Assembly: GCA_033807695.1 (NCBI GenBank)
Contig: CM066302.1
Location: forward strand, 4,340,001-4,404,000
Origin: Daedaleopsis sinensis
Lineage: Eukaryota > Basidiomycota > Agaricomycetes > Polyporales > Polyporaceae
Reading direction: 5' to 3'
Length of the DNA stretch: 64,000 nt
Part shown: positions 1 through 64,000 of the stretch, one piece after another
How positions within the stretch are numbered: position 1 is the first letter of the stretch
Layout of the letters: the number at the start of each line of letters is the position of its first letter
Notes under the pieces: generated by a model
What the model saw: the letters and a program-made list of their open reading frames with translations, nothing else
Told to the model about the DNA's origin: nothing
The model's database searches: none
Translations under genes and position numbers: made by a program

Positions 1-866
1 CATGTCGATGTTGTCCCCTGCGTTGAATAAGCCATTTGTCTTGCCCTCCATAAGTGTGGTTTGAAGAGTCCATCCGACGTGCTTCAACCAGCGGGACCAG
101 AGATTCTCAATCGTGACATTTCGAACACTTGGAAGGGAGATATGTGGGGGGTACTCGTCAAAGCTCATTTCCGGAGCAAAAGCCCGCCTATTGAAGGACA
201 CTCAGTTAGCCTGGTAGGACAGCTGGACTCGAAAGCAAAATAATACACACCTCAGAGCCTCCTGGATGGCTTTCATCTCGGGAGTCTCAGAGCCTCCATC
301 AAACGTCACCTGGACTGGAATTACTACAAAGCAGAAGGTAGATCAGAACAGAGTATACAATCATGAGTTATCGAGTACTATAACATGAACTCACTGCCAT
401 GTGCAACGACGAAGTCTATATATATATGCCCAACAACCATGGCGTGACGTGAGTTGCTGACACAGACAAGATGCAATATTTTGCCGGACCACTTGTCGCG
501 CATGCCATAGATGTGAAATCCAACAGGCTGGCCCATCTGGAGAGCGAAGGGACCTAGCTTCTCATGGCCATCCACACTGATTTCATCCCAGATGCCCAGG
601 GCAGTGAGAACCTTGCGCACGATTGCCTGACGGGTGTTGAGACGAGGGTTACGCAGAGAAGCACCCATTGGATCATTGTCTCGCATTACGGAGCGCACAA
701 CGGACCTACCAGCAGCAAATCAGTACTATACTCACATCTAGATCATGGCTACAAACCTGGGGACTAATACACCCTCAAGACCAGTGTTGTGCTGATGGCT
801 TCAGCAGGTGGTTTGCGAACTGTCGGTATGTTGAACTTGGCATTGAGATTCTTCAGCTTGCTTTTC
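1..866 (-). pseudogene. Integrase-core (rve-like) transposon protein, partial remnant
   Basis: On the minus strand several exon-like stretches form one integrase-type protein that runs off the left edge. From the N-terminal side I read a helical stretch ending in FNIPTVRKPP (about 780-866), the core SVDGHEKLGPFALQM and GMRDKWSGKILHL (378-700), then TFDGGSETPEMKAIQEALR (about 250-310), then HISLPSVRNVTIENLWSRW (about 60-170). The order D (DGHEK), D (TFDGGSET) and the IENLWSRW tail matches the basidiomycete integrase core domain family found in dispersed transposon-like genes. No start codon or complete N-terminus is present inside the window, so it is partial, and whether it is still functional cannot be told. 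Such proteins are taken to act as DDE strand-transfer enzymes; the element type is not established here. Confidence 0.72.
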
Positions 867-907
867 CTGGTATTACATAGTCAAAAACCGATGATATATG
901 TGGGATA

Positions 908-1045
908 CATCAGCAAAATCGCACCATAGGTTACGGATGTTACAGCAAGTTATTTCTTATGGACCAGGTTTGATGTTACGAAAATGTAGCTTACCACATG
1001 TTAGAGTATCTTAGGGAAGTTACAAAAATTATGGTATTAACCCAC
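908..1045 (+). repeat. Dispersed CATCAGCAAAAT repeat, copy 1
   Basis: Begins CATCAGCAAAATCGCACC and continues with repeated GTTAC-rich words. The same end motif recurs at 2196 (inverted), 18934 and 29218 (inverted). This copy is shorter or more decayed than those at 2010 and 18934. No coding capacity; probably a MITE-like or other short non-autonomous repeat. Confidence 0.6.
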
Positions 1046-2009
1046 TCACTGACACACTATCTAGTGCTCACCCAACGGTCAGACACAGAGCATTTCTGGA
1101 GTGGACAACAGTGTAGCGGTAACAACTAGATATGTATGCGCAACTTGCATGCTTGCAGTACCCTTTTGGATGGGTAAGCGCCAGAAGGTACTTGCCCTGA
1201 ACTCACCCGGTGATTCCCGGACATGTTGACGCCAGTGTTCGATTTTGCCCTTTGACGACTCGCTGTCGTCTCTCCCTCCTCCCTCCCTCCCTTCGCTGGG
1301 TTTAGGATGTCTCCCTCTCCTCTCTGGGTCTAGGATGGGACTCACTGTGCCGCTGTTTCTCAGGGACAACTCCGCTGCTCTAGGACTACTCTGTTGCTCT
1401 AGATCTGTGCTGTACTATGTCTAGCCGATTTCTCTAGCTCAATTTCTTACTCTCTTTACGCTATGGACTTACACGGTGCTGGTGGGGGTTGTGGATGGGA
1501 CTTGGAGAGCTGGTGAGTACATGCCGTTCTCCCCTCTACTGTTCTCTACTGACCCCGCCATCATCCATGGTAGAACTGCCATCCAGCTACGTCGACGGTC
1601 AGTTTTTCTTCCGCAAGGTTGTACTCGTATGGTACGTAAGTTACGATTTTATGTCTCCCACTCTGAATCTGATCCATGCTCGCAGATGTGACAGGGCGCC
1701 CAATCTGGTCTTCGCAAGCTGCACGGGCCCCTCGTAATCCAGCTCTCCCATCGCGAACCATTTCACCACGGTATGTCCGGTCAAGCTTCTTCCCTCGTAG
1801 CCTTGGCTAAATATGCGACTCTAATGTTGCAGGCGACTCACAGCTCGGGGTAGACGGTGTTAGGCACATGAAGAACTCTCACCCGGCTCATGTTTGGGGG
1901 ACACATCGTCTATGTACCAGTTTTAGTGTAGTTCATGTATGTTGGTCGTACTATCAATATAAGTTTGCATTTCTTGATACAGTGCACTGTGTGATGTCTA
2001 TATACATGT

Positions 2010-2196
2010 TAGCCGTAAAGTTACAGACGAAGTTAGCGAAGCTACACATGTTATGCAACCTCTCGTAAGTTCACCCAGCTTGCATGGGTAGAGGGACATA
2101 GACCATATAACTTCATATGAGCTTACAGCTTACAGAGCTTACAGAACTTACATAACCTCTCTAACCTCCGTAACTTGAGGTGCGATTTTGCTGATG
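2010..2196 (-). repeat. Dispersed CATCAGCAAAAT repeat, copy 2
   Basis: Read on the minus strand it starts CATCAGCAAAATCGCACC, then has GTTACGGAGGTTAG-like words, and later a segment GGTCTATGTCCCTCTACC that is nearly identical to GGTCTATGTCCCTGTACC in the copy at 18934. The shared order of the end motif, GTAAC-rich body and this internal word shows common origin. Confidence 0.65.
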
Positions 2197-3370
2197 TAGT
2201 ACTTAATTGTATGCACTTAATATGATAGTTGAACTCTTGAGCTAGCCTAGCCAATCGGCGTTTAATAGGCAACTGCTCTCTCGCGTACTGTGTCAGCGCA
2301 GCTCTGAGCACATCATCTGGTGGAACTAATAGCTGCACTGAGGTCGACAAGAAGGATGGTTTGGATTGTGCCTGAACATACCTGTGCCATTATCGTACCC
2401 GTTGCGTCCAGTTTCATTAACCATGGTCGTTAGAGCCACTGAGGGAAAGGTGATGGCAGACGCATTACATTGACGAGTCTGCGACTTATATACATAGTAG
2501 TACAAGAGGCTGCCTAGCAACGACAACGGCCCAGGCGTAGTACTAGGCTCGAGCGAGGTCATGGCAGTAGGTCCAACAACATAGTAAGTAGTCGGTATAA
2601 CAATAGTAGTGGTAAAGCTGTGCCGATGAGCGTCAAATCACAAAAGGTGAAATGCGAAATTCATCCGTGGCCCTCCCGCCTACCATACGCCGGGCGCACT
2701 GCATCAGGAGACGCACTGCTCGCTAACGGGATGCATCGGGCGAAAAGCGATGTCACAAACACCTTGTAGCCAACCACTTGTACCCTCTTGTACCCCTCAC
2801 TGGCAAGCTTCGCCGTTTGCGTACCTTCCGGTTAAGTATTCATTAATATTCATTGGCAATGATTGATGATCATATTTTAGCGAAGCATCGCTCTATAGCT
2901 GACCACTTTCAAATAGCCAAACCGCTAAGTCCCCGCTGGGCCTTGCCTGGCCGCATGGACCAAGCTGAAGGAGGCTGAAGGATATCCTGCATGAGTTTCA
3001 AACTCAGACTCTGTTTTGCCATCCCGGACTTCCTTCAATGTCGTGGTGACAGGCTGGCTACTAGGGCTGGCTGTACAGGCGACACTCCCATTTCCTGCTA
3101 GCGCACACCGCTCGTCGGTCGACACTGGACAGCGTGCACAAGCAATGTGCCCTCTCGGATCAGCCGCGATAGGACATATGAACTTGAAGCGGTGGCTGTG
3201 ACACTCTTGTCCGGTTAGACCGGAGGTGACCGCGGTATATGAGGATCTGCCTGTCTTCCCTCGACTCGTTCTCACATATTTTCTTTTCTGCTTTAAAGTT
3301 CATCGAAGCTCCTCCTTCTACCCCTTGCTTGGTCACGATCTTTGGCCACTTCGTCGTCCTTTCCTTCACG

Positions 3371-5605
3371 ATGTTGGCGTCCACCTTGTTCTCGCTTCTT
3401 CTGCTCCCGACGTACGCGTTATCGACCGCGATTGGGAGCTTGCACGCGTCTCGGGCGAGCAAGTATCCTGTGTCTGTCTCGCGCAGTAGCAGCAAGCACA
3501 CTGGGATGGACTTTGGTTTTTCGCATGCTGCGAACTTCGAGTATACGGCGACCATCACGGTGAACGGGGTGCCATATCAGGTGTGTACATGTACGATCCA
3601 TGCACGAGCGCACGCATTGATATATCGTCGTCTGTCGCGCTCTACGTAGGTGATCCTCGACACCGGTAGCTCCGACACTTGGATAGACCCGCTGGCTATC
3701 GGCAGGAAGGAGCCACCCGGTCTTATACAAACGGGCATCAAATCTACCACCACGTATCTGTGAGATATCACGCATATGTCTGGAGGAACCGGCTTACTGA
3801 TGCCTTCCTGCAGAGACGGGACATCCTCGACAGGGCCTGTGGTACTGGCTGACGTCACCTTTGGTTCTTATACAATCAAGAACCAAGCAATCAGTACGCC
3901 CGCCTCCCTCTATTCCAGCTTCCTGACTCACAAATCGCACAGCGGTCAGTCGTAATGCTTCGGACGAGCCACAGTTGTACAGTGGTCTCATTGGCCTTGG
4001 AGGGTGCGGATTAAACCTGAGATCCTCACATTCAGAATCCAATCTGATACGCCTCGTCACAGAACTGCCGGATCAAACATCTACGATCTCCTCAAGGACA
4101 CCCAGTACGAAGAGAACGGCAGAGCGATCCTGTACAACGTGAGCACTCTACCCTAATCAAGCACCCTAACGTAGTTTTTGACATGCACATTTAGTTGTTC
4201 GAGCACGAGCCAGATCTTCCAAACTACACCACGTTCCTCATGTCCCGCTCTGAACTCGGCATCGCCGATGGAGGCATCCTCACCGTCTGTACGTACCGCT
4301 CACTCTCATTTGAGCTACGCCTCTTGTAACATAACCTGACCGTTATTTTTCGACAGCCGAGGTCCTTTCGAACATGACCGCCGTCCTCGACGCGCCACAG
4401 TTCGACAGCCCGATCCCCGCGTCGTGGACGACCTTCGTCGACGGCATCTACGTGAACGGCAAATTCGTCAATGGGCACTCGAACATCTCCGCCGAGTACG
4501 AGGAGGCTGACATCAAGATCCCTAAAGGGAACACCGTCGCGACATTCGACACGGGCACCTCGCTTGGTGTGTCCACTGCGCATCTACTATCTTTCCTCGC
4601 ACGTAAAACTGATTCGACGGGCTGATTTGAACAGTCCTGGCCCCGAACTACTACGTGCATGCGATATACAAGGACATCCCCGGCGCGGAACTGTATGAGG
4701 ATGACGGAGGCGTGGGCTACTGGGTGCCATGCAACACTAAGCTCAACATCACATGGGTGATCGGGTGCGTGTATATCTGCGTCCGCAACGATGTTGGATT
4801 GCTCCCGCTCACATTTATTGTCTTCTCTCGTAACAGAGGCACGAAGTACCCCATGCACCCCATCGACGCGGTGCAAGTGAGCTTGTTCGACGATGGCACA
4901 TTTGCATGTTTTGGTAGTATTAGCGGTGGAGATGTCCCTGATGCAGGTCCGTGTTCTGTCCTAGGGTACTTTCTGCGTCTAGGTAGTTCGTCCCTGACAC
5001 GATTGCTCAGACTGGCTGATGGGCTCCGCCTTCCTGAGGAACACATACCAGCTCTACGACTACGGCAACTCGAGCTCCATCCTCGCGCAGCCGTACACGA
5101 AGCTTCTCAGCGTGAGCACCCCTCGCCTCGTACGCTGTCGTCGTCACATGCATACTCACACCCACGGCCGCCGATCGTCGACGTAGACAAGGCGTGGCTC
5201 GAGGCGGACTCGATGATGCTCGCCCGCCTCGTCTCGTACGAGGCCGACTTCACCTCGACCGCCAGTGTCTCCCCCCACGCCCCTACCGCGGCGCAGTCGT
5301 TCACCGGCGCGCGCCCGACCGCGGCGCTCACCAGCGTTGACGACGAGAAGCCGTCCGCGACGGCGCACAAGGTCGCGGGCGCGCTCGCTGCCGAGGAGGA
5401 CGAGAGCGGGTCTGGGGTCGACCTCTCTGGACTGACGCGCAACTCGTATATCATCATGGGACTGCTCGGCGCGGTCGTGCTCCTGCTGGTGGTCGTCATC
5501 GCGCTGTCCTTGAAGTCCTCGCGCGCGAACAAGCGGTACAAGCCGCTCATGGCTGGCGGGAAGGGGACGTACGAGTCGTACGCGGACCCCTACGTCGCTC
5601 ACTGA
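3371..5605 (+). CDS. A1 (pepsin-like) aspartic protease with C-terminal membrane anchor
   Basis: Predicted to hydrolyse peptide bonds at acid pH on the cell surface or in the secretory pathway. The first ATG of the coherent frame (3371) opens a hydrophobic signal peptide (MLASTLFSLLLL...). Exon 1 ends at 3580; exon 2 starts at 3650 with VILDTGSSDTWIDP, the first catalytic motif. Following exons give a flap-like LDGTSSTGPVVLADV, then SGLIGLGG, then SMSRSELGIADGG-type sequence, and the second catalytic motif ATFDTGTSLG near 4545. A DWLMGSAFLRNTYQLYDYG segment follows, typical of the pepsin C-lobe. The last exon (after about 5190) is an acidic, S/T-rich stalk, one transmembrane helix (YIIMGLLGAVVLLLVVVIAL) and a short basic tail. 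Roughly 540 residues over about ten exons with small GT-AG introns; no break seen. A decayed 3' copy lies at 54037-55285. It converges on the MYND gene, the two stop codons being almost back to back. Confidence 0.9.
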
Positions 5606-6690
5606 GAGAGATGCGACACGGTGACACGGTCCATTGGTTTCGATATTTGCTCAGGGATCGCTGTGTATGGTATGAAATCCAAACTAATGGTACATACTGG
5701 TCTCTTCACGCTTGACCGGGAGGGACTAAGATGACCAGCCCGTTCTAGGCTGATGGCCAGACTAGACGAGGAGAGGGGTGAGCCTGGACGACATAGCCTG
5801 GACAACCGACGAGAGCTCACCACTTCATGCGTCCACCCGCCGCAACAGCACGTCGGCATGCCCTCTATCTTCCCGCAGCAGAACTTGAGCCGCTTGCCCT
5901 CGTTCAGGTTATCTTCGAGGAGCGGGATCGGAGAGCCAGCAGCGAGGCTGGCCCTCGCGCGCATCTTGTCGATCCCGAACGACTTCCAGAACGGGATCAT
6001 ACCGTCCATCGCACTCGCCATGCTCGCGGGGCGGAACTGCACCATGAGCAAGTACGTGCCCGTGCCCCAATAGTCGCGCCCCATCTCCTTCTTGCCCATC
6101 TCGACCGCGAGCGGGCGCTGCTGCGTCGCGAGCGCGTACATCTGGCCGGCCACTGGGTCGGACGTCAGCGCGAAGTGCACGCCGCGCACATTGAACTGGC
6201 GCTCGGATGGCAGACGGGGGTTGTTCCGGTACACGAGCGAGATGTGCAGGAGGTGGCTCGCGGCGACGTCGGGGATAAAGTCCTTCTTGAGCAGGATGCA
6301 GGCGAGCGCGGCGTTGACGAGCGTCGTGTGGTGGAACTCGATCCAGCGCGCGAGGTCGGACCACGCGTTCGGGTTGCCGGAGAGCTGGACGGCGCGGTCG
6401 CGCATGGTCTTGTATAATTTGCAGGCTTCCTTGTGCCCGTTTGACCAGTTCTGTCTCTGGCATTCTCTTGACTGGTAGAATGTCGTCAGGGATCACAGCC
6501 AGGAGACCGCTAAAGGCTGAAGACGCACGCAGTATGTGGCGATATTACATCCTGCACAACGCTGGAGCTTCCAGTCAGCGTCAGACCCCTCGCAACGTCG
6601 CATCCGGTAGCAGTTCTTGCAGTGGGGGTGGGTGTGCAGCGGTTCGGCGCTGTGGAACAGGCTCGCTGGAGACAACGGTGATGGGTTCAT
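5599..6690 (-). CDS. MYND-type zinc finger protein
   Basis: Exon 1 (6690-6529) encodes CKNCYRMRRCEG...LQRCAGCNIATYC and exon 2 begins at 6471 with SRECQRQNWSNGHKEACK. Joined across the 57 bp intron these complete a MYND finger (C-x2-C, C-x2-C, YC..ECQ..W..HK..C), a zinc-binding protein-interaction domain. The remaining roughly 200 residues resemble no enzyme I know; fungal proteins of this layout are generally uncharacterised. The C-terminus is uncertain: the open frame runs to 5599, but a GT-AG intron beginning just after GGWTHEV (about 5833) would give an alternative stop at 5726 and a shorter tail. The long opposite-strand ORFs here are shadows. The second duplicated unit downstream lacks this gene. 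Confidence 0.78.
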
Positions 6691-7664
6691 TACGAGCGGC
6701 TATTGTGCGCAGGGAGTGGTAAAGGTGAAGGGCGGAGGGGAGAGACTTACTTGGACCTCTCGACCCGCTCGTTGACTTTATAGTATCCAGGGGGGCCACT
6801 AGTGTCGGCTCGTGATTGGGCAAACATTGTTTGATCCATCGACTCCTCATTTTTTTTCTAGATTAGGGGTCTAATTTCTGCAAGCCGAGCTCCGCTGTTC
6901 ATGTCGACAGAACGGGTCGGAGAGATGACAGGTGATCATACTTGGTGAACATTGCAGTGTGTGTGTGTGTGAAGTCAATTGAGTACGAAGAGGATTCAAT
7001 TCAAGCTGGCAGTGGTACGGCAGGGTACAGCGAGGTGGCGCCGGCCAGGTGCTGCGGAGTCGCCGACAGAGATGATGTAATCTGGCGTCTACATTACCGG
7101 ATCGGGATTACAGTACTGTACGCCTGATACTACAAGTGCTTGTAATGGACGAGCACTTCGATGGCGATCCCACAGAGAAATGTCGTCCGCTCTAACACCG
7201 TTATGCTATGATAGAGATCCTGTCGACTCTGAACTGCCTTCTCTGGATGGTTCACAGTGAAGCACTCGTACAGTGGCACTGGAAAACGCGCGTCGGCTGC
7301 CAATTGGTTCAACGTACGACTGACAAGTCACCGAGTCGCAAATAATTCAATCTAGAGCAAGTTCCGGTTGTCTGTAAATTTCTTATCAGAAGTCCGGACG
7401 ACTGTCTCCACGACGCTCAAGAAGCTTCACTTACTGCTACGGTCAGCATCTCACTGCCTCTGAGCTGCTGTCAAACAGCCTCGAACTACGGCGCGGAGGG
7501 CAGTGTTTGGTTCTTGACATAAAACTAATCATAGACCTGTATCCATAGCGTTGTAGGACGGCGGCTCACGACACGGGAGATTCGACCCGAGAGGACCACC
7601 AGCCAGCCGGATGCCTCCGTCTAGAGACTTTCTCGGGCGAGGGTTACCTGAGCACAAAGCTGTG
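6691..7664. other. Intergenic region, no gene recognised
   Basis: Contains the upstream region of the MYND gene and the downstream flank of the 7665-8676 membrane-protein gene. A short TG microsatellite (TGTGTGTGTGTGTG) lies at about 6957-6971. No ORF has recognisable content. Confidence 0.5.
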
Positions 7665-8676
7665 TCAGTGTTGAGTAGACATACAACCCCTCTTTACGGG
7701 TTGTACATTGACATATATGGTGCACGTACGACTGCGCGTTGCCCGGGGACCTTGAGGTGCTGGGGGAGGTCTCTTCAAGCCAGACCTTCCCGCTCTCGTG
7801 TATGCTGACGGAGGCGGACTCGGGTCGACGAGTCCGTGACCTGTAGATGTAGTTTGACTGTATTCTCCAGAGTCGGATTTGGAGCGGCGGGTACGGTAGG
7901 ACGGTGGAAGAGTAGATGAGTAAACGGTGAAGTCAGAGGGGGCATACACCGTGCTTCTAGAGACGGTCGTCTGGTTGGAGTGACAAGAAGCTGGTGATGA
8001 AGGGCGAACCACCGGAAGAGTGGTAAATAATGGGTCTTGACCCTTCCTGGGAGATACTGCTACCGGATCTGGGCCTAACACGAGAGGGATTGCAGGTGGA
8101 ATGGGATCCTCCGCTTGATTCGACTCCTCCTGCTGAACAACCCGGATCGTCCGACTCCGCGTGAATGTGGGTTTAATCGTTGAAGCCCATCGAGACAAAG
8201 TCGATGTCTTTCTGTGCGATCGTGCTGGTCCATCTATAATCTTCTTCTCTTCGTCCGCCAGCCTGGCTGTGCTGCTCATGCAATCTGAGCGGGATGTGTA
8301 CGGCTTGAAAGGAAATTCTGCCGGTGATTCGACTTAGCTACTCACAAAGTCTCAACCGTGAATATCCTAGACAGGCAATTGGCCACCCAGTTATGAAGGA
8401 TACGACGACGAAGAGGAGAACTAGTGCCCCGACTGGTATCGGGGCACCTGAGTCAGTGACTATTCCGCGGGTATAGCAAGACAACAACGGCTTACCGGCG
8501 CACAGAACTGAGATCACAGTGTCTACGGGATCTGATGGCATTTTAGCCACTTGAGGTGTAGAAGGCGCTGGCTCCACCGAGACTGTGAGTGACCGACGGA
8601 ATGTGGTAGTAGACGGTTGACACCGTGGTGCAGACAGTAACACACTATTAAGAGCAGCCTGTACCGCAGTCCGCAT
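7665..8676 (-). CDS. Single-pass membrane protein of unknown function
   Basis: Three exons on the minus strand: MRTAVQAALN...VLCAG, then APIPVGALVLLFVVVSF..., then the tail starting YCMSSTARLADEEKK. The second exon carries a clear transmembrane helix (VGALVLLFVVVSFITGWPI) followed by RLRL, a positive-inside flank. The tail of about 200 residues is S/T/P-rich, low complexity and ends PPSAYTRAGRSGLKRPPP..., so probably disordered and cytoplasmic. Introns are GT-AG, about 47 and 57 bp. No catalytic domain is visible. The layout (short outer part, one helix, disordered tail) is shared with genes Y and 62530-62979 nearby, but sequence similarity between them is not evident. The second duplicated unit has lost this gene. 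Confidence 0.62.
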
Positions 8677-9530
8677 GGCGGATGCTGTGATAGCGTTGCA
8701 TAGACTGTAGCGTAGGTGCTACAGCGAGCCGCTTGCGGCAATTATTGCGAACTGTCAAACGCATAGCAACAAACTATTGGTGATCAAACTTCAAAATACT
8801 GATCCTTTCGCATCTTCGGCGTCAGCAGCAAGGCGTGCACACCGGTACATCTACGACAGAAGTTCGGGAATATCAGCCCCGTGGCGTCCTGTCAGATTCG
8901 CACAACTGCAAAGAGGTATCCTTGTTCAAAGCGTCTCAGCAGGATATGGGAAGATCCGAGAGTACTGATGCCACATCACAATACGCCGCTACACGCGTAT
9001 GCTAGCTGAGGTCCTCAGTACCGTGACAGGGACTCGTAGTTCTCAAGAGGAGCCTCACAAGCTATGCCAACCTTACTCTATTATCTTGTCGTTTCGACGG
9101 TTTCGGACTTCACGCTTCCTGTCAGCGTTCAGGCTCTCGCTGAACTAATAGCCTTCCGCAGACCCACAGGTGATACACCGACGAGACGGTTTGTTCAAAG
9201 CATTGGAGTGCTCCGCCATTCACATTTCAATCTTGGGCTGACAGGTCTTGAGGTGTGCATAATCGCTCCATGTGCTCAGTGCGCAGGACCCGTAGTACAA
9301 GCTGAGAGTACTCAAGAACTTACCTATCAGATTTGCGCAGTACTTCCTGATACGACTAAGCATTTCGACCTTCATGAGTGAGACGTGTTGAATGTCGCCT
9401 CGATCCACTGTGGCGACTCTGCATCTTGATCCGTGTGGTAGCGTTATGAACGTCTGTTATCTATCACTATCACCCCCGTATATAAGTGAGCACGATACCA
9501 TATTGTGTATCGCAAGGCTCCTTACCCGCA
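8677..9530 (+). promoter_or_regulatory. Upstream region of surface-protein gene X, copy A
   Basis: No gene is recognised. From about 8985 this sequence is homologous to 55290-55826 upstream of X copy B, with shared stretches such as CGCCGCTACACGCG and AAGCTATGCCA. A TATA-like box TATATAAG at 9479-9486 lies about 45 bases before the X start codon, and the equivalent box is conserved in copy B. Confidence 0.5.
9479..9486 (+). promoter_or_regulatory. TATA box of X copy A
   Basis: TATATAAG, 45 bp upstream of the ATG at 9531 and matched by TATATAAA at 55776-55783 upstream of copy B, in the same position relative to the start codon. Conservation of the box and its spacing between the two copies supports a core promoter. 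Confidence 0.55.
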
Positions 9531-11953
9531 ATGCTGCTGGGCAGATCGTTGCTAATCACCCTCTCACTCCTTACTCTCCTTCTCTTCGATATTCGAGTCC
9601 AAGCTGAAAACATTATCGACGATGTCGACGAGAGGATCATATATCAAGGATCCTGGCAGCATGGCTCAATAAACGATACACACACCTTCAGAGGTACCTT
9701 CACCTACACAAATTGTTCAGGAGACATAGCGACTGTGAAATCCACAGGTAAGCATACAGCAGACATTGAAGTCATTCGAGCGATGTAACGTAGCTCCGCC
9801 ATAGGACATAAGGTCCAGGTCTTCGGAGCCATCGAGAAAGAAGGGACATCTCAAATTCAGGCTCGATTCGCGGTCGACGGTGGTTCTTGGACAACGTTCG
9901 CACCGCCAAGCATCATCGAATACCAACAAGTTCTCTTCGAGTCACCACTGCTACCATATAGAGAACACACCTTGGTCATCGAGAACCTCGAGGCGAACTT
10001 CTGGCTGGACTACATCCTCTACGACACAGGGCCTCCATCTCGCGTCCCTTTAGTGTCGGCACTATGAAGCGCCGTTTGCTGATTTATTAATTTCCCTATA
10101 TACTTATGTGACACCGCCACATACACATTTGTCAACGGCGCACTTTAAGTTGTTTCGACCGACGCACACACACATAGTATGTTGTCTTCAGCTAACTCTA
10201 GAGTGTATTACCGGCGTGAATAGTATCTATGACCTCTATTCAGCATCTAGTAGGTCTATGATGACCTCGCGTAGCTCCAGAAGGCCTCAATGCATTAGCA
10301 TTTAAATCAAATCCATCTCGACGATACTAAGTAAACACCAAGCTTATGTAATATATCTGCCTCCTGTAGGCGCTCATTAGAGCGGAAGAGATTGGTAGTA
10401 CTTGTTGAGTTGAAGCCCCCCGAGTTATAGTTAGGCCTTATACCTCTTCTTGGTACTCCTCAGCTTAACTACTAGGATCAAGCACTCCAATGATGGGCTT
10501 ATTGAGTAGTACTTATATTACTTATGTCGTTCAAATCTTGGAGGCTATCACTAAGTACTTCTAGTATTAATAACCCTTTGAGACTCGTTTGAATCACTAG
10601 GTTAGATCATCAGTACCTAAGCACTAAGCTCTAAGGCCTAACTTGAAGTACTCAAGTACTAGCACTTAGTCGCTCGCAGAAGCGCCATGGAGCGCCTACC
10701 GCAAATTACATAAGCAGACATACCGGGCAATCTTTGCAACATTTATGCACCTTACTGCTACGTTAATGCCTATTATACAAATGAGAGAGGTAATAGAGAC
10801 TGTAGGTACAGTTTATGGCCGGTTTCTCACTCGATATTCACCCGGAGAAACATGTATGTGTGTGCGTTCGTCGAAACAAGTGCGCCGATAACAAGTGTGT
10901 ATGTGGCGGTGTGACATAAGTGTGGGAACTAATAAATCAGCAAACGGCGCCTCATACGGCACCCTCAGCACTTCCACCCGATACTACCCTATCGCCCAAA
11001 GTCACAAGCACCATTCCTGTCAGCGTCAGGTCGACGACGTCCAGACTATCCCCTTCGATGACCGTGACCAGATCACCCACCTCCGACATGACGAGTGCCC
11101 GTGAGTCCCAAAATTTGCATAGTGTTGCATCTGTGATAGCCTCAAGTTCAGCTGGAGATGGACCTGTTACGGGCTCGACCGCAACCCTCGTTTCAACATC
11201 CGACACGGGGAGTCACCGGTCGTCCTCATCCATCTCGATCGTGAGTGCGACTCCCGCTCCAACATCTGATACAGGTTACTGGACGTCCATATCCTTCCCG
11301 ATTGTGAGCGCAACCCGCGTTCCGACATCTGACATGGGTCACGGGCCGTCCTCATCCATCTCGGTGATTATGAGCGCACCCCAGGAAACCACACCGCCTG
11401 AAGGGAACAACCCAACGAAGACAAAGGTTCACCTTCCTCCTGGGGTACTCGTAGCAATCATAGGAGGATCGTCAATCTTCCTTGTCGGTATTCTCTGGTG
11501 GTGGAGACGGAAACGTCGGGCTGCACGCATACAACAGAACGCTATACTAGCCCCATATGGTGAGTCAACGAGATCTTACTTGGTGAAAGCCACTTACCGC
11601 ATTGCCTAGATGTAAGGTTTGGTATATTCTCCGCGCCTGTATTCTGCGCCGCGGGGTGTGGACATGATACGAAACGCCCCCCGGCCCTCTTACCGGTACC
11701 CACCAATCCGACTACTAGAAGCTCAGTCGTCGTGGATACGCACCACCCACGGCTTCAAGCCGCGGTGGAGAATGGCGGTATATCACAGCTGGCCTGTATA
11801 CCGGGGATACGACGGTCGGTATATGGCGGGATCTGGCTTGCTGGAGGTCGTCGTCGTCCTGGACGGGAAACTGACTGGGCGGAGCTGGAGACGGGAAGTC
11901 AGTTGACATTGCCGCCGCCGTATCAGGAGCACTTCAGGAAAGGTGGTCAGTAG
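9531..11953 (+). pseudogene. Surface protein X, copy A, interrupted by a 0.9 kb element
   Basis: Exon 1 (9531-9747) encodes a signal peptide (MLLGRSLLITLSLL...) and the start of an extracellular domain (DDVDERIIYQGSW). Exon 2 starts at 9805 (HKVQVFGAIEKEG...NFWLDYILYD). Copy B shows that this domain, which looks like a beta-sandwich/galactose-binding-type fold of Agaricomycete surface proteins, should be followed by an S/T-rich stalk, a transmembrane helix (VLVAIIGGSSIFLVGILWWW) and a cytoplasmic tail ending LPPPYQEHF. In copy A an insertion at about 10054-10962 brings an in-frame stop at the end of the ectodomain (VPLVSAL then stop), so only a truncated secreted protein could be made unless the insert is spliced out. 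Downstream exons (about 10963-11559 and 11610-11953) remain open, suggesting recent damage. Confidence 0.72.
10054..10962. mobile_element. 0.9 kb non-autonomous element with long TIRs, inserted in gene X
   Basis: Comparison with copy B (where CGCGTCGCTTTGCGGGAACCC is uninterrupted) delimits an insertion. Its ends are inverted repeats over about 110-120 bp: the left has GAAGCGCCGTTTGCTGATTT and the right, reverse-complemented, has GAGGCGCCGTTTGCTGATTT, followed on both sides by CACCGCCACATACACA. The body is AT-rich and has no ORF of interest. The flanks CCCTTTAG and CCCTCAG may be a diverged target duplication. The long TIR is reminiscent of MULE-like or foldback non-autonomous elements; the superfamily is not established. 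Confidence 0.75.
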
Positions 11954-12310
11954 TAGCTATACGTATTGGCTTTCAGCTCACGTCTGGTAGTGGATGAGTA
12001 TGTACTATCATTCATATGCAATATCAGCCTATAATTGCTAGTAATCCACGCCGCAAAGATCGGACGCGGAGCTCGAGATTTGAGTCACCGTTCCGATGTA
12101 GGTGTTCCTAGAAAGTGATAAGTTGATAGCTTGAGGTTTATAAGCAGTATAATTCACCTTTGTAGGATGCACGTTGGTAGTGTTGACCGTTATATATTCC
12201 AAGGGCATTTAGGAGGTGGTTGTCGGGAGGAGAGGAGGGTCAAGCGCTCGAGCATGACGTTGATGTCACATGTTGACTCCATTAGCGCCTGCGCTCGTCT
12301 TTCGATCCAC

Positions 12311-12313
12311 CAT
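12311..12313. repeat. Target site duplication (CAT), left of Plavaka element
   Basis: CAT directly before the left TIR and again at 30704-30706 directly after the right TIR. The empty site in the duplicated unit (57640-57655, GATCCACCATGTTCTGATCC) has a single CAT, proving the duplication. Three-base duplications are characteristic of CACTA-related elements. Confidence 0.9.
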
Positions 12314-12444
12314 CACACCGTGCAGCCGTGCCTGCCGCAGCAGGCGATAGGCATGTTACAGCCGATACCTAGCGTTTAACTATAGTCCGCCGGGAACTAG
12401 GCTATCGATTTCTGTTATAGTTTAACTGTAATGCCTCTATAGCA
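12314..12444 (+). repeat. Plavaka left terminal inverted repeat
   Basis: 131 bp starting CACACCGTGCAG and ending CCTCTATAGCA; reverse complement of 30573-30703 without mismatch by eye. Contains small palindromes such as CCTGCCGCAGCAGG, likely transposase-binding. Confidence 0.93.
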
Positions 12445-12699
12445 ACGATGTAGCATAGGATAGAGGATTAAATATCACCCGCGTATGCCGGCAGGTGAAA
12501 GGCATGTTAATGAGATCTATCGCCTAGGACAATGGGCAAGTAACAGTTTAACTGTGGATCGGCTATACACCGCGCATACGGTCAGCCTGTACAAGGGGCA
12601 TAGCAACGCAATCACATCATGCGAAGAGGTAAACTATCGATCGTTATGACGGCCTTTAGTGGACAAAAGTGTTTAGTCGCAATTATTGGAGTTATATGC

Positions 12700-12985
12700 G
12701 GCACTGTTGAGGTTTGATACCATCAAATACATATTGGGACTGAAAGTGTTGGTTCAGTTCATGTATTCAAGTTCGATTTGATTTAAGGTTTGATCTCAGT
12801 TCAAGGTCAAGTTCAAGTTCATTTTCAAGTTCATTTCTAATTCCCACGTTCAGCTTCAAGTTCAGTTTACTCGAGTTGAACTTGATGCGGATCACGCCGA
12901 GCGGGCGTCTGCGACAGGCGGACCGAGGCATGGAGTCCGAGGTAACCGAGCCTCCTCGTACTAACCTCCACTGTTTACTACGGCT
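12700..12985 (+). repeat. Subterminal repeat region of the Plavaka element (left)
   Basis: Series of AAGTTCA/TTCAAGTTC words on either orientation, then GATGCGGATCACGCCGAGCGGG. The inverted counterpart at 30045-30280 carries CGGCGTGATCCGCACC followed by the complementary AACTTGAA series. CACTA-type elements carry such clustered subterminal motifs as transposase-binding sites; that role is inferred here. Confidence 0.65.
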
Positions 12986-13468
12986 GACTCTATTCCCATA
13001 TGTATCCATATGTATGAGTACTGTACAGTTATACGTGTTTTACTTAGTACTTGACTTGTCATGTACGGTCAAACATGCTCAGGTTTAGTATGTACTGCCA
13101 GTCGGTCCGCCACCGTGACAGGCTCGCCTCTCGCCGCCGGCTTCCGACCTCGCTCCTGCCTGCGCTCGACAATCACGACAGTACAGCTTCTAATAGGCAA
13201 TAGCACGGGTGCTCCCGTGGGTGTGAGGCCCATGACCCGCACCCATACCCACATGTTACCCATACCCTCGCATGCGGGTACGGGTACGGGTAAGGGTGCG
13301 AGCGCCGGGTGGCACGGGTGCTCGCGGGTATGGGTTTTGATGCCAACCCACGGGTAATGAGCTACCCATACATACATAGTATAACACTACAGGCAGACGG
13401 AGCAGGAGATACATAGAGTATGGCACAGTTTGTCATATACATAGCTCACTGGCAGCTACTGCTTCAAG

Positions 13469-14361
13469 TCATGAGGATATGCTGTCTTCAGGATCGGAGC
13501 CTTGATTGAAAGCCTCCTGATAGAAACAGATGGATAAAAAGAGTGTATAAGATGATCGCACTGGAATACTACCAGAGGAGCTTACCGGGATGTTATTCAT
13601 GCCCCAAACATGAAGGTCGTACAGTGCCTCTTCTCCTGATATGCGGAAGATTGGCTGGGAGCTGATTTCGGCAGCTTGCAGAATGCGGTCGGTGAACTCA
13701 TACCATGCTCGTGCGCTGTTCGTCGAGCTGACATTTGTGAAGTAGTGCAGCATCCTAAGCAGGCTGTCGATGCTCTTCAGTTGTGATTCGTTCAGCAGCT
13801 CGAGGAGGGGACCATCTTCTCGGATCTCATCCCAGTACGAGGTCCACATGTCCGATGGGATAGCTCTGACGGCCTCGAACGATTGAGGGATAGAGATCTG
13901 ACATGTCCAAGGGCATATCGAACGTTTGGAATTGTTCATAGCAGAAGGACTGAATGTATACATACCGAGTGACCAAATCCGAGTCCATTCGCACCTCCCA
14001 CCTCCAACTGCACGATGCACTGGTGCCCTATGATCTCCGTGAGAGGTGTCGTAAACTCCCTGTTCAAGCGGACATAGCTCCACCGGCCCTCTTGATGAGG
14101 TGGACTCCATATATCGAGGACGTTGGCATGTGCAGGTACTGTGGCAATTGGGAAGAACGGAGAGTCGGAGAGTGCTGATAGAGGAAGCACTGATGGGCTG
14201 TTGGGGTTCACCGTGATGAGAGACGGCACTGCAGAGGAGTCTGACTGCGCAGAATTCGAGTATACAGAGGTAGAAGGAGACGACTCGGAGGATAGAGACG
14301 AGAGATCGAAGAAGTCCCACTGGGCGAACTCCGGGCGCGGAGACGCGGGTGGAGACGACAT
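13469..14361 (-). CDS. Uncharacterised hAT-element accessory protein
   Basis: Three exons: 14361-13966 (MSSPPASPRPEFAQWDFFDL...), 13897 to about 13580 (ISIPQSFEAVRAIPSDMW...), and a last short exon encoding EAFNQGSDPEDSISS that stops at 13469. Introns have GTATG...CAG and GTAAG...CAG borders. The N-terminal 50 residues are serine-rich; the rest looks like a compact folded domain of about 200 residues with no motif I recognise. It lies wholly inside the hAT element, downstream of and co-oriented with the transposase, so it is probably mobile-element cargo or a second hAT function. No homologue is asserted. Confidence 0.58.
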
Positions 14362-14609
14362 GAGAGGGAAATCTGTCGTAGTAGCAGTCTACGTTAGTGA
14401 TACTAGTCGTTGTATCTCAAACTCCGGACCTACAAAGGTCTCGGAGTTCATATATTAGTGACTCGGAGTACCAGGTCAATGCATTTCAAAGGTCGTAAGA
14501 GACGGACACTACACGTTTCTAGCAGTGATAATTGATGCTCTGAGGATGTACGACGAGCGGAGACGCAGCACGAACCCCCACGGAAACTGTACATAGCTAG
14601 TGACATACT

Positions 14610-17600
14610 CTATTTGCCGTCGAGCGTGGACACATCGATAGCGTCCCAGCCGTCCTCCATCTCGTAGTCGGAACCCAAATCTTCGAGGTCTTGCATAGTA
14701 GCGATCTTCTTCGCGTCGTTGGGGCGCACGAGGCCTAATTTACTCCACGTTCCGAGGCACAGCAGCGCACGAGTGGACTGCACGCTCAAACGGCTGCGGA
14801 CATGAGAGAGAAGCAGTCGTCCACGGCTGAACAGTCGCTCGACATCGACAGAGGTAGCTGAAATAGTAGGTAGTCAGCTCGTAAGTCAACCAAGGGCGTG
14901 ATTACAGTCGTGAGATGGAGACAACTAACCGGGGATGGAAAGGTAATCGATCGCCATCCGAGAAAGGTTCGGATACATGGCAGCCCGCTCCTGCCACCAC
15001 TGGATCGCGTTCGAAGTGTGCTCCGGGTCTGTTGACAGGTAACGCTCGAGCTCGTCGCCTAGCTCTGACTGCGCAGGGGGTGCGAGGGTGTCCAGGGCAT
15101 CGAATATGTTCGAATCGACGTCCTGGTGGCATGGGGGATGGAATATGCGTCTAGGGAGTGGATAGAGTAGGATGAGAACGTACCATTGGCTCTACCGCAT
15201 CGTCATCTGAAGATGTACCATCCTGCGGGGCTGATCCATCGCATCCCTCGGAGTCACGGTTGACGACTCCGTCGTTTCCAGCTCGTCCGGCATACGAGGC
15301 CTTGTAGATGTCGGTAACGAGTTTTCGAGCAGTGCGCTGCCATGCTTCTGTCCATCGCAGCTTCTTGAAATACGCCAACTTGTGACGAGGATGAAGGACT
15401 GCGGAGGGTAGACAGATCAGTGAGGTTGTAGGCTGAGTCGTGCAGCGACTGGGAGGCAGTACTTACTCATCGCGATCCGATATAGTTCAGAGAAGTCGGT
15501 AAGGGAATAGTATTTGTGTAGGACCTTGCTGGCGAGACCGCAGGCGACGCGAACGGCGGAGTCGTATTTGTGGTGCGAGAGTGAGGCGGTCGTGAGGAGC
15601 TGATCGATGTGGTCGATCGCAGGGATTACAGTGGCAAGATTTGGGGTTCCCCGGGAGAAGAACTGTGTTGCGTCCTTAAAGACCTGAGCGGCGAGGACAT
15701 GAGTGAGAGACACAGAAACGAGGGCGAGTGAGATGCGAGAACGTGCAGGAGATATGCGTATACAGTCAGAGGTATAAGGGCAAGAGGGACAGGTCAGCGA
15801 GAGGCACTGGCAATGGGGCGCAGCACTTTGTGGGTGTCGGTTTATGCACTGTGTACATGGGCGCTTACACGCAAGGGCTAGGACGGCGTACCTTGAGAAC
15901 TTCGCGCAGCTGCGTCGCGATCTCCCACTCGACTTTTGATAACTCGTACAACCTGAGGCCGTGCTGCTTGATACTGCACATCTCATCGACGGCTTTCCGG
16001 TACTTCAACGCGATATCCAGCATCTCGAAGGTGGAGTTCCACCGCGTACGAACGTCGCGCGGCAGCAACTTCTCCGGAAGCCCATGGTCTGCGACGGCCT
16101 TCTTCCACGCAGGGAGCAGCAGCGTAGTCGAGTGGATGATTTTGAAGGCGAGCTTCCGGAGCTGGTGCAGTCCAAAGACACGAGGTGAGTAGTCTGCCAT
16201 GATACATGGTGCCTCCACATACCTTAGCCATCACTAACTTCACCGGTCTCACATCGTCCGCGAACTGGGCTCGTTCTTGGGCCGACATATCCTTCATGGC
16301 GTCCACCTCGTCGTCTGGATCGTCCGCCTCGTCAGTACTCGCCCAATCGTCCGCTTGAGCCTGCATCTCCTCGTCTACCAGCCCTTCAGCCAGCTCTGCA
16401 AGTTCACGTTCGTCTGCCCCCTGTTCAGCGGCGTCCTTGTCAAGATCGGCATCGAACTGGCGTATCAGACTCTTGGCAACCAGATTGAGAACGTGGGCAA
16501 AGCACCGGACTCGATTCGGCTGGCCATCGAAGGCAGGAAGGACCTCCGCAAGGTGCTTGATCATGGCGTCGTTGTTCGACGCGTTGTCACAGGTGACAGC
16601 AAGGACCTAAATGAGAGGTGAGCACAGTGACCGGTATCTCTACCAATAGCATGCCGACTAATAGAGCTCCATACCTTATCAGCGATGTCGAATGTTCTCA
16701 AGATCTCCGCGAACGCTTCAGCCAAGTTGACCCCGGAGTGCGATTCAGCGACCTCAACAATATCGAGAGGGAGCGCAATCGTCTCCCCCTTGTAGACAAA
16801 GTGCACGGTCAGAGCCACAAACGCGTGGTGGTTGGGAGAGGTCCACGCGTCTGTCGCGAAGTGGAGGTCCCCCTCATAGTCCTGCATATCACCGTGAGTG
16901 GCACAATCACTGACGCGTAGTGACAAACTAATAGTCATACCTGAAGCAGTTTCGCAATCCGAGTGCGCGTCCGGGCGAACACCGCTTTGACGTCACGGGA
17001 GACCGTCGCAGGAGAAGGAAGATAATAGCCGGGCCGACCTGTCTTCATCAAACATTGAAAGCCCCGGTCGGTCACGATTTTGAATGGACGCAAATTCTCA
17101 GCGCACCACCGTGCGATCTCGGTCCGTGTCTCGACGCGTGTGTGCTGGCGATGACTGAATGTTACCGTTCCCTTCTTCCGCTCGAAAGCGGCGGTGATCG
17201 ACCCGCTGCGGAGTATCCCCCCAACGACCTTCTCCCGAGCCTCCTTGAGGTCAACGGCCTCACAAGCGGCATTTACGGCTTCATCACCCCAGCAGGAGCG
17301 TGCGTGACGGCGAAGATTCCCAGTCGAGGACCTGTCCTTACTGTCAAGATAGCGGCGGAGCTCCTGTTTGCAGCCGCGGGCCGCGCACTTGAAGGTGTGC
17401 ACACGGCGGATTCGCTCCCCATCTTGTATATGCTCGATAGTCGGCCTAGGGTGATAGAAGGCATATATGGGGGAGTCCCACTTCGACATCATCAATTCTG
17501 TCTCGCACTCGTAAGTGGCAAAATACACTCTCAGTGTGCAGACGAAGCTGACTCACCCAGTTGTTCCTCCGCATCTATTTCCGGCTCCTCGCCCTCCTCA

Positions 17601-17932
17601 TCCTCAGAGTGAACACTAGCAGCACGAGGGCTGTTGCTCTCGTCGTCCGACAGACGCGCCGGGCTGCCATCGGCTTCAAGAAGGGTATAGCCGTTGCTTT
17701 CAAGCTCGGCCATCTCCTCATCCTCAGTGCGGACAGTAGTTCGGCGGGACCGAGCCGGGGCGGTAGCTTTCGCAGCGGCAGCTGCTTTCGACGTTGTAGC
17801 TTTTGATTGGGTGTTGACCGGAGCCTTGAGCTTCTTCGCGGCGACCTTGGCTTTCTTACCGGGAGGGTTAAAGACGGGCGCTGGTTCCGGGCTGGCAGCG
17901 CGCTTGCGTGCAGAAGACTTACGACCGGCCAT
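14610..17932 (-). CDS. hAT-family transposase (BED zinc finger, hAT dimerisation domain)
   Basis: Would cut and paste the surrounding element by binding its TIRs. It starts at MAGRKSSARKRAAS (17932) with a basic, then acidic low-complexity leader. A BED-type finger follows (FKCAARGCKQEL...LRRHARSC, about 17350-17430). The core exons read ATDAWTSPNHHAFVALTVHF (16840-16880), VLAVTCDNASNN (about 16570-16606) and RTRWNSTFEMLDIALKYRK (about 16000-16050). The C-terminal dimerisation segment ATSVDVERLFSRGRLLLSH ends in LSVQSTRALLCLG, with the stop at 14610. First D, second D (CDNAS) and the E of DVERLFS match the hAT DDE arrangement. Roughly eight exons with short introns; no in-frame stop was seen in the exons I joined, so it may be functional. 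Confidence 0.9.
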
Positions 17933-18933
17933 GACAGGTGAGAGCGCGGGTGGAGAGTGGTGCGGGTGGATGGATATGGTGGCTTGTAGAGGGTGCAAAG
18001 GTGGGGAGTAAGTGAGTCTCAGGGGTTATGTCGGCGGCCTGAGCACTGCGCGGTGCCGATAGTAGTCTCCTAGCGTAGTTCTGCGGGATATGCAGCGGAC
18101 ACTGAGCCGGAATTTGAAGCTCATGCGGTGATATCCATGTTAGGTATATTGTGGCGTGATGAGTTCGAAATACAGACTCCAAACTGGGCAGTTCTGGTGT
18201 GCACGACTGGGAGCTGAGACTGAAATGAGCGCTAGACATAAGATCAAGCTATGGGTGGCTGTGCGTACCCCTCGGGTAGCGGGTTGAGCGCGGGTGGGCT
18301 GGACCGTGACCCGTACCCGTACCCAAGCGCTAAACCCGCAGCTACCCGTGCGGGTTGTATCTACCCATGATATTGCCTAGCTTCTAACCACTCTGCCAAC
18401 TGAAAATGTCAGACTACAGTAAGCTCCGTGTCCTCCGTGTTATGAGTGAGTACTGACCTGAATCATTATGAGGCTCGGATCAGCGAGGTGCATGCAATAC
18501 CCTGAGTGTACAGACCGCAACCTTGAAGCTGCACCCTCGCCCTGACGATAAGGATGTGGGTACGTATTTGGCACAGGGAGCCCTTTCGATGCATAACTCA
18601 GCCCATCTTCCATTATGCAGAGCACGGCTAGTAGGTAGTAGTACTCAACATTTCAATTTGTCGTCATGATTCGACTGCACCACTGACACGCGACACCTAT
18701 TAAAGAAATCTCCCACCAGCGATCTGCACTGGATGGTTGAACAACACCGGTCGACGGTCGTGGGCGGCGGCGGCGGCGTAGTGACCGTATATTAGTAGTA
18801 GTACGACCTGCCAGTGACAGGATGACAAACGTCAGTGCCCGGTGATGACCCGGACCCAGCGGTCGACGGAGACATAGTGCACATCCCTCTCCTACCTTGG
18901 CAAGTTGGTCCCTAGCTCTACGGCTGTCGCCTG

Positions 18934-19130
18934 CATCAGCAAAATTGCACCTTATGTTACAGAGGTTGCGGAGGTTATATAAGTTCCGTAACCTGTGTAG
19001 TCTGTAACTTCAACCGAAGTTAGATGGTCTATGTCCCTGTACCTATGCAACATGAACGAAGTTAGAGTACATTATATAACCTCATGGTGTTGCATATCAT
19101 GTCTAAGTTGAGTCGTAACTTTGAGAGTAA
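18934..19130 (+). repeat. Dispersed CATCAGCAAAAT repeat, copy 3
   Basis: Begins CATCAGCAAAATTGCACC, then TTACAGAGGTTGCGGAGG, then GGTCTATGTCCCTGTACC as in copy 2. Non-coding. Confidence 0.65.
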
Positions 19131-19253
19131 GCTGATCTGATAAGGTCTACTACTACTGGTTGCCACTGGCAGTCGCTCGGAATCACCCTCACGATTCATG
19201 GAGATGCATGGACGCTGCGTGTATATGGCCACTACGAAGCATACAGAGGATCA

Positions 19254-19580
19254 CATCAGCAGATGTGCGAAAAGCTTAGAAGCTTACCGCACTTATTGAG
19301 ATTTGGCTGCTTCTGCCATGATCAGCCCACTGCATTGCTGCATGTGGTCAGATTGGGTCGAAACTTGGTACAAACATGGCCAAGCATGTTGCGGTTCTGT
19401 GTGCAAAGTTTCGCGATGAGCGGTCAAGATGGCGCGGAGTCACAGATGGTTCATTGTTGGGGAGAGAAAAGCGGTATTTAAGCTGCGATAAGTGCGCTTA
19501 CTGATTAATACCTTATCTACGCTTATTTGGCTGAAATAAGCGCCACTAAGCGCAATAAGCTTTTCGCGGGTCTGCTGATG
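19254..19580. mobile_element. 327 bp MITE-like element
   Basis: Ends CATCAGCAGA and TCTGCTGATG are exact inverse repeats, followed inward by GCGAAAAGCTTA on both sides (19271 and, inverted, 19557-19568). It has further AAGCGC/GCGCTT symmetry and no coding capacity. Possible short duplication ATCA at the flanks. The CATCAGCA terminus resembles the end of the other dispersed family. Confidence 0.62.
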
Positions 19581-20593
19581 CATCATTACAGTGTACCATA
19601 GATCTACTCATCTTCGACGAGCATCAATTTTTCGTCCTCGTCTGAAACAATGTTCGTCAGATCAACGATCTCGTCGGCTGCGCCGCCCTTTCCCGCCGCC
19701 CGAGAACGTCGTCCAGCCCTGCTCTTGCGTGCTTTGAGAACCTCGCGCGCGGCCTCAATGATTGCCAACCACTCCTCGGAGCGCAGGCTATCGATGACCT
19801 TCATGACACGCGTGACCTTCTTGTCGCATTTCTCTTCACCGTTCTCCCAGTAGAAGGAATCGGAATAGTTGTCGGCAGAGAACCAGCCGCGAGCCTTGGG
19901 CGGCGGAGCCCATACCCCGGTCTGGTAGTGGGTGAGCGTATGGATTGTCTGTCGAGTGCAAGCAGATGGTAGTTAGTAACGAGCAGCAATGGCCATTGAC
20001 GAATGGTGAGCAGTCTTGTACTCACCGCAAGCACGGACATGCAGAGCGCTCCGCGTGAGCAGTCCTGTGTGCGTTCCGCGCGGGGGACCGCCTCTAATTC
20101 GGAGATATGGTGGGCGAGGGTCCCCACGATCATCGTGCCTTGGAGGCGACCCTAAATCGAACGATAAGTGAGCTGGATGATGGCATCATGACAATGCCTT
20201 CATGAGGACGCACACGTTTGCGCTCGCCGTTGTTCCACTCGGCCCAGTAGAACGGCGCGGCGCCCTTCCCATCCCCTAACAGGTACTTCGCATATGTGCC
20301 GACGTTTTTGGGGTCAGCGAAGAGCTCCGCGAGCTGTACGTCGTCGGTGGTGATGATCTCCTTGAACGAGTCCATCGCGGTCGTCGCAAACTTGGCTCGC
20401 CAGTCATTCAGTTTCTTCTGGATCTAGATAGACATCAATAGTCGTCGATGATCAGATCTGAATGAGTCGAGGGACTTACGAGCTTGTGAGTGGTGTCATC
20501 TTTAACAAGAGGATATCTGCTAGCCAGGTCATCACCGACGGCGTGCTGATAGAGTCGCTGGAACTCTTTGAGGGTGACCTCCTGCCACGCATC

Positions 20594-23487
20594 TAGTGTG
20601 CGAGGCAAAATGCTTGCCAGTCTGCCACTGGCAAGTGCCAGCGGCAATTGCCATTCTGCCGCCGAGGGGTCTCCGGCAGATAGTGGCAAATAGTTAGGCG
20701 CCAATGTACATACATGGAATGATGAATGCGACAAATTGACTCCTGTCCTGCTCGAGTGACAACAATCGCAGTCTCTAAGCTTCTCCGCATCATGGGCGAC
20801 AAAACTGGCGACAAGGGGCGCAAGCCTCATCCAGTTATTACTGAGAACTTTGTGCGTCTCGAGGCTCTAGGCAACAAATCTAATCGGTACCGGTTCCAAT
20901 GTCTGCACTGCGGACCGGACTCTGCCCCCATCGAACACCGCGACAACAGGCTCTTTAACCACCTCATAGACACCAAGCGCTGCCCGAATGTACCTCCGAA
21001 TGTCCGTGCACAGGCCTTGACCATTCTCCGCACCAAGGGGTCCGTTGATCCGTCCAAAGTCCCCCTTCCGGATGAAGTCCCGCCCTCCGACTCAGAGCAA
21101 GGTCCGGATGCTGGTCTTGAAGAAGGCACCAATACGGAAGATACCTTGTCGAACAAGCGAAAGCGCGGGAATGGCTCCCAGGACATGCTCGAGACCTATT
21201 GGGACCGTCAACTGACCCCGAAGCAGAAGGAGATGGCTGATATAAAGCTCTTCCGGTATGCACACATCCGAGTCCCTCAGAGTCCAGTTCCTATTAGTTT
21301 AACTGACCACCTTGTGCTAGCTATGTAATCCATGCCAACATCCCTTTCCGCGCCGCCGATAACTGGTATTTTGTCGATTTCCTCCGAGAATTACGGCAGA
21401 CGTACACTCCTGCTTCTCCATATGTCCTTTCCCATCGCATTCTTGATGCCGAGTACGTACGGGCGCATGAAGAAGACACAAAGCGTCTGAAATCCCGTCG
21501 TCTCTTGACGCTTCTATTTGATGGCTGGGAGGATTTGCTCAGACGCTCTCTGTATGGTAGTGTGGCCGCCGAGGTGAAGCAATCTCCCATCGTTTTGAGT
21601 CTCGACGATATGTCTGGTGTGCGGGGCAATGTGCAGAACCTTGTTCAGACGACGAAGAGAGCACTGAAGCACATGGACATCCACGATATGGAGAATTTCG
21701 CAGCTGTCACAACTGACAATCCTACCACTATGCAAGCCTACCGCAAAGCACTCCAAAAGGAGTTCCCTCGACTTCTTGTATGTTGCTTTACGCTATATAT
21801 AGGGTGCTTACGAGATACTTATAAGCAATATCCTACAGATATTTGCTTGCTTTCTACATGGCCTCAACACGATCATTGGTGCTATCACTACGTTCACAGC
21901 AATGAAGCCCGTCCTGTCAAAGGCAACAGCTATTGTGACATTCTTCACATCATCACATTACTGGGGCGGGCAACTGAAGGAGGAAGCGAAGAAGAGGAAC
22001 ATCACCACAGCCCTGAAGAAGAACTGCGAGTCACGCTGGTATGCGCTCGTCTTACATTGCCTGAGTGTTCTCACGTATAGGTAAATATCTGCTAGAATTG
22101 CGATATTATACAGTTATCTAATGAACGTATTATAGGGAAGCTATCGCACACCTTTGCTGCCGGCCTGATGCTGAGAAGTCTGTCAACGGCCTCTCGATTA
22201 TCCCTACAAATATCCGTGCTACTGTTCTTCTCGGAGGGGAGACATTCTGGCCGCTTCTCAAGCAGTTTGTCGAGACAGTCAAACCTCTCGTTGACGCGAT
22301 AGGCAATCTCGAGTCTCGCGAAATGACTCTCGCCGACTGTATGCTCGAACTCATCCGTTGTGCACGCACTATGACCCGGATCGAGCTCAAGGCCGACCAT
22401 GATCACGAGTTTTGGCTGCATGCGAAGAGGGTCTTCAACGAACGCTTTCGGAAAATGGACACCGCCCATCATTCCCTTGCCTTGTACCTGCACCCCCTCT
22501 GCCGACGTCTAGCGATCTCTCAAGTGGCCAGTGGACGCACGTACGAGTTCATGGAGAGAACAGCACTCGGAATTGCTAAGCAATGGAAGTGGGGGAAGAC
22601 TCGTGTGGGCAGGCTCCAGACCGACCTCCTCAAGTATCACAAGAGCGAGGGTCATTTCGCAGGCGGACGACGGGACGCACTCGAGTGGTGGGAGACATTG
22701 CCACTCACAGCCGAAGATCACCCACTGAAGACTCTCGCAATCACCCTTCACACCATTGTCCCTCATGCTGCTGACGTTGAAGGTCTATTCTCTGACCTAG
22801 GGGGGACGCAGACAGCCAAACGCACTCGGCTCTCCGTGGAGACCTTCGAGAAACTCGGTAAACTGAGGTCCAATCTCACGTACCACCTGCACCAGAAGAA
22901 CCTCCTCCACGGTATTCCCACCCGCCGCAAGCATGCCCATATGCACACGCATGCCACTCCTGGTGTCGACATTGACCTGGTTGAATCTCTCGAGAGCGAC
23001 TTCGCATGGGTGCCCCCTCTTGTTGTTGATGAAGACCTTGCACCGTTGAGAGGTCCGGAGCTTGATGACATGGCAGAGCTGGATCGTGCCTGGGACGAGT
23101 TCGAGCGCGAGCAGCGTGAGCGCGGGACGGCATCAGCGGACGGCGACGGTCACAATGACGGAGCACGCACCACCGGTGATGTCTTGGAGGGACAGCTATA
23201 TAACACGGAAGAGTTAGATAACATTGACAAAGGGGTGGCACCAGCTACTTACCATGAAGAGGTGCAGGTGTATGGGGTTGACGGCGACGACGAGCAGGAC
23301 TGGAGCGTGGACGAGATGGTGATGTCGACGTAGTAGACAGATACTGTAAACTCATGTAGTACTGCTGCTGCGAGGCGGCGCTAATGACGGGCGCTACAAT
23401 CTATTTGCCGTCCTCTGCCACCTGGCAATTGCCATTTCTGCCATTCTGCCGGCAGAAATGCTCAAAACATTTCTGCCCCATACACTA
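20594..23487. mobile_element. hAT transposon (2.9 kb) inserted in the Plavaka accessory gene
   Basis: Target duplication CACGCATC at 20586-20593 and 23488-23495. Ends are inverted repeats: TAGTGTGCGAGGCAAAATGC on the left against TAGTGTATGGGGCAGAAATG on the right (reverse complement), then repeated TGCCAGTCTGCCACTGGCA-like words on both sides. Encodes one transposase on the plus strand. Confidence 0.93.
20791..23333 (+). CDS. hAT-family transposase of the 2.9 kb element
   Basis: Transposase that would mobilise the 20594-23487 element. Start chosen at MGDKTGDKGRKPHPVI; an upstream in-frame ATG at 20726 is possible. A BED-like zinc finger (FQCLHCGPDS...LFNHLIDTKRC) lies in exon 1, which splices after LFR (about 21257) to YVIHANIPFRAADNWYF. 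The core shows LTLLFDGWEDLLRRS, then AAVTTDNPTTMQAYRKAL, LHGLNTIIGAITTF and KKNCESRW. The C-terminal dimerisation region has HAADVEGLFSDLGGTQTAKR followed by RLSVETFEKLGKLRSNL. The tail is acidic and ends at 23333. About 4-5 exons, introns of about 60 bp, no stop codons in the joined exons, so it may be active. It is clearly distinct in sequence from the 14610-17932 transposase. Confidence 0.9.
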
Positions 23488-25055
23488 CACGCATCGAGTG
23501 TCCCGACGAATTGACGGGTGATCGGCACGAAACGCTGTGTGAAAATCTTCTGGATGGGCTGCGGAAGGTCACTGATGGTGTGCCACTTGCTTTGCTTGGT
23601 GGACGCTGCGGTGCTGTCGGTCTCTATAGCGTCGGCAGTGCTTTGACCTGACTTGCGGGATCGGCGCTGAGTCTTCTTCGTGTTCGTGTTGAGGTCATCA
23701 TCCGGCGCCCGGCGCGCCTGAGCCGTCACCGGGGAGGGCGCAGCCTGTGGACGCGTAGTAGCTGGCACGACTTTCGTGAGAGGATGCTAAATGAATCATA
23801 TGAGCGGCCAGAGTCAAATATAGGTAATCTTAAACTGACGCACAGATATGGCTGAGTGCGAGGCTGCAAGCACGGTGATGGGCGGGGTGGTAGGAGCTAG
23901 CCGACGGGTATCTTCAAACTCGTCCTTGGGCACTGCCACTTACGAAGAGACTCACCTCCATGCGTGATGTCGACGTCCACGAACGAAGGCTGCGATACCG
24001 CACGATAGCGAAGCGCTTCACTGACGTTGGCTATTGCGTGGCTGTTGCTGACGGTGTCTTGAAAGTGAGTGGCTGGCCCTCCGGAGTATTGTTCTAACAC
24101 GTCGAGATCCTCGATGTCGCGGTCGGTCTGCTGGCCATCGCTCTCAGTACTGGTGTGACCCCCGGAGAGACTACTAGGCGGACGGGAGACTGAACGAGAG
24201 CTCGCCTCAGAGCGAGCGCTGCTGGTCGTAGGTCGGGTGCCAGACGATGCGAGAACACCAGCCCAGTCGGAAACAAGGCCTGTAGCGACACGGTCGGTGT
24301 GCAGTTGCTTCTTGGTCCTCTTGGTAGCTGGAGCTGTTGGCAGACTAGAGGGCGTGCATATTGCTCATGGTGGTCCAGAGAGAGCAGAGGCAGACGTACG
24401 TGGGCGACTCTTCCTGCTTCCTTTTTCCCACCACGTGACTTTGTGTGTGAGCACTCGTTCCAGTGCCCTCCTCGTCGCTTTCCTCTTGCTCTGGGTCCGG
24501 GCTCGGTTTGTACATGTCCTCGGAGTCATCGCTATCGTCTGCAAAGTTAGTATGTTCGACGGGCTCATCACTGAGTCCATCGCCTCTCAGGTTTGGTGAG
24601 TTCATTTCTGTGTCGAATGTCTCTGGCATGGGTCCATCGGCAGCATCTAAAACCGATTGTTTTCAGGAAGAACAGTGAGTCAAGCAGTCATGCTATAGAA
24701 TAACGAGTTCACCTTGCTTCGGCAGCATCACATCCTTTCCAGCCGGGTTGCTGGCAGTGCGACCAGTGCGCGACCTCAACACGCGAGCACTGCGCTTAGG
24801 CTCGACGGATGCAGAGGGACTGACGGTCGGGGCGTCCTCAGCAAGACCTTCCTCAAGTCGCTTGACATTCTCAGCTGCAAGGTCCTTCTTCTGGGCTTCG
24901 TGTTTCTTGCCCGCGAGCTTTTTCTGTCTCTCTTCGGCAGCCTCGGCGGGGGTTTTGCGTGGCTTAGGCATATCGGGAGCCCCGACAACCCGGCCCTTGT
25001 TGGAGGGTCGAGTCTCCATCTGGAGAGCTGGAGGTAGCTCGATAGTGGGGGCCAT

Positions 25056-25315
25056 CGTATGGGTGGGTGGACGACACGGTGGAGAATGGCGCGGGGGAGG
25101 GGGAGAATTTTGCAGCGGGGTTGAGGTCCATGCGCAGGGGATCCGCTTACGCAAGCGTCTCCTCTGCAACCACCGCCTGCCGGGAACATCCCGCGGACAC
25201 TAGAGAGAGGTCAGCATATGATTTTCAGATGTGCTGTCGCTCTCTACGTTCAGCATTAACATTGACCTGTTCTCTCTTAGACCCTAGCAAGCTAGCACCT
25301 CCTCGACGCTGAAGC
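25056..25315. promoter_or_regulatory. Divergent promoter of the Plavaka gene pair
   Basis: 260 bp separating the start codons of the accessory gene (minus) and the transposase (plus). A pyrimidine-rich strand and no other ORF of note; a shared bidirectional promoter is inferred from the arrangement. Confidence 0.5.
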
Positions 25316-28300
25316 ATGTCCTCTGGCCACTCGAAGATCAAGCACACACCTTTCCGCCCTCGCAACATTCCCTGTCCACACGCCGACCAGGGCTGCAATC
25401 GTCTTTTCACAGATAGATCTGGTATTACTCGCCATGTTAGAGCCATCCACCGACACCTCCGCCTTCAACGTGTGCCGTCTACTTCGAGAGATCCAACTGC
25501 CGAACAATCTGGTGTCCCATCTTCCTCCCCATCCGAGAATCACCAGTCTGCCTCGACGACTTCTCGCTCAGCTTCTACCCTGCCAGGTTCGCCGTTTGGT
25601 GTCGCTTATCCAAGTCCGTCCCCTGCTCCAAGGTCACATTCCCCTCCTCCTCCTCCTCCAAGTCCAGGCCCGGGTGCGGGTGCGATTCCGCTGCCACAAA
25701 ACGCCGAACGTGTAGAGTACCATCCGAAGTTAAACGGTGCATGTGCGAAGTCTTATTGTACAATGTTACTGCCATTCAAATATTATCCGATGCTCTCAGC
25801 ACGCCGTTGTGACGCCTCCGGGAGCTTCCTGCCCGAGAATGCTCCTCCCCCGCCGTTGTCACCGCGTGCGCCAACCGATTACACCCCGTTCGAGTCCCGG
25901 GCTCACTTTGAGCTATGCGACTTTCTCTATCGACGGGCAGAAATGTCGGGCAAAAAGATGGACGAGATCATGCAGATACTGGCCCTCTTTTCGGAAGCTC
26001 CTCCGTTTACGGGACATGTACATGTGTATGGCAGCCTGGACAGCATCCTCGGGGATCAGCCCGATTGGGAGCATTTCTCAGTCATGCACAACAGTCCCGC
26101 CGTTCCCGCAGCCGCTCCGCTACCCGCCTGGCAGACGAAAGAGTACCACGTCTTCTTTCGCGACCCACGAAAGGTGCTACATTCGCAAATCGGTTACCCC
26201 GACTTCCGGGACGACATCGACTACGTCCCGAAGCGTGTTTTCAACGCAGCAGGCAAGAGAGTATTCAGGGATTTCGCTTCAGGTGACTGGGTGTGGAATC
26301 AGGCCGTGAGTGTCCACTCGGAACGGTTCATACTAGTACTACTACTAGGTCCGAGTAGACCATATGCTAAATGATTGATAGGACATTCTTGGGGCAGACC
26401 CGCGCAACGATGGTGCTGCTCTATGTACTCTCATACTCGGTAGTGACAAGACGACAGTCTCCATTGCTACCGGGCAGAATGACTTCTACCCACTGTACCT
26501 CACGAACGGGTTAGTGACAAACAGTGTCCGTCGCGCCCATCGTAATGCGATCACACTCGTCGGATTCTTTTCTATCGCGAAGAGTAAGTTCATCCCGAGT
26601 CATACTAGCCTTCCGACGAGCTGACAAGATGTCTATCTCACCAGCCGACAGGCAATACGACAACGACGCCGAGTTTCGCAAATTTCGGCGCGAGTTGTTT
26701 CACACCTCGCTGCGATACATCTTCGAACGCCTCAGGCCGTACATGTCCAGTTATGACATCGTTCGCTGTGCAGATGGCTACTTCCGGCGCATCATCTACA
26801 GCTTGGGGCCGTATATTGCAGACTACCCTGAACAGGTGTTACTTGCATGTACTGTCCAGGGATGGTGCCCGAAGTACGTCGGCCGTCATCCGCTAGTATA
26901 TTACATGCCCTTGGATACTCACAGCTGGCTCACACAGGTGCATAGCCAAGCCCGACGCCCTCGATACCGGCCAGGTCCCGAGGCGCTCTCATGAATTGAC
27001 CGCCGCCCATATCGACTCCGGTGCCAGTACCCGCAAGCTCTGGCAAGAGCAGGGGATAATCAGCTATCTAACAGTCTGTATACCTCACTACTGGTCCGCG
27101 GTACCCTGCTGACTCACACTCGACGAACCGAAGCCCTTCACAGCATTTTTCCCTCGGGCCGACATCCACGAACTTCTCGCACCCGACCTGCTCCACCAGA
27201 TCATCAAGGGGACGTTTAAAGATCATCTGGTCACTTGGGTTGAAGAATATCTGATTCTCACACATGGGAAGGCTCGCGCCGCGGAGATCATGGCGGACAT
27301 AGACCGAAGGTGTGTCAATCAACTGCCAACAAGTCGTCGACGAGCATGCGTGAACTGACATTCATTACAGAATCGCAGCAGCTCCAAGTTTCCCTGGTCT
27401 ACGACGCTTCCCCGAAGGGCGCGGCTTCAAACAGTGGACGGGCAATGATTCTAAGGCCCTCATGAAGGTACGTCACTGATCTTCGCGCTAAGTAGTATAC
27501 TGAATACTCAATGGGGACAGGTATATTTGCCCGCTATATCCGGACATCTCCCCGCACAGATGGTCCGCGCGATCAGCGCGTTCTTGGACTTCTGTTATCT
27601 CGTGCGCCGGGACACGATTGACGAGGACACGCTCGCCGAGATCGAAGATGCGTTGTCTCGCTACCATCGCGAGCGTGTTATCTTTGTGACTACGGGTGTA
27701 CGCGAGACGATTTCCCTTCCACGGCAGCATGCGATGAAGCACTATCCTCGCATGATCCGTCTCTTTGGCTCCCCGAACAGCCTGTGTTCCTCCATGATGG
27801 AAGCCAAACACATCACGGCTGTGAAGCGACCATACCGGCGATCTAGCAAGAACAATGCATTGGGTCAAATCCTCAAGACCAACGAACGACTTGACAAGCT
27901 CGCTGCGCTCCGGGTCGAGCTCGATGCCCGCGGTATGCTCAATGGACCTTGCCCGCACCTTCCGCAATATATGCAGACAGTCCACGAAGCCGCCTCCGCA
28001 CTCGAGTCTGACTCTGAGTCATCCAGCGACTCTGAGCCTGAGGATGACACAAGTAAGTCTCGAGATGTCCGGTATCGCTCAATCGAGAGCACTATGTGTT
28101 GACCTGCTCCTAGTGCAACCACACCTTCAAGCGAATTCCGCTCAGCCTGCAGATCGTCCGAATGCTGAGCCCCAGGAAGACGACGACAGTGGAGCTGTAG
28201 ACGACCCCGATGTGCTCGCCGAGGTCATTATCGCAAGGACCCCAAGTACGTCTTTGTCCCGCTATGTTTTGACTACAGTTACTTATACAATATACAGTTC

Positions 28301-28980
28301 GCAATCTTCCCAAACAGTTGGACGACCTCGCAAACTACATGGGATACCCGACTCTTCCCTCCCTCATCCGGTACTTCCTCTACGACCAGCTCAACTCCGC
28401 AACCGAGATGACGGGTGTACAAGCCGGCCTCGAAGCATGCCCAGCTTTCGACGGCCGCATCAAGGTGTATCCATCGGCGATCGCTACGTTCTATGCGCCA
28501 AGTGATCCCTCAGGCCCGCGGGGCATGCGTAGGGAGCGCATACGGTCTGTTTCCTCCTGGAGGGGTGGACGTGCCCGTCGCGACTGCGTCTACATTTCGA
28601 AAGCGGCTGATGACCCAGAGTATGGCCCCGGGTTCCGTGGCCTGCACGTCGCGCGAGTGCTAATGTTCTTCTTGCTCTCATACCTGAACATGCCGTTCGA
28701 GTGTGCACTTGTCTCGTGGTTCTCCGCTGTCGATGACGAGCCAGACTGTGATACTGGCATGTGGATGGTAGCTCCGGATGTAGAGATATACGGTCAGCGC
28801 AGGCAGCGGCGTCTGCAGGTCATTAGCCTCGATGCTATTGTTCGAGGAGCACATTTAATCGGGGCATATGGGGAAGGCTTTCTTCCTCTTGGTATTGGAT
28901 CAGAGGAAGCTCTCGACGTCTTCAGTACCTACTATGTAAATAAATACGCAGACCACCATGCTTATGAGATTGTGTTCTAA
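25316..28980 (+). CDS. Plavaka transposase with N-terminal C2H2 finger
   Basis: Catalyses transposition of the 18.4 kb element. The start MSSGHSKIKHTPFRPRNI is followed by a C2H2 finger CPHADQGCNRLFTDRSGITRH (C-x5-C-x12-H-x4-H) and a proline/serine-rich linker. Exon 1 ends near 26305 (GDWVWNQA). Then come the Plavaka core segments DILGADPRNDGAAL, DFYPLYLTNG, VRRAHRNAITLVGFFSI, PFTAFFPRADIHELLAPDL, IKGTFKDHLVTWVEEY, RRFPEGRGFKQWTGNDSK, VYLPAISGHLPAQMVRAI, RLFGSPNSLCSSMMEAKHI and YRRSSKNNALGQIL. The C-terminal domain (after about 28300) contains RRDCVYISK, HVARVLMFFLLSY and ADHHAYEIVF at the stop. About ten exons, all GT-AG; the joined frame is open. Fungal proteins of this family are CACTA-related (CMC superfamily), consistent with the 3 bp target duplication. 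Confidence 0.92.
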
Positions 28981-29096
28981 ACTCCGAGTCAGACTAGTAT
29001 ACTCGGGCTAGTACTACATCTCTCGGGCTTGTGCGACTCCGGGTCGGACTCGTGAGTATTAGACCAGACTCGGACTCGGACTCAGATGAGTCACTA

Positions 29097-29218
29097 AATT
29101 GTGTAACCTGCGTAACCTGTGCAACCTATCTGTAAGATGAATGTGCGTAACCTGTAAGTACCGGTGCAACTTATAACTTTGCATAACATCTGTAACATTA
29201 AGTGTGATTTTGCTGATG
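29097..29218 (-). repeat. Dispersed CATCAGCAAAAT repeat, copy 4
   Basis: On the minus strand starts CATCAGCAAAATCACACTTAATG and continues with GTTACAGATGTTATG-like words. Truncated relative to copies 2 and 3. Confidence 0.6.
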
Positions 29219-29297
29219 TGTTCAAGCATGTATAGTACCTGTCAGGACTATCCCAAACTATAATAGTAGAAGCCGAGGATGATTGCATTAGTACTAA

Positions 29298-29924
29298 TAG
29301 TGATGTGCCGGGCCGGGCTGGGCTCAAAAGCCCGGGCTTGGGCTCGGCTTTTGAGGGCTCAGGCTCACCAGGTGGTTGAGCCCGGCCCTCATAGTGGGCT
29401 CGGGCTGGGCTAGGGCCGGGTTGGGCTTAAGCCCGGGCTTTCTAGTGCTATAGAGAGACATCATATAAGACATAACATTAGCACGATATAGCATGTATAT
29501 ACTGCTCTCTGACCTCAGGAATAACATATTGTATTGCTAAAGTGTTGTTTGAGGTATAGAACAAGTGAAAACTATATCATATATTGAGCTGTAAGCCGGT
29601 TCACTCAGACGCAGGCGCTTAGTCATCAGGATTCTGGTCAGAGTTGGGCGGAGATCATGTCTATGCGGTTCAGTAAGCATCTATAGAGTTGTGTTGGAAG
29701 CCCAGTTCTACTTACTCACTAATAGCTTGTCACATAATCAATTGAATATCGGTATAAGAGGTCATATAGAAAGCCCGGGCTCGAAGGCCAGGCTCAGGCT
29801 TCAAGACACTTGAGCCCAAGCCTACAAGCCCTGTAAGCCCTATGTAGGGCTCGGGCTAGGCCGGGCTTCAGAGGGCCGGGTACCCGGGCTTTGCGGGCTT
29901 CAGGCCTGGCCCGGCACATCACTA
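29298..29924. mobile_element. 627 bp hAT-type MITE
   Basis: Target duplication AGTACTAA at 29290-29297 and 29925-29932. Ends TAGTGATGTGCCGGGCC and its inverse GGCCCGGCACATCACTA. The terminal 150 bp on each side are crowded with GGGCTCGGGC/GCCCGGGCTT words, and the centre is AT-rich and non-coding. The 8 bp duplication and TAGTGATG terminus indicate a non-autonomous hAT. Confidence 0.92.
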
Positions 29925-30044
29925 AGTACTAAGCACTATCATAGGCCGTTGTGACTCTATTTATGCTTCTAGATGAGTGCACCAGCTCAAGCATACTTGG
30001 AACTCACATAGCAGTATATCCGGATAAATAACAGTGTACAAGTA

Positions 30045-30280
30045 AACGGTGGAGGTAAGTATGAGGAGGCTCGGTCATCTCTGACTTTGGTCCCTTGCTC
30101 CGCCTGTTGTAGACGCCCCCTCGGCGTGATCCGCACCAAGTTCAACTTGAAGCTGAACGTGAGAACCGAACTTGAAGTTTAAATTGAACTTGAACTTGAA
30201 ATTGAACTGAGATCAAACCTTAATATTTAAATGAACTTGAATACCGTTGAACTGAACCAACACTTCTCGTCCCAATAAGC
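30045..30280 (-). repeat. Subterminal repeat region of the Plavaka element (right)
   Basis: Inverted, diverged counterpart of 12700-12985, with GAACTTGAA words and CCCTCGGCGTGATCCGCACC. The rest of 29925-30572 shows no gene. Confidence 0.62.
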
Positions 30281-30572
30281 ATCTGCTGGTATTGAATCTC
30301 AAGCTCGCAAGGCAACATGAATATTATACTCAAGTCTGGGAGTGAACATGAAATCTAGGCAATAAAATGTTTTTGTCCGGTGCTGCCCGTCATAGATCGT
30401 CTGTTACTTGCCTTTGACTTGACTATTACTGACCTCTATTGGCTTGGGTTAGTGAAGCGCCAGTTAAACAATAGCACACCAATAACACCTCGTTATTAGC
30501 TTTGTTGTAGGTAAACGATAGCACGTCAATAGCAGCCGGGGATTGTTAACCTATCACATTCCACAAAAGCTA

Positions 30573-30703
30573 TGCTATAGAGGCATTACAGTTAAACTAT
30601 AACAGAAATCGATAGCCTAGTTCCCGGCGGACTATAGTTAAACGCTAGGTATCGGCTGTAACATGCCTATCGCCTGCTGCGGCAGGCACGGCTGCACGGT
30701 GTG
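30573..30703 (-). repeat. Plavaka right terminal inverted repeat
   Basis: 131 bp, starts TGCTATAGAGGC and ends CTGCACGGTGTG; exact inverse of 12314-12444. Confidence 0.93.
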
Positions 30704-30879
30704 CATGTTCTGATCCACTCTGCTTTCAATTATGTTTCTATCTCGTGAACAGTCTGTTTGAGTCACCATAAAACAGTACGTCCACAACTCCTACATGGCT
30801 TCAGACCATATACTAACCGATACATAAGCAAATCGCGACATCGTCACGGACCAAGGAAATGCTACAGTACATACAGGAC

Positions 30880-31540
30880 TCAATCGTCGAAATAAGATAC
30901 CAACTCTGCTGCACCCGGACTACTCGTACTTCTGGCGTTCGCTCGTGCAAACGCACTCTTTGACGGACTCCTCGGACTTCCTCCAATAACGACGCTCTCC
31001 TCGGACTTCTTCGGCGACTTGGTTTTCTTCGCGGTTCCTCGCCCGCGAGTCGGACTCTGCTCTCCAATCACACGGGGATTCTTGGCGTCGACATGGTTCT
31101 CAACACGCGGCTGACGCGAACTGTCGGAAAGTCCTCGACGCAACTCGTCTCATGTGGGGATGTCCGTTGGGCGACGAGAGATAGAAGTGGAGGTTGATGC
31201 GGAGCGGGAGCGCGCTCCCCGGCGCGCTGCTGGTGGTGAAGAAGGTACGCTGTGATGCTCTCCGTGTCCGAGGGTGTCTCGACTATGTGGTGGGGTGGTG
31301 GTAGGAGGCATCGCAGGGATAGGTGGAGACATTCTGGGAGGGGTGCTTGGGTCGTCAGACGGAGTGACGGTGTGCATGGACAGCGACCGGACATGTGTAG
31401 ATGTCGATCTCCCCCCGTGGTCGGCCGACATGACCGTACGGAAAGACACCCCTAATCCGCTCGGCGGTCGTCGTATTGCTCACGGGCGCTCCTCGCCGTC
31501 GGCGTTCTTTTGTCTGCGTTGTCAGGCAGGGGAGCCGTCC
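30880..31540 (-). pseudogene. Membrane protein Y, copy A, C-terminal part
   Basis: Homologous to the C-terminal tail of the intact gene Y (57817-59045): the same ending (SPGAAELVSYFDD), the same KKTKSPKKSEESVV and the same S/T/P-rich body. Relative to the intact copy it has a premature stop near 31153, where CCCACACGAGAC has become CCCACATGAGAC (Arg CGA to TGA). It is then cut off by the KDZ element at 31541, and its next segment is 22 kb away at 53938-54036. The gene's first exon with the membrane helix is absent from this copy. Non-functional. Confidence 0.85.
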
Positions 31541-31583
31541 ACACACTCTCTGGCCAGAGACCGTCGTAATAGGACGATCTGTG
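31541..31583 (+). repeat. KDZ left terminal inverted repeat
   Basis: ACACACTCTCTGGCCAGAGA followed by CCGTCGTAATAGGACGATCT; matches the inverse of 53887-53929 except for about four bases. Contains the palindrome TCTCTGGCCAGAGA. Confidence 0.85.
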
Positions 31584-32450
31584 GGGCAGGGGAACGGCTG
31601 TGCTGTACGACGAGAGGGATTGGCCGGCGGGAGAGCACGGGATCGATGTCGCACCCGCGCGTACGGACTACCCGTCGGTGCCGTCTTAGGTGAAACCTCA
31701 TCCCGAGGTTGGCTGCCGGCTTGGGCGCCGGCCGCAGATTGAATCGCGCGCAGATCTATACGTGTTCAGATTGAATTTGATGTATGTAGTACTAGTAGCG
31801 ACAATGTACAGTATGACGTCACGCGTTCCAAATGACGCTATTCAAGATATACGCGGCAAATCCTAGGCTTGTACAAAATCGCTCTTGTCCCAGTCATACG
31901 TCGCCGTCAGCTTCCTCCGAATACTACGCGAATGGCCAGGTTAGTCGTATTAGCTGTGCTTAATCGCATAGCTCACTTACTTTTCTTGAATATCGTCAGT
32001 CAGTCGGTGACTGGGGTGCGGCTGCGTCCGCAATTCAATACACGAATAACGACGAATAACGTACCCTACGCACCTCGTCCAAATGAAATGCTCGCCGCCA
32101 GGGCAGGCTTGGTCCCGGCAGAAACACGCGCGCTGAGCCGCGCCCTCCCCTGCCCCCTTTGCCCTTCCTGCCGTTCGATCCGGACGTCTGGTACGTGAAG
32201 CCGATGCTTTGCATCGCCTGTGCTGACCGTCAGCGCGAACAGCAGCGAGGATCGCGGACTTACTGCAACAAAGTCACGCCAATTCAAACGGCAGCGCGCT
32301 CCCGGGCCGATTTTGAAGATGGACGCGAATACCTGCGAGTATGTCAGAGATATAGTACGCGTTAGATGACGAGACTGACCTCATACAGCCGCCCTTTGAG
32401 CACTATGGCCATCTTGGGTAGATGCCGGACGAGTTTGGGTGCAGGACGCG
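31584..32450. other. KDZ left subterminal region
   Basis: No confident gene. A small open frame at 32159-32365 (+) contains a C-x2-C pair (MLCIACADRQRE) preceded in another frame by a Cys-rich stretch (PCPLCPSC); this could be the remnant of a zinc-binding protein, but nothing more can be supported. Confidence 0.4.
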
Positions 32451-32565
32451 TCCGGGAACGAACGCGACGCGCGTGGCGGCGTTAGGCAGGCTGACCTGTC
32501 CGATTGAGTTCATCGGCGGCGCCAGGCGCCCGCGCGCCGCCACGCGCGTCGTGTTCGTTCCCGGA
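32451..32565. repeat. 115 bp perfect-arm hairpin
   Basis: Arms 32451-32481 and 32535-32565: TCCGGGAACGAACGCGACGC continuing GCGTGGCGGCG on the left, inverse on the right with one mismatch; loop about 53 bp. Very GC-rich. Could be a tiny foldback MITE or a regulatory cruciform. Confidence 0.85.
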
Positions 32566-32587
32566 GTCGCTGTCGCTGGGTACTCCG

Positions 32588-33110
32588 TCAGTGGACGCGT
32601 CCCGCGCGTGGTGGAACCACGCCGCACGACACCGATTTCACCACAGGGCACGACACTGAAGGAGATGGCCGGGACGTCTTCCCCGTCCTGGCCATCGCCC
32701 CCGCCTCGCACCATCGCGCGCGGTGCGCGATCCCTTGCGGCTCGCCGCGCGCGAACGCGTGTTTCCTCACGCAGACCCCGAGCCCTTCTATATACCGCGT
32801 GGTCGTCTGCTGGGCGTCTCCTGTCACCGCGCTGCGGTAGAGGTCGTCGAGGGCTGTCAGTGCCCGCGGCACCGCGAGCTCCATGGAGTCGTGAGCCCCG
32901 CGATCCTACGTCCCCGCCGGGCGCCCATACAGCGTGACCGACTACACGCCCACCACCCCCGCCGCCGCTCTGCCGGGCAGCTTTACGTTCCATTCCCACC
33001 GCGCGCGTCGTACTGCTCACCACGCGCAGGTTGTACGACTTGCCTTGGTCCGCGCCCCACACCGCCATCATGGAAGCGCGGTTGAGATTACGTCTCTGCC
33101 TCAGGGCCGT
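32588..33110 (-). other. Possible decayed minus-strand coding fragment
   Basis: Two protein-like stretches occur in different minus frames: SMMAVWGADQGKSYNLRVV (about 33020-33080) and MELAVPRALTALDDLYRSAV (about 32825-32884), the latter continuing YIEGLGVCVRKHAFARGEP. They could be exons of one gene of unknown kind. The region is very GC-rich, so long open frames are expected by chance. Weakly supported. Confidence 0.3.
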
Positions 33111-33479
33111 CGTGAGTACTGCTTTCGCACACCGTCCCGATGGTGAACTCACTTCGCATGGTCTAGAGTCCCCCCCCCCCAACCCACAGCCGGGGTAAGC
33201 TGAGCGGCGGGGCAGAGAGGTGCGAGACTCTCAGAACGCGCCTCATGTCTGTATCGGTACACAACAGCAATTTCCACGTGAGGACTCCCGTCAGTACTGC
33301 GTTCACACCTCTGAGTACTGACCTGACTCACTTTCAAAGGAAGTCCGAGGTGCGCGCTCTAATCTCAGAGACTGATGGCGGCGATGGTCGCTCGCCGCCG
33401 TCCAACGCGGCCGGCGCCGGTACACCTCTCACTGCACTGGTGTCGAGACTCGGACGTCAGCACGCCGCCGCTCGGCGGT

Positions 33480-33955
33480 GACGCATTCCGCTGGCAGCAT
33501 CCGAGCACTTCTGCGGCGAACACGACGGCCCACACGGGTCCGTTGTGCTTGTGCAGAGTGACGAGCGCGTCTCCGCTCTCCGCGTTCCACACGCGGATGC
33601 TGCCGTCGTCGGAGGCGATCACGATCCGGCCGCCTTCTGCGGAGAACGCGGCGGCGCACGCGGCGGCGCAGACCATGCCCTTGGGGCCCTGGAGCACGGC
33701 CGCGTCCCAGATGGTTGCACGCGCTCTCCCGTCCCGCCTGTGGCCATGCGCCGGCCGTCGGGGGAGATCACGATGAAGGTGACGACAGCCATGTGCTTTG
33801 GTCGTACACAGAGGCGCGTACATGCCTGCGTCACATATGCCAAGCGAGCCGTCGGAGCCGCTGGCGATGAACTTGCAGTCGTCGGGGTGGACGCGCAGAT
33901 GATGATGTCCCCACGGTCGTCCCATGGTCCGGGTCCCTGTTTCTTGGCGCCACAC
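33480..33955 (-). pseudogene. WD40-repeat protein fragment, frameshifted
   Basis: Minus-strand segments read LRVHPDDCKFIASGSDGSL (about 33860-33915), FIVISPDGRRMATGG (about 33740-33785), and GRIVIASDDGSIRVWNAESG followed by LVTLHKHNGPVWAVVFAAE (about 33500-33640). These are WD40 repeat signatures (GH..V..V.FSPDG..IASGS.D..IRVWD), covering about two to three blades, but they lie in different frames with no convenient introns between, and no start or complete propeller. Best read as a decayed fragment of a host WD40 gene trapped in the KDZ element. Confidence 0.65.
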
Positions 33956-35037
33956 ATCGCTTCATGCGCAAATGTACAAGGAGTGAGTCCCAGGCCGTCT
34001 TCCGGAGGCGTACAGGATATATAACTCACAATATAATATCATTCAGCCCGCTAGAAACACACACTGCCATAGCCACCTCAGCGTGAGTGAGGTCTGTACT
34101 CCCAGATTTCAATGAGATACAGCTACGCATGACTCGAGGGGGAAGGGAGAGTCGCAGCTGCGACCGTCCCTATGCAGCCGGCTAAGAATTGATGCGGACG
34201 GTTTGAGCAGGACGGCAGTCGGGAGCTGTCGGCGTGTTAGAGACGAAGTCGTAAGCGGTGGTCGAGATCCAACGAAACGGGCCTTGCACGCCCCGAGGAT
34301 GTAGCAGTAGAAAGTAAGTCATTTCGTAGTCAGAGGTCAGAAAGGGCGACTCACGACTCAAGAGAGGTCAGCCGTACTTGCTGTGCTCCGCGACAGACCT
34401 GGGACAGCCGGCTGCAGCGACATTGCCCAACGACATACGACCCGTAGCGAACGTCTTCAACGACTCGGACCCTCACGGCCTGAGCGACATTTCTAGCGTC
34501 CTCGCAATAGTGTGCCTGCTTGGGGCAGCGGTTTGGCATGTACAGCGACCCGCGAGCCGGACCATGCGAAGGCGGCGACGGCATTGCGGGCTGAGATCTG
34601 TGGACGCGGACGAGGTGCTAGGCCGCAACCGCCAGCGCGACCCCGCCGGGCTGGGGCGTGCTCACAACCAAGTCCCAAAGAGAGCCAGCGGGTGCATGCG
34701 ACGGCGGCGAGCGAACGTTGCTGCCGTAGAAGCTCCTTGGGATTGGTGTTAGTCAGGTGCGTACTCGGAGACCTGACCAAATAAATGACTCACGACTCGT
34801 CGACGTTGATTGAACTCGACTTTCAGTTCGCACAGGTCCTGAAACAGAAGGGGCTCGCGATTGCGCTCGGTTACCAGAGACTGTGTCTGCAGCACCTCCG
34901 CATCGGCAGTTATCATGTCTGTCTGGTGTAATCTTGCCTGTGTGAGTCATCCTCCCAGGACGCCAAGTCAGTTGGCTGTGTGCGGGCGCAGCGGGTGGCG
35001 TGGCACTAACCTGTTCTACCAAGATATTCCTGAGGCG
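33956..35037. other. KDZ internal region, no gene recognised
   Basis: Only overlapping GC-driven open frames on both strands. In-frame coding continues upstream of the 35038 start, so a 5' exon of that gene could lie here, but none is supportable. Confidence 0.4.
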
Positions 35038-35845
35038 ATGGAAACCCCCAGGGTTTCGCGCGGTCCATACAGGGGTCGTCTACTGCGTATAATGCGCCCA
35101 GGGCGAGCTCGCATTCATGTCACTTGTGCTGTTCATGTTGTGGCACACGGTACGTCCCGAGCTTCTGTACGGCGTGGAACAAGACTCACGCACACGTTAG
35201 ACACGCTACGCTCACGCGCTCTTTCTCACTCGAGGGCTCACGTCACCAGAGCTGAAGCTGCGCAAGGTTAGATTCCACCGCTTTGAAATCAACGATGGAC
35301 AGGACCTACCAATACTTGAGGACTTGATGGGTAGGAAAACCATGACGTGGTGGGCTCGCCTGATGTTTCCCGACGGCGGAGATGTGAAGTACGACGTCTG
35401 GTGGTCCGAGCCCAATGTATCGCTTGGGCCGAATCAGAATCTACGCGCGCATTATCCCGAGGGGCCGGTGTTCTGCAGTGAACTGCTCGTGACCAAGATC
35501 ATCAATAACAAGCTCGAGGATATGCGGGAGGAGGACATCCATCACGCCTTCCTAGCTGGAGCGAGGTCAGTGCGGGGTACTTGTGGCGTTGTTCATCATG
35601 ATTGCTCATTTACGATGTACAGCGCGTCCTTGTTCGCTCTCGAAAATCCGAATGTGATACCGGAGCACGACTTAGAGATCCTCGTGGTTGTCGAAGCTGC
35701 CGACGCTCCCGGAGCCCCCGCCGCTTCTGGGGGCGCCGCCGATGGCGTCGGGTCCGGGGCTTCTGTTGGGGGCGCCGCCGCCGCCACCACCACAACGGCC
35801 TCCACCTCCGGTCCCACCCCAGTTCATTCCGGGAGGGCAGAGTGA
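35038..35845 (+). CDS. Uncharacterised KDZ cargo protein, paralogue 1
   Basis: Exons: METPRVSRGPYRG...VVAH up to the GTACGT donor near 35150, then from about 35250 ELKLRKVRFHRFEINDGQDL through EDIHHAFLAGA, and from about 35622 SASLFALENPNVIPEHDLEI with an Ala/Gly/Ser/Thr-rich tail ending at 35845. The central exon carries a pattern shared with the next gene: F-x-F-x-I, (I/L)P-(I/L)-L-E/N, a G, then A-R/H-(L/F)-x-FP-(D/N)-x-G, then YP-(E/N)-GP. No enzyme motif is visible. The start is uncertain because the open frame extends upstream. It may be a structural or regulatory cargo protein of the KDZ element; function unknown. Confidence 0.6.
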
Positions 35846-36205
35846 CTCCGTCATCGTCGTATATTTATCGGTTGGCACATGCTGGCGGAATCTGTACTTT
35901 CCAGTTGTTGGTCGCATGCACTTGGAATGAACATGTCGCGTTAGCGGACCATGGCTGGGACGCGTCTGCCTGTAGCGAAGGGCGATAAGTTTCTCTGCTG
36001 CGCTTCCTATTCCGTGCACTCACCGCCCCGATGATCGACGCTAGGTTATCTCTATCGCTACCTGAGACTTTGGAGGATAAGTCAGCCCCGTCAAGTTGTT
36101 GGGGGTCAATCGCACCTTTGTTCGACATCCTCCCTGGTCCTCACACAGCGACTCCATCCTCCCTCTTCCTCACACCGCATCTCAAACTCGCCGTTGATTG
36201 CGCAT

Positions 36206-36823
36206 ATGCCTCGGTCCAAAAGGTGGCATGAGGTATGTGATGTTTGCATGTTATCGTGCATCGGTTGCGTACCTTCCCAGATAGATACAGTGTCCGCCCT
36301 CTATTTGGACCACGCAGGCAAGAACGTGCTTGCGAAGCCTCACGACTTCTTGTACCACAAATTCCTGATCGGCGGGGTCGCTTGCATTCCGTTGCTCAAC
36401 GAGGTCTTTGGGAACGAGGTTGTGTCGCGGCGCGCGCACTTCGTATTCCCCAATACGGGCCACCACTTTGAGATTCACTACAGTTTACCAGACGCCGCAC
36501 GCGGGCCAAACCTCACCTTGAAAGGTCTGTATCCGAACGGACCTGATTTCAATGGCGACCTGTTGATTTTCAACTGTGGTACTCGTCAGTGTCATAACTA
36601 CTCAAAGCTGGAAGGACGGCCCCGCTCACTAGCATAACAGAGGCCCGTTTCATTCCGATGGGTGAGGTCGACGTTCCACTGGCGATCCGGGCGGCTGTAC
36701 GGTGAGCATATCGGCGTTGCGTGTAACAGCTTGTTGTTGATGTCCGAACGTAGCGCGACTGAGATGTGGCCCGATGATCCTTGGGCTGGTATAGCTGAGG
36801 CGGTATTGATTCCCGATGCCTGA
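36206..36823 (+). CDS. Uncharacterised KDZ cargo protein, paralogue 2
   Basis: Four exons: MPRSKRWHE (36206 on), then IDTVSALYLDHAGKNVLAKP through LLIFNCGT, then QARFIPMGEVDVPLAIRAAV, then ATEMWPDDPWAGIAEAVLIP ending at 36823. Introns are GTATGT...CCCAG, GTCAGT...AACAG and GTGAGC...CGTAG. The stretch FLYHKFLIGGVACIPLLNEV followed by AHFVFPNTGHHFEIHYSLPD aligns with paralogue 1 (FHRFEINDGQDLPILEDLMG, ARLMFPDGGDVKYDVWWSEP). About 190 residues, tandem with its paralogue and in the same orientation. No known domain recognised. Confidence 0.62.
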
Positions 36824-37019
36824 CAATACAATGGTAGCTATATCGTTCTAGTTACATTGTCACAAGACTCTGGATCGTGTATATGTGAGTCATTCGTTCT
36901 GAAGCGAGCACGTTGGGCATTGGGGGGTTTTGTCTGCACGGGACCGTCAGGCGGGGTACACGGTGATGTGAGGACGGACGCACCTCCTGGGTCCAAACAC
37001 TGGCACCCAGCTCGTCGCT

Positions 37020-39148
37020 CTACAGCGCGTCGACGTCAATCACCTCCCGGATCGTCTTCGGACTTCCCTCTGCCCTCATCACCGCCGTGAGGTCTTGGGG
37101 TTCGAGGTCGACCGCCGGTCCTTCCCTGGCTGTCGTGCGCACCCCAAACATTACGGTGCGAGCCGGCTGATGAAGTCGAGGGGACGCGGCATCATTGGGC
37201 GTCGTGGTGGAGCTGCCGGGGGCTTTGGTTGCCTCCGTGCCCGGATAGGAGAGACGGCGACGCTTCGATGACGAGCCCGCGGTGGTCAGATGTCCCGCAG
37301 CGCTGGCCTCGATCTTGACGTCAGTTGACCCTCCGACGTCATGAGCGCGGACTTTGGAGGCGTCGCGCGCCGGAAAGCTGATGGAGGCCGACCTCTTCGC
37401 ACTCGTCGAGGGTTTGTCTGCGCGAGCGACCGGGGTCGCGCTTGCAGGCTGGCTGAGGACGCGGCGTTTGGGAACGACGTGCGGCGGAATTCCGTCTACA
37501 ATCTCTAAGGAGGGTGAGCGTCGGGGTACACGTGTGGCACGTCCAGATGGCCCGGCCTGGCCCACGGAAGGGCGCGCGAGCAGCTCAACCTCGGGGCTGC
37601 TCGAATGCGGCGTCAGTTCCCCACCGGCCCCGGTCGTGTGCCCTGTCGCTGGTTGCGCGCGTTTGGTAGCCGACAGTTTCGTCGGCAGCGAGGTGGCTTC
37701 CGGGCTGGTAAGCGCAAATATCTCGACCCCTAGATACTTGGGGGCCTGGACGTCGTTGAACAGCACGAGGATGGTATTCTCCTTGGGGCGGATTTTGATA
37801 GGGTCGTAGAAGTCGTGCTTCTTCCAGGTCGTCCAGTCGGCGTCCCACACCTTGATGTCTACGTCCAGGTCGGACCTGGCGTTCCACTTGTGGTACAGCT
37901 CGTCATGAGCGCTGAGGACAATTTGACGGTCGGCGTTCAGGTCGCACATGTACACGGTGGGAACTAGAAGGGACTGTATGCGACGTTAGTGAGTGTGTGC
38001 GCGAGCGTGCGACGACGTACGTGCAACCAGCACACTGCGGCCACTTGCCCGGGCGGAATGTTGCGCGCTTTGATCGTGTTGAAGTGCGTGTGGGCCTTTT
38101 TGAGCAGGGCCTTGCGAGCGCGCTCGCTAGTGCCGCGACAGTCTTCTAAGATGTGCAACTGCTCGCCAAAGTGCTGCAGGTGACGGATATTGGATTGGCG
38201 GACAAGTACCGCGGTGCTGTCGGGCGGGATGTACACAGGATCCTCGAACAATCTGAACCAGTACGCGTCGAATTCGTCCCACACCCTCCAAGGTTCAATT
38301 TCGGGGTGAGGAAGGGACCAGCTTGCAATGAGCTCACATACCCCAGTGGACGTCACTTCGATGGGGGTAGTGCCAGGCCCTTGGTCCTTCTGGTAATGGG
38401 AAGTTAGAGTCATTGTTCCATTTCGAGCACCTCAACGACGTACCTCGCCCCAGTAGAGAATGGCAATCTCACGCAGTTGTGGCGGATCGGGGACGGGCTC
38501 CTGGACATATAAGTTGTTTGACGTCAACGCCCGATGGAACGGTAGCGAGCGTACCTGGAGTCCAACTGCCTTCCTCTTCGCCTCGTCCTTCGGTACAAAC
38601 ACGGGGGGCAGCGCCGTGGATATGTTCGCGCGCAGTTTGTCCGCAGCTTTGAGTCGATCAGCGTTGATCTTGCGCGCGTTTTGAGCGGCGGCGGTCATCG
38701 ACGTCGCGGATTTTGGTGGTTGCGTGTGTGTGCGAGCGGTAGTCTTGCCTTTGGCGGCCTTCGCGAGGGCCTTCACTTCTTTCTCGTACTTGATCAGGTC
38801 CTTCAGCGCTTCAAACTGTGGTCCGCGCAGGCCGCTCGCAACGAAGACGTGGGCCTTCAGGCACAGAGTACACTAGGCAGGCCAGTGAGCAGCGGACGTC
38901 GCATTAGTTAGGCGCCATGGACTTACAAAGGCGCTCCAATTGGAAGCAATGTCGTCCTTGTAACATATGCGGAGCACCATGCTAGGCCCCATCGAGCAAC
39001 GGGGACATACTGGGGGAAGGGGAGGCAGCCGTTCGAAGGATTTTTCGTGGCAGAGACGTCGTCTGTCGGCACTGTATTCGGCGTTGCCGTCTAGAGTGAC
39101 GTCCCCGAAAGAGTACCCTCGAGGGAGAGGTGGTGGATCGGGGGGCAT
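37020..39148 (-). CDS. Uncharacterised KDZ cargo protein with Cys-pair N-terminus
   Basis: Start MPPDPPPLPRGYSFGDV at 39148. The N-terminal exon holds PPVCPRCSMGPSMVLRICYK and the next exon begins CTLCLKAHVFVASG, giving two C-x2-C pairs that could bind one zinc. A basic, probably coiled-coil stretch follows (DLIKYEKEVKALAKAAKGK), then a folded region with EPVPDPPQLREIAILYWGE, WRVWDEFDAYWFRLFEDP and VYMCDLNADRQIVLSAHDEL. The last 220 residues are S/T/P-rich and end TIREVIDVDAL at 37020. Five or so exons, GT-AG introns. Likely nuclear and nucleic-acid or chromatin related by composition only; no homologue is claimed. Confidence 0.65.
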
Positions 39149-39575
39149 GGTGCGGAGGGAACTAGAGGCATCAGTGGTAAGTTTCCGTTTGCTAAGTAAT
39201 TCGAGAGCCTGCGCAAAAAAAATTCAGGGCGATCTTCTCTCCCGATGTCACCGCCCGTTGTATGATACTAGGGCCAAGTCCTACACCCTAATTTTGCGGC
39301 GGGCGGGTTGGTGTGTGTTCACCCATGCGCTTCTCGTGTTTCATGGCGTCAACCTGAGGTATCTCGGCCCGCAATTTAACTGTGATCCGCAGACTGTCGT
39401 GCCGTTACAATTCACAGACATCACATTGTGTCGACGGACGGGTAAGATCATGCAGATTCCACGCGATATCTCATGCAACCAGTCTCCGAATACGTGCCCC
39501 AATGGTCTACGTACGTTCTGGAAGGCAACAGAGGAAGTAGGAGTGTACTTATGTAAGTCTCGGCGAGTGTTTCTT

Positions 39576-41525
39576 TTACTGCGTCGCTCGCTGAGACTTG
39601 TTCGCGGCCAACCGTTCCTGTCTCTCCACATGATCTCTAGCTCAACGTTAGTATGATCATGGACTCTACGGTACGCACGACTCACGCTATCATCGCCGCT
39701 AGCTTGCTGCTCGGCCGTCGATCTCGGACAGGCCGTTCGGAACCCGCTTGCTCGGTTTCCGTTGGCATCGCTACACCCGCCGTCGCCTTCTTGCCCTTCT
39801 TGCGCTTCTTCGAGGGCGCAGCAGGAGGCGGGGGCGATACAGAGATGTGAGCGGGCGTCGTGACGGAGTTCGTCACCTGCTGCCCACTTGACGGTCGGGC
39901 GCCCATATCTGTGCTCACCAACATCAGACGTTCGACCTCGGGAATGATTGTACAAGCACCCTACCGATGTCCGAAGGAAGCGGTGAGAAAGGCGGGCCCA
40001 CGTCGAGGGGCTCCCCATGCTGCATCATGTCTGTCTGAGTCGTCAGGTCTAACGAGACAGGCCGTCATTGACGTTACGCACCCACGTCCGTATCATCAGA
40101 TGCGCCCATGGGGCGATGGGGCTCATCTTCTACCAGAGGGCCGGCATCCTGAGATATGTCATTCATCTCCGCGTCCCCCGGGGCAGCCAGCCCGGCGGAA
40201 GTGGGGACCGGTAGATGACTGGAAGATGTCGTCAGCGGGCCATGCTTTCCTTGCGGCGAGGTCGCAAGATTCGGTGTTTGGCTTGATGGGGCTCCTTGGT
40301 TGACCGCCATCGGGGCCCGACCTTGCAGTATGTCTGAGCACCATGTGAGCAAGAAATCACCAAGCGAAAGAGATGGCGCGACCTTCTCGTACTCGCTCTA
40401 CCAATTGACGCAGCGAGTCGCCGTACCCGTTGTTCGTCTCTGCATCCCAAGATTCAATAGCCTTGCACACTGCAGCGATCACGTCACTTACCAGGATACG
40501 CCTGTTGGAGCCACAACGTTAACATGCTCTCCAAGAAACTGGGCCCCGCCATCAACCCATTGCTGAGCGACTGGGCAAACGTCCGACCGAAGTTGTCCTC
40601 CCCGACTGAATGACTGCGTGCGCCCGCTAAGATCCTTACTCTTGCATCAAAGACATTGTGCGCTGACATTATTGTTCTCAGCTCCCCTTCATGGTCTTGC
40701 CCGCCAATCAAAATGGTCCCCCCCCAGTTCACTTCCTTGAGCACCCCCATGACCTTACCGACCCAATCGGCGACATCCTCTCCAGTACTGATCGAAGTCA
40801 CCAACATGATATGATGGAATAGTCGGGGACTCACGGGCACGGGGGGGTCGAGGTGTCTGAAGACGATTCACAATCGTCGTTTTTGCTCGTACGTTCTTTG
40901 TTCGCGGCGGTGGCGAGCCGTTCGTAATCCGCTTGCTGCTCAGGTGTCAGCGTAGACCACACTTGCTTGGACGCCTTCCGCTTGCTTCCGCCGTGATAAG
41001 GGCCCGCTGTGCCGAGATCTCCCTCGGGGGCTGGCGGCGCGTCGGCACTCTTCACAAACATGTCGAAACCGGTCAGTCGGCGGGTCCTGGCCTTCACTGC
41101 AAGCTCCGGGACGGGAAGTGCCACCCGCCCGCCGACTTTGGGCTTGGCCAGCTCGTAGAACCGTTGTTTGATGTCCTAAGGTGCGGCATTGGTTGACGAA
41201 TGAAAGCTATGCGACAACTCACCTCTTCCAAACATTCCATCCGAGTGTTGAATTCGTCTATGGTCTCGGGGGGGCGCTGGACGATCAAGCCCTCCTTCTT
41301 GCGGTGCGGGACCGCCTTCCCGAGACGCTTCTTGAACTCGGCATCTGTCTCGCCAGGGTACCCAGTCTTGAACCTCGCCTTGAACAGCGGCGTCGCCAGT
41401 TGAGCAGCATCTCGATAACGCGCCCGGCGGGCCTGGTCCCTGATGATGGCCTGTATGTCTTCGCGCTCAAAAAGCGCAACGACATACTTTGCCTCTGGAT
41501 CCGTGAATCGCCAGCCATCCTTCAT
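39576..41525 (-). CDS. KDZ cargo protein with HMG-box-like segment
   Basis: Start MKDGWRFTDPEAKYVVALFE at 41525. The first exon continues with a charged helical region (AIIRDQARRARYRDAAQLAT). The second exon contains LTGFDMFVKSADAPP and, 20 residues on, SKQVWSTLTPEQQADYERLA, which has the F-x-F ... W-x-x-L-(T/S)-x-E-x-x-x-Y-x-x-L-A pattern of an HMG box with a shortened or unusual first part. A third exon gives VLKEVNWGGTILIGGQDHEG and LMAGPSFLESMLTLWLQQA. The C-terminal exons are S/P-rich with a basic nuclear-signal-like run (SKKRKKGKKAT), stopping at 39576. The exon structure between 40480 and 39930 could not be settled, because one intron would be only about 39 bp. HMG-box assignment is my inference. 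Confidence 0.58.
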
Positions 41526-41735
41526 TGTGTGATCACAAGCAGAGGTGAGCGCAGAAGGGAAACGAAGGGTAACGTACCCCTTCAGGTTTCTTTGCGATCA
41601 CTCTGTGAAGTTATCATATCAGCTGTTAATTTATGTGAATCGGAACAGAACACGACGAACCTTGTGAAGTCTCATTAACGCGCGGAATAGTATTTTGACT
41701 AGTGCAAATGCGTATGGTGCGTATGATACACAGTT

Positions 41736-44365
41736 TCAGGCGGGAAAAGGTACAGGAGCGATCGGAAGGCGGTGGAAAGTCATGACAAATGTACGAACGT
41801 AGAACTGCACAGCAGCCTCCTGAACGTCCTTGAACATCTCCGGCCCGAAGTCACCTGACGAGGCAGATACGATAGTGGCTGGGGATCCGGGCCATCGGGA
41901 GAGCACAGTCACGAACGCCTTCAGAGTATCGCGGGCGACCCCTTCAGACGAATGTGACCACCAGCGATATACCCTGTCCTGATCCTCGACGCGCGGCACT
42001 ACGGTCACCACAGAAGAAGGCGAACCCCACACGGTCGTTACCAGAGCCTCTCGCGTCCAACGATGGATCTCCCACCAAGTCGGTCGGTGCACCAGGGCGG
42101 TGTCGAGGGCCATGAGCTCGGCCCGGAAGTTGGTCTCGTGGCACTCCCACAATATCCTTGTCCTCCAGAGAGGGCATTCACGGAGGTCCTGCATGCCGAG
42201 CGTTTGTCCGTCCCAATCGGCGTTCGCATCCTCCGTGTAAGACTGTACCTGCGCCACGCGGGAGAACAGCTGCGACATTCCATTGTGACCTTCTTGGCGA
42301 CGTCGCGCGCGGCGATGATCTGAAGCGGACCCGTGCAGGACGGGCGCATGAGTTCGTGCTTGGTAGTCACCCCACAACGCCGAGCGCCATTCCGCAATGG
42401 AAAGTGGATCATTCGATAGCGAGGGGTCGAGGATGCGCGCGCGCAGGAAATCTCGGATGCGGATGTAGTTGTGGAGGTACCGGTGCACTTTCTCGTCTTT
42501 CCTCGCGACTGGGGCACCGCCCGCAGGCGTCCATGTCATGCGCGAGGATATCGTGTCGAGGAGGAAGGGCGGAGGGTAGAAGTACAACGCCGACGCCGGG
42601 GACGGTGCGACAGGAGAGTTTGCTCTCAGCGCGAACTCCCATGATGGAGCCAGATTGACAAAAGCCGAGGGTACGAATGACTTCGCGGGCTGAACCGCGA
42701 CGGGTTCTCCAGCGGGGGCCGGCCGATCGCTAACCGGTTTTGGAGCATCGGGCGGAGAGTGGACGTCTAGGCTACCTTTACCCCCCCGACGACGACGGCG
42801 CGGTTTATGCTGACCCTCTCCCGAGCTGGCTGCGACTTTCGCGACACGCATACCGAGGTGACCTGCTTCCAGCGACGGCTCCGGTCCCTTGAGGCGTTTC
42901 CGCGCGGGCTCGGCAGGGATGTCAGGAGCCTCAGCCAGAGATAGTGACGCCATGCAGCGACCCGCCAGATGCTTGGAGACTGCGAGCACCATGTCTCTCT
43001 GCCACGCACCCGCAAGGTTGGCTACACCTGCGATGTGCTGCGAGGCCTGGAAAATCGGGGGATTGCTCGCGCGGTCTGAACAGCGTGGGAATGAGACATC
43101 GACGACTTGCCAAATCGGCAGCTTGTTCGTGTGGGGCTGCAGGAACCAGATAGGGACGCCGACGCGAAAGAGACTGGCAGCATCGGCGGCGTCTCGCACG
43201 AATGCGCCAACGACGTTCAGTACCTCCTTGCTATTGTTGACGCTGCTCTCCAACCTGGGCACGACGACCTGCATGTAGATTTTAAGACCCAACAGCTCAA
43301 GCGATATTCTCTGAACGTGTGCGGCTACGGCAACGGCAACGGTGGACGACGAGGGCAAGTGGGTCATACGGTCAAGTGTTTGCGTGAGGATGGTGATGAG
43401 GAAATTGGCATACTTCTTCACATGGGGGGGCACGTGCAGCACCTCCCATAGCTTGATCACATCACGAGCAGCTTGGTCGAGGTCCCTACTCACAGATGAG
43501 CGGAGAAAACCGAGACCGTTGAATCCGAGGGAGTGATGTTGCGTCCAATCGCACAACGGATCCAGCGAGCGCCAAAGACACGGAGGGAACTCCTCGGATG
43601 CCAAGGGAATGCAAGCTAGATGCCATCGGCCCCGGCTGAGATCCTGAGGGTAGGTGGAGTACTCGTGCATGCCCCATCGGCCGTCACTGTACGTCTCGAT
43701 GACCGGGGTCTCGCGAGGGTATGCCCATACGTTGTCCGAGTTGGGCGTCGTTATCACCATGCGATCGAACCCACCGCGCGCGGCCATTCGACCGTGGAAG
43801 AACTTAGAGCACACGGGCAGAACTGTTGGATTTGAGCTGCAATCCAATACGAAACCGATATACAGACTCACCTTTCGAACGCCTGTTCACCTTAAGCACC
43901 GGAAGTTCCTCCTCTTCGCTCTCGGTAGGGGCATCTTCGTCTGACATACTGGGAGTCTTGGGGATTTCACTAGCTACGTCCACCGAGGAACTGTGACACG
44001 TTAGTATGGATCGTCTCGGCGTCGTCTGCAAAACACGTACATGTTAGGGACGTGCACCACAGTGCCAGTGTCATCCTCAACCTCACGAAGGGAGTTCGAC
44101 GTGCTAGATGCAGATAACGTCGTATGCACATCGTCTCTGGCAAATAACTGCGTCAGATAAGAAGATATTGGGTATGCAGCCGTTATACACACCGGGGGAG
44201 ATCAATCGATCCAGTCGGGGAGGCTTGCGATCGAGCGATCGGTTCAGAAGGTGGGTTGGGAGCGGGCGGCGTCGAAAGTTGATCGCGGACGATACGTTTG
44301 AACTTGGGATATTTGGGGCGAGATGATGCTTGAGCAGCGGTGCTGCTAGCTGGCTGGTCGACCAT
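41736..44365 (-). CDS. Large uncharacterised KDZ cargo protein
   Basis: Start MVDQPASSTAAQASSRPKY at 44365. Three short 5' exons (including LFARDDVHTTLSASS and SVDVASEIPKTPSMSDEDAP) lead into one exon of about 690 residues without interruption, beginning VLPVCSKFFHGRMAARGG near 43810 and ending RLPIAPVPFPA at 41736. The N-terminal half is folded and leucine-rich with conserved-looking tryptophans (WGMHEYSTYPQDLSRGRWHL). A basic linker (HKPRRRRRGGKGSLDV) divides it from a C-terminal half containing RYLHNYIRIRDFLRARILD and LWRTRILWECHETNFRAEL. No known enzymatic motif. It is divergently arranged with the KDZ transposase across about 1 kb. The unbroken long exon argues for selection. Function unknown. 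Confidence 0.7.
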
Positions 44366-45427
44366 TGGGGAGCGTTGCGCGAAGGTGGGCAGACGAGCGT
44401 GCGGAGTCGTGAGCGGGCGGGACGTGCGTCGTTGGGGAGATTTGGCGAAGGAGCAATGTGCGTTGGGCGCAAGGGTTGGTCCAAAGAGGTTTGACGGCCT
44501 GGGTCGTACAGTAGGTCGTACACAGAGTGAGCGCAGGGGTTGGCAGGGGGTGATATGACTTGATGGTGCCGTCGGGGTACCGAGCAGTGTGAGCTCTAGA
44601 GCCACACACGCCGTCGTACTGGTTGCCTAGAGGGGCGATCGAGGGCCAGCTTTATAGCAGGACGCGACGACCAGCAACCCGTGGTGTAATCGGGAAGAGC
44701 ACTGGAAGAAATCAGGGTGGGGAGCAGCGAGGTGGTGGAGAAAGGAAGGGAGAGTGTGGGAAGGCAGGCGCGCTGATTGGGAGTAAATCCCACGGCCCTC
44801 TCGTGCGAATGGTACCGCATCACGTGGTCGCGTTCAGAGCGCCAATTCCAATTTACACGACAAGCGCGAAGTCCGACAATTTGCTTTCACCTCATAGCCT
44901 TCGCCCATGATCGACAGCTACGCTTAACATATCTACACCACGACGAACCCCACGAGAACACATCATCCCGCCTCTCGACCACGACAGAACGTCCTGTACG
45001 TCGACCTCAACCGTTGCGCACCCAAGTCCACGCAAGGCGACCGACCCGTCAACCATTGCCGACTCCAATCGCCATCTGAAAAACTCGCGCGAAACGTTGC
45101 CCGCTCTATACGCTGCAACGTTTGCCGAGCCGAATCGTAGAGAGCCTTTCTGGTTGGTCTGAACCACCATAGAGAGGTCTTCTCGCCAAACAAGGCCCCG
45201 AAGATCGCAACCGCGTTCGGAGAGAGAGAGAGAGAAGGACGCTGAGGAGGAAATTATCAGCCAGGTCAAGTAGGTAAGCCCCACATTCCGCCTCCGAGAT
45301 AGCTATGGTGGCAGCGGAGGACGCGCCCCAATGATCAATGGGTCCAACGTCGCACCTCGACGGCGTGGCCACGAGTCGCTTAAATCGCCACTCATGCTAC
45401 ATTCTAAGTCAGACCTGCTTTACAAAC
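44366..45427. promoter_or_regulatory. Divergent upstream region between cargo gene and KDZ transposase
   Basis: About 1.06 kb without recognised gene between two head-to-head start codons. Open frames here are opposite-strand shadows or 5' leaders. A (GA)n microsatellite lies at about 45223-45236. Confidence 0.45.
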
Positions 45428-48400
45428 ATGCTGCGGGGGAAACCGCAGGCCGTATCGCACCGACAACGACAAATCAAGCGGCAGGTGCTGGTCCCGGGAA
45501 CCCACTCAGAATCCCCCACGCGTACACCCCCTACCACCCCAACCAAAATCAAACTCTACGACGGACATGGCCGTGCTTCATGTCCCCCCAAGGACACCAA
45601 TCTTCTCCACCCCGAGACCGTCGTGGGGTCGGACATCCCTTCTGGCGACATTTCCAATCTGGCCAACGATTTCGACCGCCCGCCGACTCCGTCTGCTTCT
45701 CGGAAAAAAACCAGGGGAGAGGACATTTCACAGGCTGGCCCGGCAGACAGTGCACAACCCGGGCTTGACAGAGACACTCGTCATTTGGTTAGTAATTATC
45801 CTCTTTATTGCTTAGCTCTCATCATGACAAGCGAGCAGCCTTCGTCACACATGGCCGCTTTCCTCGAGGAGCACGCTGAACAAGCGCAGGACAGCCTGGA
45901 CGCCCGAGAGGTTCCTCCCAGTGCGATCGGAGCATGTCCATCATGCTGCCAAACTATGGACGACGAGGAGGGACGGAGGGCCACGTTGTACAAGTGCCAG
46001 GATTGCATCCTTTTGGAACCCATGTGCCGCGTTTGTATACTAAATGCCCACAGGTACCGACCTTTGGATCGCATCCGTCAGTGGTCTCACGAAGAAGGCT
46101 GCTGGGTGAAGGTCCACATGAAGACGCTTGGACACAAGATGTACCTTGGACACGGTTCCAAAATCTGCCCCCAGATTCCGACGCGCGCGGACGGTATCCC
46201 ACTCCTTCAAAACCGCATCAGGCCTATGGTAATTATCCACGATCACGGCATTGTCGAGGTCGACGTAGTATTCTGCGAATGCGAGCCGCGTCAGTCTGCA
46301 GCTGCGCAACTCATAACCAGCGGTCTCTGGCCCGCGACGTGGGAGTACGCCAAGACGGCAACTACGCTATCGGCCCTCGAGGTGTTAGATGCGCTGACCC
46401 TCGAGGCCGATGTGACCATCCACGACTATGGCAAATATCTCAAGCGCATGACCGACGGCGTAATAACGGACGACGTGCCTGTGAGTTATGCTCGCCGCGC
46501 CCCCCCCCACGAAACGTAACTGACCGGATATAAGGATCGATATCGCGAGCTGAATCAGTCGACGCGCCAGTATTCATTCATCAAGCAATGCCGGAGAGCA
46601 GGTTTACGACCATCGAGGGGACTTCCATTGCGCAGTCTCACGTGTAAGTGCCCCGCATGTCCTCAGCCGGACGTAAACATGCGCGAGGGATGGCGAGACC
46701 GCGATCCAGCATTTCGGTAAGCCCTTGTCAATATCGCCTGCGCCCGTATCACACGCTGAAACGGGTGGGTCACAGGCATGTGGACGCCTTGCACATATCC
46801 ATGGACGGCAACTTTCACTTCAACCTGAAAGCGAGACACACTGACGCGGACGACATTCCGCTTACCATGGGAGCCGGGTACTTTGTGCACGAGCAAGACT
46901 TTGCAACGTATCTCGCCAAGTTGCCCAAGGACAAAACTAAGGAGGTGAGCGCGCAGTAACCCACCTCGCCGATAAATATGTGTTCACCTCGTGTTGCTCT
47001 AGCAATCGACCTGTTCCCAATTTGGCGCGATGCAATATGGCAAGTACAAAGGCGATCTGTCTGGTGTCGTAGCTGTGCTGTGTCGGCATATGGTGGTGCT
47101 TCCCGGAGGGATCGTCGACTTGCACCGAGGGGAAAGGTATGTACACAGCCCGAGGTGTTGTACACCTGACGCTAATGTACAGACGAGCACAGATTTGCAT
47201 ACGTCACGCTTGTGCTTGTCTCAGCCACGCAGCTGTATCTCAACCTGTTGCTCTTCATCATCGTGTACGACATCTGGTGCCAATTCGTCAAGAGGTTGGG
47301 AATACGACTCCGCGAACATTTCTCCGAAGATGTTTTGGCGAGCCTAGTATCCATCGACTCCGCCAAGCTGCCGGAGATCCGCGGAGGCGTTGGGAAGCTG
47401 CATGTGAACATGCACAACATCGAATGTTGTCGTCGGTACACCCTGAATTTTCTACCCTCCACCTGCATGGACGACGGCGAGACCTGCGAACGACTCTGGG
47501 CATTTATTAACGCGTTAGCACTACGCGCCAAGGAGATGACAGCCGGACATCGACATGACTTTCTGAACGACGTTATATCAGCGCACAATGTGCGCCAGAT
47601 GCACCAGATGGGTGAGCGTTTCATGACGATCAACGATGATAGTACTGAGGACGGTTCGCAGTCAATTCCCTGGTGACGAAGCATGATCAGGGCGCCCCCC
47701 AGCTTGCAGACCTGCGAGCGTACATGGAGCAGCTCGAGCAGTCTATTAGCCGGCACTGCGACAGCGACCCACTGCCACAGTGGAGGGAGAATGAGAAAGA
47801 ATGGAATCAGAAGGCCAAAGCGCTGGAGGAGCACCCCGACCTGCACTGCCCATACGAAGCAGCGGCGCATATAGGTGAGCCACGGTCCTATGCTGAAGTT
47901 CAATTCTAACCGCCCTTCCAGAATTGAACTCGCGCCAGGTGCTAGACACTATTACCGAGCAACTTGCAGAGACTGGCAACCAGGACGGCATCGGCCTAGC
48001 CGGTGTTATCCACGATTGCTTAGAGTTTGACCTCGCGCGGTGAGATACGATATGTGCACGCCATTAGTGGGATGGCCAGCTAACGTTAACTAGAAAGAGA
48101 ATGCGACTCAACATACGAGAGTTCGACGGGAAGACGGAGAGCAACCGCGTCCAGTTGAATACCAAAGTCACTGAACTGGCGACGCGCGCGCTCAAGCTAA
48201 GTTCGCGCTACATGAGGTTCCTCCAGCCGTTGATCAACCACGCCCTCACGAGCGCACAGACTGGGAGCGAATTGTCCCATGCCGCGCCGACTGCGCCCGC
48301 TGCGTCAGTACCGCGCGGGGAGTCCATCCGGCCATCAAGCCTCGGCAAGGCCGACTTGAATTGGGGCCCACGCCGAGAGGACGCAGAAGAACTAATTTCA

Positions 48401-49443
48401 GACGACGACGACTGCAGTGAGGACATCTACGCTGAACGAATGGCGAACTCGCAGGAGGACGTTGTCACCTCGGACCCTGAAGCTACGCTGGAAGATACAG
48501 CGCACCGACCCCATCAGGCTAAACGCAAGCGAAGGGAGCCGACGGGGTTTCAAGCCGAGCTTCTCGCCCGTTTGAACGAGACGAATCTAGCTCTGCCTTC
48601 CGATTTACCTGCTCGACTTCGCACCCATGAGTACTTGCAACGCGCCGTTGAACTCGAGCTGAACATTCGGCGAGGATATGCCGGCGAAGCCCTAGACGAC
48701 CTGCAATTACAGTTGCTCACCCACGCCACCGTGTCTCAACGAAGGAAGACTGGCGGGTCAGGGCAGAAATACAACACGAAGGTCATGGGGACGCTGAATT
48801 TGAAGAAGACTGCGATCAAGCGCGCGACTGCCCGTTACCGGGAGGAGCGAGAGATCCTGCTGCTACTTGGAATGAACGCTAGCGACCCGCAGCTGAAGGA
48901 GCTGAAGGACGCGCACGTCTGCGCATTCACACTGGTCTTCGAGGAACAACGCCTGGGCGACAGTAGGAGCACGCCGTCTTGGATATGGGGCGACTTTGGG
49001 TTTATGGAGAAGGCAAGCGACGAACAGATAAAGACATTCATGCTCGAGAGTGAGTGCCTCGCAATGGTTCCCCAGCGGCCCACTAATCGCAATCGTAGGC
49101 GTCCGGGTGCACTGGTTTAGGTATCGCGCCCTAGTAGCGAGGTGGACAGAGGAGATGGACACATTGGAAGAAGAGATGTTCAGGACGCTCAATAGCTACA
49201 CGGAAGGCGTCGAACATTGGGACGCGGTTGCGACTCAGTACGAAGCGCGAGGCAGGTTCGGAGCGGCGGCATACTCTAGACGGTACGAGATATCCCCCTG
49301 ACCCTTAGCTGACCGCCGCCCCAGATCTAACGCGCGCTATTAGTCAACGTTTGCGATTCAAACGACTAGCGAGCCAAGCTATGGCGAAGTTCCCGGAGAG
49401 CATCTACGAGGTTGTGCGCGCGGACCCAAACCCACAACGATGA
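45428..49443 (+). CDS. CxC2-KDZ transposase
   Basis: DDE-type transposase of the 22.4 kb element. Start chosen at MLRGKPQAVSHRQRQIKRQV, with an in-frame ATG at 45338 as alternative. After a basic, S/T/P-rich leader comes the cysteine-cluster (CxC2) region: GACPSCCQTM, YKCQDCILLEPMCRVCILNA and VVFCECEPRQS. The KDZ core follows after about 46560: PACPQPDVN, ALHISMDGNFHFNLKARH (first catalytic Asp), FGAMQYGKYKGDLSGV-type linker, YDIWCQFVKRLGIRLR, HNIECCRRYTLN and GETCERLWAFINALAL (probable catalytic Glu), then RQMHQM. The C-terminal part is helical and charged (RQVLDTITEQLAETGN, KVMGTLNLKKTAIKRATARY) and ends DPNPQR at 49443. More than ten exons with short GT-AG introns; the joined frame is open. 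The family is known to accompany TET/JBP genes in mushrooms. Confidence 0.92.
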
Positions 49444-51510
49444 TGAGCTAACCGCAGCTCGCTTACAGGGAGTCGGAATGCGAGCAACGTCCGGAGGGCA
49501 GCCGACCTCGACAGCTTCCGGAACGCCCCAAGCCCGGACTACACAGGGAGGCGCGAAACCACCGCAACCGCGTGAATGACTGTAGAGCGGGGCGGCCAGC
49601 TTTATCTACCAGAGCTCGTTTGACCCTGAAGCCGTCGTACTAGAGCCTGCCGTCTGGCCTCGGAAACTCATAGTACGCGCCAAGGTACGGAGAGATCGCC
49701 TTGCGATCATTTGTAGGGCGCTTCCCTCCCTGACTGATTCTCCTAGCAGCACTTTGGACCCCCGTCTTTTCGCTTGTAGCGTCGTTCTTCCTCGCTCAGT
49801 TGTCTCTTACTATTCAATATTTGCCTTGTTCGGTACAGTGTCCCGCGCGCTATCAGCACCTGCCCTAAAGCACCCAACATAACCTGATGTCGCCCGCGCG
49901 GTCAGCGCGAATGACGTATATATAGTCCGCGAGAGCCATAGGATCAAGTCTTTACCACGCCTCTCGCTGAAGCCTTCCCGCGCCGACAGCATCGTTCGAC
50001 AGACTGCTGCAGACAGTCTGTGCGAACGACACTGTCTGCACCCAGACCTCTCCGTGCCCACGCCAGCCCCAGTGCGCCTCCAACACGTCGTTCCCGACTT
50101 TCCTGACTCGGATACGGCCCATCTTGAGTCACCTAGCGGAGGTCATTGGACCGCGCCAGCTTCCACGAAGTCCATCGACACACCTTCGATGTCGCGGCGG
50201 CAACTGCGCGCGAGTGTTTTTCGATTGGACAATGCGAGACTATGAAGGAGCATGAGGTTAGGACAACAGAGGGTATTTTTTAACCACGAGACCTTACGCA
50301 TACCCGCGAGGCAGGGTGGAGCGACGCGCGCATTGAGGGTGAGGGATAAGCGTCTCGCACCTGTGGACGGCAGGGTCACTGTCAAGAATGGGTAACGCAT
50401 GACACACACACCTAGCGGGCCAGCGTCCGCGCGGCACACGAGGACGGAGGAGTCCGTGCAATAATGAGTCATGAACGCTGCCCGCCTCCAAGTAAGCGGG
50501 GGAGACTAGACTGAAGTAGCAGGGACAACTGACGAAGCCCGGGAGATGAATATCCACAGTCCAACCCTCGTCCGGTGACAGGCGTCGTGGACGCTCGAAG
50601 TCATCGGCTCGGGCGGAGAGACTGTGATCCCACAAGTGCGAGCGAGGGACGAGACCGACTGGCAGCGTCGCCGCTCTGCGGTAGCCTGAACAGGCCTCCC
50701 TGGGTGACACAGCAGTTTTGGGTGGCCAACCCGACTGCAGCTATACCCATTCGCTGTGCTGAGATCCGGCGTTGTGCGCACAACGCCGTTTGCTCAGCAA
50801 GGGCTCGTATGTGGGGGTCTCGCGTGGAGAGACAGACGGAGAGAGGAGATGGTGGGGGAGACGGTGCGCTGCGTCTCAACACTTACGCAGTTTTAGCGCA
50901 GCCCTCACTGGCCCCAGATTGCACGACTTCCGAGTGCGATAAGGATATGCCGTGAACTTATCTGGTCCCCATGACCCCGCTGACAACGCCTGCTGCCTGC
51001 CTATCTCACGCTTCTGAACCGTATCTCGCTGACGAAGGGTGCGTGGCGGCGTAAATGAACTCTAGGTCGTTCCGTAAACTCACGCGCACCGGTCAGGAGT
51101 CCTTTCGCGCTGCCGCACCGTCACCAAATAGCCAAATCCAACCCCGTTGCGGACGATCAGCGCGACCGCGGCCGACCCGCAGTACCCGACGGCGCCCCAT
51201 GACGATGTCGCGGCGCGGAAGACGCTTATCGCCCAACGGTAATATTGGGGGTGCGCGCGACGATCGATGGCCGCGCAGCCTCCGGACAGAGCGGCGAGCG
51301 CGGACAAACTCGCCGCGGGGCCATAGCAGGTCCGTATAAATGAACAGCAGCGCGTTCGAGTCTCTTCTCCCGCTGTCGTCCCCCCCGAACTCGATCTGCG
51401 CTTCCACCGCCCAGGCTTCTGTTCTCCCCCTTGCCTAAGTCAGTAGTAAGCACGGCGCGCCATTACTACCCGAACCGTTCTCACAATCCGCCCCGCCGCA
51501 CAGGAAGAAA
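49444..51510. other. GC-rich spacer between KDZ transposase and TET/JBP gene
   Basis: About 2 kb with no convincing gene. An ORF at 50054-50245 (+) and several minus-strand frames (51093-51407) look like composition artefacts. It contains a short inverted repeat GCAGACAGTCTGTGCGAACG around 50012-50035. May hold promoters or decayed cargo. Confidence 0.4.
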
Positions 51511-53177
51511 ATGGGGATCATTCTCCGCTCTGATTCTCGCCTCAATCTTCGGAAGGTAAGTAGACAGAGTCGGGACGCGGACGCGCTCTCGACGTAGCTC
51601 ATGGGTTTGCAGCGTTCTATCGCGCGCGAACACGCTTCGGCGAAAAGGCTGTCCGACCTTTGCAGCAAGAAGCGCCCGGTGCATCAATTCGTAGATGCTG
51701 GTTAGAGCGCGCACTCACAGACATGTACAGAAAATACCGAAAGAATTCAATGTGCGCGCGCCGGCGGCTTTGGCTCATCGGAAGGCCGAGGCGCGCCAGC
51801 GCAGTGCCGACGCCCAACAGCGTCGGTATGTCCTCCAGATGGAGCACAACCTGGCGCAGTACATGGAGAAGGTCCCGATATTCCGCTCCGAACACACGTA
51901 CGAGGAGATGGAGAGCGAGGCCCGCCGCTCGAAGACCGGAGTGTTGTCAGGTCTTCTACAGCGGTGTGAGCTCCAACTCAGGCACAAGCCGATCGCGAGG
52001 AGCTCGCGCATCTACCAAGACGCGACAGGACGTACACTCGCCGCTTACTTTGGCTATCGGCTACCCAGTACGAAGGTAAGCTCGCGCGCGAGCATCACGG
52101 TCCTTAGCTAACGCGTGGGCATCAGCGCGGCGGCGTGCAGCCCATCAGCGACTAGTACTTGGGCCACACCAAGGCGGACTTCGACCTCGCGCGCGCCCGC
52201 GGCGAGATCGAAAGGTTCGACGGAATCTCGGTGAGGTTGGCGCAGTATACACCGAGATGTTCGCTGACCAGTACCCCAGCCGAAGCTTCTGCCGGACGCG
52301 CAGGTCGCGATTCAACGATTGCTATCCCAGGACCAGCCTGTCCTCGCTCCTCGCGACGGTCGACACCTCGACGACCGGTACGCATTGGACAGCTACCTGC
52401 ACACTTTCGTGGACGGCCAGACTGGGGAGGTGATTAGAGAGCGTCGCGGCGTGCACCACCTGGTGCACGCCTGGACGCCGCAAGGGCACCCCAATGGGGT
52501 AAGTGCCATCTGTCGCTTTCCATTGCGAGGACCGGCGGACGATAACATTTCGCAGCGAATGGTACCTTCAGCTGATATGTTGGGCGGCGGTGTCGCGGCG
52601 AACGCTGTCGAAGTCGAAACCTACTTCTACGCCACAAGGACTGTCGCTCTCCTGCTGGCGGAAATGTTCAAGGCAGTATTCCCGGAGGAATACAAGCGCT
52701 ACCGCCAGGCTTTCGACGCCGGCGTGTGGGTCCAGTCCGACCCCGGTCCGTGGTTGGGCCGCGCGATCGTGTACAAACTCGACGTCAACTTGCACTTCGA
52801 CGGGCTCGACGGTGGCCCAACCGCTACATTCCCAATCGGTCAGTTCACAGGGGGGACGCTCGAGCTTCCACAGCTGTGGGCGCGACTAGAGTAAGTCCCC
52901 CAATCCTTGAAATGTACGCGCTATTGACCAGTTCCCAAGGTACGGGCCTGGCGCGGTCCTACTGTCCCTCTCCGGCGTCATCGCGCACCGCGTCCTGCCG
53001 TGGAAGGCGGTCTCCGGCGAGGAGGACGCGCGCATCGGGTGCACCCCCGGGCGCATTGGCAACGTCTTCTTCTTTCCGAAGAATTCGTTGAACCGGCTCG
53101 AAGATCGCCCGGCAGGCTGGGGCAAGCGCACCGCGTATGGACGATACGAACGTACGAGCAGCACGTCCGATTCTTGA
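51511..53177 (+). CDS. TET/JBP-family 2-oxoglutarate/Fe(II) dioxygenase
   Basis: Family members oxidise 5-methylcytosine or thymine in DNA using Fe(II), O2 and 2-oxoglutarate; acting on methylated host or transposon DNA is inferred. The short first exon MGIILRSDSRLNLRK (51511-51555) is tentative. The next (from about 51736) has the helical leader KAEARQRSADAQQRRYVLQM and KTGVLSGLLQRCE, IYQDATGRTLAAYFGYRLP. The catalytic part includes YLGHTKADFDLARARGEIER, FPEEYKRYRQAFDAGVW and KLDVNLHFDGLDGGPTATFP (H-x-D iron ligands), then GQFTGGTLELPQLWARLEYG, VLLSLSGVIAHRVLPW (third iron ligand H), and VFFFPKNSLNRLED. Stop at 53177. About 425 residues in six exons. One intron-acceptor choice matters: using CATCAG at about 52127 leaves an in-frame TAG, whereas GACTAG at 52154 avoids it. 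It lies downstream of the KDZ transposase in the same orientation. Confidence 0.88.
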
Positions 53178-53876
53178 ATAGTTCTGTACTCTAGTTCGCT
53201 GTAGGCAAATCGCAATGTACGTTATGCGCGAGCGCGCAAGAATGTTTTTTTTACTTCATGGTAATGAACAAAGGACTGCGTGCGTTCTACACGCATACGA
53301 CGACAGTATGCACAACCGGGATGCGCGTGCGTATCATATCGAAGGGCGCGCCCCGCGCGTAGTACGAGTCGCTGCTGCATCTTATCCATGAATATGGGTG
53401 AGCATGCACAGACGGCCAAGAGCGCGTTCTACACGCGTCTGAAGAATTTACTATTAATGGGCGCGGGAGAGGCGGCGTAACGCAGGGGACGCGTCGCGCC
53501 CAGCCCCAGTTTGGATGCGCTGGCGGCGCGCCCTCGGCGCGCGCGAAGGGCGCGGCCGTGGGGCGGGGAGCCTTCTTCAGGGAGGCCACCCCGATCCCAT
53601 CGGGCGGGTCTCTCCGGGGCCCGCGGCTGATGGCGTGCCGTCCCGCTTTGATGGTGCCTGTGATGGCCCCACGGGCCACCGGAACGGTCGGAATCGCGAG
53701 CGCCTCGGTCGTCTTCACTGCACGTCTAGCACACTCAAGAGGTAGGCCTGACATAGCCTTTTTCTTGGAAATGACATTGTAGACTAACAGGTGCTACTGC
53801 ATAGAGTCGGCAGCCCAAGTCTGGGGGCGAACGGACGCGAAACGAACGCGGGAGAGCTACGGACATTTACAACGCG
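53178..53876. other. KDZ right subterminal region
   Basis: No gene recognised. Includes a T8 run at 53244-53251 and the repeated word GCGTTCTACACGC (53280-53292 and 53422-53434). GC-rich open frames on both strands are judged non-coding. Confidence 0.45.
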
Positions 53877-53929
53877 CTCTCTGGCCGACGGATCGTCCTG
53901 TTAGGACGGTCTCTGGCCAGAGAGTGTGT
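53877..53929 (-). repeat. KDZ right terminal inverted repeat with internal fold-back
   Basis: Inverse of the left end. In addition 53877-53886 (CTCTCTGGCC) is the exact complement of 53915-53924 (GGCCAGAGAG), and GTCC-TGTT-AGGAC pairs between them, so the right terminus is itself a hairpin of about 48 bp. Confidence 0.8.
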
Positions 53930-53937
53930 ATACTATA

Positions 53938-54036
53938 CGGCAGGGTGGACGTCGTCGGGAAGGCTCGTAAGTGCGAATGTGAGTAGGGGAAGGTGGTGGT
54001 ACGAGGGTTATGCTGGAGTGTGAGGAACCTCCCGGA
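53938..54036 (-). pseudogene. Membrane protein Y, copy A, segment right of the KDZ element
   Basis: Starts GGCAGGGTGGACGTCGTCGG and matches 58462-58563 in the intact gene Y (shared AAGGCTCGT, GTGCGAATGTGAG, GGGGAAGGTGGTGGTACGAG, GAACCTCCCGG). It stops abruptly after CCTCCCGG at 54036, where protease-like sequence begins; the remaining N-terminal part of Y is missing. It continues the fragment at 30880-31540 across the KDZ insertion. Confidence 0.85.
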
Positions 54037-55285
54037 TCTCACATGCTTCGTCACAGAACTGCCATATCGAGCATCTACGATCTCCTCAAGGTCACCCAGT
54101 ATGAAGAGAACGGCAGAGCGATCCTGTACAACGTAAGCACTGCACGCCAATCACGCCAATCCCAACAGAGTTTCTGACATGCACGTTTAGCTCGAGCTAG
54201 ACCTTCCACACCACGTTCCTCATGTCCCGCTCTGAACTCGGCATCGCTGACGATCCTCGCCGTCCGTACGTACCGCTCGCTCTGCTTCTAGCTACACCTT
54301 CTGTCACCTAGGCTGACCGTTCTTTCTCAATAGCCAACGTCCTTTCCAACATGACCTTTGTCCTCAATATGCCGCAGTTCGACAGACCGATCCCGTCGAC
54401 GACGTTGGTCGACGGCATCTACGTGAATGACAAATTCATCAACGGGTATTAGAATATCTCTGCCGAGTACGAGCAGGCTGACAACAAGAGCCCAGATTGA
54501 AACACTGTTGTGACATTTGACCCGTGCACCTCGCTTGGTGAGTCCACTGCGCATCTACGATCTTTATTCGCACAAGGAACTGAATCGACGGGCTGATTTG
54601 AACCGTCCTGGCCACGAACTACTACGTGCCTTCGAAATACAAGGATCGGACGTCCACGGCGCGGAACTGTTTGAGGATGACGGAGGCGTGAGCTACTTCG
54701 TGCCGTGCAACACGAAGCTCAACACCACATGGGTGATTGGGTCGGATCTGTCTGCGTCCGCAGCAATCTTGGACTCCTCCCGTTCACATGTATTGACTTC
54801 TCTCGGAACAGAGGCACGAGGTACCCTATGCATCCCATCAACGCGGTGCAAGTGAGTTTGTTCGACGACGGCACGTTTGCTTGCTATGGCAGCGTCAGCA
54901 GCAAGAGGTCCCTCGGGGAGATCCATATTATATCCCAGGGCACTCTCTGCGCCCGAGTGGCTCTCCCTGATATGATCCTGCAGACTGGCTCATGGGCTCC
55001 GTGTTCCTGAGGAACACGTACCAGCTCTACGACTACGGCAACTCGAGCTCCATCCTCGCCCAACCGTACACGAAACTTCTCAGCGTGAGCCTCCCTGCGC
55101 GCTGTCATCGTCATATGCATTCTCACACCCATTGCCGCTGCTCGTCGATGTAGACCGGCGTGGCTCGAGGCGGACTCGATGATGCTCGCCCGCCTCGTCT
55201 CGTACGAGGCCGACTTCACCTCGACCGCCAGCGTCTCCCCCAACGCCCCTACCGCGGCGCAGTCGTTCACCGGCGCACGCTGGAC
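54037..55285 (+). pseudogene. Decayed 3' copy of the A1 aspartic protease
   Basis: Homologous to about 4019-5310 of the intact gene: ATCTACGATCTCCTCAAGG, GACCGTTCTTTCTC, ACGTGAATG, GAACTACTACGTGC and the last-exon segment with TGGCTCGAGGCGGACTCGAT. The signal peptide and first catalytic DTG exon are absent. The second catalytic motif FDTGTS reads FDPCTS here, nearby codons are stops (around 54450 and 54497), and the last exon is cut off at about 55285 before the transmembrane helix. Not functional. Its position right after the Y fragment marks the junction of a tandem duplication. Confidence 0.9.
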
Positions 55286-55826
55286 CGAATGCGCCGCTAC
55301 ACGCGCATGCTAGCGGAGGTCCGATCAGTGCGTGACAGGTCAGTTGGAGGACTCGTCATTCTTGAAACGAGTCTCACAAGCTATGCCAGCCTTACTCCAA
55401 TCTCTTGTCGTTTCGACGGTCTCGGAGACTCGGACTTCACGCTTCCTGTCAGCGCTCCTCTCGCTCTGATGTCCTTTGAGCTGAACGGGATGCTCATTTG
55501 GGTCAGGTGTAACGAATAGCCTTCCGCGGGCTGACAGGTCTTGAGGTGTGCATGATCGCTTCATGTGCTAAGTACACAGGACCCGTACTACAAGCTGAGA
55601 GTAATCAAGTACTCACCTCTCAGATTGCGCAGTAGTTTCCTGATACAACCGTGCATCTCAACCTTGATGCATGATGAATGAGACATGTAATGAACCTCGC
55701 GTCGATCCGCTGTGGCGACGCTGCATCTTGATCCGTGTGGCAGCGATATAGAAATATGTTAGCTATCAGCCCCCGTATATAAATGAGCACATTGCATATC
55801 GTGTCTCGCAACACTCCTTACCCGCA
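55286..55826 (+). promoter_or_regulatory. Upstream region of X copy B
   Basis: Homologous to 8985-9530. Contains TATA-like TATATAAA at 55776-55783, about 44 bp before the start codon. No gene recognised. Confidence 0.55.
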
Positions 55827-57280
55827 ATGCTACTGGGCAGCCTATCGTTACTACTCACCCTCTCACTCCTTACTCTCAATCTCTTCGATCTTCGAGTCCG
55901 AGCTCAAGATGTTATCGACGATGTCGACAATAGGATCATATATCAAGGATCCTGGCAGCATAGCTCAACAAACGATACACACAACTTCGGAAGTACTATC
56001 ACCTACACAAATGTTTCAGGAGACATAGCAACTGTAAAATTCACAGGTAAGCATACAACAGACATTGAAGTCATTCGAGAGATGTAACGTCGCTCCGCCA
56101 CAGGACAGAAGGTCCAGGTCATCGGAGCCTTCGAGAAAGAGGGGAAACTGCAGATTCAGGCCCAATTTGCGGTCGACGGTGGTTCTTGGGCGACATTCGC
56201 ACCGCAAAGCATCATCGAATACCCACAATTTCACGAGATGTTCTTCGAGTCACCACTGCTACCATACGGAGAACACACATTGGTCATCGAGAACCTCGGG
56301 GCGAACTTCTGGCTGGACTACCTCCTCTACGACCCAGGGCCATATCCATTTCGCGTCGCTTTGCGGGAACCCTCACTTTCACCCGATACTACTTCATCAC
56401 CGTGGCTGAACCTACCCTCCTCCTCATCGCCCAAAGTCACGAGCACCATTCCTGTCAGCTCGGCGACGCCCGCGCCAATCCGCTGGATGACCGAGACCAC
56501 CGTCGACGACTGGATAATGCCATTAAATTCCATTTCCTCAATTCTCGATGGAGAGTTTCCTGATACGGGCTCAATCGCAACCCACGTTCCAACATCTGAC
56601 ACGGGGAGTCACAGGCCTTCCCCATCCATCTCGATCGTGAGCGCAACCTCCACTCCGACATCTGACACGGGTCACGGGCCGTCCTCATCCATCTCGATGA
56701 ATGTGAGCGCACCCCAGGAAACCTCACCGCCTGAAGGGAACAACCCGACGAAGACAAAGGTTCACCTTCCTCCCGGGGTACTCGTAGCGATCATAGGAGG
56801 ATCGTCAATCTTCCTTGTCGGTATTCTCTGGTGGTGGAGACGGAAACGTCGGGCTGCACGCATACGACAGAACGCTATACTAGCCCCATATGGTGAGTTT
56901 ACTAGGTCTTTCTTAGTGACAGCCACTTACCGCATTGCCCAGACGTAAGGTTTGGTATATTCTCCGCGCATGTATCCTGGGCCGCGGGGTTTGGACCTGA
57001 GACGAAACACCCCCTGGCCCTCTTGCCAGCGAATCCGACCACTAGAAGCTCAGTCGTGGTGAATACGCACCACCCACGGCTTGAAGCCGCGGTGGAGAAC
57101 GGCGGTGTATCACATGCACAGTTGGCCTGTATACCGGGGATACGACGGTCGGTAGATGGCGGGATCCGGCTGGCTGGAGGTCGTCGAGGACGGGAAACTG
57201 ACTGGGCGGATCTGGAGACGGGAAGTCAGTTGACATTGCCGCCGCCGTATCAGGAGCACTTCAGTAAAAGTGTTCAGTAG
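55827..57280 (+). CDS. Secreted/single-pass surface protein X, copy B (intact)
   Basis: Exons 55827-56046, 56104-56892 and 56943-57280, all GT-AG. Signal peptide MLLGSLSLLLTLSLLTLNLF; ectodomain from DDVDNRIIYQGSWQHSS through VKFTGQKVQVIGAFEKEG, FAVDGGSWATFAPQS and NFWLDYLLYDPG. This is a beta-rich, possibly galactose-binding-like, domain common in Agaricomycete surface proteins. An S/T-rich stalk holds tandem copies of a VPTSDTGSH/TPTSDTGHG-like unit. The transmembrane helix VLVAIIGGSSIFLVGILWWW is followed by RRKRRAARIRQN, and the tail ends LPPPYQEHFSKSVQ. About 445 residues. The first intron contains an in-frame stop if retained. Ligand and role unknown; a cell-wall or environment sensor is a guess from topology. 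Copy A is at 9531. Confidence 0.78.
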
Positions 57281-57639
57281 TAGCTATACGTGTTGGCTTT
57301 CAGCTCACTTCTGGTAGTGGATGAGCACGTACTATCATTCATATACAGTAGCACTCTATAATTACTAGTAAACCACGCCGCAAAGTTCGGACGCGGAGCT
57401 CGAGATTTGAGTCGTGACCGTTCCGATGTAGGTGTTCCTAGAAAGTGATAAGTTAATGACTTGAGGTTTATAAGCAGTATAATCCACCTTTGGAGGATGC
57501 ACTTTGGTAGTATTGACCGTTATTTATTCCAAGGGCATTTAGGAGGAGGTTGTCGGGAGGAGAGGAGGGTCAAGCGCTCGAGCATGACGTTGATGTCACA
57601 TCGTGACTCCATTAGCGCCTGTGCTCGTCTTCCGATCCA

Positions 57640-57655
57640 CCATGTTCTGATCCAC
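57640..57655. other. Empty target site of the Plavaka element
   Basis: CCACCATGTTCTG here equals the left flank (CCACCAT) joined to the right flank (CATGTTCTG) of the Plavaka insertion with one CAT. It lies in the second duplicated unit between X copy B and Y. Confidence 0.9.
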
Positions 57656-57816
57656 TCTGCTTTTAATTATGTTTCTATCTCGTGAACAGTCTGTTTGAGT
57701 CACCATAAAACAGTACGTCCACAACTCCTACATGGCTGCAGACTATATACTAACCGATACATAAGCAAATCGCGACATTGTCACGGACCAAGGAAATGCT
57801 ACAGTACATACAGGAC

Positions 57817-59045
57817 TCAATCGTCGAAATAAGATACCAACTCTGCTGCACCCGGACTACTCGTACTTCTGGCATTCGCTCGTGCGAATGCACTCTTTGA
57901 CGGACTCCTAATAACGACGCTCTCCTCGGACTTCTTTGGCGACTTGGTTTTCTTCGCGGTTCCTCGCCCGCGACTCGGACTCTGCTCTCCAATCGCACGG
58001 GGATTCTTGGCGAAGACGTCGACGTCGTTCTCGACACGCGACTGACGTGAACTGTCGGAAAGTCCTCGACGCAACTCGTCTCGTGTGGGGATGTCCGTTG
58101 GGCGACGAGGGGTAGAAGTGGAGGTCGATGCGGAGCGGGAGCGCGCTCCCCGGCGCGCCGCTGGTGGTGAAGAAGGTGCGCTGTGATGCTCTCCGTGTCC
58201 GAATGTGTCTCGACTATGTGGTGGGGTGGTGGGGGTGGGAGGCATCGCAGGAATTGGCGGAGACGTTCTGGGTGGGGTGCTGGGGTTGTCGGATGGAGTG
58301 ATGGTGCGCATGGACGGCGACCGGACGAGTGTAGATGTTGATCTCCCTCCGTGATCGGTTGACACAACCATACGGAAAGAAACCCCTACACCCGCTCGGT
58401 TGTCTTCGTCTTGTTCGCGGGCTCTCCTCGCTGTCGGCGTTCTTTCGTTTGTGCTGTCAGGCAGGGTGGACGTCGCCAGTCGTGAAGGCTCGTGAGTGCG
58501 AATGTGAGCAGGGGAAGGTGGTGGTACGAGGGTTGTGCTGGAGTGTGGGGAACCTCCCGGTGGCAGAGAGCTCGCAGTGAAACTCAACGCTCGATAGTAG
58601 TCCCCGTACGTCGAGAACGTCTGTTGCTCAGGAGGAGGGGAAGCCTCGGCCTTGTCGCTGAGGTCAGACGGTTTGGATATGAGAGGGTGCGTTGAGCTGT
58701 ACGAGGTTGTCGTCGCCGCAGTGAGCCTGCCCTCGGCATTGTATCCCGTCTCAATGGCACTCGCTGCATCGTCTCCGTTCCATCCGTACGACCTCAGTGC
58801 GGGCGAGTAGTTGATGAGACGCATGCCACCTGATCGTTATCAGCCAAGCCGTCGCCATCCATCTTATGAAGGTACTCACTCGCGGGACGAGGAGTCTCCT
58901 CAATAATCTTCTTGAGCATTTCCGTCTTGCGACGGAGCCGACGAGTCGTGCAACACAGGAACAACAAGATGATCAACAGGATGAGAATGATGCATGACTC
59001 GCCCAACACAACGAAGTAGAGTGGGGTCTCGAGAAAGAGGTTCAT
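57817..59045 (-). CDS. Membrane protein Y with long S/P-rich cytoplasmic tail (intact)
   Basis: Exon 1 (59045 to about 58882) encodes MNLFLETPLYFVVLGESCII with a hydrophobic helix (GESCIILILLIILLFLCC) and then TTRRLRRKTEMLKKIIEE, a basic amphipathic juxtamembrane helix. After a GTGAGT...GATCAG intron, exon 2 starts GMRLINYSPALRSYGWNGDD and runs about 335 residues, S/T/P/R-rich and probably disordered. It contains many SP/TP sites (TPPRTSPPIPAMPP, KKTKSPKKSEESVV) that could be phosphorylated, and stops after SYFDD at 57817. No catalytic domain. A broken copy lies at 30880-31540 plus 53938-54036. Function unknown. Confidence 0.72.
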
Positions 59046-62000
59046 GATCTGGACAATCACGTCGCAGCGCAAGGGTGCAAATGGGAACGCACGACTCGTC
59101 CGGGTTGCGACTAAGGATGTGAATATGAAAGGAGCCCTCGCGTCGAGCGGGAGTTCATGAGTGCGTGGCAGAAGCAGGGACGAGGAATTGCGTCCTCCCC
59201 CGTATACCCACAACTGCGATACATATCCCTCAGCAAGCTACATCAGCGTCGCCGTGCGACCGGCACGCCTGCGAATCAAGTCCGAAGGGCCTCTCTAGAG
59301 GAACCGCGATCTTCTAGACAGCCGGACATGAGACGGAGTGCTAACTTCGGACCTGCTCAGCTCCACCTACAGATCATCAGGGGAACCCACGCCGCGAACT
59401 GCGGGCATTATAGGACTGCGCGCACTGCCTATGTCCGCCAGGTACGTGCCCGTAGCAACTTGGATCGCACAAAGCACGCAGGCGCGCTGAGCTGCCCTCG
59501 CTCAACGTATGGTTTGGTTTAGGCAGGGACCACCACCCGCCACCGACGCTGGGGACGCCATACTTCCTGGACGGCCGAGACGCACAGACTCTAGGCCGAC
59601 CGACGCCCGTGTGACTGAATATGAGCGGCTTCTGATCCCGCTGGGACCGCGCTCAATTCACGCCAGCCTTCCTGATTCTGGCTGTTCCCATCCAGCGCAT
59701 CTTTGTCTGATAAGGCGTCGCGCCCCTCGTAGGGTGCAATAATGCCCGAGAACGGCGCCGTCAGTGATAGCGAGCGGGATAGCATGCGCCATGCATCGAA
59801 CCCCTCCGCTGGTCCGCGTAATCGCCGCTCTAGACTGGGATGAAATGCACGGGAAGCGCGGGCATTCTGCAATGCGAGCTCATGTCGGTACCGGCCATGC
59901 CATGTAGGTTGCGCAGAGCGAACAAAGTCCCATATATCTCGTCCATGGCAGACCTTCGCGACCCGGAACGCCGCATGGTGATATAGACAGGGGACTCTAT
60001 CGCCATCCGCGCTGCCTCGCTCTCTTCACGCCACACTCTCCGACAGGCTGTCCTCGTCTTCCTCCCAGTAGTCTTCTGAATAGGAAACACCGCAACACCA
60101 AGTCGGCCCCGCCATCTCAGCCGTACAGCATCTCGGCTTCTTCCAGACAGTACCCGTGACGTCCTCTGGAAGCCGATGCCCTGTAGTCCTCACCCACTAG
60201 TGCTGCACCAGCTTCTATTCGCTATCTGCTTCCGTCTAGGCGACACTGGGATGTCTCTCCTCTACGCGAACAAGTGCGCAGATCGAGGTTCCGAACGCGC
60301 CCTCTGCCGGACCCCACGTGCGTGAGGCGTCCTCTATAGAAGACAAGAGACGCAGCCCGCGAGAGGGTACATCACGATGCTAGCGCGTCGAAGCCTTTTT
60401 AGCTATTGCCGAGCTCGAACCGACTCGATAAGATCCGGGACGTACTCACTGTGCCAGCATACTCGCCGTCTCCGTCCAGGTGAGCCTCCCCCAATTATCG
60501 CCCTCATTGTTCCCTTCGCCACATCTGAGACTGACGTGCTCGCGCCGTTCGTACTCGCCGCTGGAGAGTTGCCGATGGTCGAGAACCCCAGCGCGGTGAT
60601 ATTGGCGAAGACCCGGGCGGGCACTTCGTGCGTCGCGATCGCGGTGGCGATGTCGCGCGCAGAGTCGTTTAGGCGCGTCGCGTCGAACCAGTGGACTGGT
60701 TCCCCAGGACGTTGGTGAACTGGCTCTCGACAAGATTGGACATCGCCCGTGACTGCATGGTGTAGAGGTCTACTGTGCTGTTCAGATGTCGTCCCGATGA
60801 TGTACGACGGATCGAACACGCAATTGGCGGCGGTGAGAGAGTAGAGAACCTGCGAAGGTTATGCAGTCTGCTCTTGGATCTAACCGACGGGTATAGGCAT
60901 GCACGACTGCAACGGCACCTCTCTGCTTTTCCAGCATGAATATGCATTCGCGAGATGGGGTCGATGAGTTCCCGTCGCATGATACGAATGCGACCCAGGG
61001 TGTCGTAGCTGCATATGAAAAGTGCATGAGCAAACCACGATCTTCGCTTCTGCCTGCGGCGAACTCGAGACACAGACATCATGCGCTTACTCGTCTCATT
61101 TCGCAGGTTGTCCTCGGAGAAGTGTACCAGCGTACCCTGGGTCGTAGACAGTGGTGAGCGAATACCATTCCAAGCATGATAGCTGACACGTATGAAGTTA
61201 TAGTTGTAACTCGGCTCACCTGGTGAGCTCCGTTGCTCTCCGGAACTGGCAGTGCGTATGCGATCTAGCCCTAGTACGATCCGAGTGGGTACCGTTGTAC
61301 GCCGATGGTCTAATTCGCGCCTATGCTTGTTGAATCATCGGATGCACGGGGGGACCTACGCCAGGACCGGAGGGAGTGTGTTGAAGAGAGCGAATGCGAG
61401 CGACACTGCGTACAGCCCGCGGCTGCCTACAGACCAAGTGAAAGGATATATGAGGTGTGTGCGCAGAGACAGCGAGATAACTCGAGCTTTGGTGAGCACT
61501 CACCAGAACGAGGAACATACTACTCGGGCTCCGAGCCTTCTCGGGACCTCGGGCGTTCACCTGTCACTGCAGGAAGACATTGTCTACATATGCCGGACGC
61601 TCGATGCGGCGGCGCGCTGGCATTAGGTGAATGAGCAAGCCGAGCACCTCACCTCGTCTGTGAGATGAAACATCGTGGATAGTGAGTATCACAAGTCGGA
61701 CCCCACACTGGATGAAGTCACTAACGTACTTCATTGGGTTGTGCGGAAAGGTACAGGAAAGTTCGACGAAGCTAACGCCGATCCTGTAGATGTTCGTCGG
61801 CGCGCCGCTGACTCTGTCAAGGTGGCCCTCGCGCAGGGGTACATACGCCACGTCAGAAGCACAAGGCCACATCGCCTGCATGCCGTTACTTATCAGGGAC
61901 AGGAACAGGGTCTAGTATACCTTACTATTAGGACATCGGGCGACCGCATTGTAACGTAGAATGGAGAGCCGTCTGAACATAGCCATCGACAACTAACGTG

Positions 62001-62529
62001 CTCAACCGCGTTGTCTCAAGGCAACGTCATCCTAAGTAGCAGACCAAGCACGTACACAAGTACTAAGATACACAAAATACACAGGGCCATAGTATACTTT
62101 AGCAAGGATGTAGATGTAGCGTGTCAATGTCAAAATTCTCGATAACTTCATGACGAAGGAACCATAAATATCGTCTCCGTGCGCGTCCCAAGCCCGCTTG
62201 AGATCTCCCAGTCTTGCGTGCCATGGCAGCGGTGGACACTGCCGCGGTGCTGCATCCTGCCTACGAGCCACCGCGGCGAGCGTCGACGCGAGCCTGGTCG
62301 GAAGCGAGGCGGGATGACATCTCCGTGGCATTTCGGAGATGGGTCGCCCTGGTGGAAGTCCCCGGATAGATACTTGGTGCGAGCGCCGCGATCGGAGGTG
62401 CACGGAGAAGGAGGGTGATAGGCCGGCGCCGCGCTGGACAGTCTTTCGTCAGGGTGAGGGCGCCGGCAGCATCGACGCGCGGGTGAGCGATGCCTGAGGA
62501 AGAATATATACAGGGCGTCGTGAGGCAGG
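59046..62529. other. Region without a confidently supported gene
   Basis: About 3.5 kb. Minus-strand segments around 60400-61560 look partly protein-like. One frame gives RLNDSARDIATAIATHEVPA and ARVFANITALGFSTIGNSPA; another near 61440 gives a hydrophobic segment (GSRGLYAVSLAFALFNTLPP). They could be exons of an uncharacterised multi-exon, possibly membrane, gene, but I could not join them into one model without forcing frames. Nothing recognised elsewhere. Confidence 0.35.
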
Positions 62530-62979
62530 TCATGCGCGAGGTTGTCGTGTAACGGCAGAGGGAGGGGGCGAGATCGTTGACCCTAGGCCCGACTTCTCGT
62601 CGTGCGCGTAAGCGGGCGGCGCGCCGTCTGTATCGGAGGAGTTGACAGCGTTTCCGTCGGCGACGTGAGGCGGCGGGGTCTGGAACGGGTTGTAGCGCTG
62701 TGTTCCCTGGTATTCGTCTATCGAGATGACGCTCTCCAGGTCCTGCGTGTATACGCTGGAGCAGTACGGCTCTCTCGTCGAAGAGAACTCCACTGTAGTT
62801 GGAGCACGGAGGTGAGCGGAGGTCGTACATAGGTAGACGACTCGAAGTAAGACAAACTCACCAGCGTACTTGCTCTCCTCCTTCGCGCTCTTACGCCGAC
62901 GCCAGTAGATGTAGAGCGCGATGCCCACTACGACCACGATGAGGGCGACTTCGATGCAGATGTCGTACACGAGGCTCAT
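62530..62979 (-). CDS. Small single-pass membrane protein
   Basis: Start MSLVYDICIEVALIVVVVGI at 62979: very short outer part, one helix (CIEVALIVVVVGIALYIYW), then RRRKSAKEESKYA. A GTGAGT...TACAG intron follows (about 62862-62793), then the second exon VEFSSTREPYCSSVYTQDLE with YQGTQRYNPFQTPPPHVADG and an S/P-rich end, stopping at 62530. About 125 residues. The compact form with NPFxTPPP in the tail is common in basidiomycete membrane proteins of unknown role. No homology to Y beyond general topology. Confidence 0.6.
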   Translation of the reverse strand: MSLVYDICIEVALIVVVVGIALYIYWRRRKSAKEESKYAGEFVLLRVVYLCTTSAHLRAPTTVEFSSTREPYCSSVYTQDLESVISIDEYQGTQRYNPFQTPPPHVADGNAVNSSDTDGAPPAYAHDEKSGLGSTISPPPSAVTRQPRA

Positions 62980-64000
62980 CGTTACTACAAGACCGGTACC
63001 AAGACGTAGAAGAGGAGAGGGACAAGAAAGGCAAAGGGAAGAGGGAATAGAGGAGGCGGAGCCGTGGGGTAACTGCTGGATGTGATATGTCGACTGCGAC
63101 CGTGTTGTGCGCAGATATAGGTCCGACACTATGTCCTTGCATCATCGCCGTCCGAGAGCACGGTCCAAACCTTGTAGCTCGGGCGTCCCAAAGAAGCCGG
63201 AGCCAGGCCCGATGGGGCAAAAGGACGAGCGTTTGCGAGGACGCTAGCACAGGTAGCACCGCCGAGGAAAGATTGCATTAGACGACCATATACTCTGTGA
63301 CAGATTCGTGTTTGAGAACGGCAGGATGGAGGCTAGGAACTACTTACATTGGGTAGACCGGAAAGGAACGCTGGAGAGGGCCGCGGGGTGCGCTTGAGGA
63401 TGTACGTGAAGTCGCTTCAATGCTGGAAGGAGGCCGTGTGATGTTGATTTATCCCCCAGGATCCTGTACGCTCTCGTCATCCGCAATCGCGGAGTCATGT
63501 CGCATGGACCATTGGGGGCGTTTCCGAGCTTGTAAGCGCCCCACCTCGTCGCCCTGTCCGAGAGCTGCCATAACGTGCAGAAGGTATGGCCGTTCGGTAT
63601 GCACTGGGCATAAAACCGACCATAAGAGCTCAGCACCGACGTGCAACCCAACTACTAGTGAGTTCTCTCAGATCAAGGGAGAAGCGTGACGTCAAGGTGA
63701 AGCACGCGGAGAAGATAGTCTCGGTAGTGCTCACCTAACGACGCTCTTGCTGACCTATCCTCGAATCTTAGAAGCGAGAGTTCACATTGATGCGGTGATC
63801 ATGTCATTCCAGCTTGTGACTACAAAAGCTGCACACGGTAGGTATAGTATGGGATGCGACGTATCAAACTCTGTGGGTATCTTCGGACCTCCATATTAGC
63901 GTCCATTGACCGCACTACGAGGAAGAAGACGGTACCACAGCAATAAGATCAAGCGATGTCGAGAGCAAGAGCGAAGGAAGATTTGTACATTCATGGAATG
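62980..64000. other. Right-edge intergenic region
   Basis: Upstream region of the 62530-62979 gene and beyond; only short overlapping open frames without recognisable content. Confidence 0.45.

Follow-up and report, generated by a model that had tools for sequence, protein, structure and literature searches.

The window analysed here is a stretch of 64,000 nucleotides from Daedaleopsis sinensis (C3:4340001-4404000 of the assembly; the genome searched comprises 51.6 Mb on 24 contigs). It harbors a KDZ transposon at positions 31532-53938, which measures 22,407 bp including its 9-nt tips, as became apparent when the flanks of genomic copies were read side by side. The exact 7-bp duplication GGCAGGG encloses this segment on both sides. 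The features of the element are listed below; genes were modelled with a simple script for spliced ORFs, for which long ORFs served as training set, and their exons are predictions.

31525-31531 (+): left target-site duplication GGCAGGG, identical to 53939-53945
31532-31540 (+): left tip GAGCCGTCC, outside the inverted repeat, on the side of the 634-aa gene; common to other copies
31541-31589 (+): left subterminal inverted repeat, 49 nt, with the palindrome TCTCTGGCCAGAGA at 31547-31560
33365-33961 (-): WD40-repeat fragment (WD40 6.2e-9)
35201-35845 (+): paralogue A, frame between stops (blastp against B 1e-12)
36035-36637 (+): paralogue B, frame between stops (blastp against A 1e-12)
37020-39148 (-): 634-residue Cys-pair protein, 5 exons (model); relatives at 10 other loci, each adjoining an 824-type gene
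41736-44365 (-): 824-residue partner protein, 4 exons (model), head-to-head with KDZ
45338-49301 (+): CxC2-KDZ transposase, 9 exons (model), of which 47073-47136 is uncertain; 45824 is a possible alternative start
50561-50822 (no strand): block upstream of the TET-like gene, matching in whole or in parts four other TET-like loci (74-78%)
51839-53177 (+): TET/JBP-like dioxygenase, 4 exons, 386 aa (model), with HFDGLD and AHRVLPW motifs; N-terminus may be incomplete
53877-53929 (-): right inverted repeat (53881-53929) with palindrome at 53910-53923; hairpin 53877-53924
53930-53938 (-): right tip ATACTATAC, inward reading GTATAGTAT, on the KDZ 3' side; common to other copies
53939-53945 (+): right target-site duplication GGCAGGG, identical to 31525-31531

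An earlier note on this DNA had placed the inverted termini at 31541 and 53929. The repeats it described are real and recurrent, but the element ends 9 bp further out on each side, and the two positions were rejected as element ends because the shared 9-nt tips and the GGCAGGG duplication lie outside them. The 49-nt inverted repeat (31541-31589 and 53881-53929) is 90% complementary and ranked first in the region; a 54-nt inverted pair at 32451-32565, its arms 7 nt apart, is longer but weaker (78%). When up to 3 mismatches are allowed, the initial 20 nt of the repeat recur at 34 genomic places, compared to 5 places for the reversed pattern in the same 51.6 Mb. In nearly all copies printed, the tips beyond the repeat read GAGCCGTCC at one end and GTATAGTA(T/C) at the other. 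The perfect 14-bp palindrome TCTCTGGCCAGAGA occurs at 15 genomic places, all of them ends of the family of the window element, and its reversed control at none. At C3:3057k a related palindrome, TCTCTGGCTAGAGA, is located 1.5 kb past the TET-like gene. The right end (53860-53938) is predicted to fold into a DNA hairpin (z -5.0, with none of 200 shuffles equally good), and no significant fold was obtained for the left end (z -1.2). The ends therefore recur in the genome, while their absence elsewhere had been named as a case against the element. No second copy of the exact 22,407-bp element was found in the assembly searches. With its 7-bp duplication, recurring polar ends and conserved gene set the element is a single insertion unit, and the proposal of one delimited, complete-looking KDZ unit of about 22.4 kb was borne out.

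The transposase is of the CxC2-KDZ type, and a Pfam profile search confirms both of the domains that had been read from the sequence (CxC2 1.2e-21, KDZ 4.8e-25; KDZ 101 bits against a cut-off of 26.6). The CxC cysteine cluster sits N-terminal of the transposase domain, a feature of the KDZ superfamily. The motifs MDGNFHF, YDIWC and CERLW are present in the model and may represent the D-D-E catalytic triad. A tree was computed from 49 pieces of KDZ domains of this genome over 129 columns. In it, 11 rows adjoining an 824 gene form one clade (98/88), and 9 rows adjoining an AG-type TET gene form another (100/100); a long-branch warning concerned other parts of this tree. The lineage of the window element, termed KDZ-B here, is thus a clade separate from the one that accompanies AG-type TET genes here. 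The 11 rows stand for 11 of the 14 KDZ-B loci and were selected for adjoining 824 genes, and the 27 ungrouped rows were taken from the top 30 Pfam hits; KDZ-B copies without an 824 gene could thus be missed. The lineage names Kyakuja and Zisupton were both rejected, since the termini are unlike those of Kyakuja and a 7-bp instead of an 8-bp target-site duplication is unlike Zisupton.

Among the companion genes, the paralogue pair, the Cys-pair protein and the protein of about 830 residues (824 in our model) are all present as the earlier note had described them. A separate HMG-box protein, also listed there, was dropped, because no such Pfam match appeared in ten frames or three gene models, and instead of at least five unknown cargo genes we count four plus the WD40 fragment. 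This fragment shares 57% identity with a portion of an 835-aa frame at C4:4529998 and is also similar to further WD40 genes; by this likeness it is probably a piece captured from a host gene family, and it is the only piece of the element that looks host-captured. The 824, 634 and paralogue proteins gave no significant Pfam match, and the paralogues resembled the 634 protein only within the range given by 60 shuffles. Searches of PDB and of folds with the 824 protein gave no relative either (model pLDDT 56, best Foldseek E 2.5, best profile value 1.2), and its putative role is deduced from linkage.

This linkage was analysed by searching the genome with each protein, distances being taken from hand-copied coordinate lists. 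A KDZ-B locus was defined by an N-terminal KDZ match with E <= 1e-54, which yielded 14 loci out of 47 scored from 325 candidates. An 824-type gene stands head-to-head with KDZ at 14/14 detected KDZ-B loci, with 1.5-2.9 kb between the matched stretches; the fraction would be 14/17 with the inclusion of three weaker KDZ matches (C5:218559, C5:266767, C6:3049842), which were left out and have no 824 gene closer than 10 kb. Conversely, 14 of the 16 strong 824 loci (E <= 1e-46, seven weak matches excluded) have a KDZ-B within 10 kb, the other two being C4:1455907 and C5:198841. By chance, the number of 16 loci falling near a KDZ-B never exceeded 3 in 20,000 random draws (mean 0.11). The 634 gene was found at 11 loci (E <= 8e-4), each of which has an 824 gene on its own strand at a distance of 2.6-5.7 kb. 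It is present at 10/14 KDZ-B loci, the paralogue pair at 3/14 and the TET-like gene at 2/14, namely in the window and at C3:3057-3075k, where the order 634-824-KDZ-TET is the same. The linkage of 634, 824 and KDZ has a fixed order and orientation, and homologues, two each, occur in Ganoderma leucocontextum and G. sinense. Several KDZ-B loci are close duplicates (C2:672k and C4:4260k are near-identical), and therefore fewer independent events than 14 are represented. The companion genes are multicopy and lie mostly beside KDZ genes; they are not conserved single-copy host genes, and what had been called cargo consists mostly of recurring KDZ-B components. About 14 kb with another KDZ hit (C11:1090909) interrupt an 824-type gene at C11:1087583-1103648; this is one KDZ element inside another. 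At C4:3347157-3351523 a distant 824 homologue (24-31%) adjoins a KDZ of a different lineage, and the partner gene may therefore predate KDZ-B.

Seven short copies of 644-698 bp with both tips could be cut out, representing five distinct flanks, and two more end pairs were read by eye (C5:2642726-2644571 and C5:3430.7-3431.0k). Among copies for which both ends were available, exact 7-bp duplications are found at six of nine distinct sites (the window, C5:1085010, C4:1406711, C11:2927745, C5:2642726 and the C10 element described below). At C1:4941897 (flank same as C4:445326) and C3:156555 (flank same as C4:1190301) 6/7 bases agree, and the remaining site (C5:3430.7k) has no duplication. Matches to the window element cover its left 100-106 bp (90-92%) and its right ~300 bp (74-75%) in five of the seven short copies; in the remaining two they cover 194 bp on the left (79-82%) and 102-137 bp on the right (71-76%). 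We infer that they are deletion derivatives, non-autonomous and moved in trans. Copies on different chromosomes have identical or 99% identical flanks in the pairs C1/C4, C3/C4 and C2/C4, which suggests recent segmental duplications or larger mobile units.

Matches to the left subterminal stretch of the window element lie, inverted, in the two outer regions of the C10 locus of KDZ-B, and a second element could be delimited there. It measures 22,081 bp, has an inverted repeat of 333 bp (99.4%; C10:3224538-3224870 and 3246274-3246606) with the 6-nt tips GTAGAT and CGGCTC outside this repeat, and is flanked by GCGATTT at either end. Comparison with the window guided the choice of these tips from an offset grid, as the shared flank otherwise reads up to 10 bp. 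The C10 element carries the 634, 824 and KDZ genes and gave no TET-like match. Its tips agree with those of the window in sequence and polarity, with GTA.. at the KDZ 3' side and ..CGGCTC at the 634-gene side, whereas the inverted repeat of the window was not found at C10 and the repeat there is unlike it. For the near-identical pair C4:4244-4266k and C2:670-692k no ends were delimited, as similarity on the left exceeds the stretches compared and the right side enters repeats; this pair may be a segmental duplication.

The gene with NLHFDGLD and IAHRVLPW reported earlier is present as the model at 51839-53177. Its assignment to TET/JBP holds by the fold of a homologue, but its Pfam score lies far below the cut-off (Tet_JBP 12.5 bits, gathering cut-off 34.9), and ten homologues also remained under it (best 25.3 bits). 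In a fold search the structural model of the homologue, of low confidence with a mean pLDDT of 50.5, was nearest to CcTet, NgTet1, TET2 and CMD1; VIA-align/Foldseek rows below this TET group (AlkB, FTO, PHD) were taken as shared superfamily fold only. A single-sequence search of the window exon against PDB gave no match, a family profile being needed. The iron ligands HxD...H appear as HFD and AHRV, and the HxD is nearly invariant in the TET-like family; with HFD the gene lacks the HxE of the PE type. Its pocket also differs from the AG type, with an Asp at the place of CcTet residue 331 and none at that of 337, while 11 AG rows of this genome (from 22 loci) show Asp at His+5 in 0/11 and at +11 in 11/11. 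Judged by these residues, the gene is neither of AG nor of PE type. The Asp at the 5mC-contacting place of NgTet1 is kept in 18 of the 20 homologues showing the motif; the place of NgTet1 His297, which contacts the base O2, has no His in the family as read by eye. The enzyme is a predicted 5mC oxidase. As it accompanies only 2/14 KDZ-B loci the gene is dispensable for movement, and TET-like genes also occur at places without a detected KDZ-B. One of them, at C5:2386873-2390919, lies 2.4 kb downstream of a third-lineage KDZ. AG-type TET genes gave at least 22 hits in the genome, of which 21/22 lie within 10 kb of a same-strand KDZ hit (partners hand-picked) and 0/22 within 20 kb of an 824 gene.

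Transposons of the KDZ class with TET genes have been described before. The available part of Kojima 2025 (PMC12730594) reports TET+ Kyakuja elements of Agaricomycetes, proposes a methylation-countering role for transposon TET genes and lists Polyporales with TET+ Kyakuja only. These elements share with ours the KDZ transposase, an internal TET/JBP gene and a 7-bp target-site duplication. However, they have CA..TG termini, no terminal inverted repeats and an AG-type TET, and the window element differs on all of these points, having GTATAG../..CGGCTC tips, a 49-bp subterminal inverted repeat, a non-AG TET and the 824 and 634 genes. Zisupton and Dileera belong to the KDZ superfamily too, but 8-bp duplications are reported for them in the same part of that source, in contrast to 7 bp at the window and its relatives. 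KDZ1 of Cryptococcus is likewise a large KDZ element with inverted repeats; it is active and, unlike ours, about 11 kb long, with 241-bp terminal repeats, an 8-bp duplication and CxC1, and the accessible part of its description (PMC12810828) mentions no TET gene. For Pleurotus, intact KDZ elements preceded by CxC2 are reported in the portion of PMC7641404 at hand. CcTet, of the AG type, and NgTet1 share with the TET-like enzyme the TET/JBP fold and the HxD...H iron site; the Asp at His+5 is as in NgTet1, while CcTet has Gly331 and Asp337 instead. In the literature searched, neither the 824 gene nor the tips found here were described, nor was any Polyporales KDZ transposon with a TET gene of the non-AG, HxD kind, although such cases may be listed in Iyer et al. 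2014 or in the supplement of PMC12730594. As far as could be read, the partner-gene lineage, the tips and the non-AG TET type are therefore new.

We consider it likely that the locus represents an entire cut-and-paste transposon of KDZ-B, 22.4 kb long and probably with its coding capacity preserved, with an 824 partner and an optional TET-like module. The KDZ protein would cut at the asymmetric tips and inverted repeats. The 824 protein, divergently transcribed from a shared intergenic region, would be its obligate partner and might act as an end-binding protein or complex subunit, like accessory proteins of other DNA transposons. The TET-like enzyme would be a module exchanged between elements that oxidises 5mC on element DNA and counters methylation silencing, from which the element might thereby escape. 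More tentatively, KDZ-B might be a two-protein system of KDZ and an obligate new 824 subunit with polar tips, and the TET-like enzyme a further TET/JBP type whose pocket is conventional and specific for 5mC.

Other explanations have to be weighed against these. It is somewhat unlikely that the locus is a relic, intact in sequence, no longer mobile and present at one place only; the single copy and the short relatives only ~71-92% like its ends would fit, but the exact duplication and the long open frames argue against it, as does strong purifying selection between elements, which was measured between families and not on this copy. A transposon that collected unrelated host genes would account for the WD40 fragment and for the sporadic paralogue pair and TET-like gene (3/14 and 2/14 loci). 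The 824 and 634 genes at 14/14 and 10/14 detected loci, their fixed order and orientation and the homologues in the two Ganoderma species, two in each, make this improbable. Finally, TET-like genes away from any detected KDZ-B might point to two nested or abutting elements, one with KDZ and one with the TET-like gene, yet one duplication encloses everything and the locus at C3:3057-3075k repeats the gene order, and we regard this as very improbable.

A separate issue is the substrate. The TET-like enzyme might be active mainly on something other than 5mC in DNA, on another base, RNA or protein, in line with the sub-threshold Pfam score and the lack of a conserved His297 equivalent; CMD1 sets a precedent for a TET/JBP fold capable of other chemistry, according to the available parts of PMC12730594 and PMC11040006. 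Since methylated DNA is the substrate of the closest folds with solved structures and the 5mC-contacting Asp is so widely kept, we think this unlikely. With the KDZ-B transposon as the preferred reading, unknown cargo becomes a well-defined system whose ends are intact and for which a closest relative and short derivatives are available. Therefore the need of KDZ transposition for a second protein and the action of a transposon TET on its own DNA become testable, and a single genome allows methylation to be compared between elements that have a TET gene and elements that lack one. From the residues in which the two TET types differ, distinct substrates are predicted, 5mC only versus 5mC plus 6mA. 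Under the more tentative two-protein reading with its 5mC-specific TET type, one fungal genome would have armed two KDZ lineages independently with different DNA-demethylating enzymes (5mC-only and 5mC/6mA).

The surroundings of the element in the window are also rich in transposons. A Plavaka transposase (4.5e-104) is encoded at 25316-28980 (+), 2.6 kb upstream of the KDZ element; in fungi, Plavaka elements are another class with a TET association. Two transposase-like genes at 13469-17932 (-) and 20792-23333 (+) gave no significant Pfam match and, by eye, are presumably hAT-like with a BED-type zinc finger. Two similar membrane-protein genes (10852-11609 and 55827-56948, +) flank this transposon-rich stretch.
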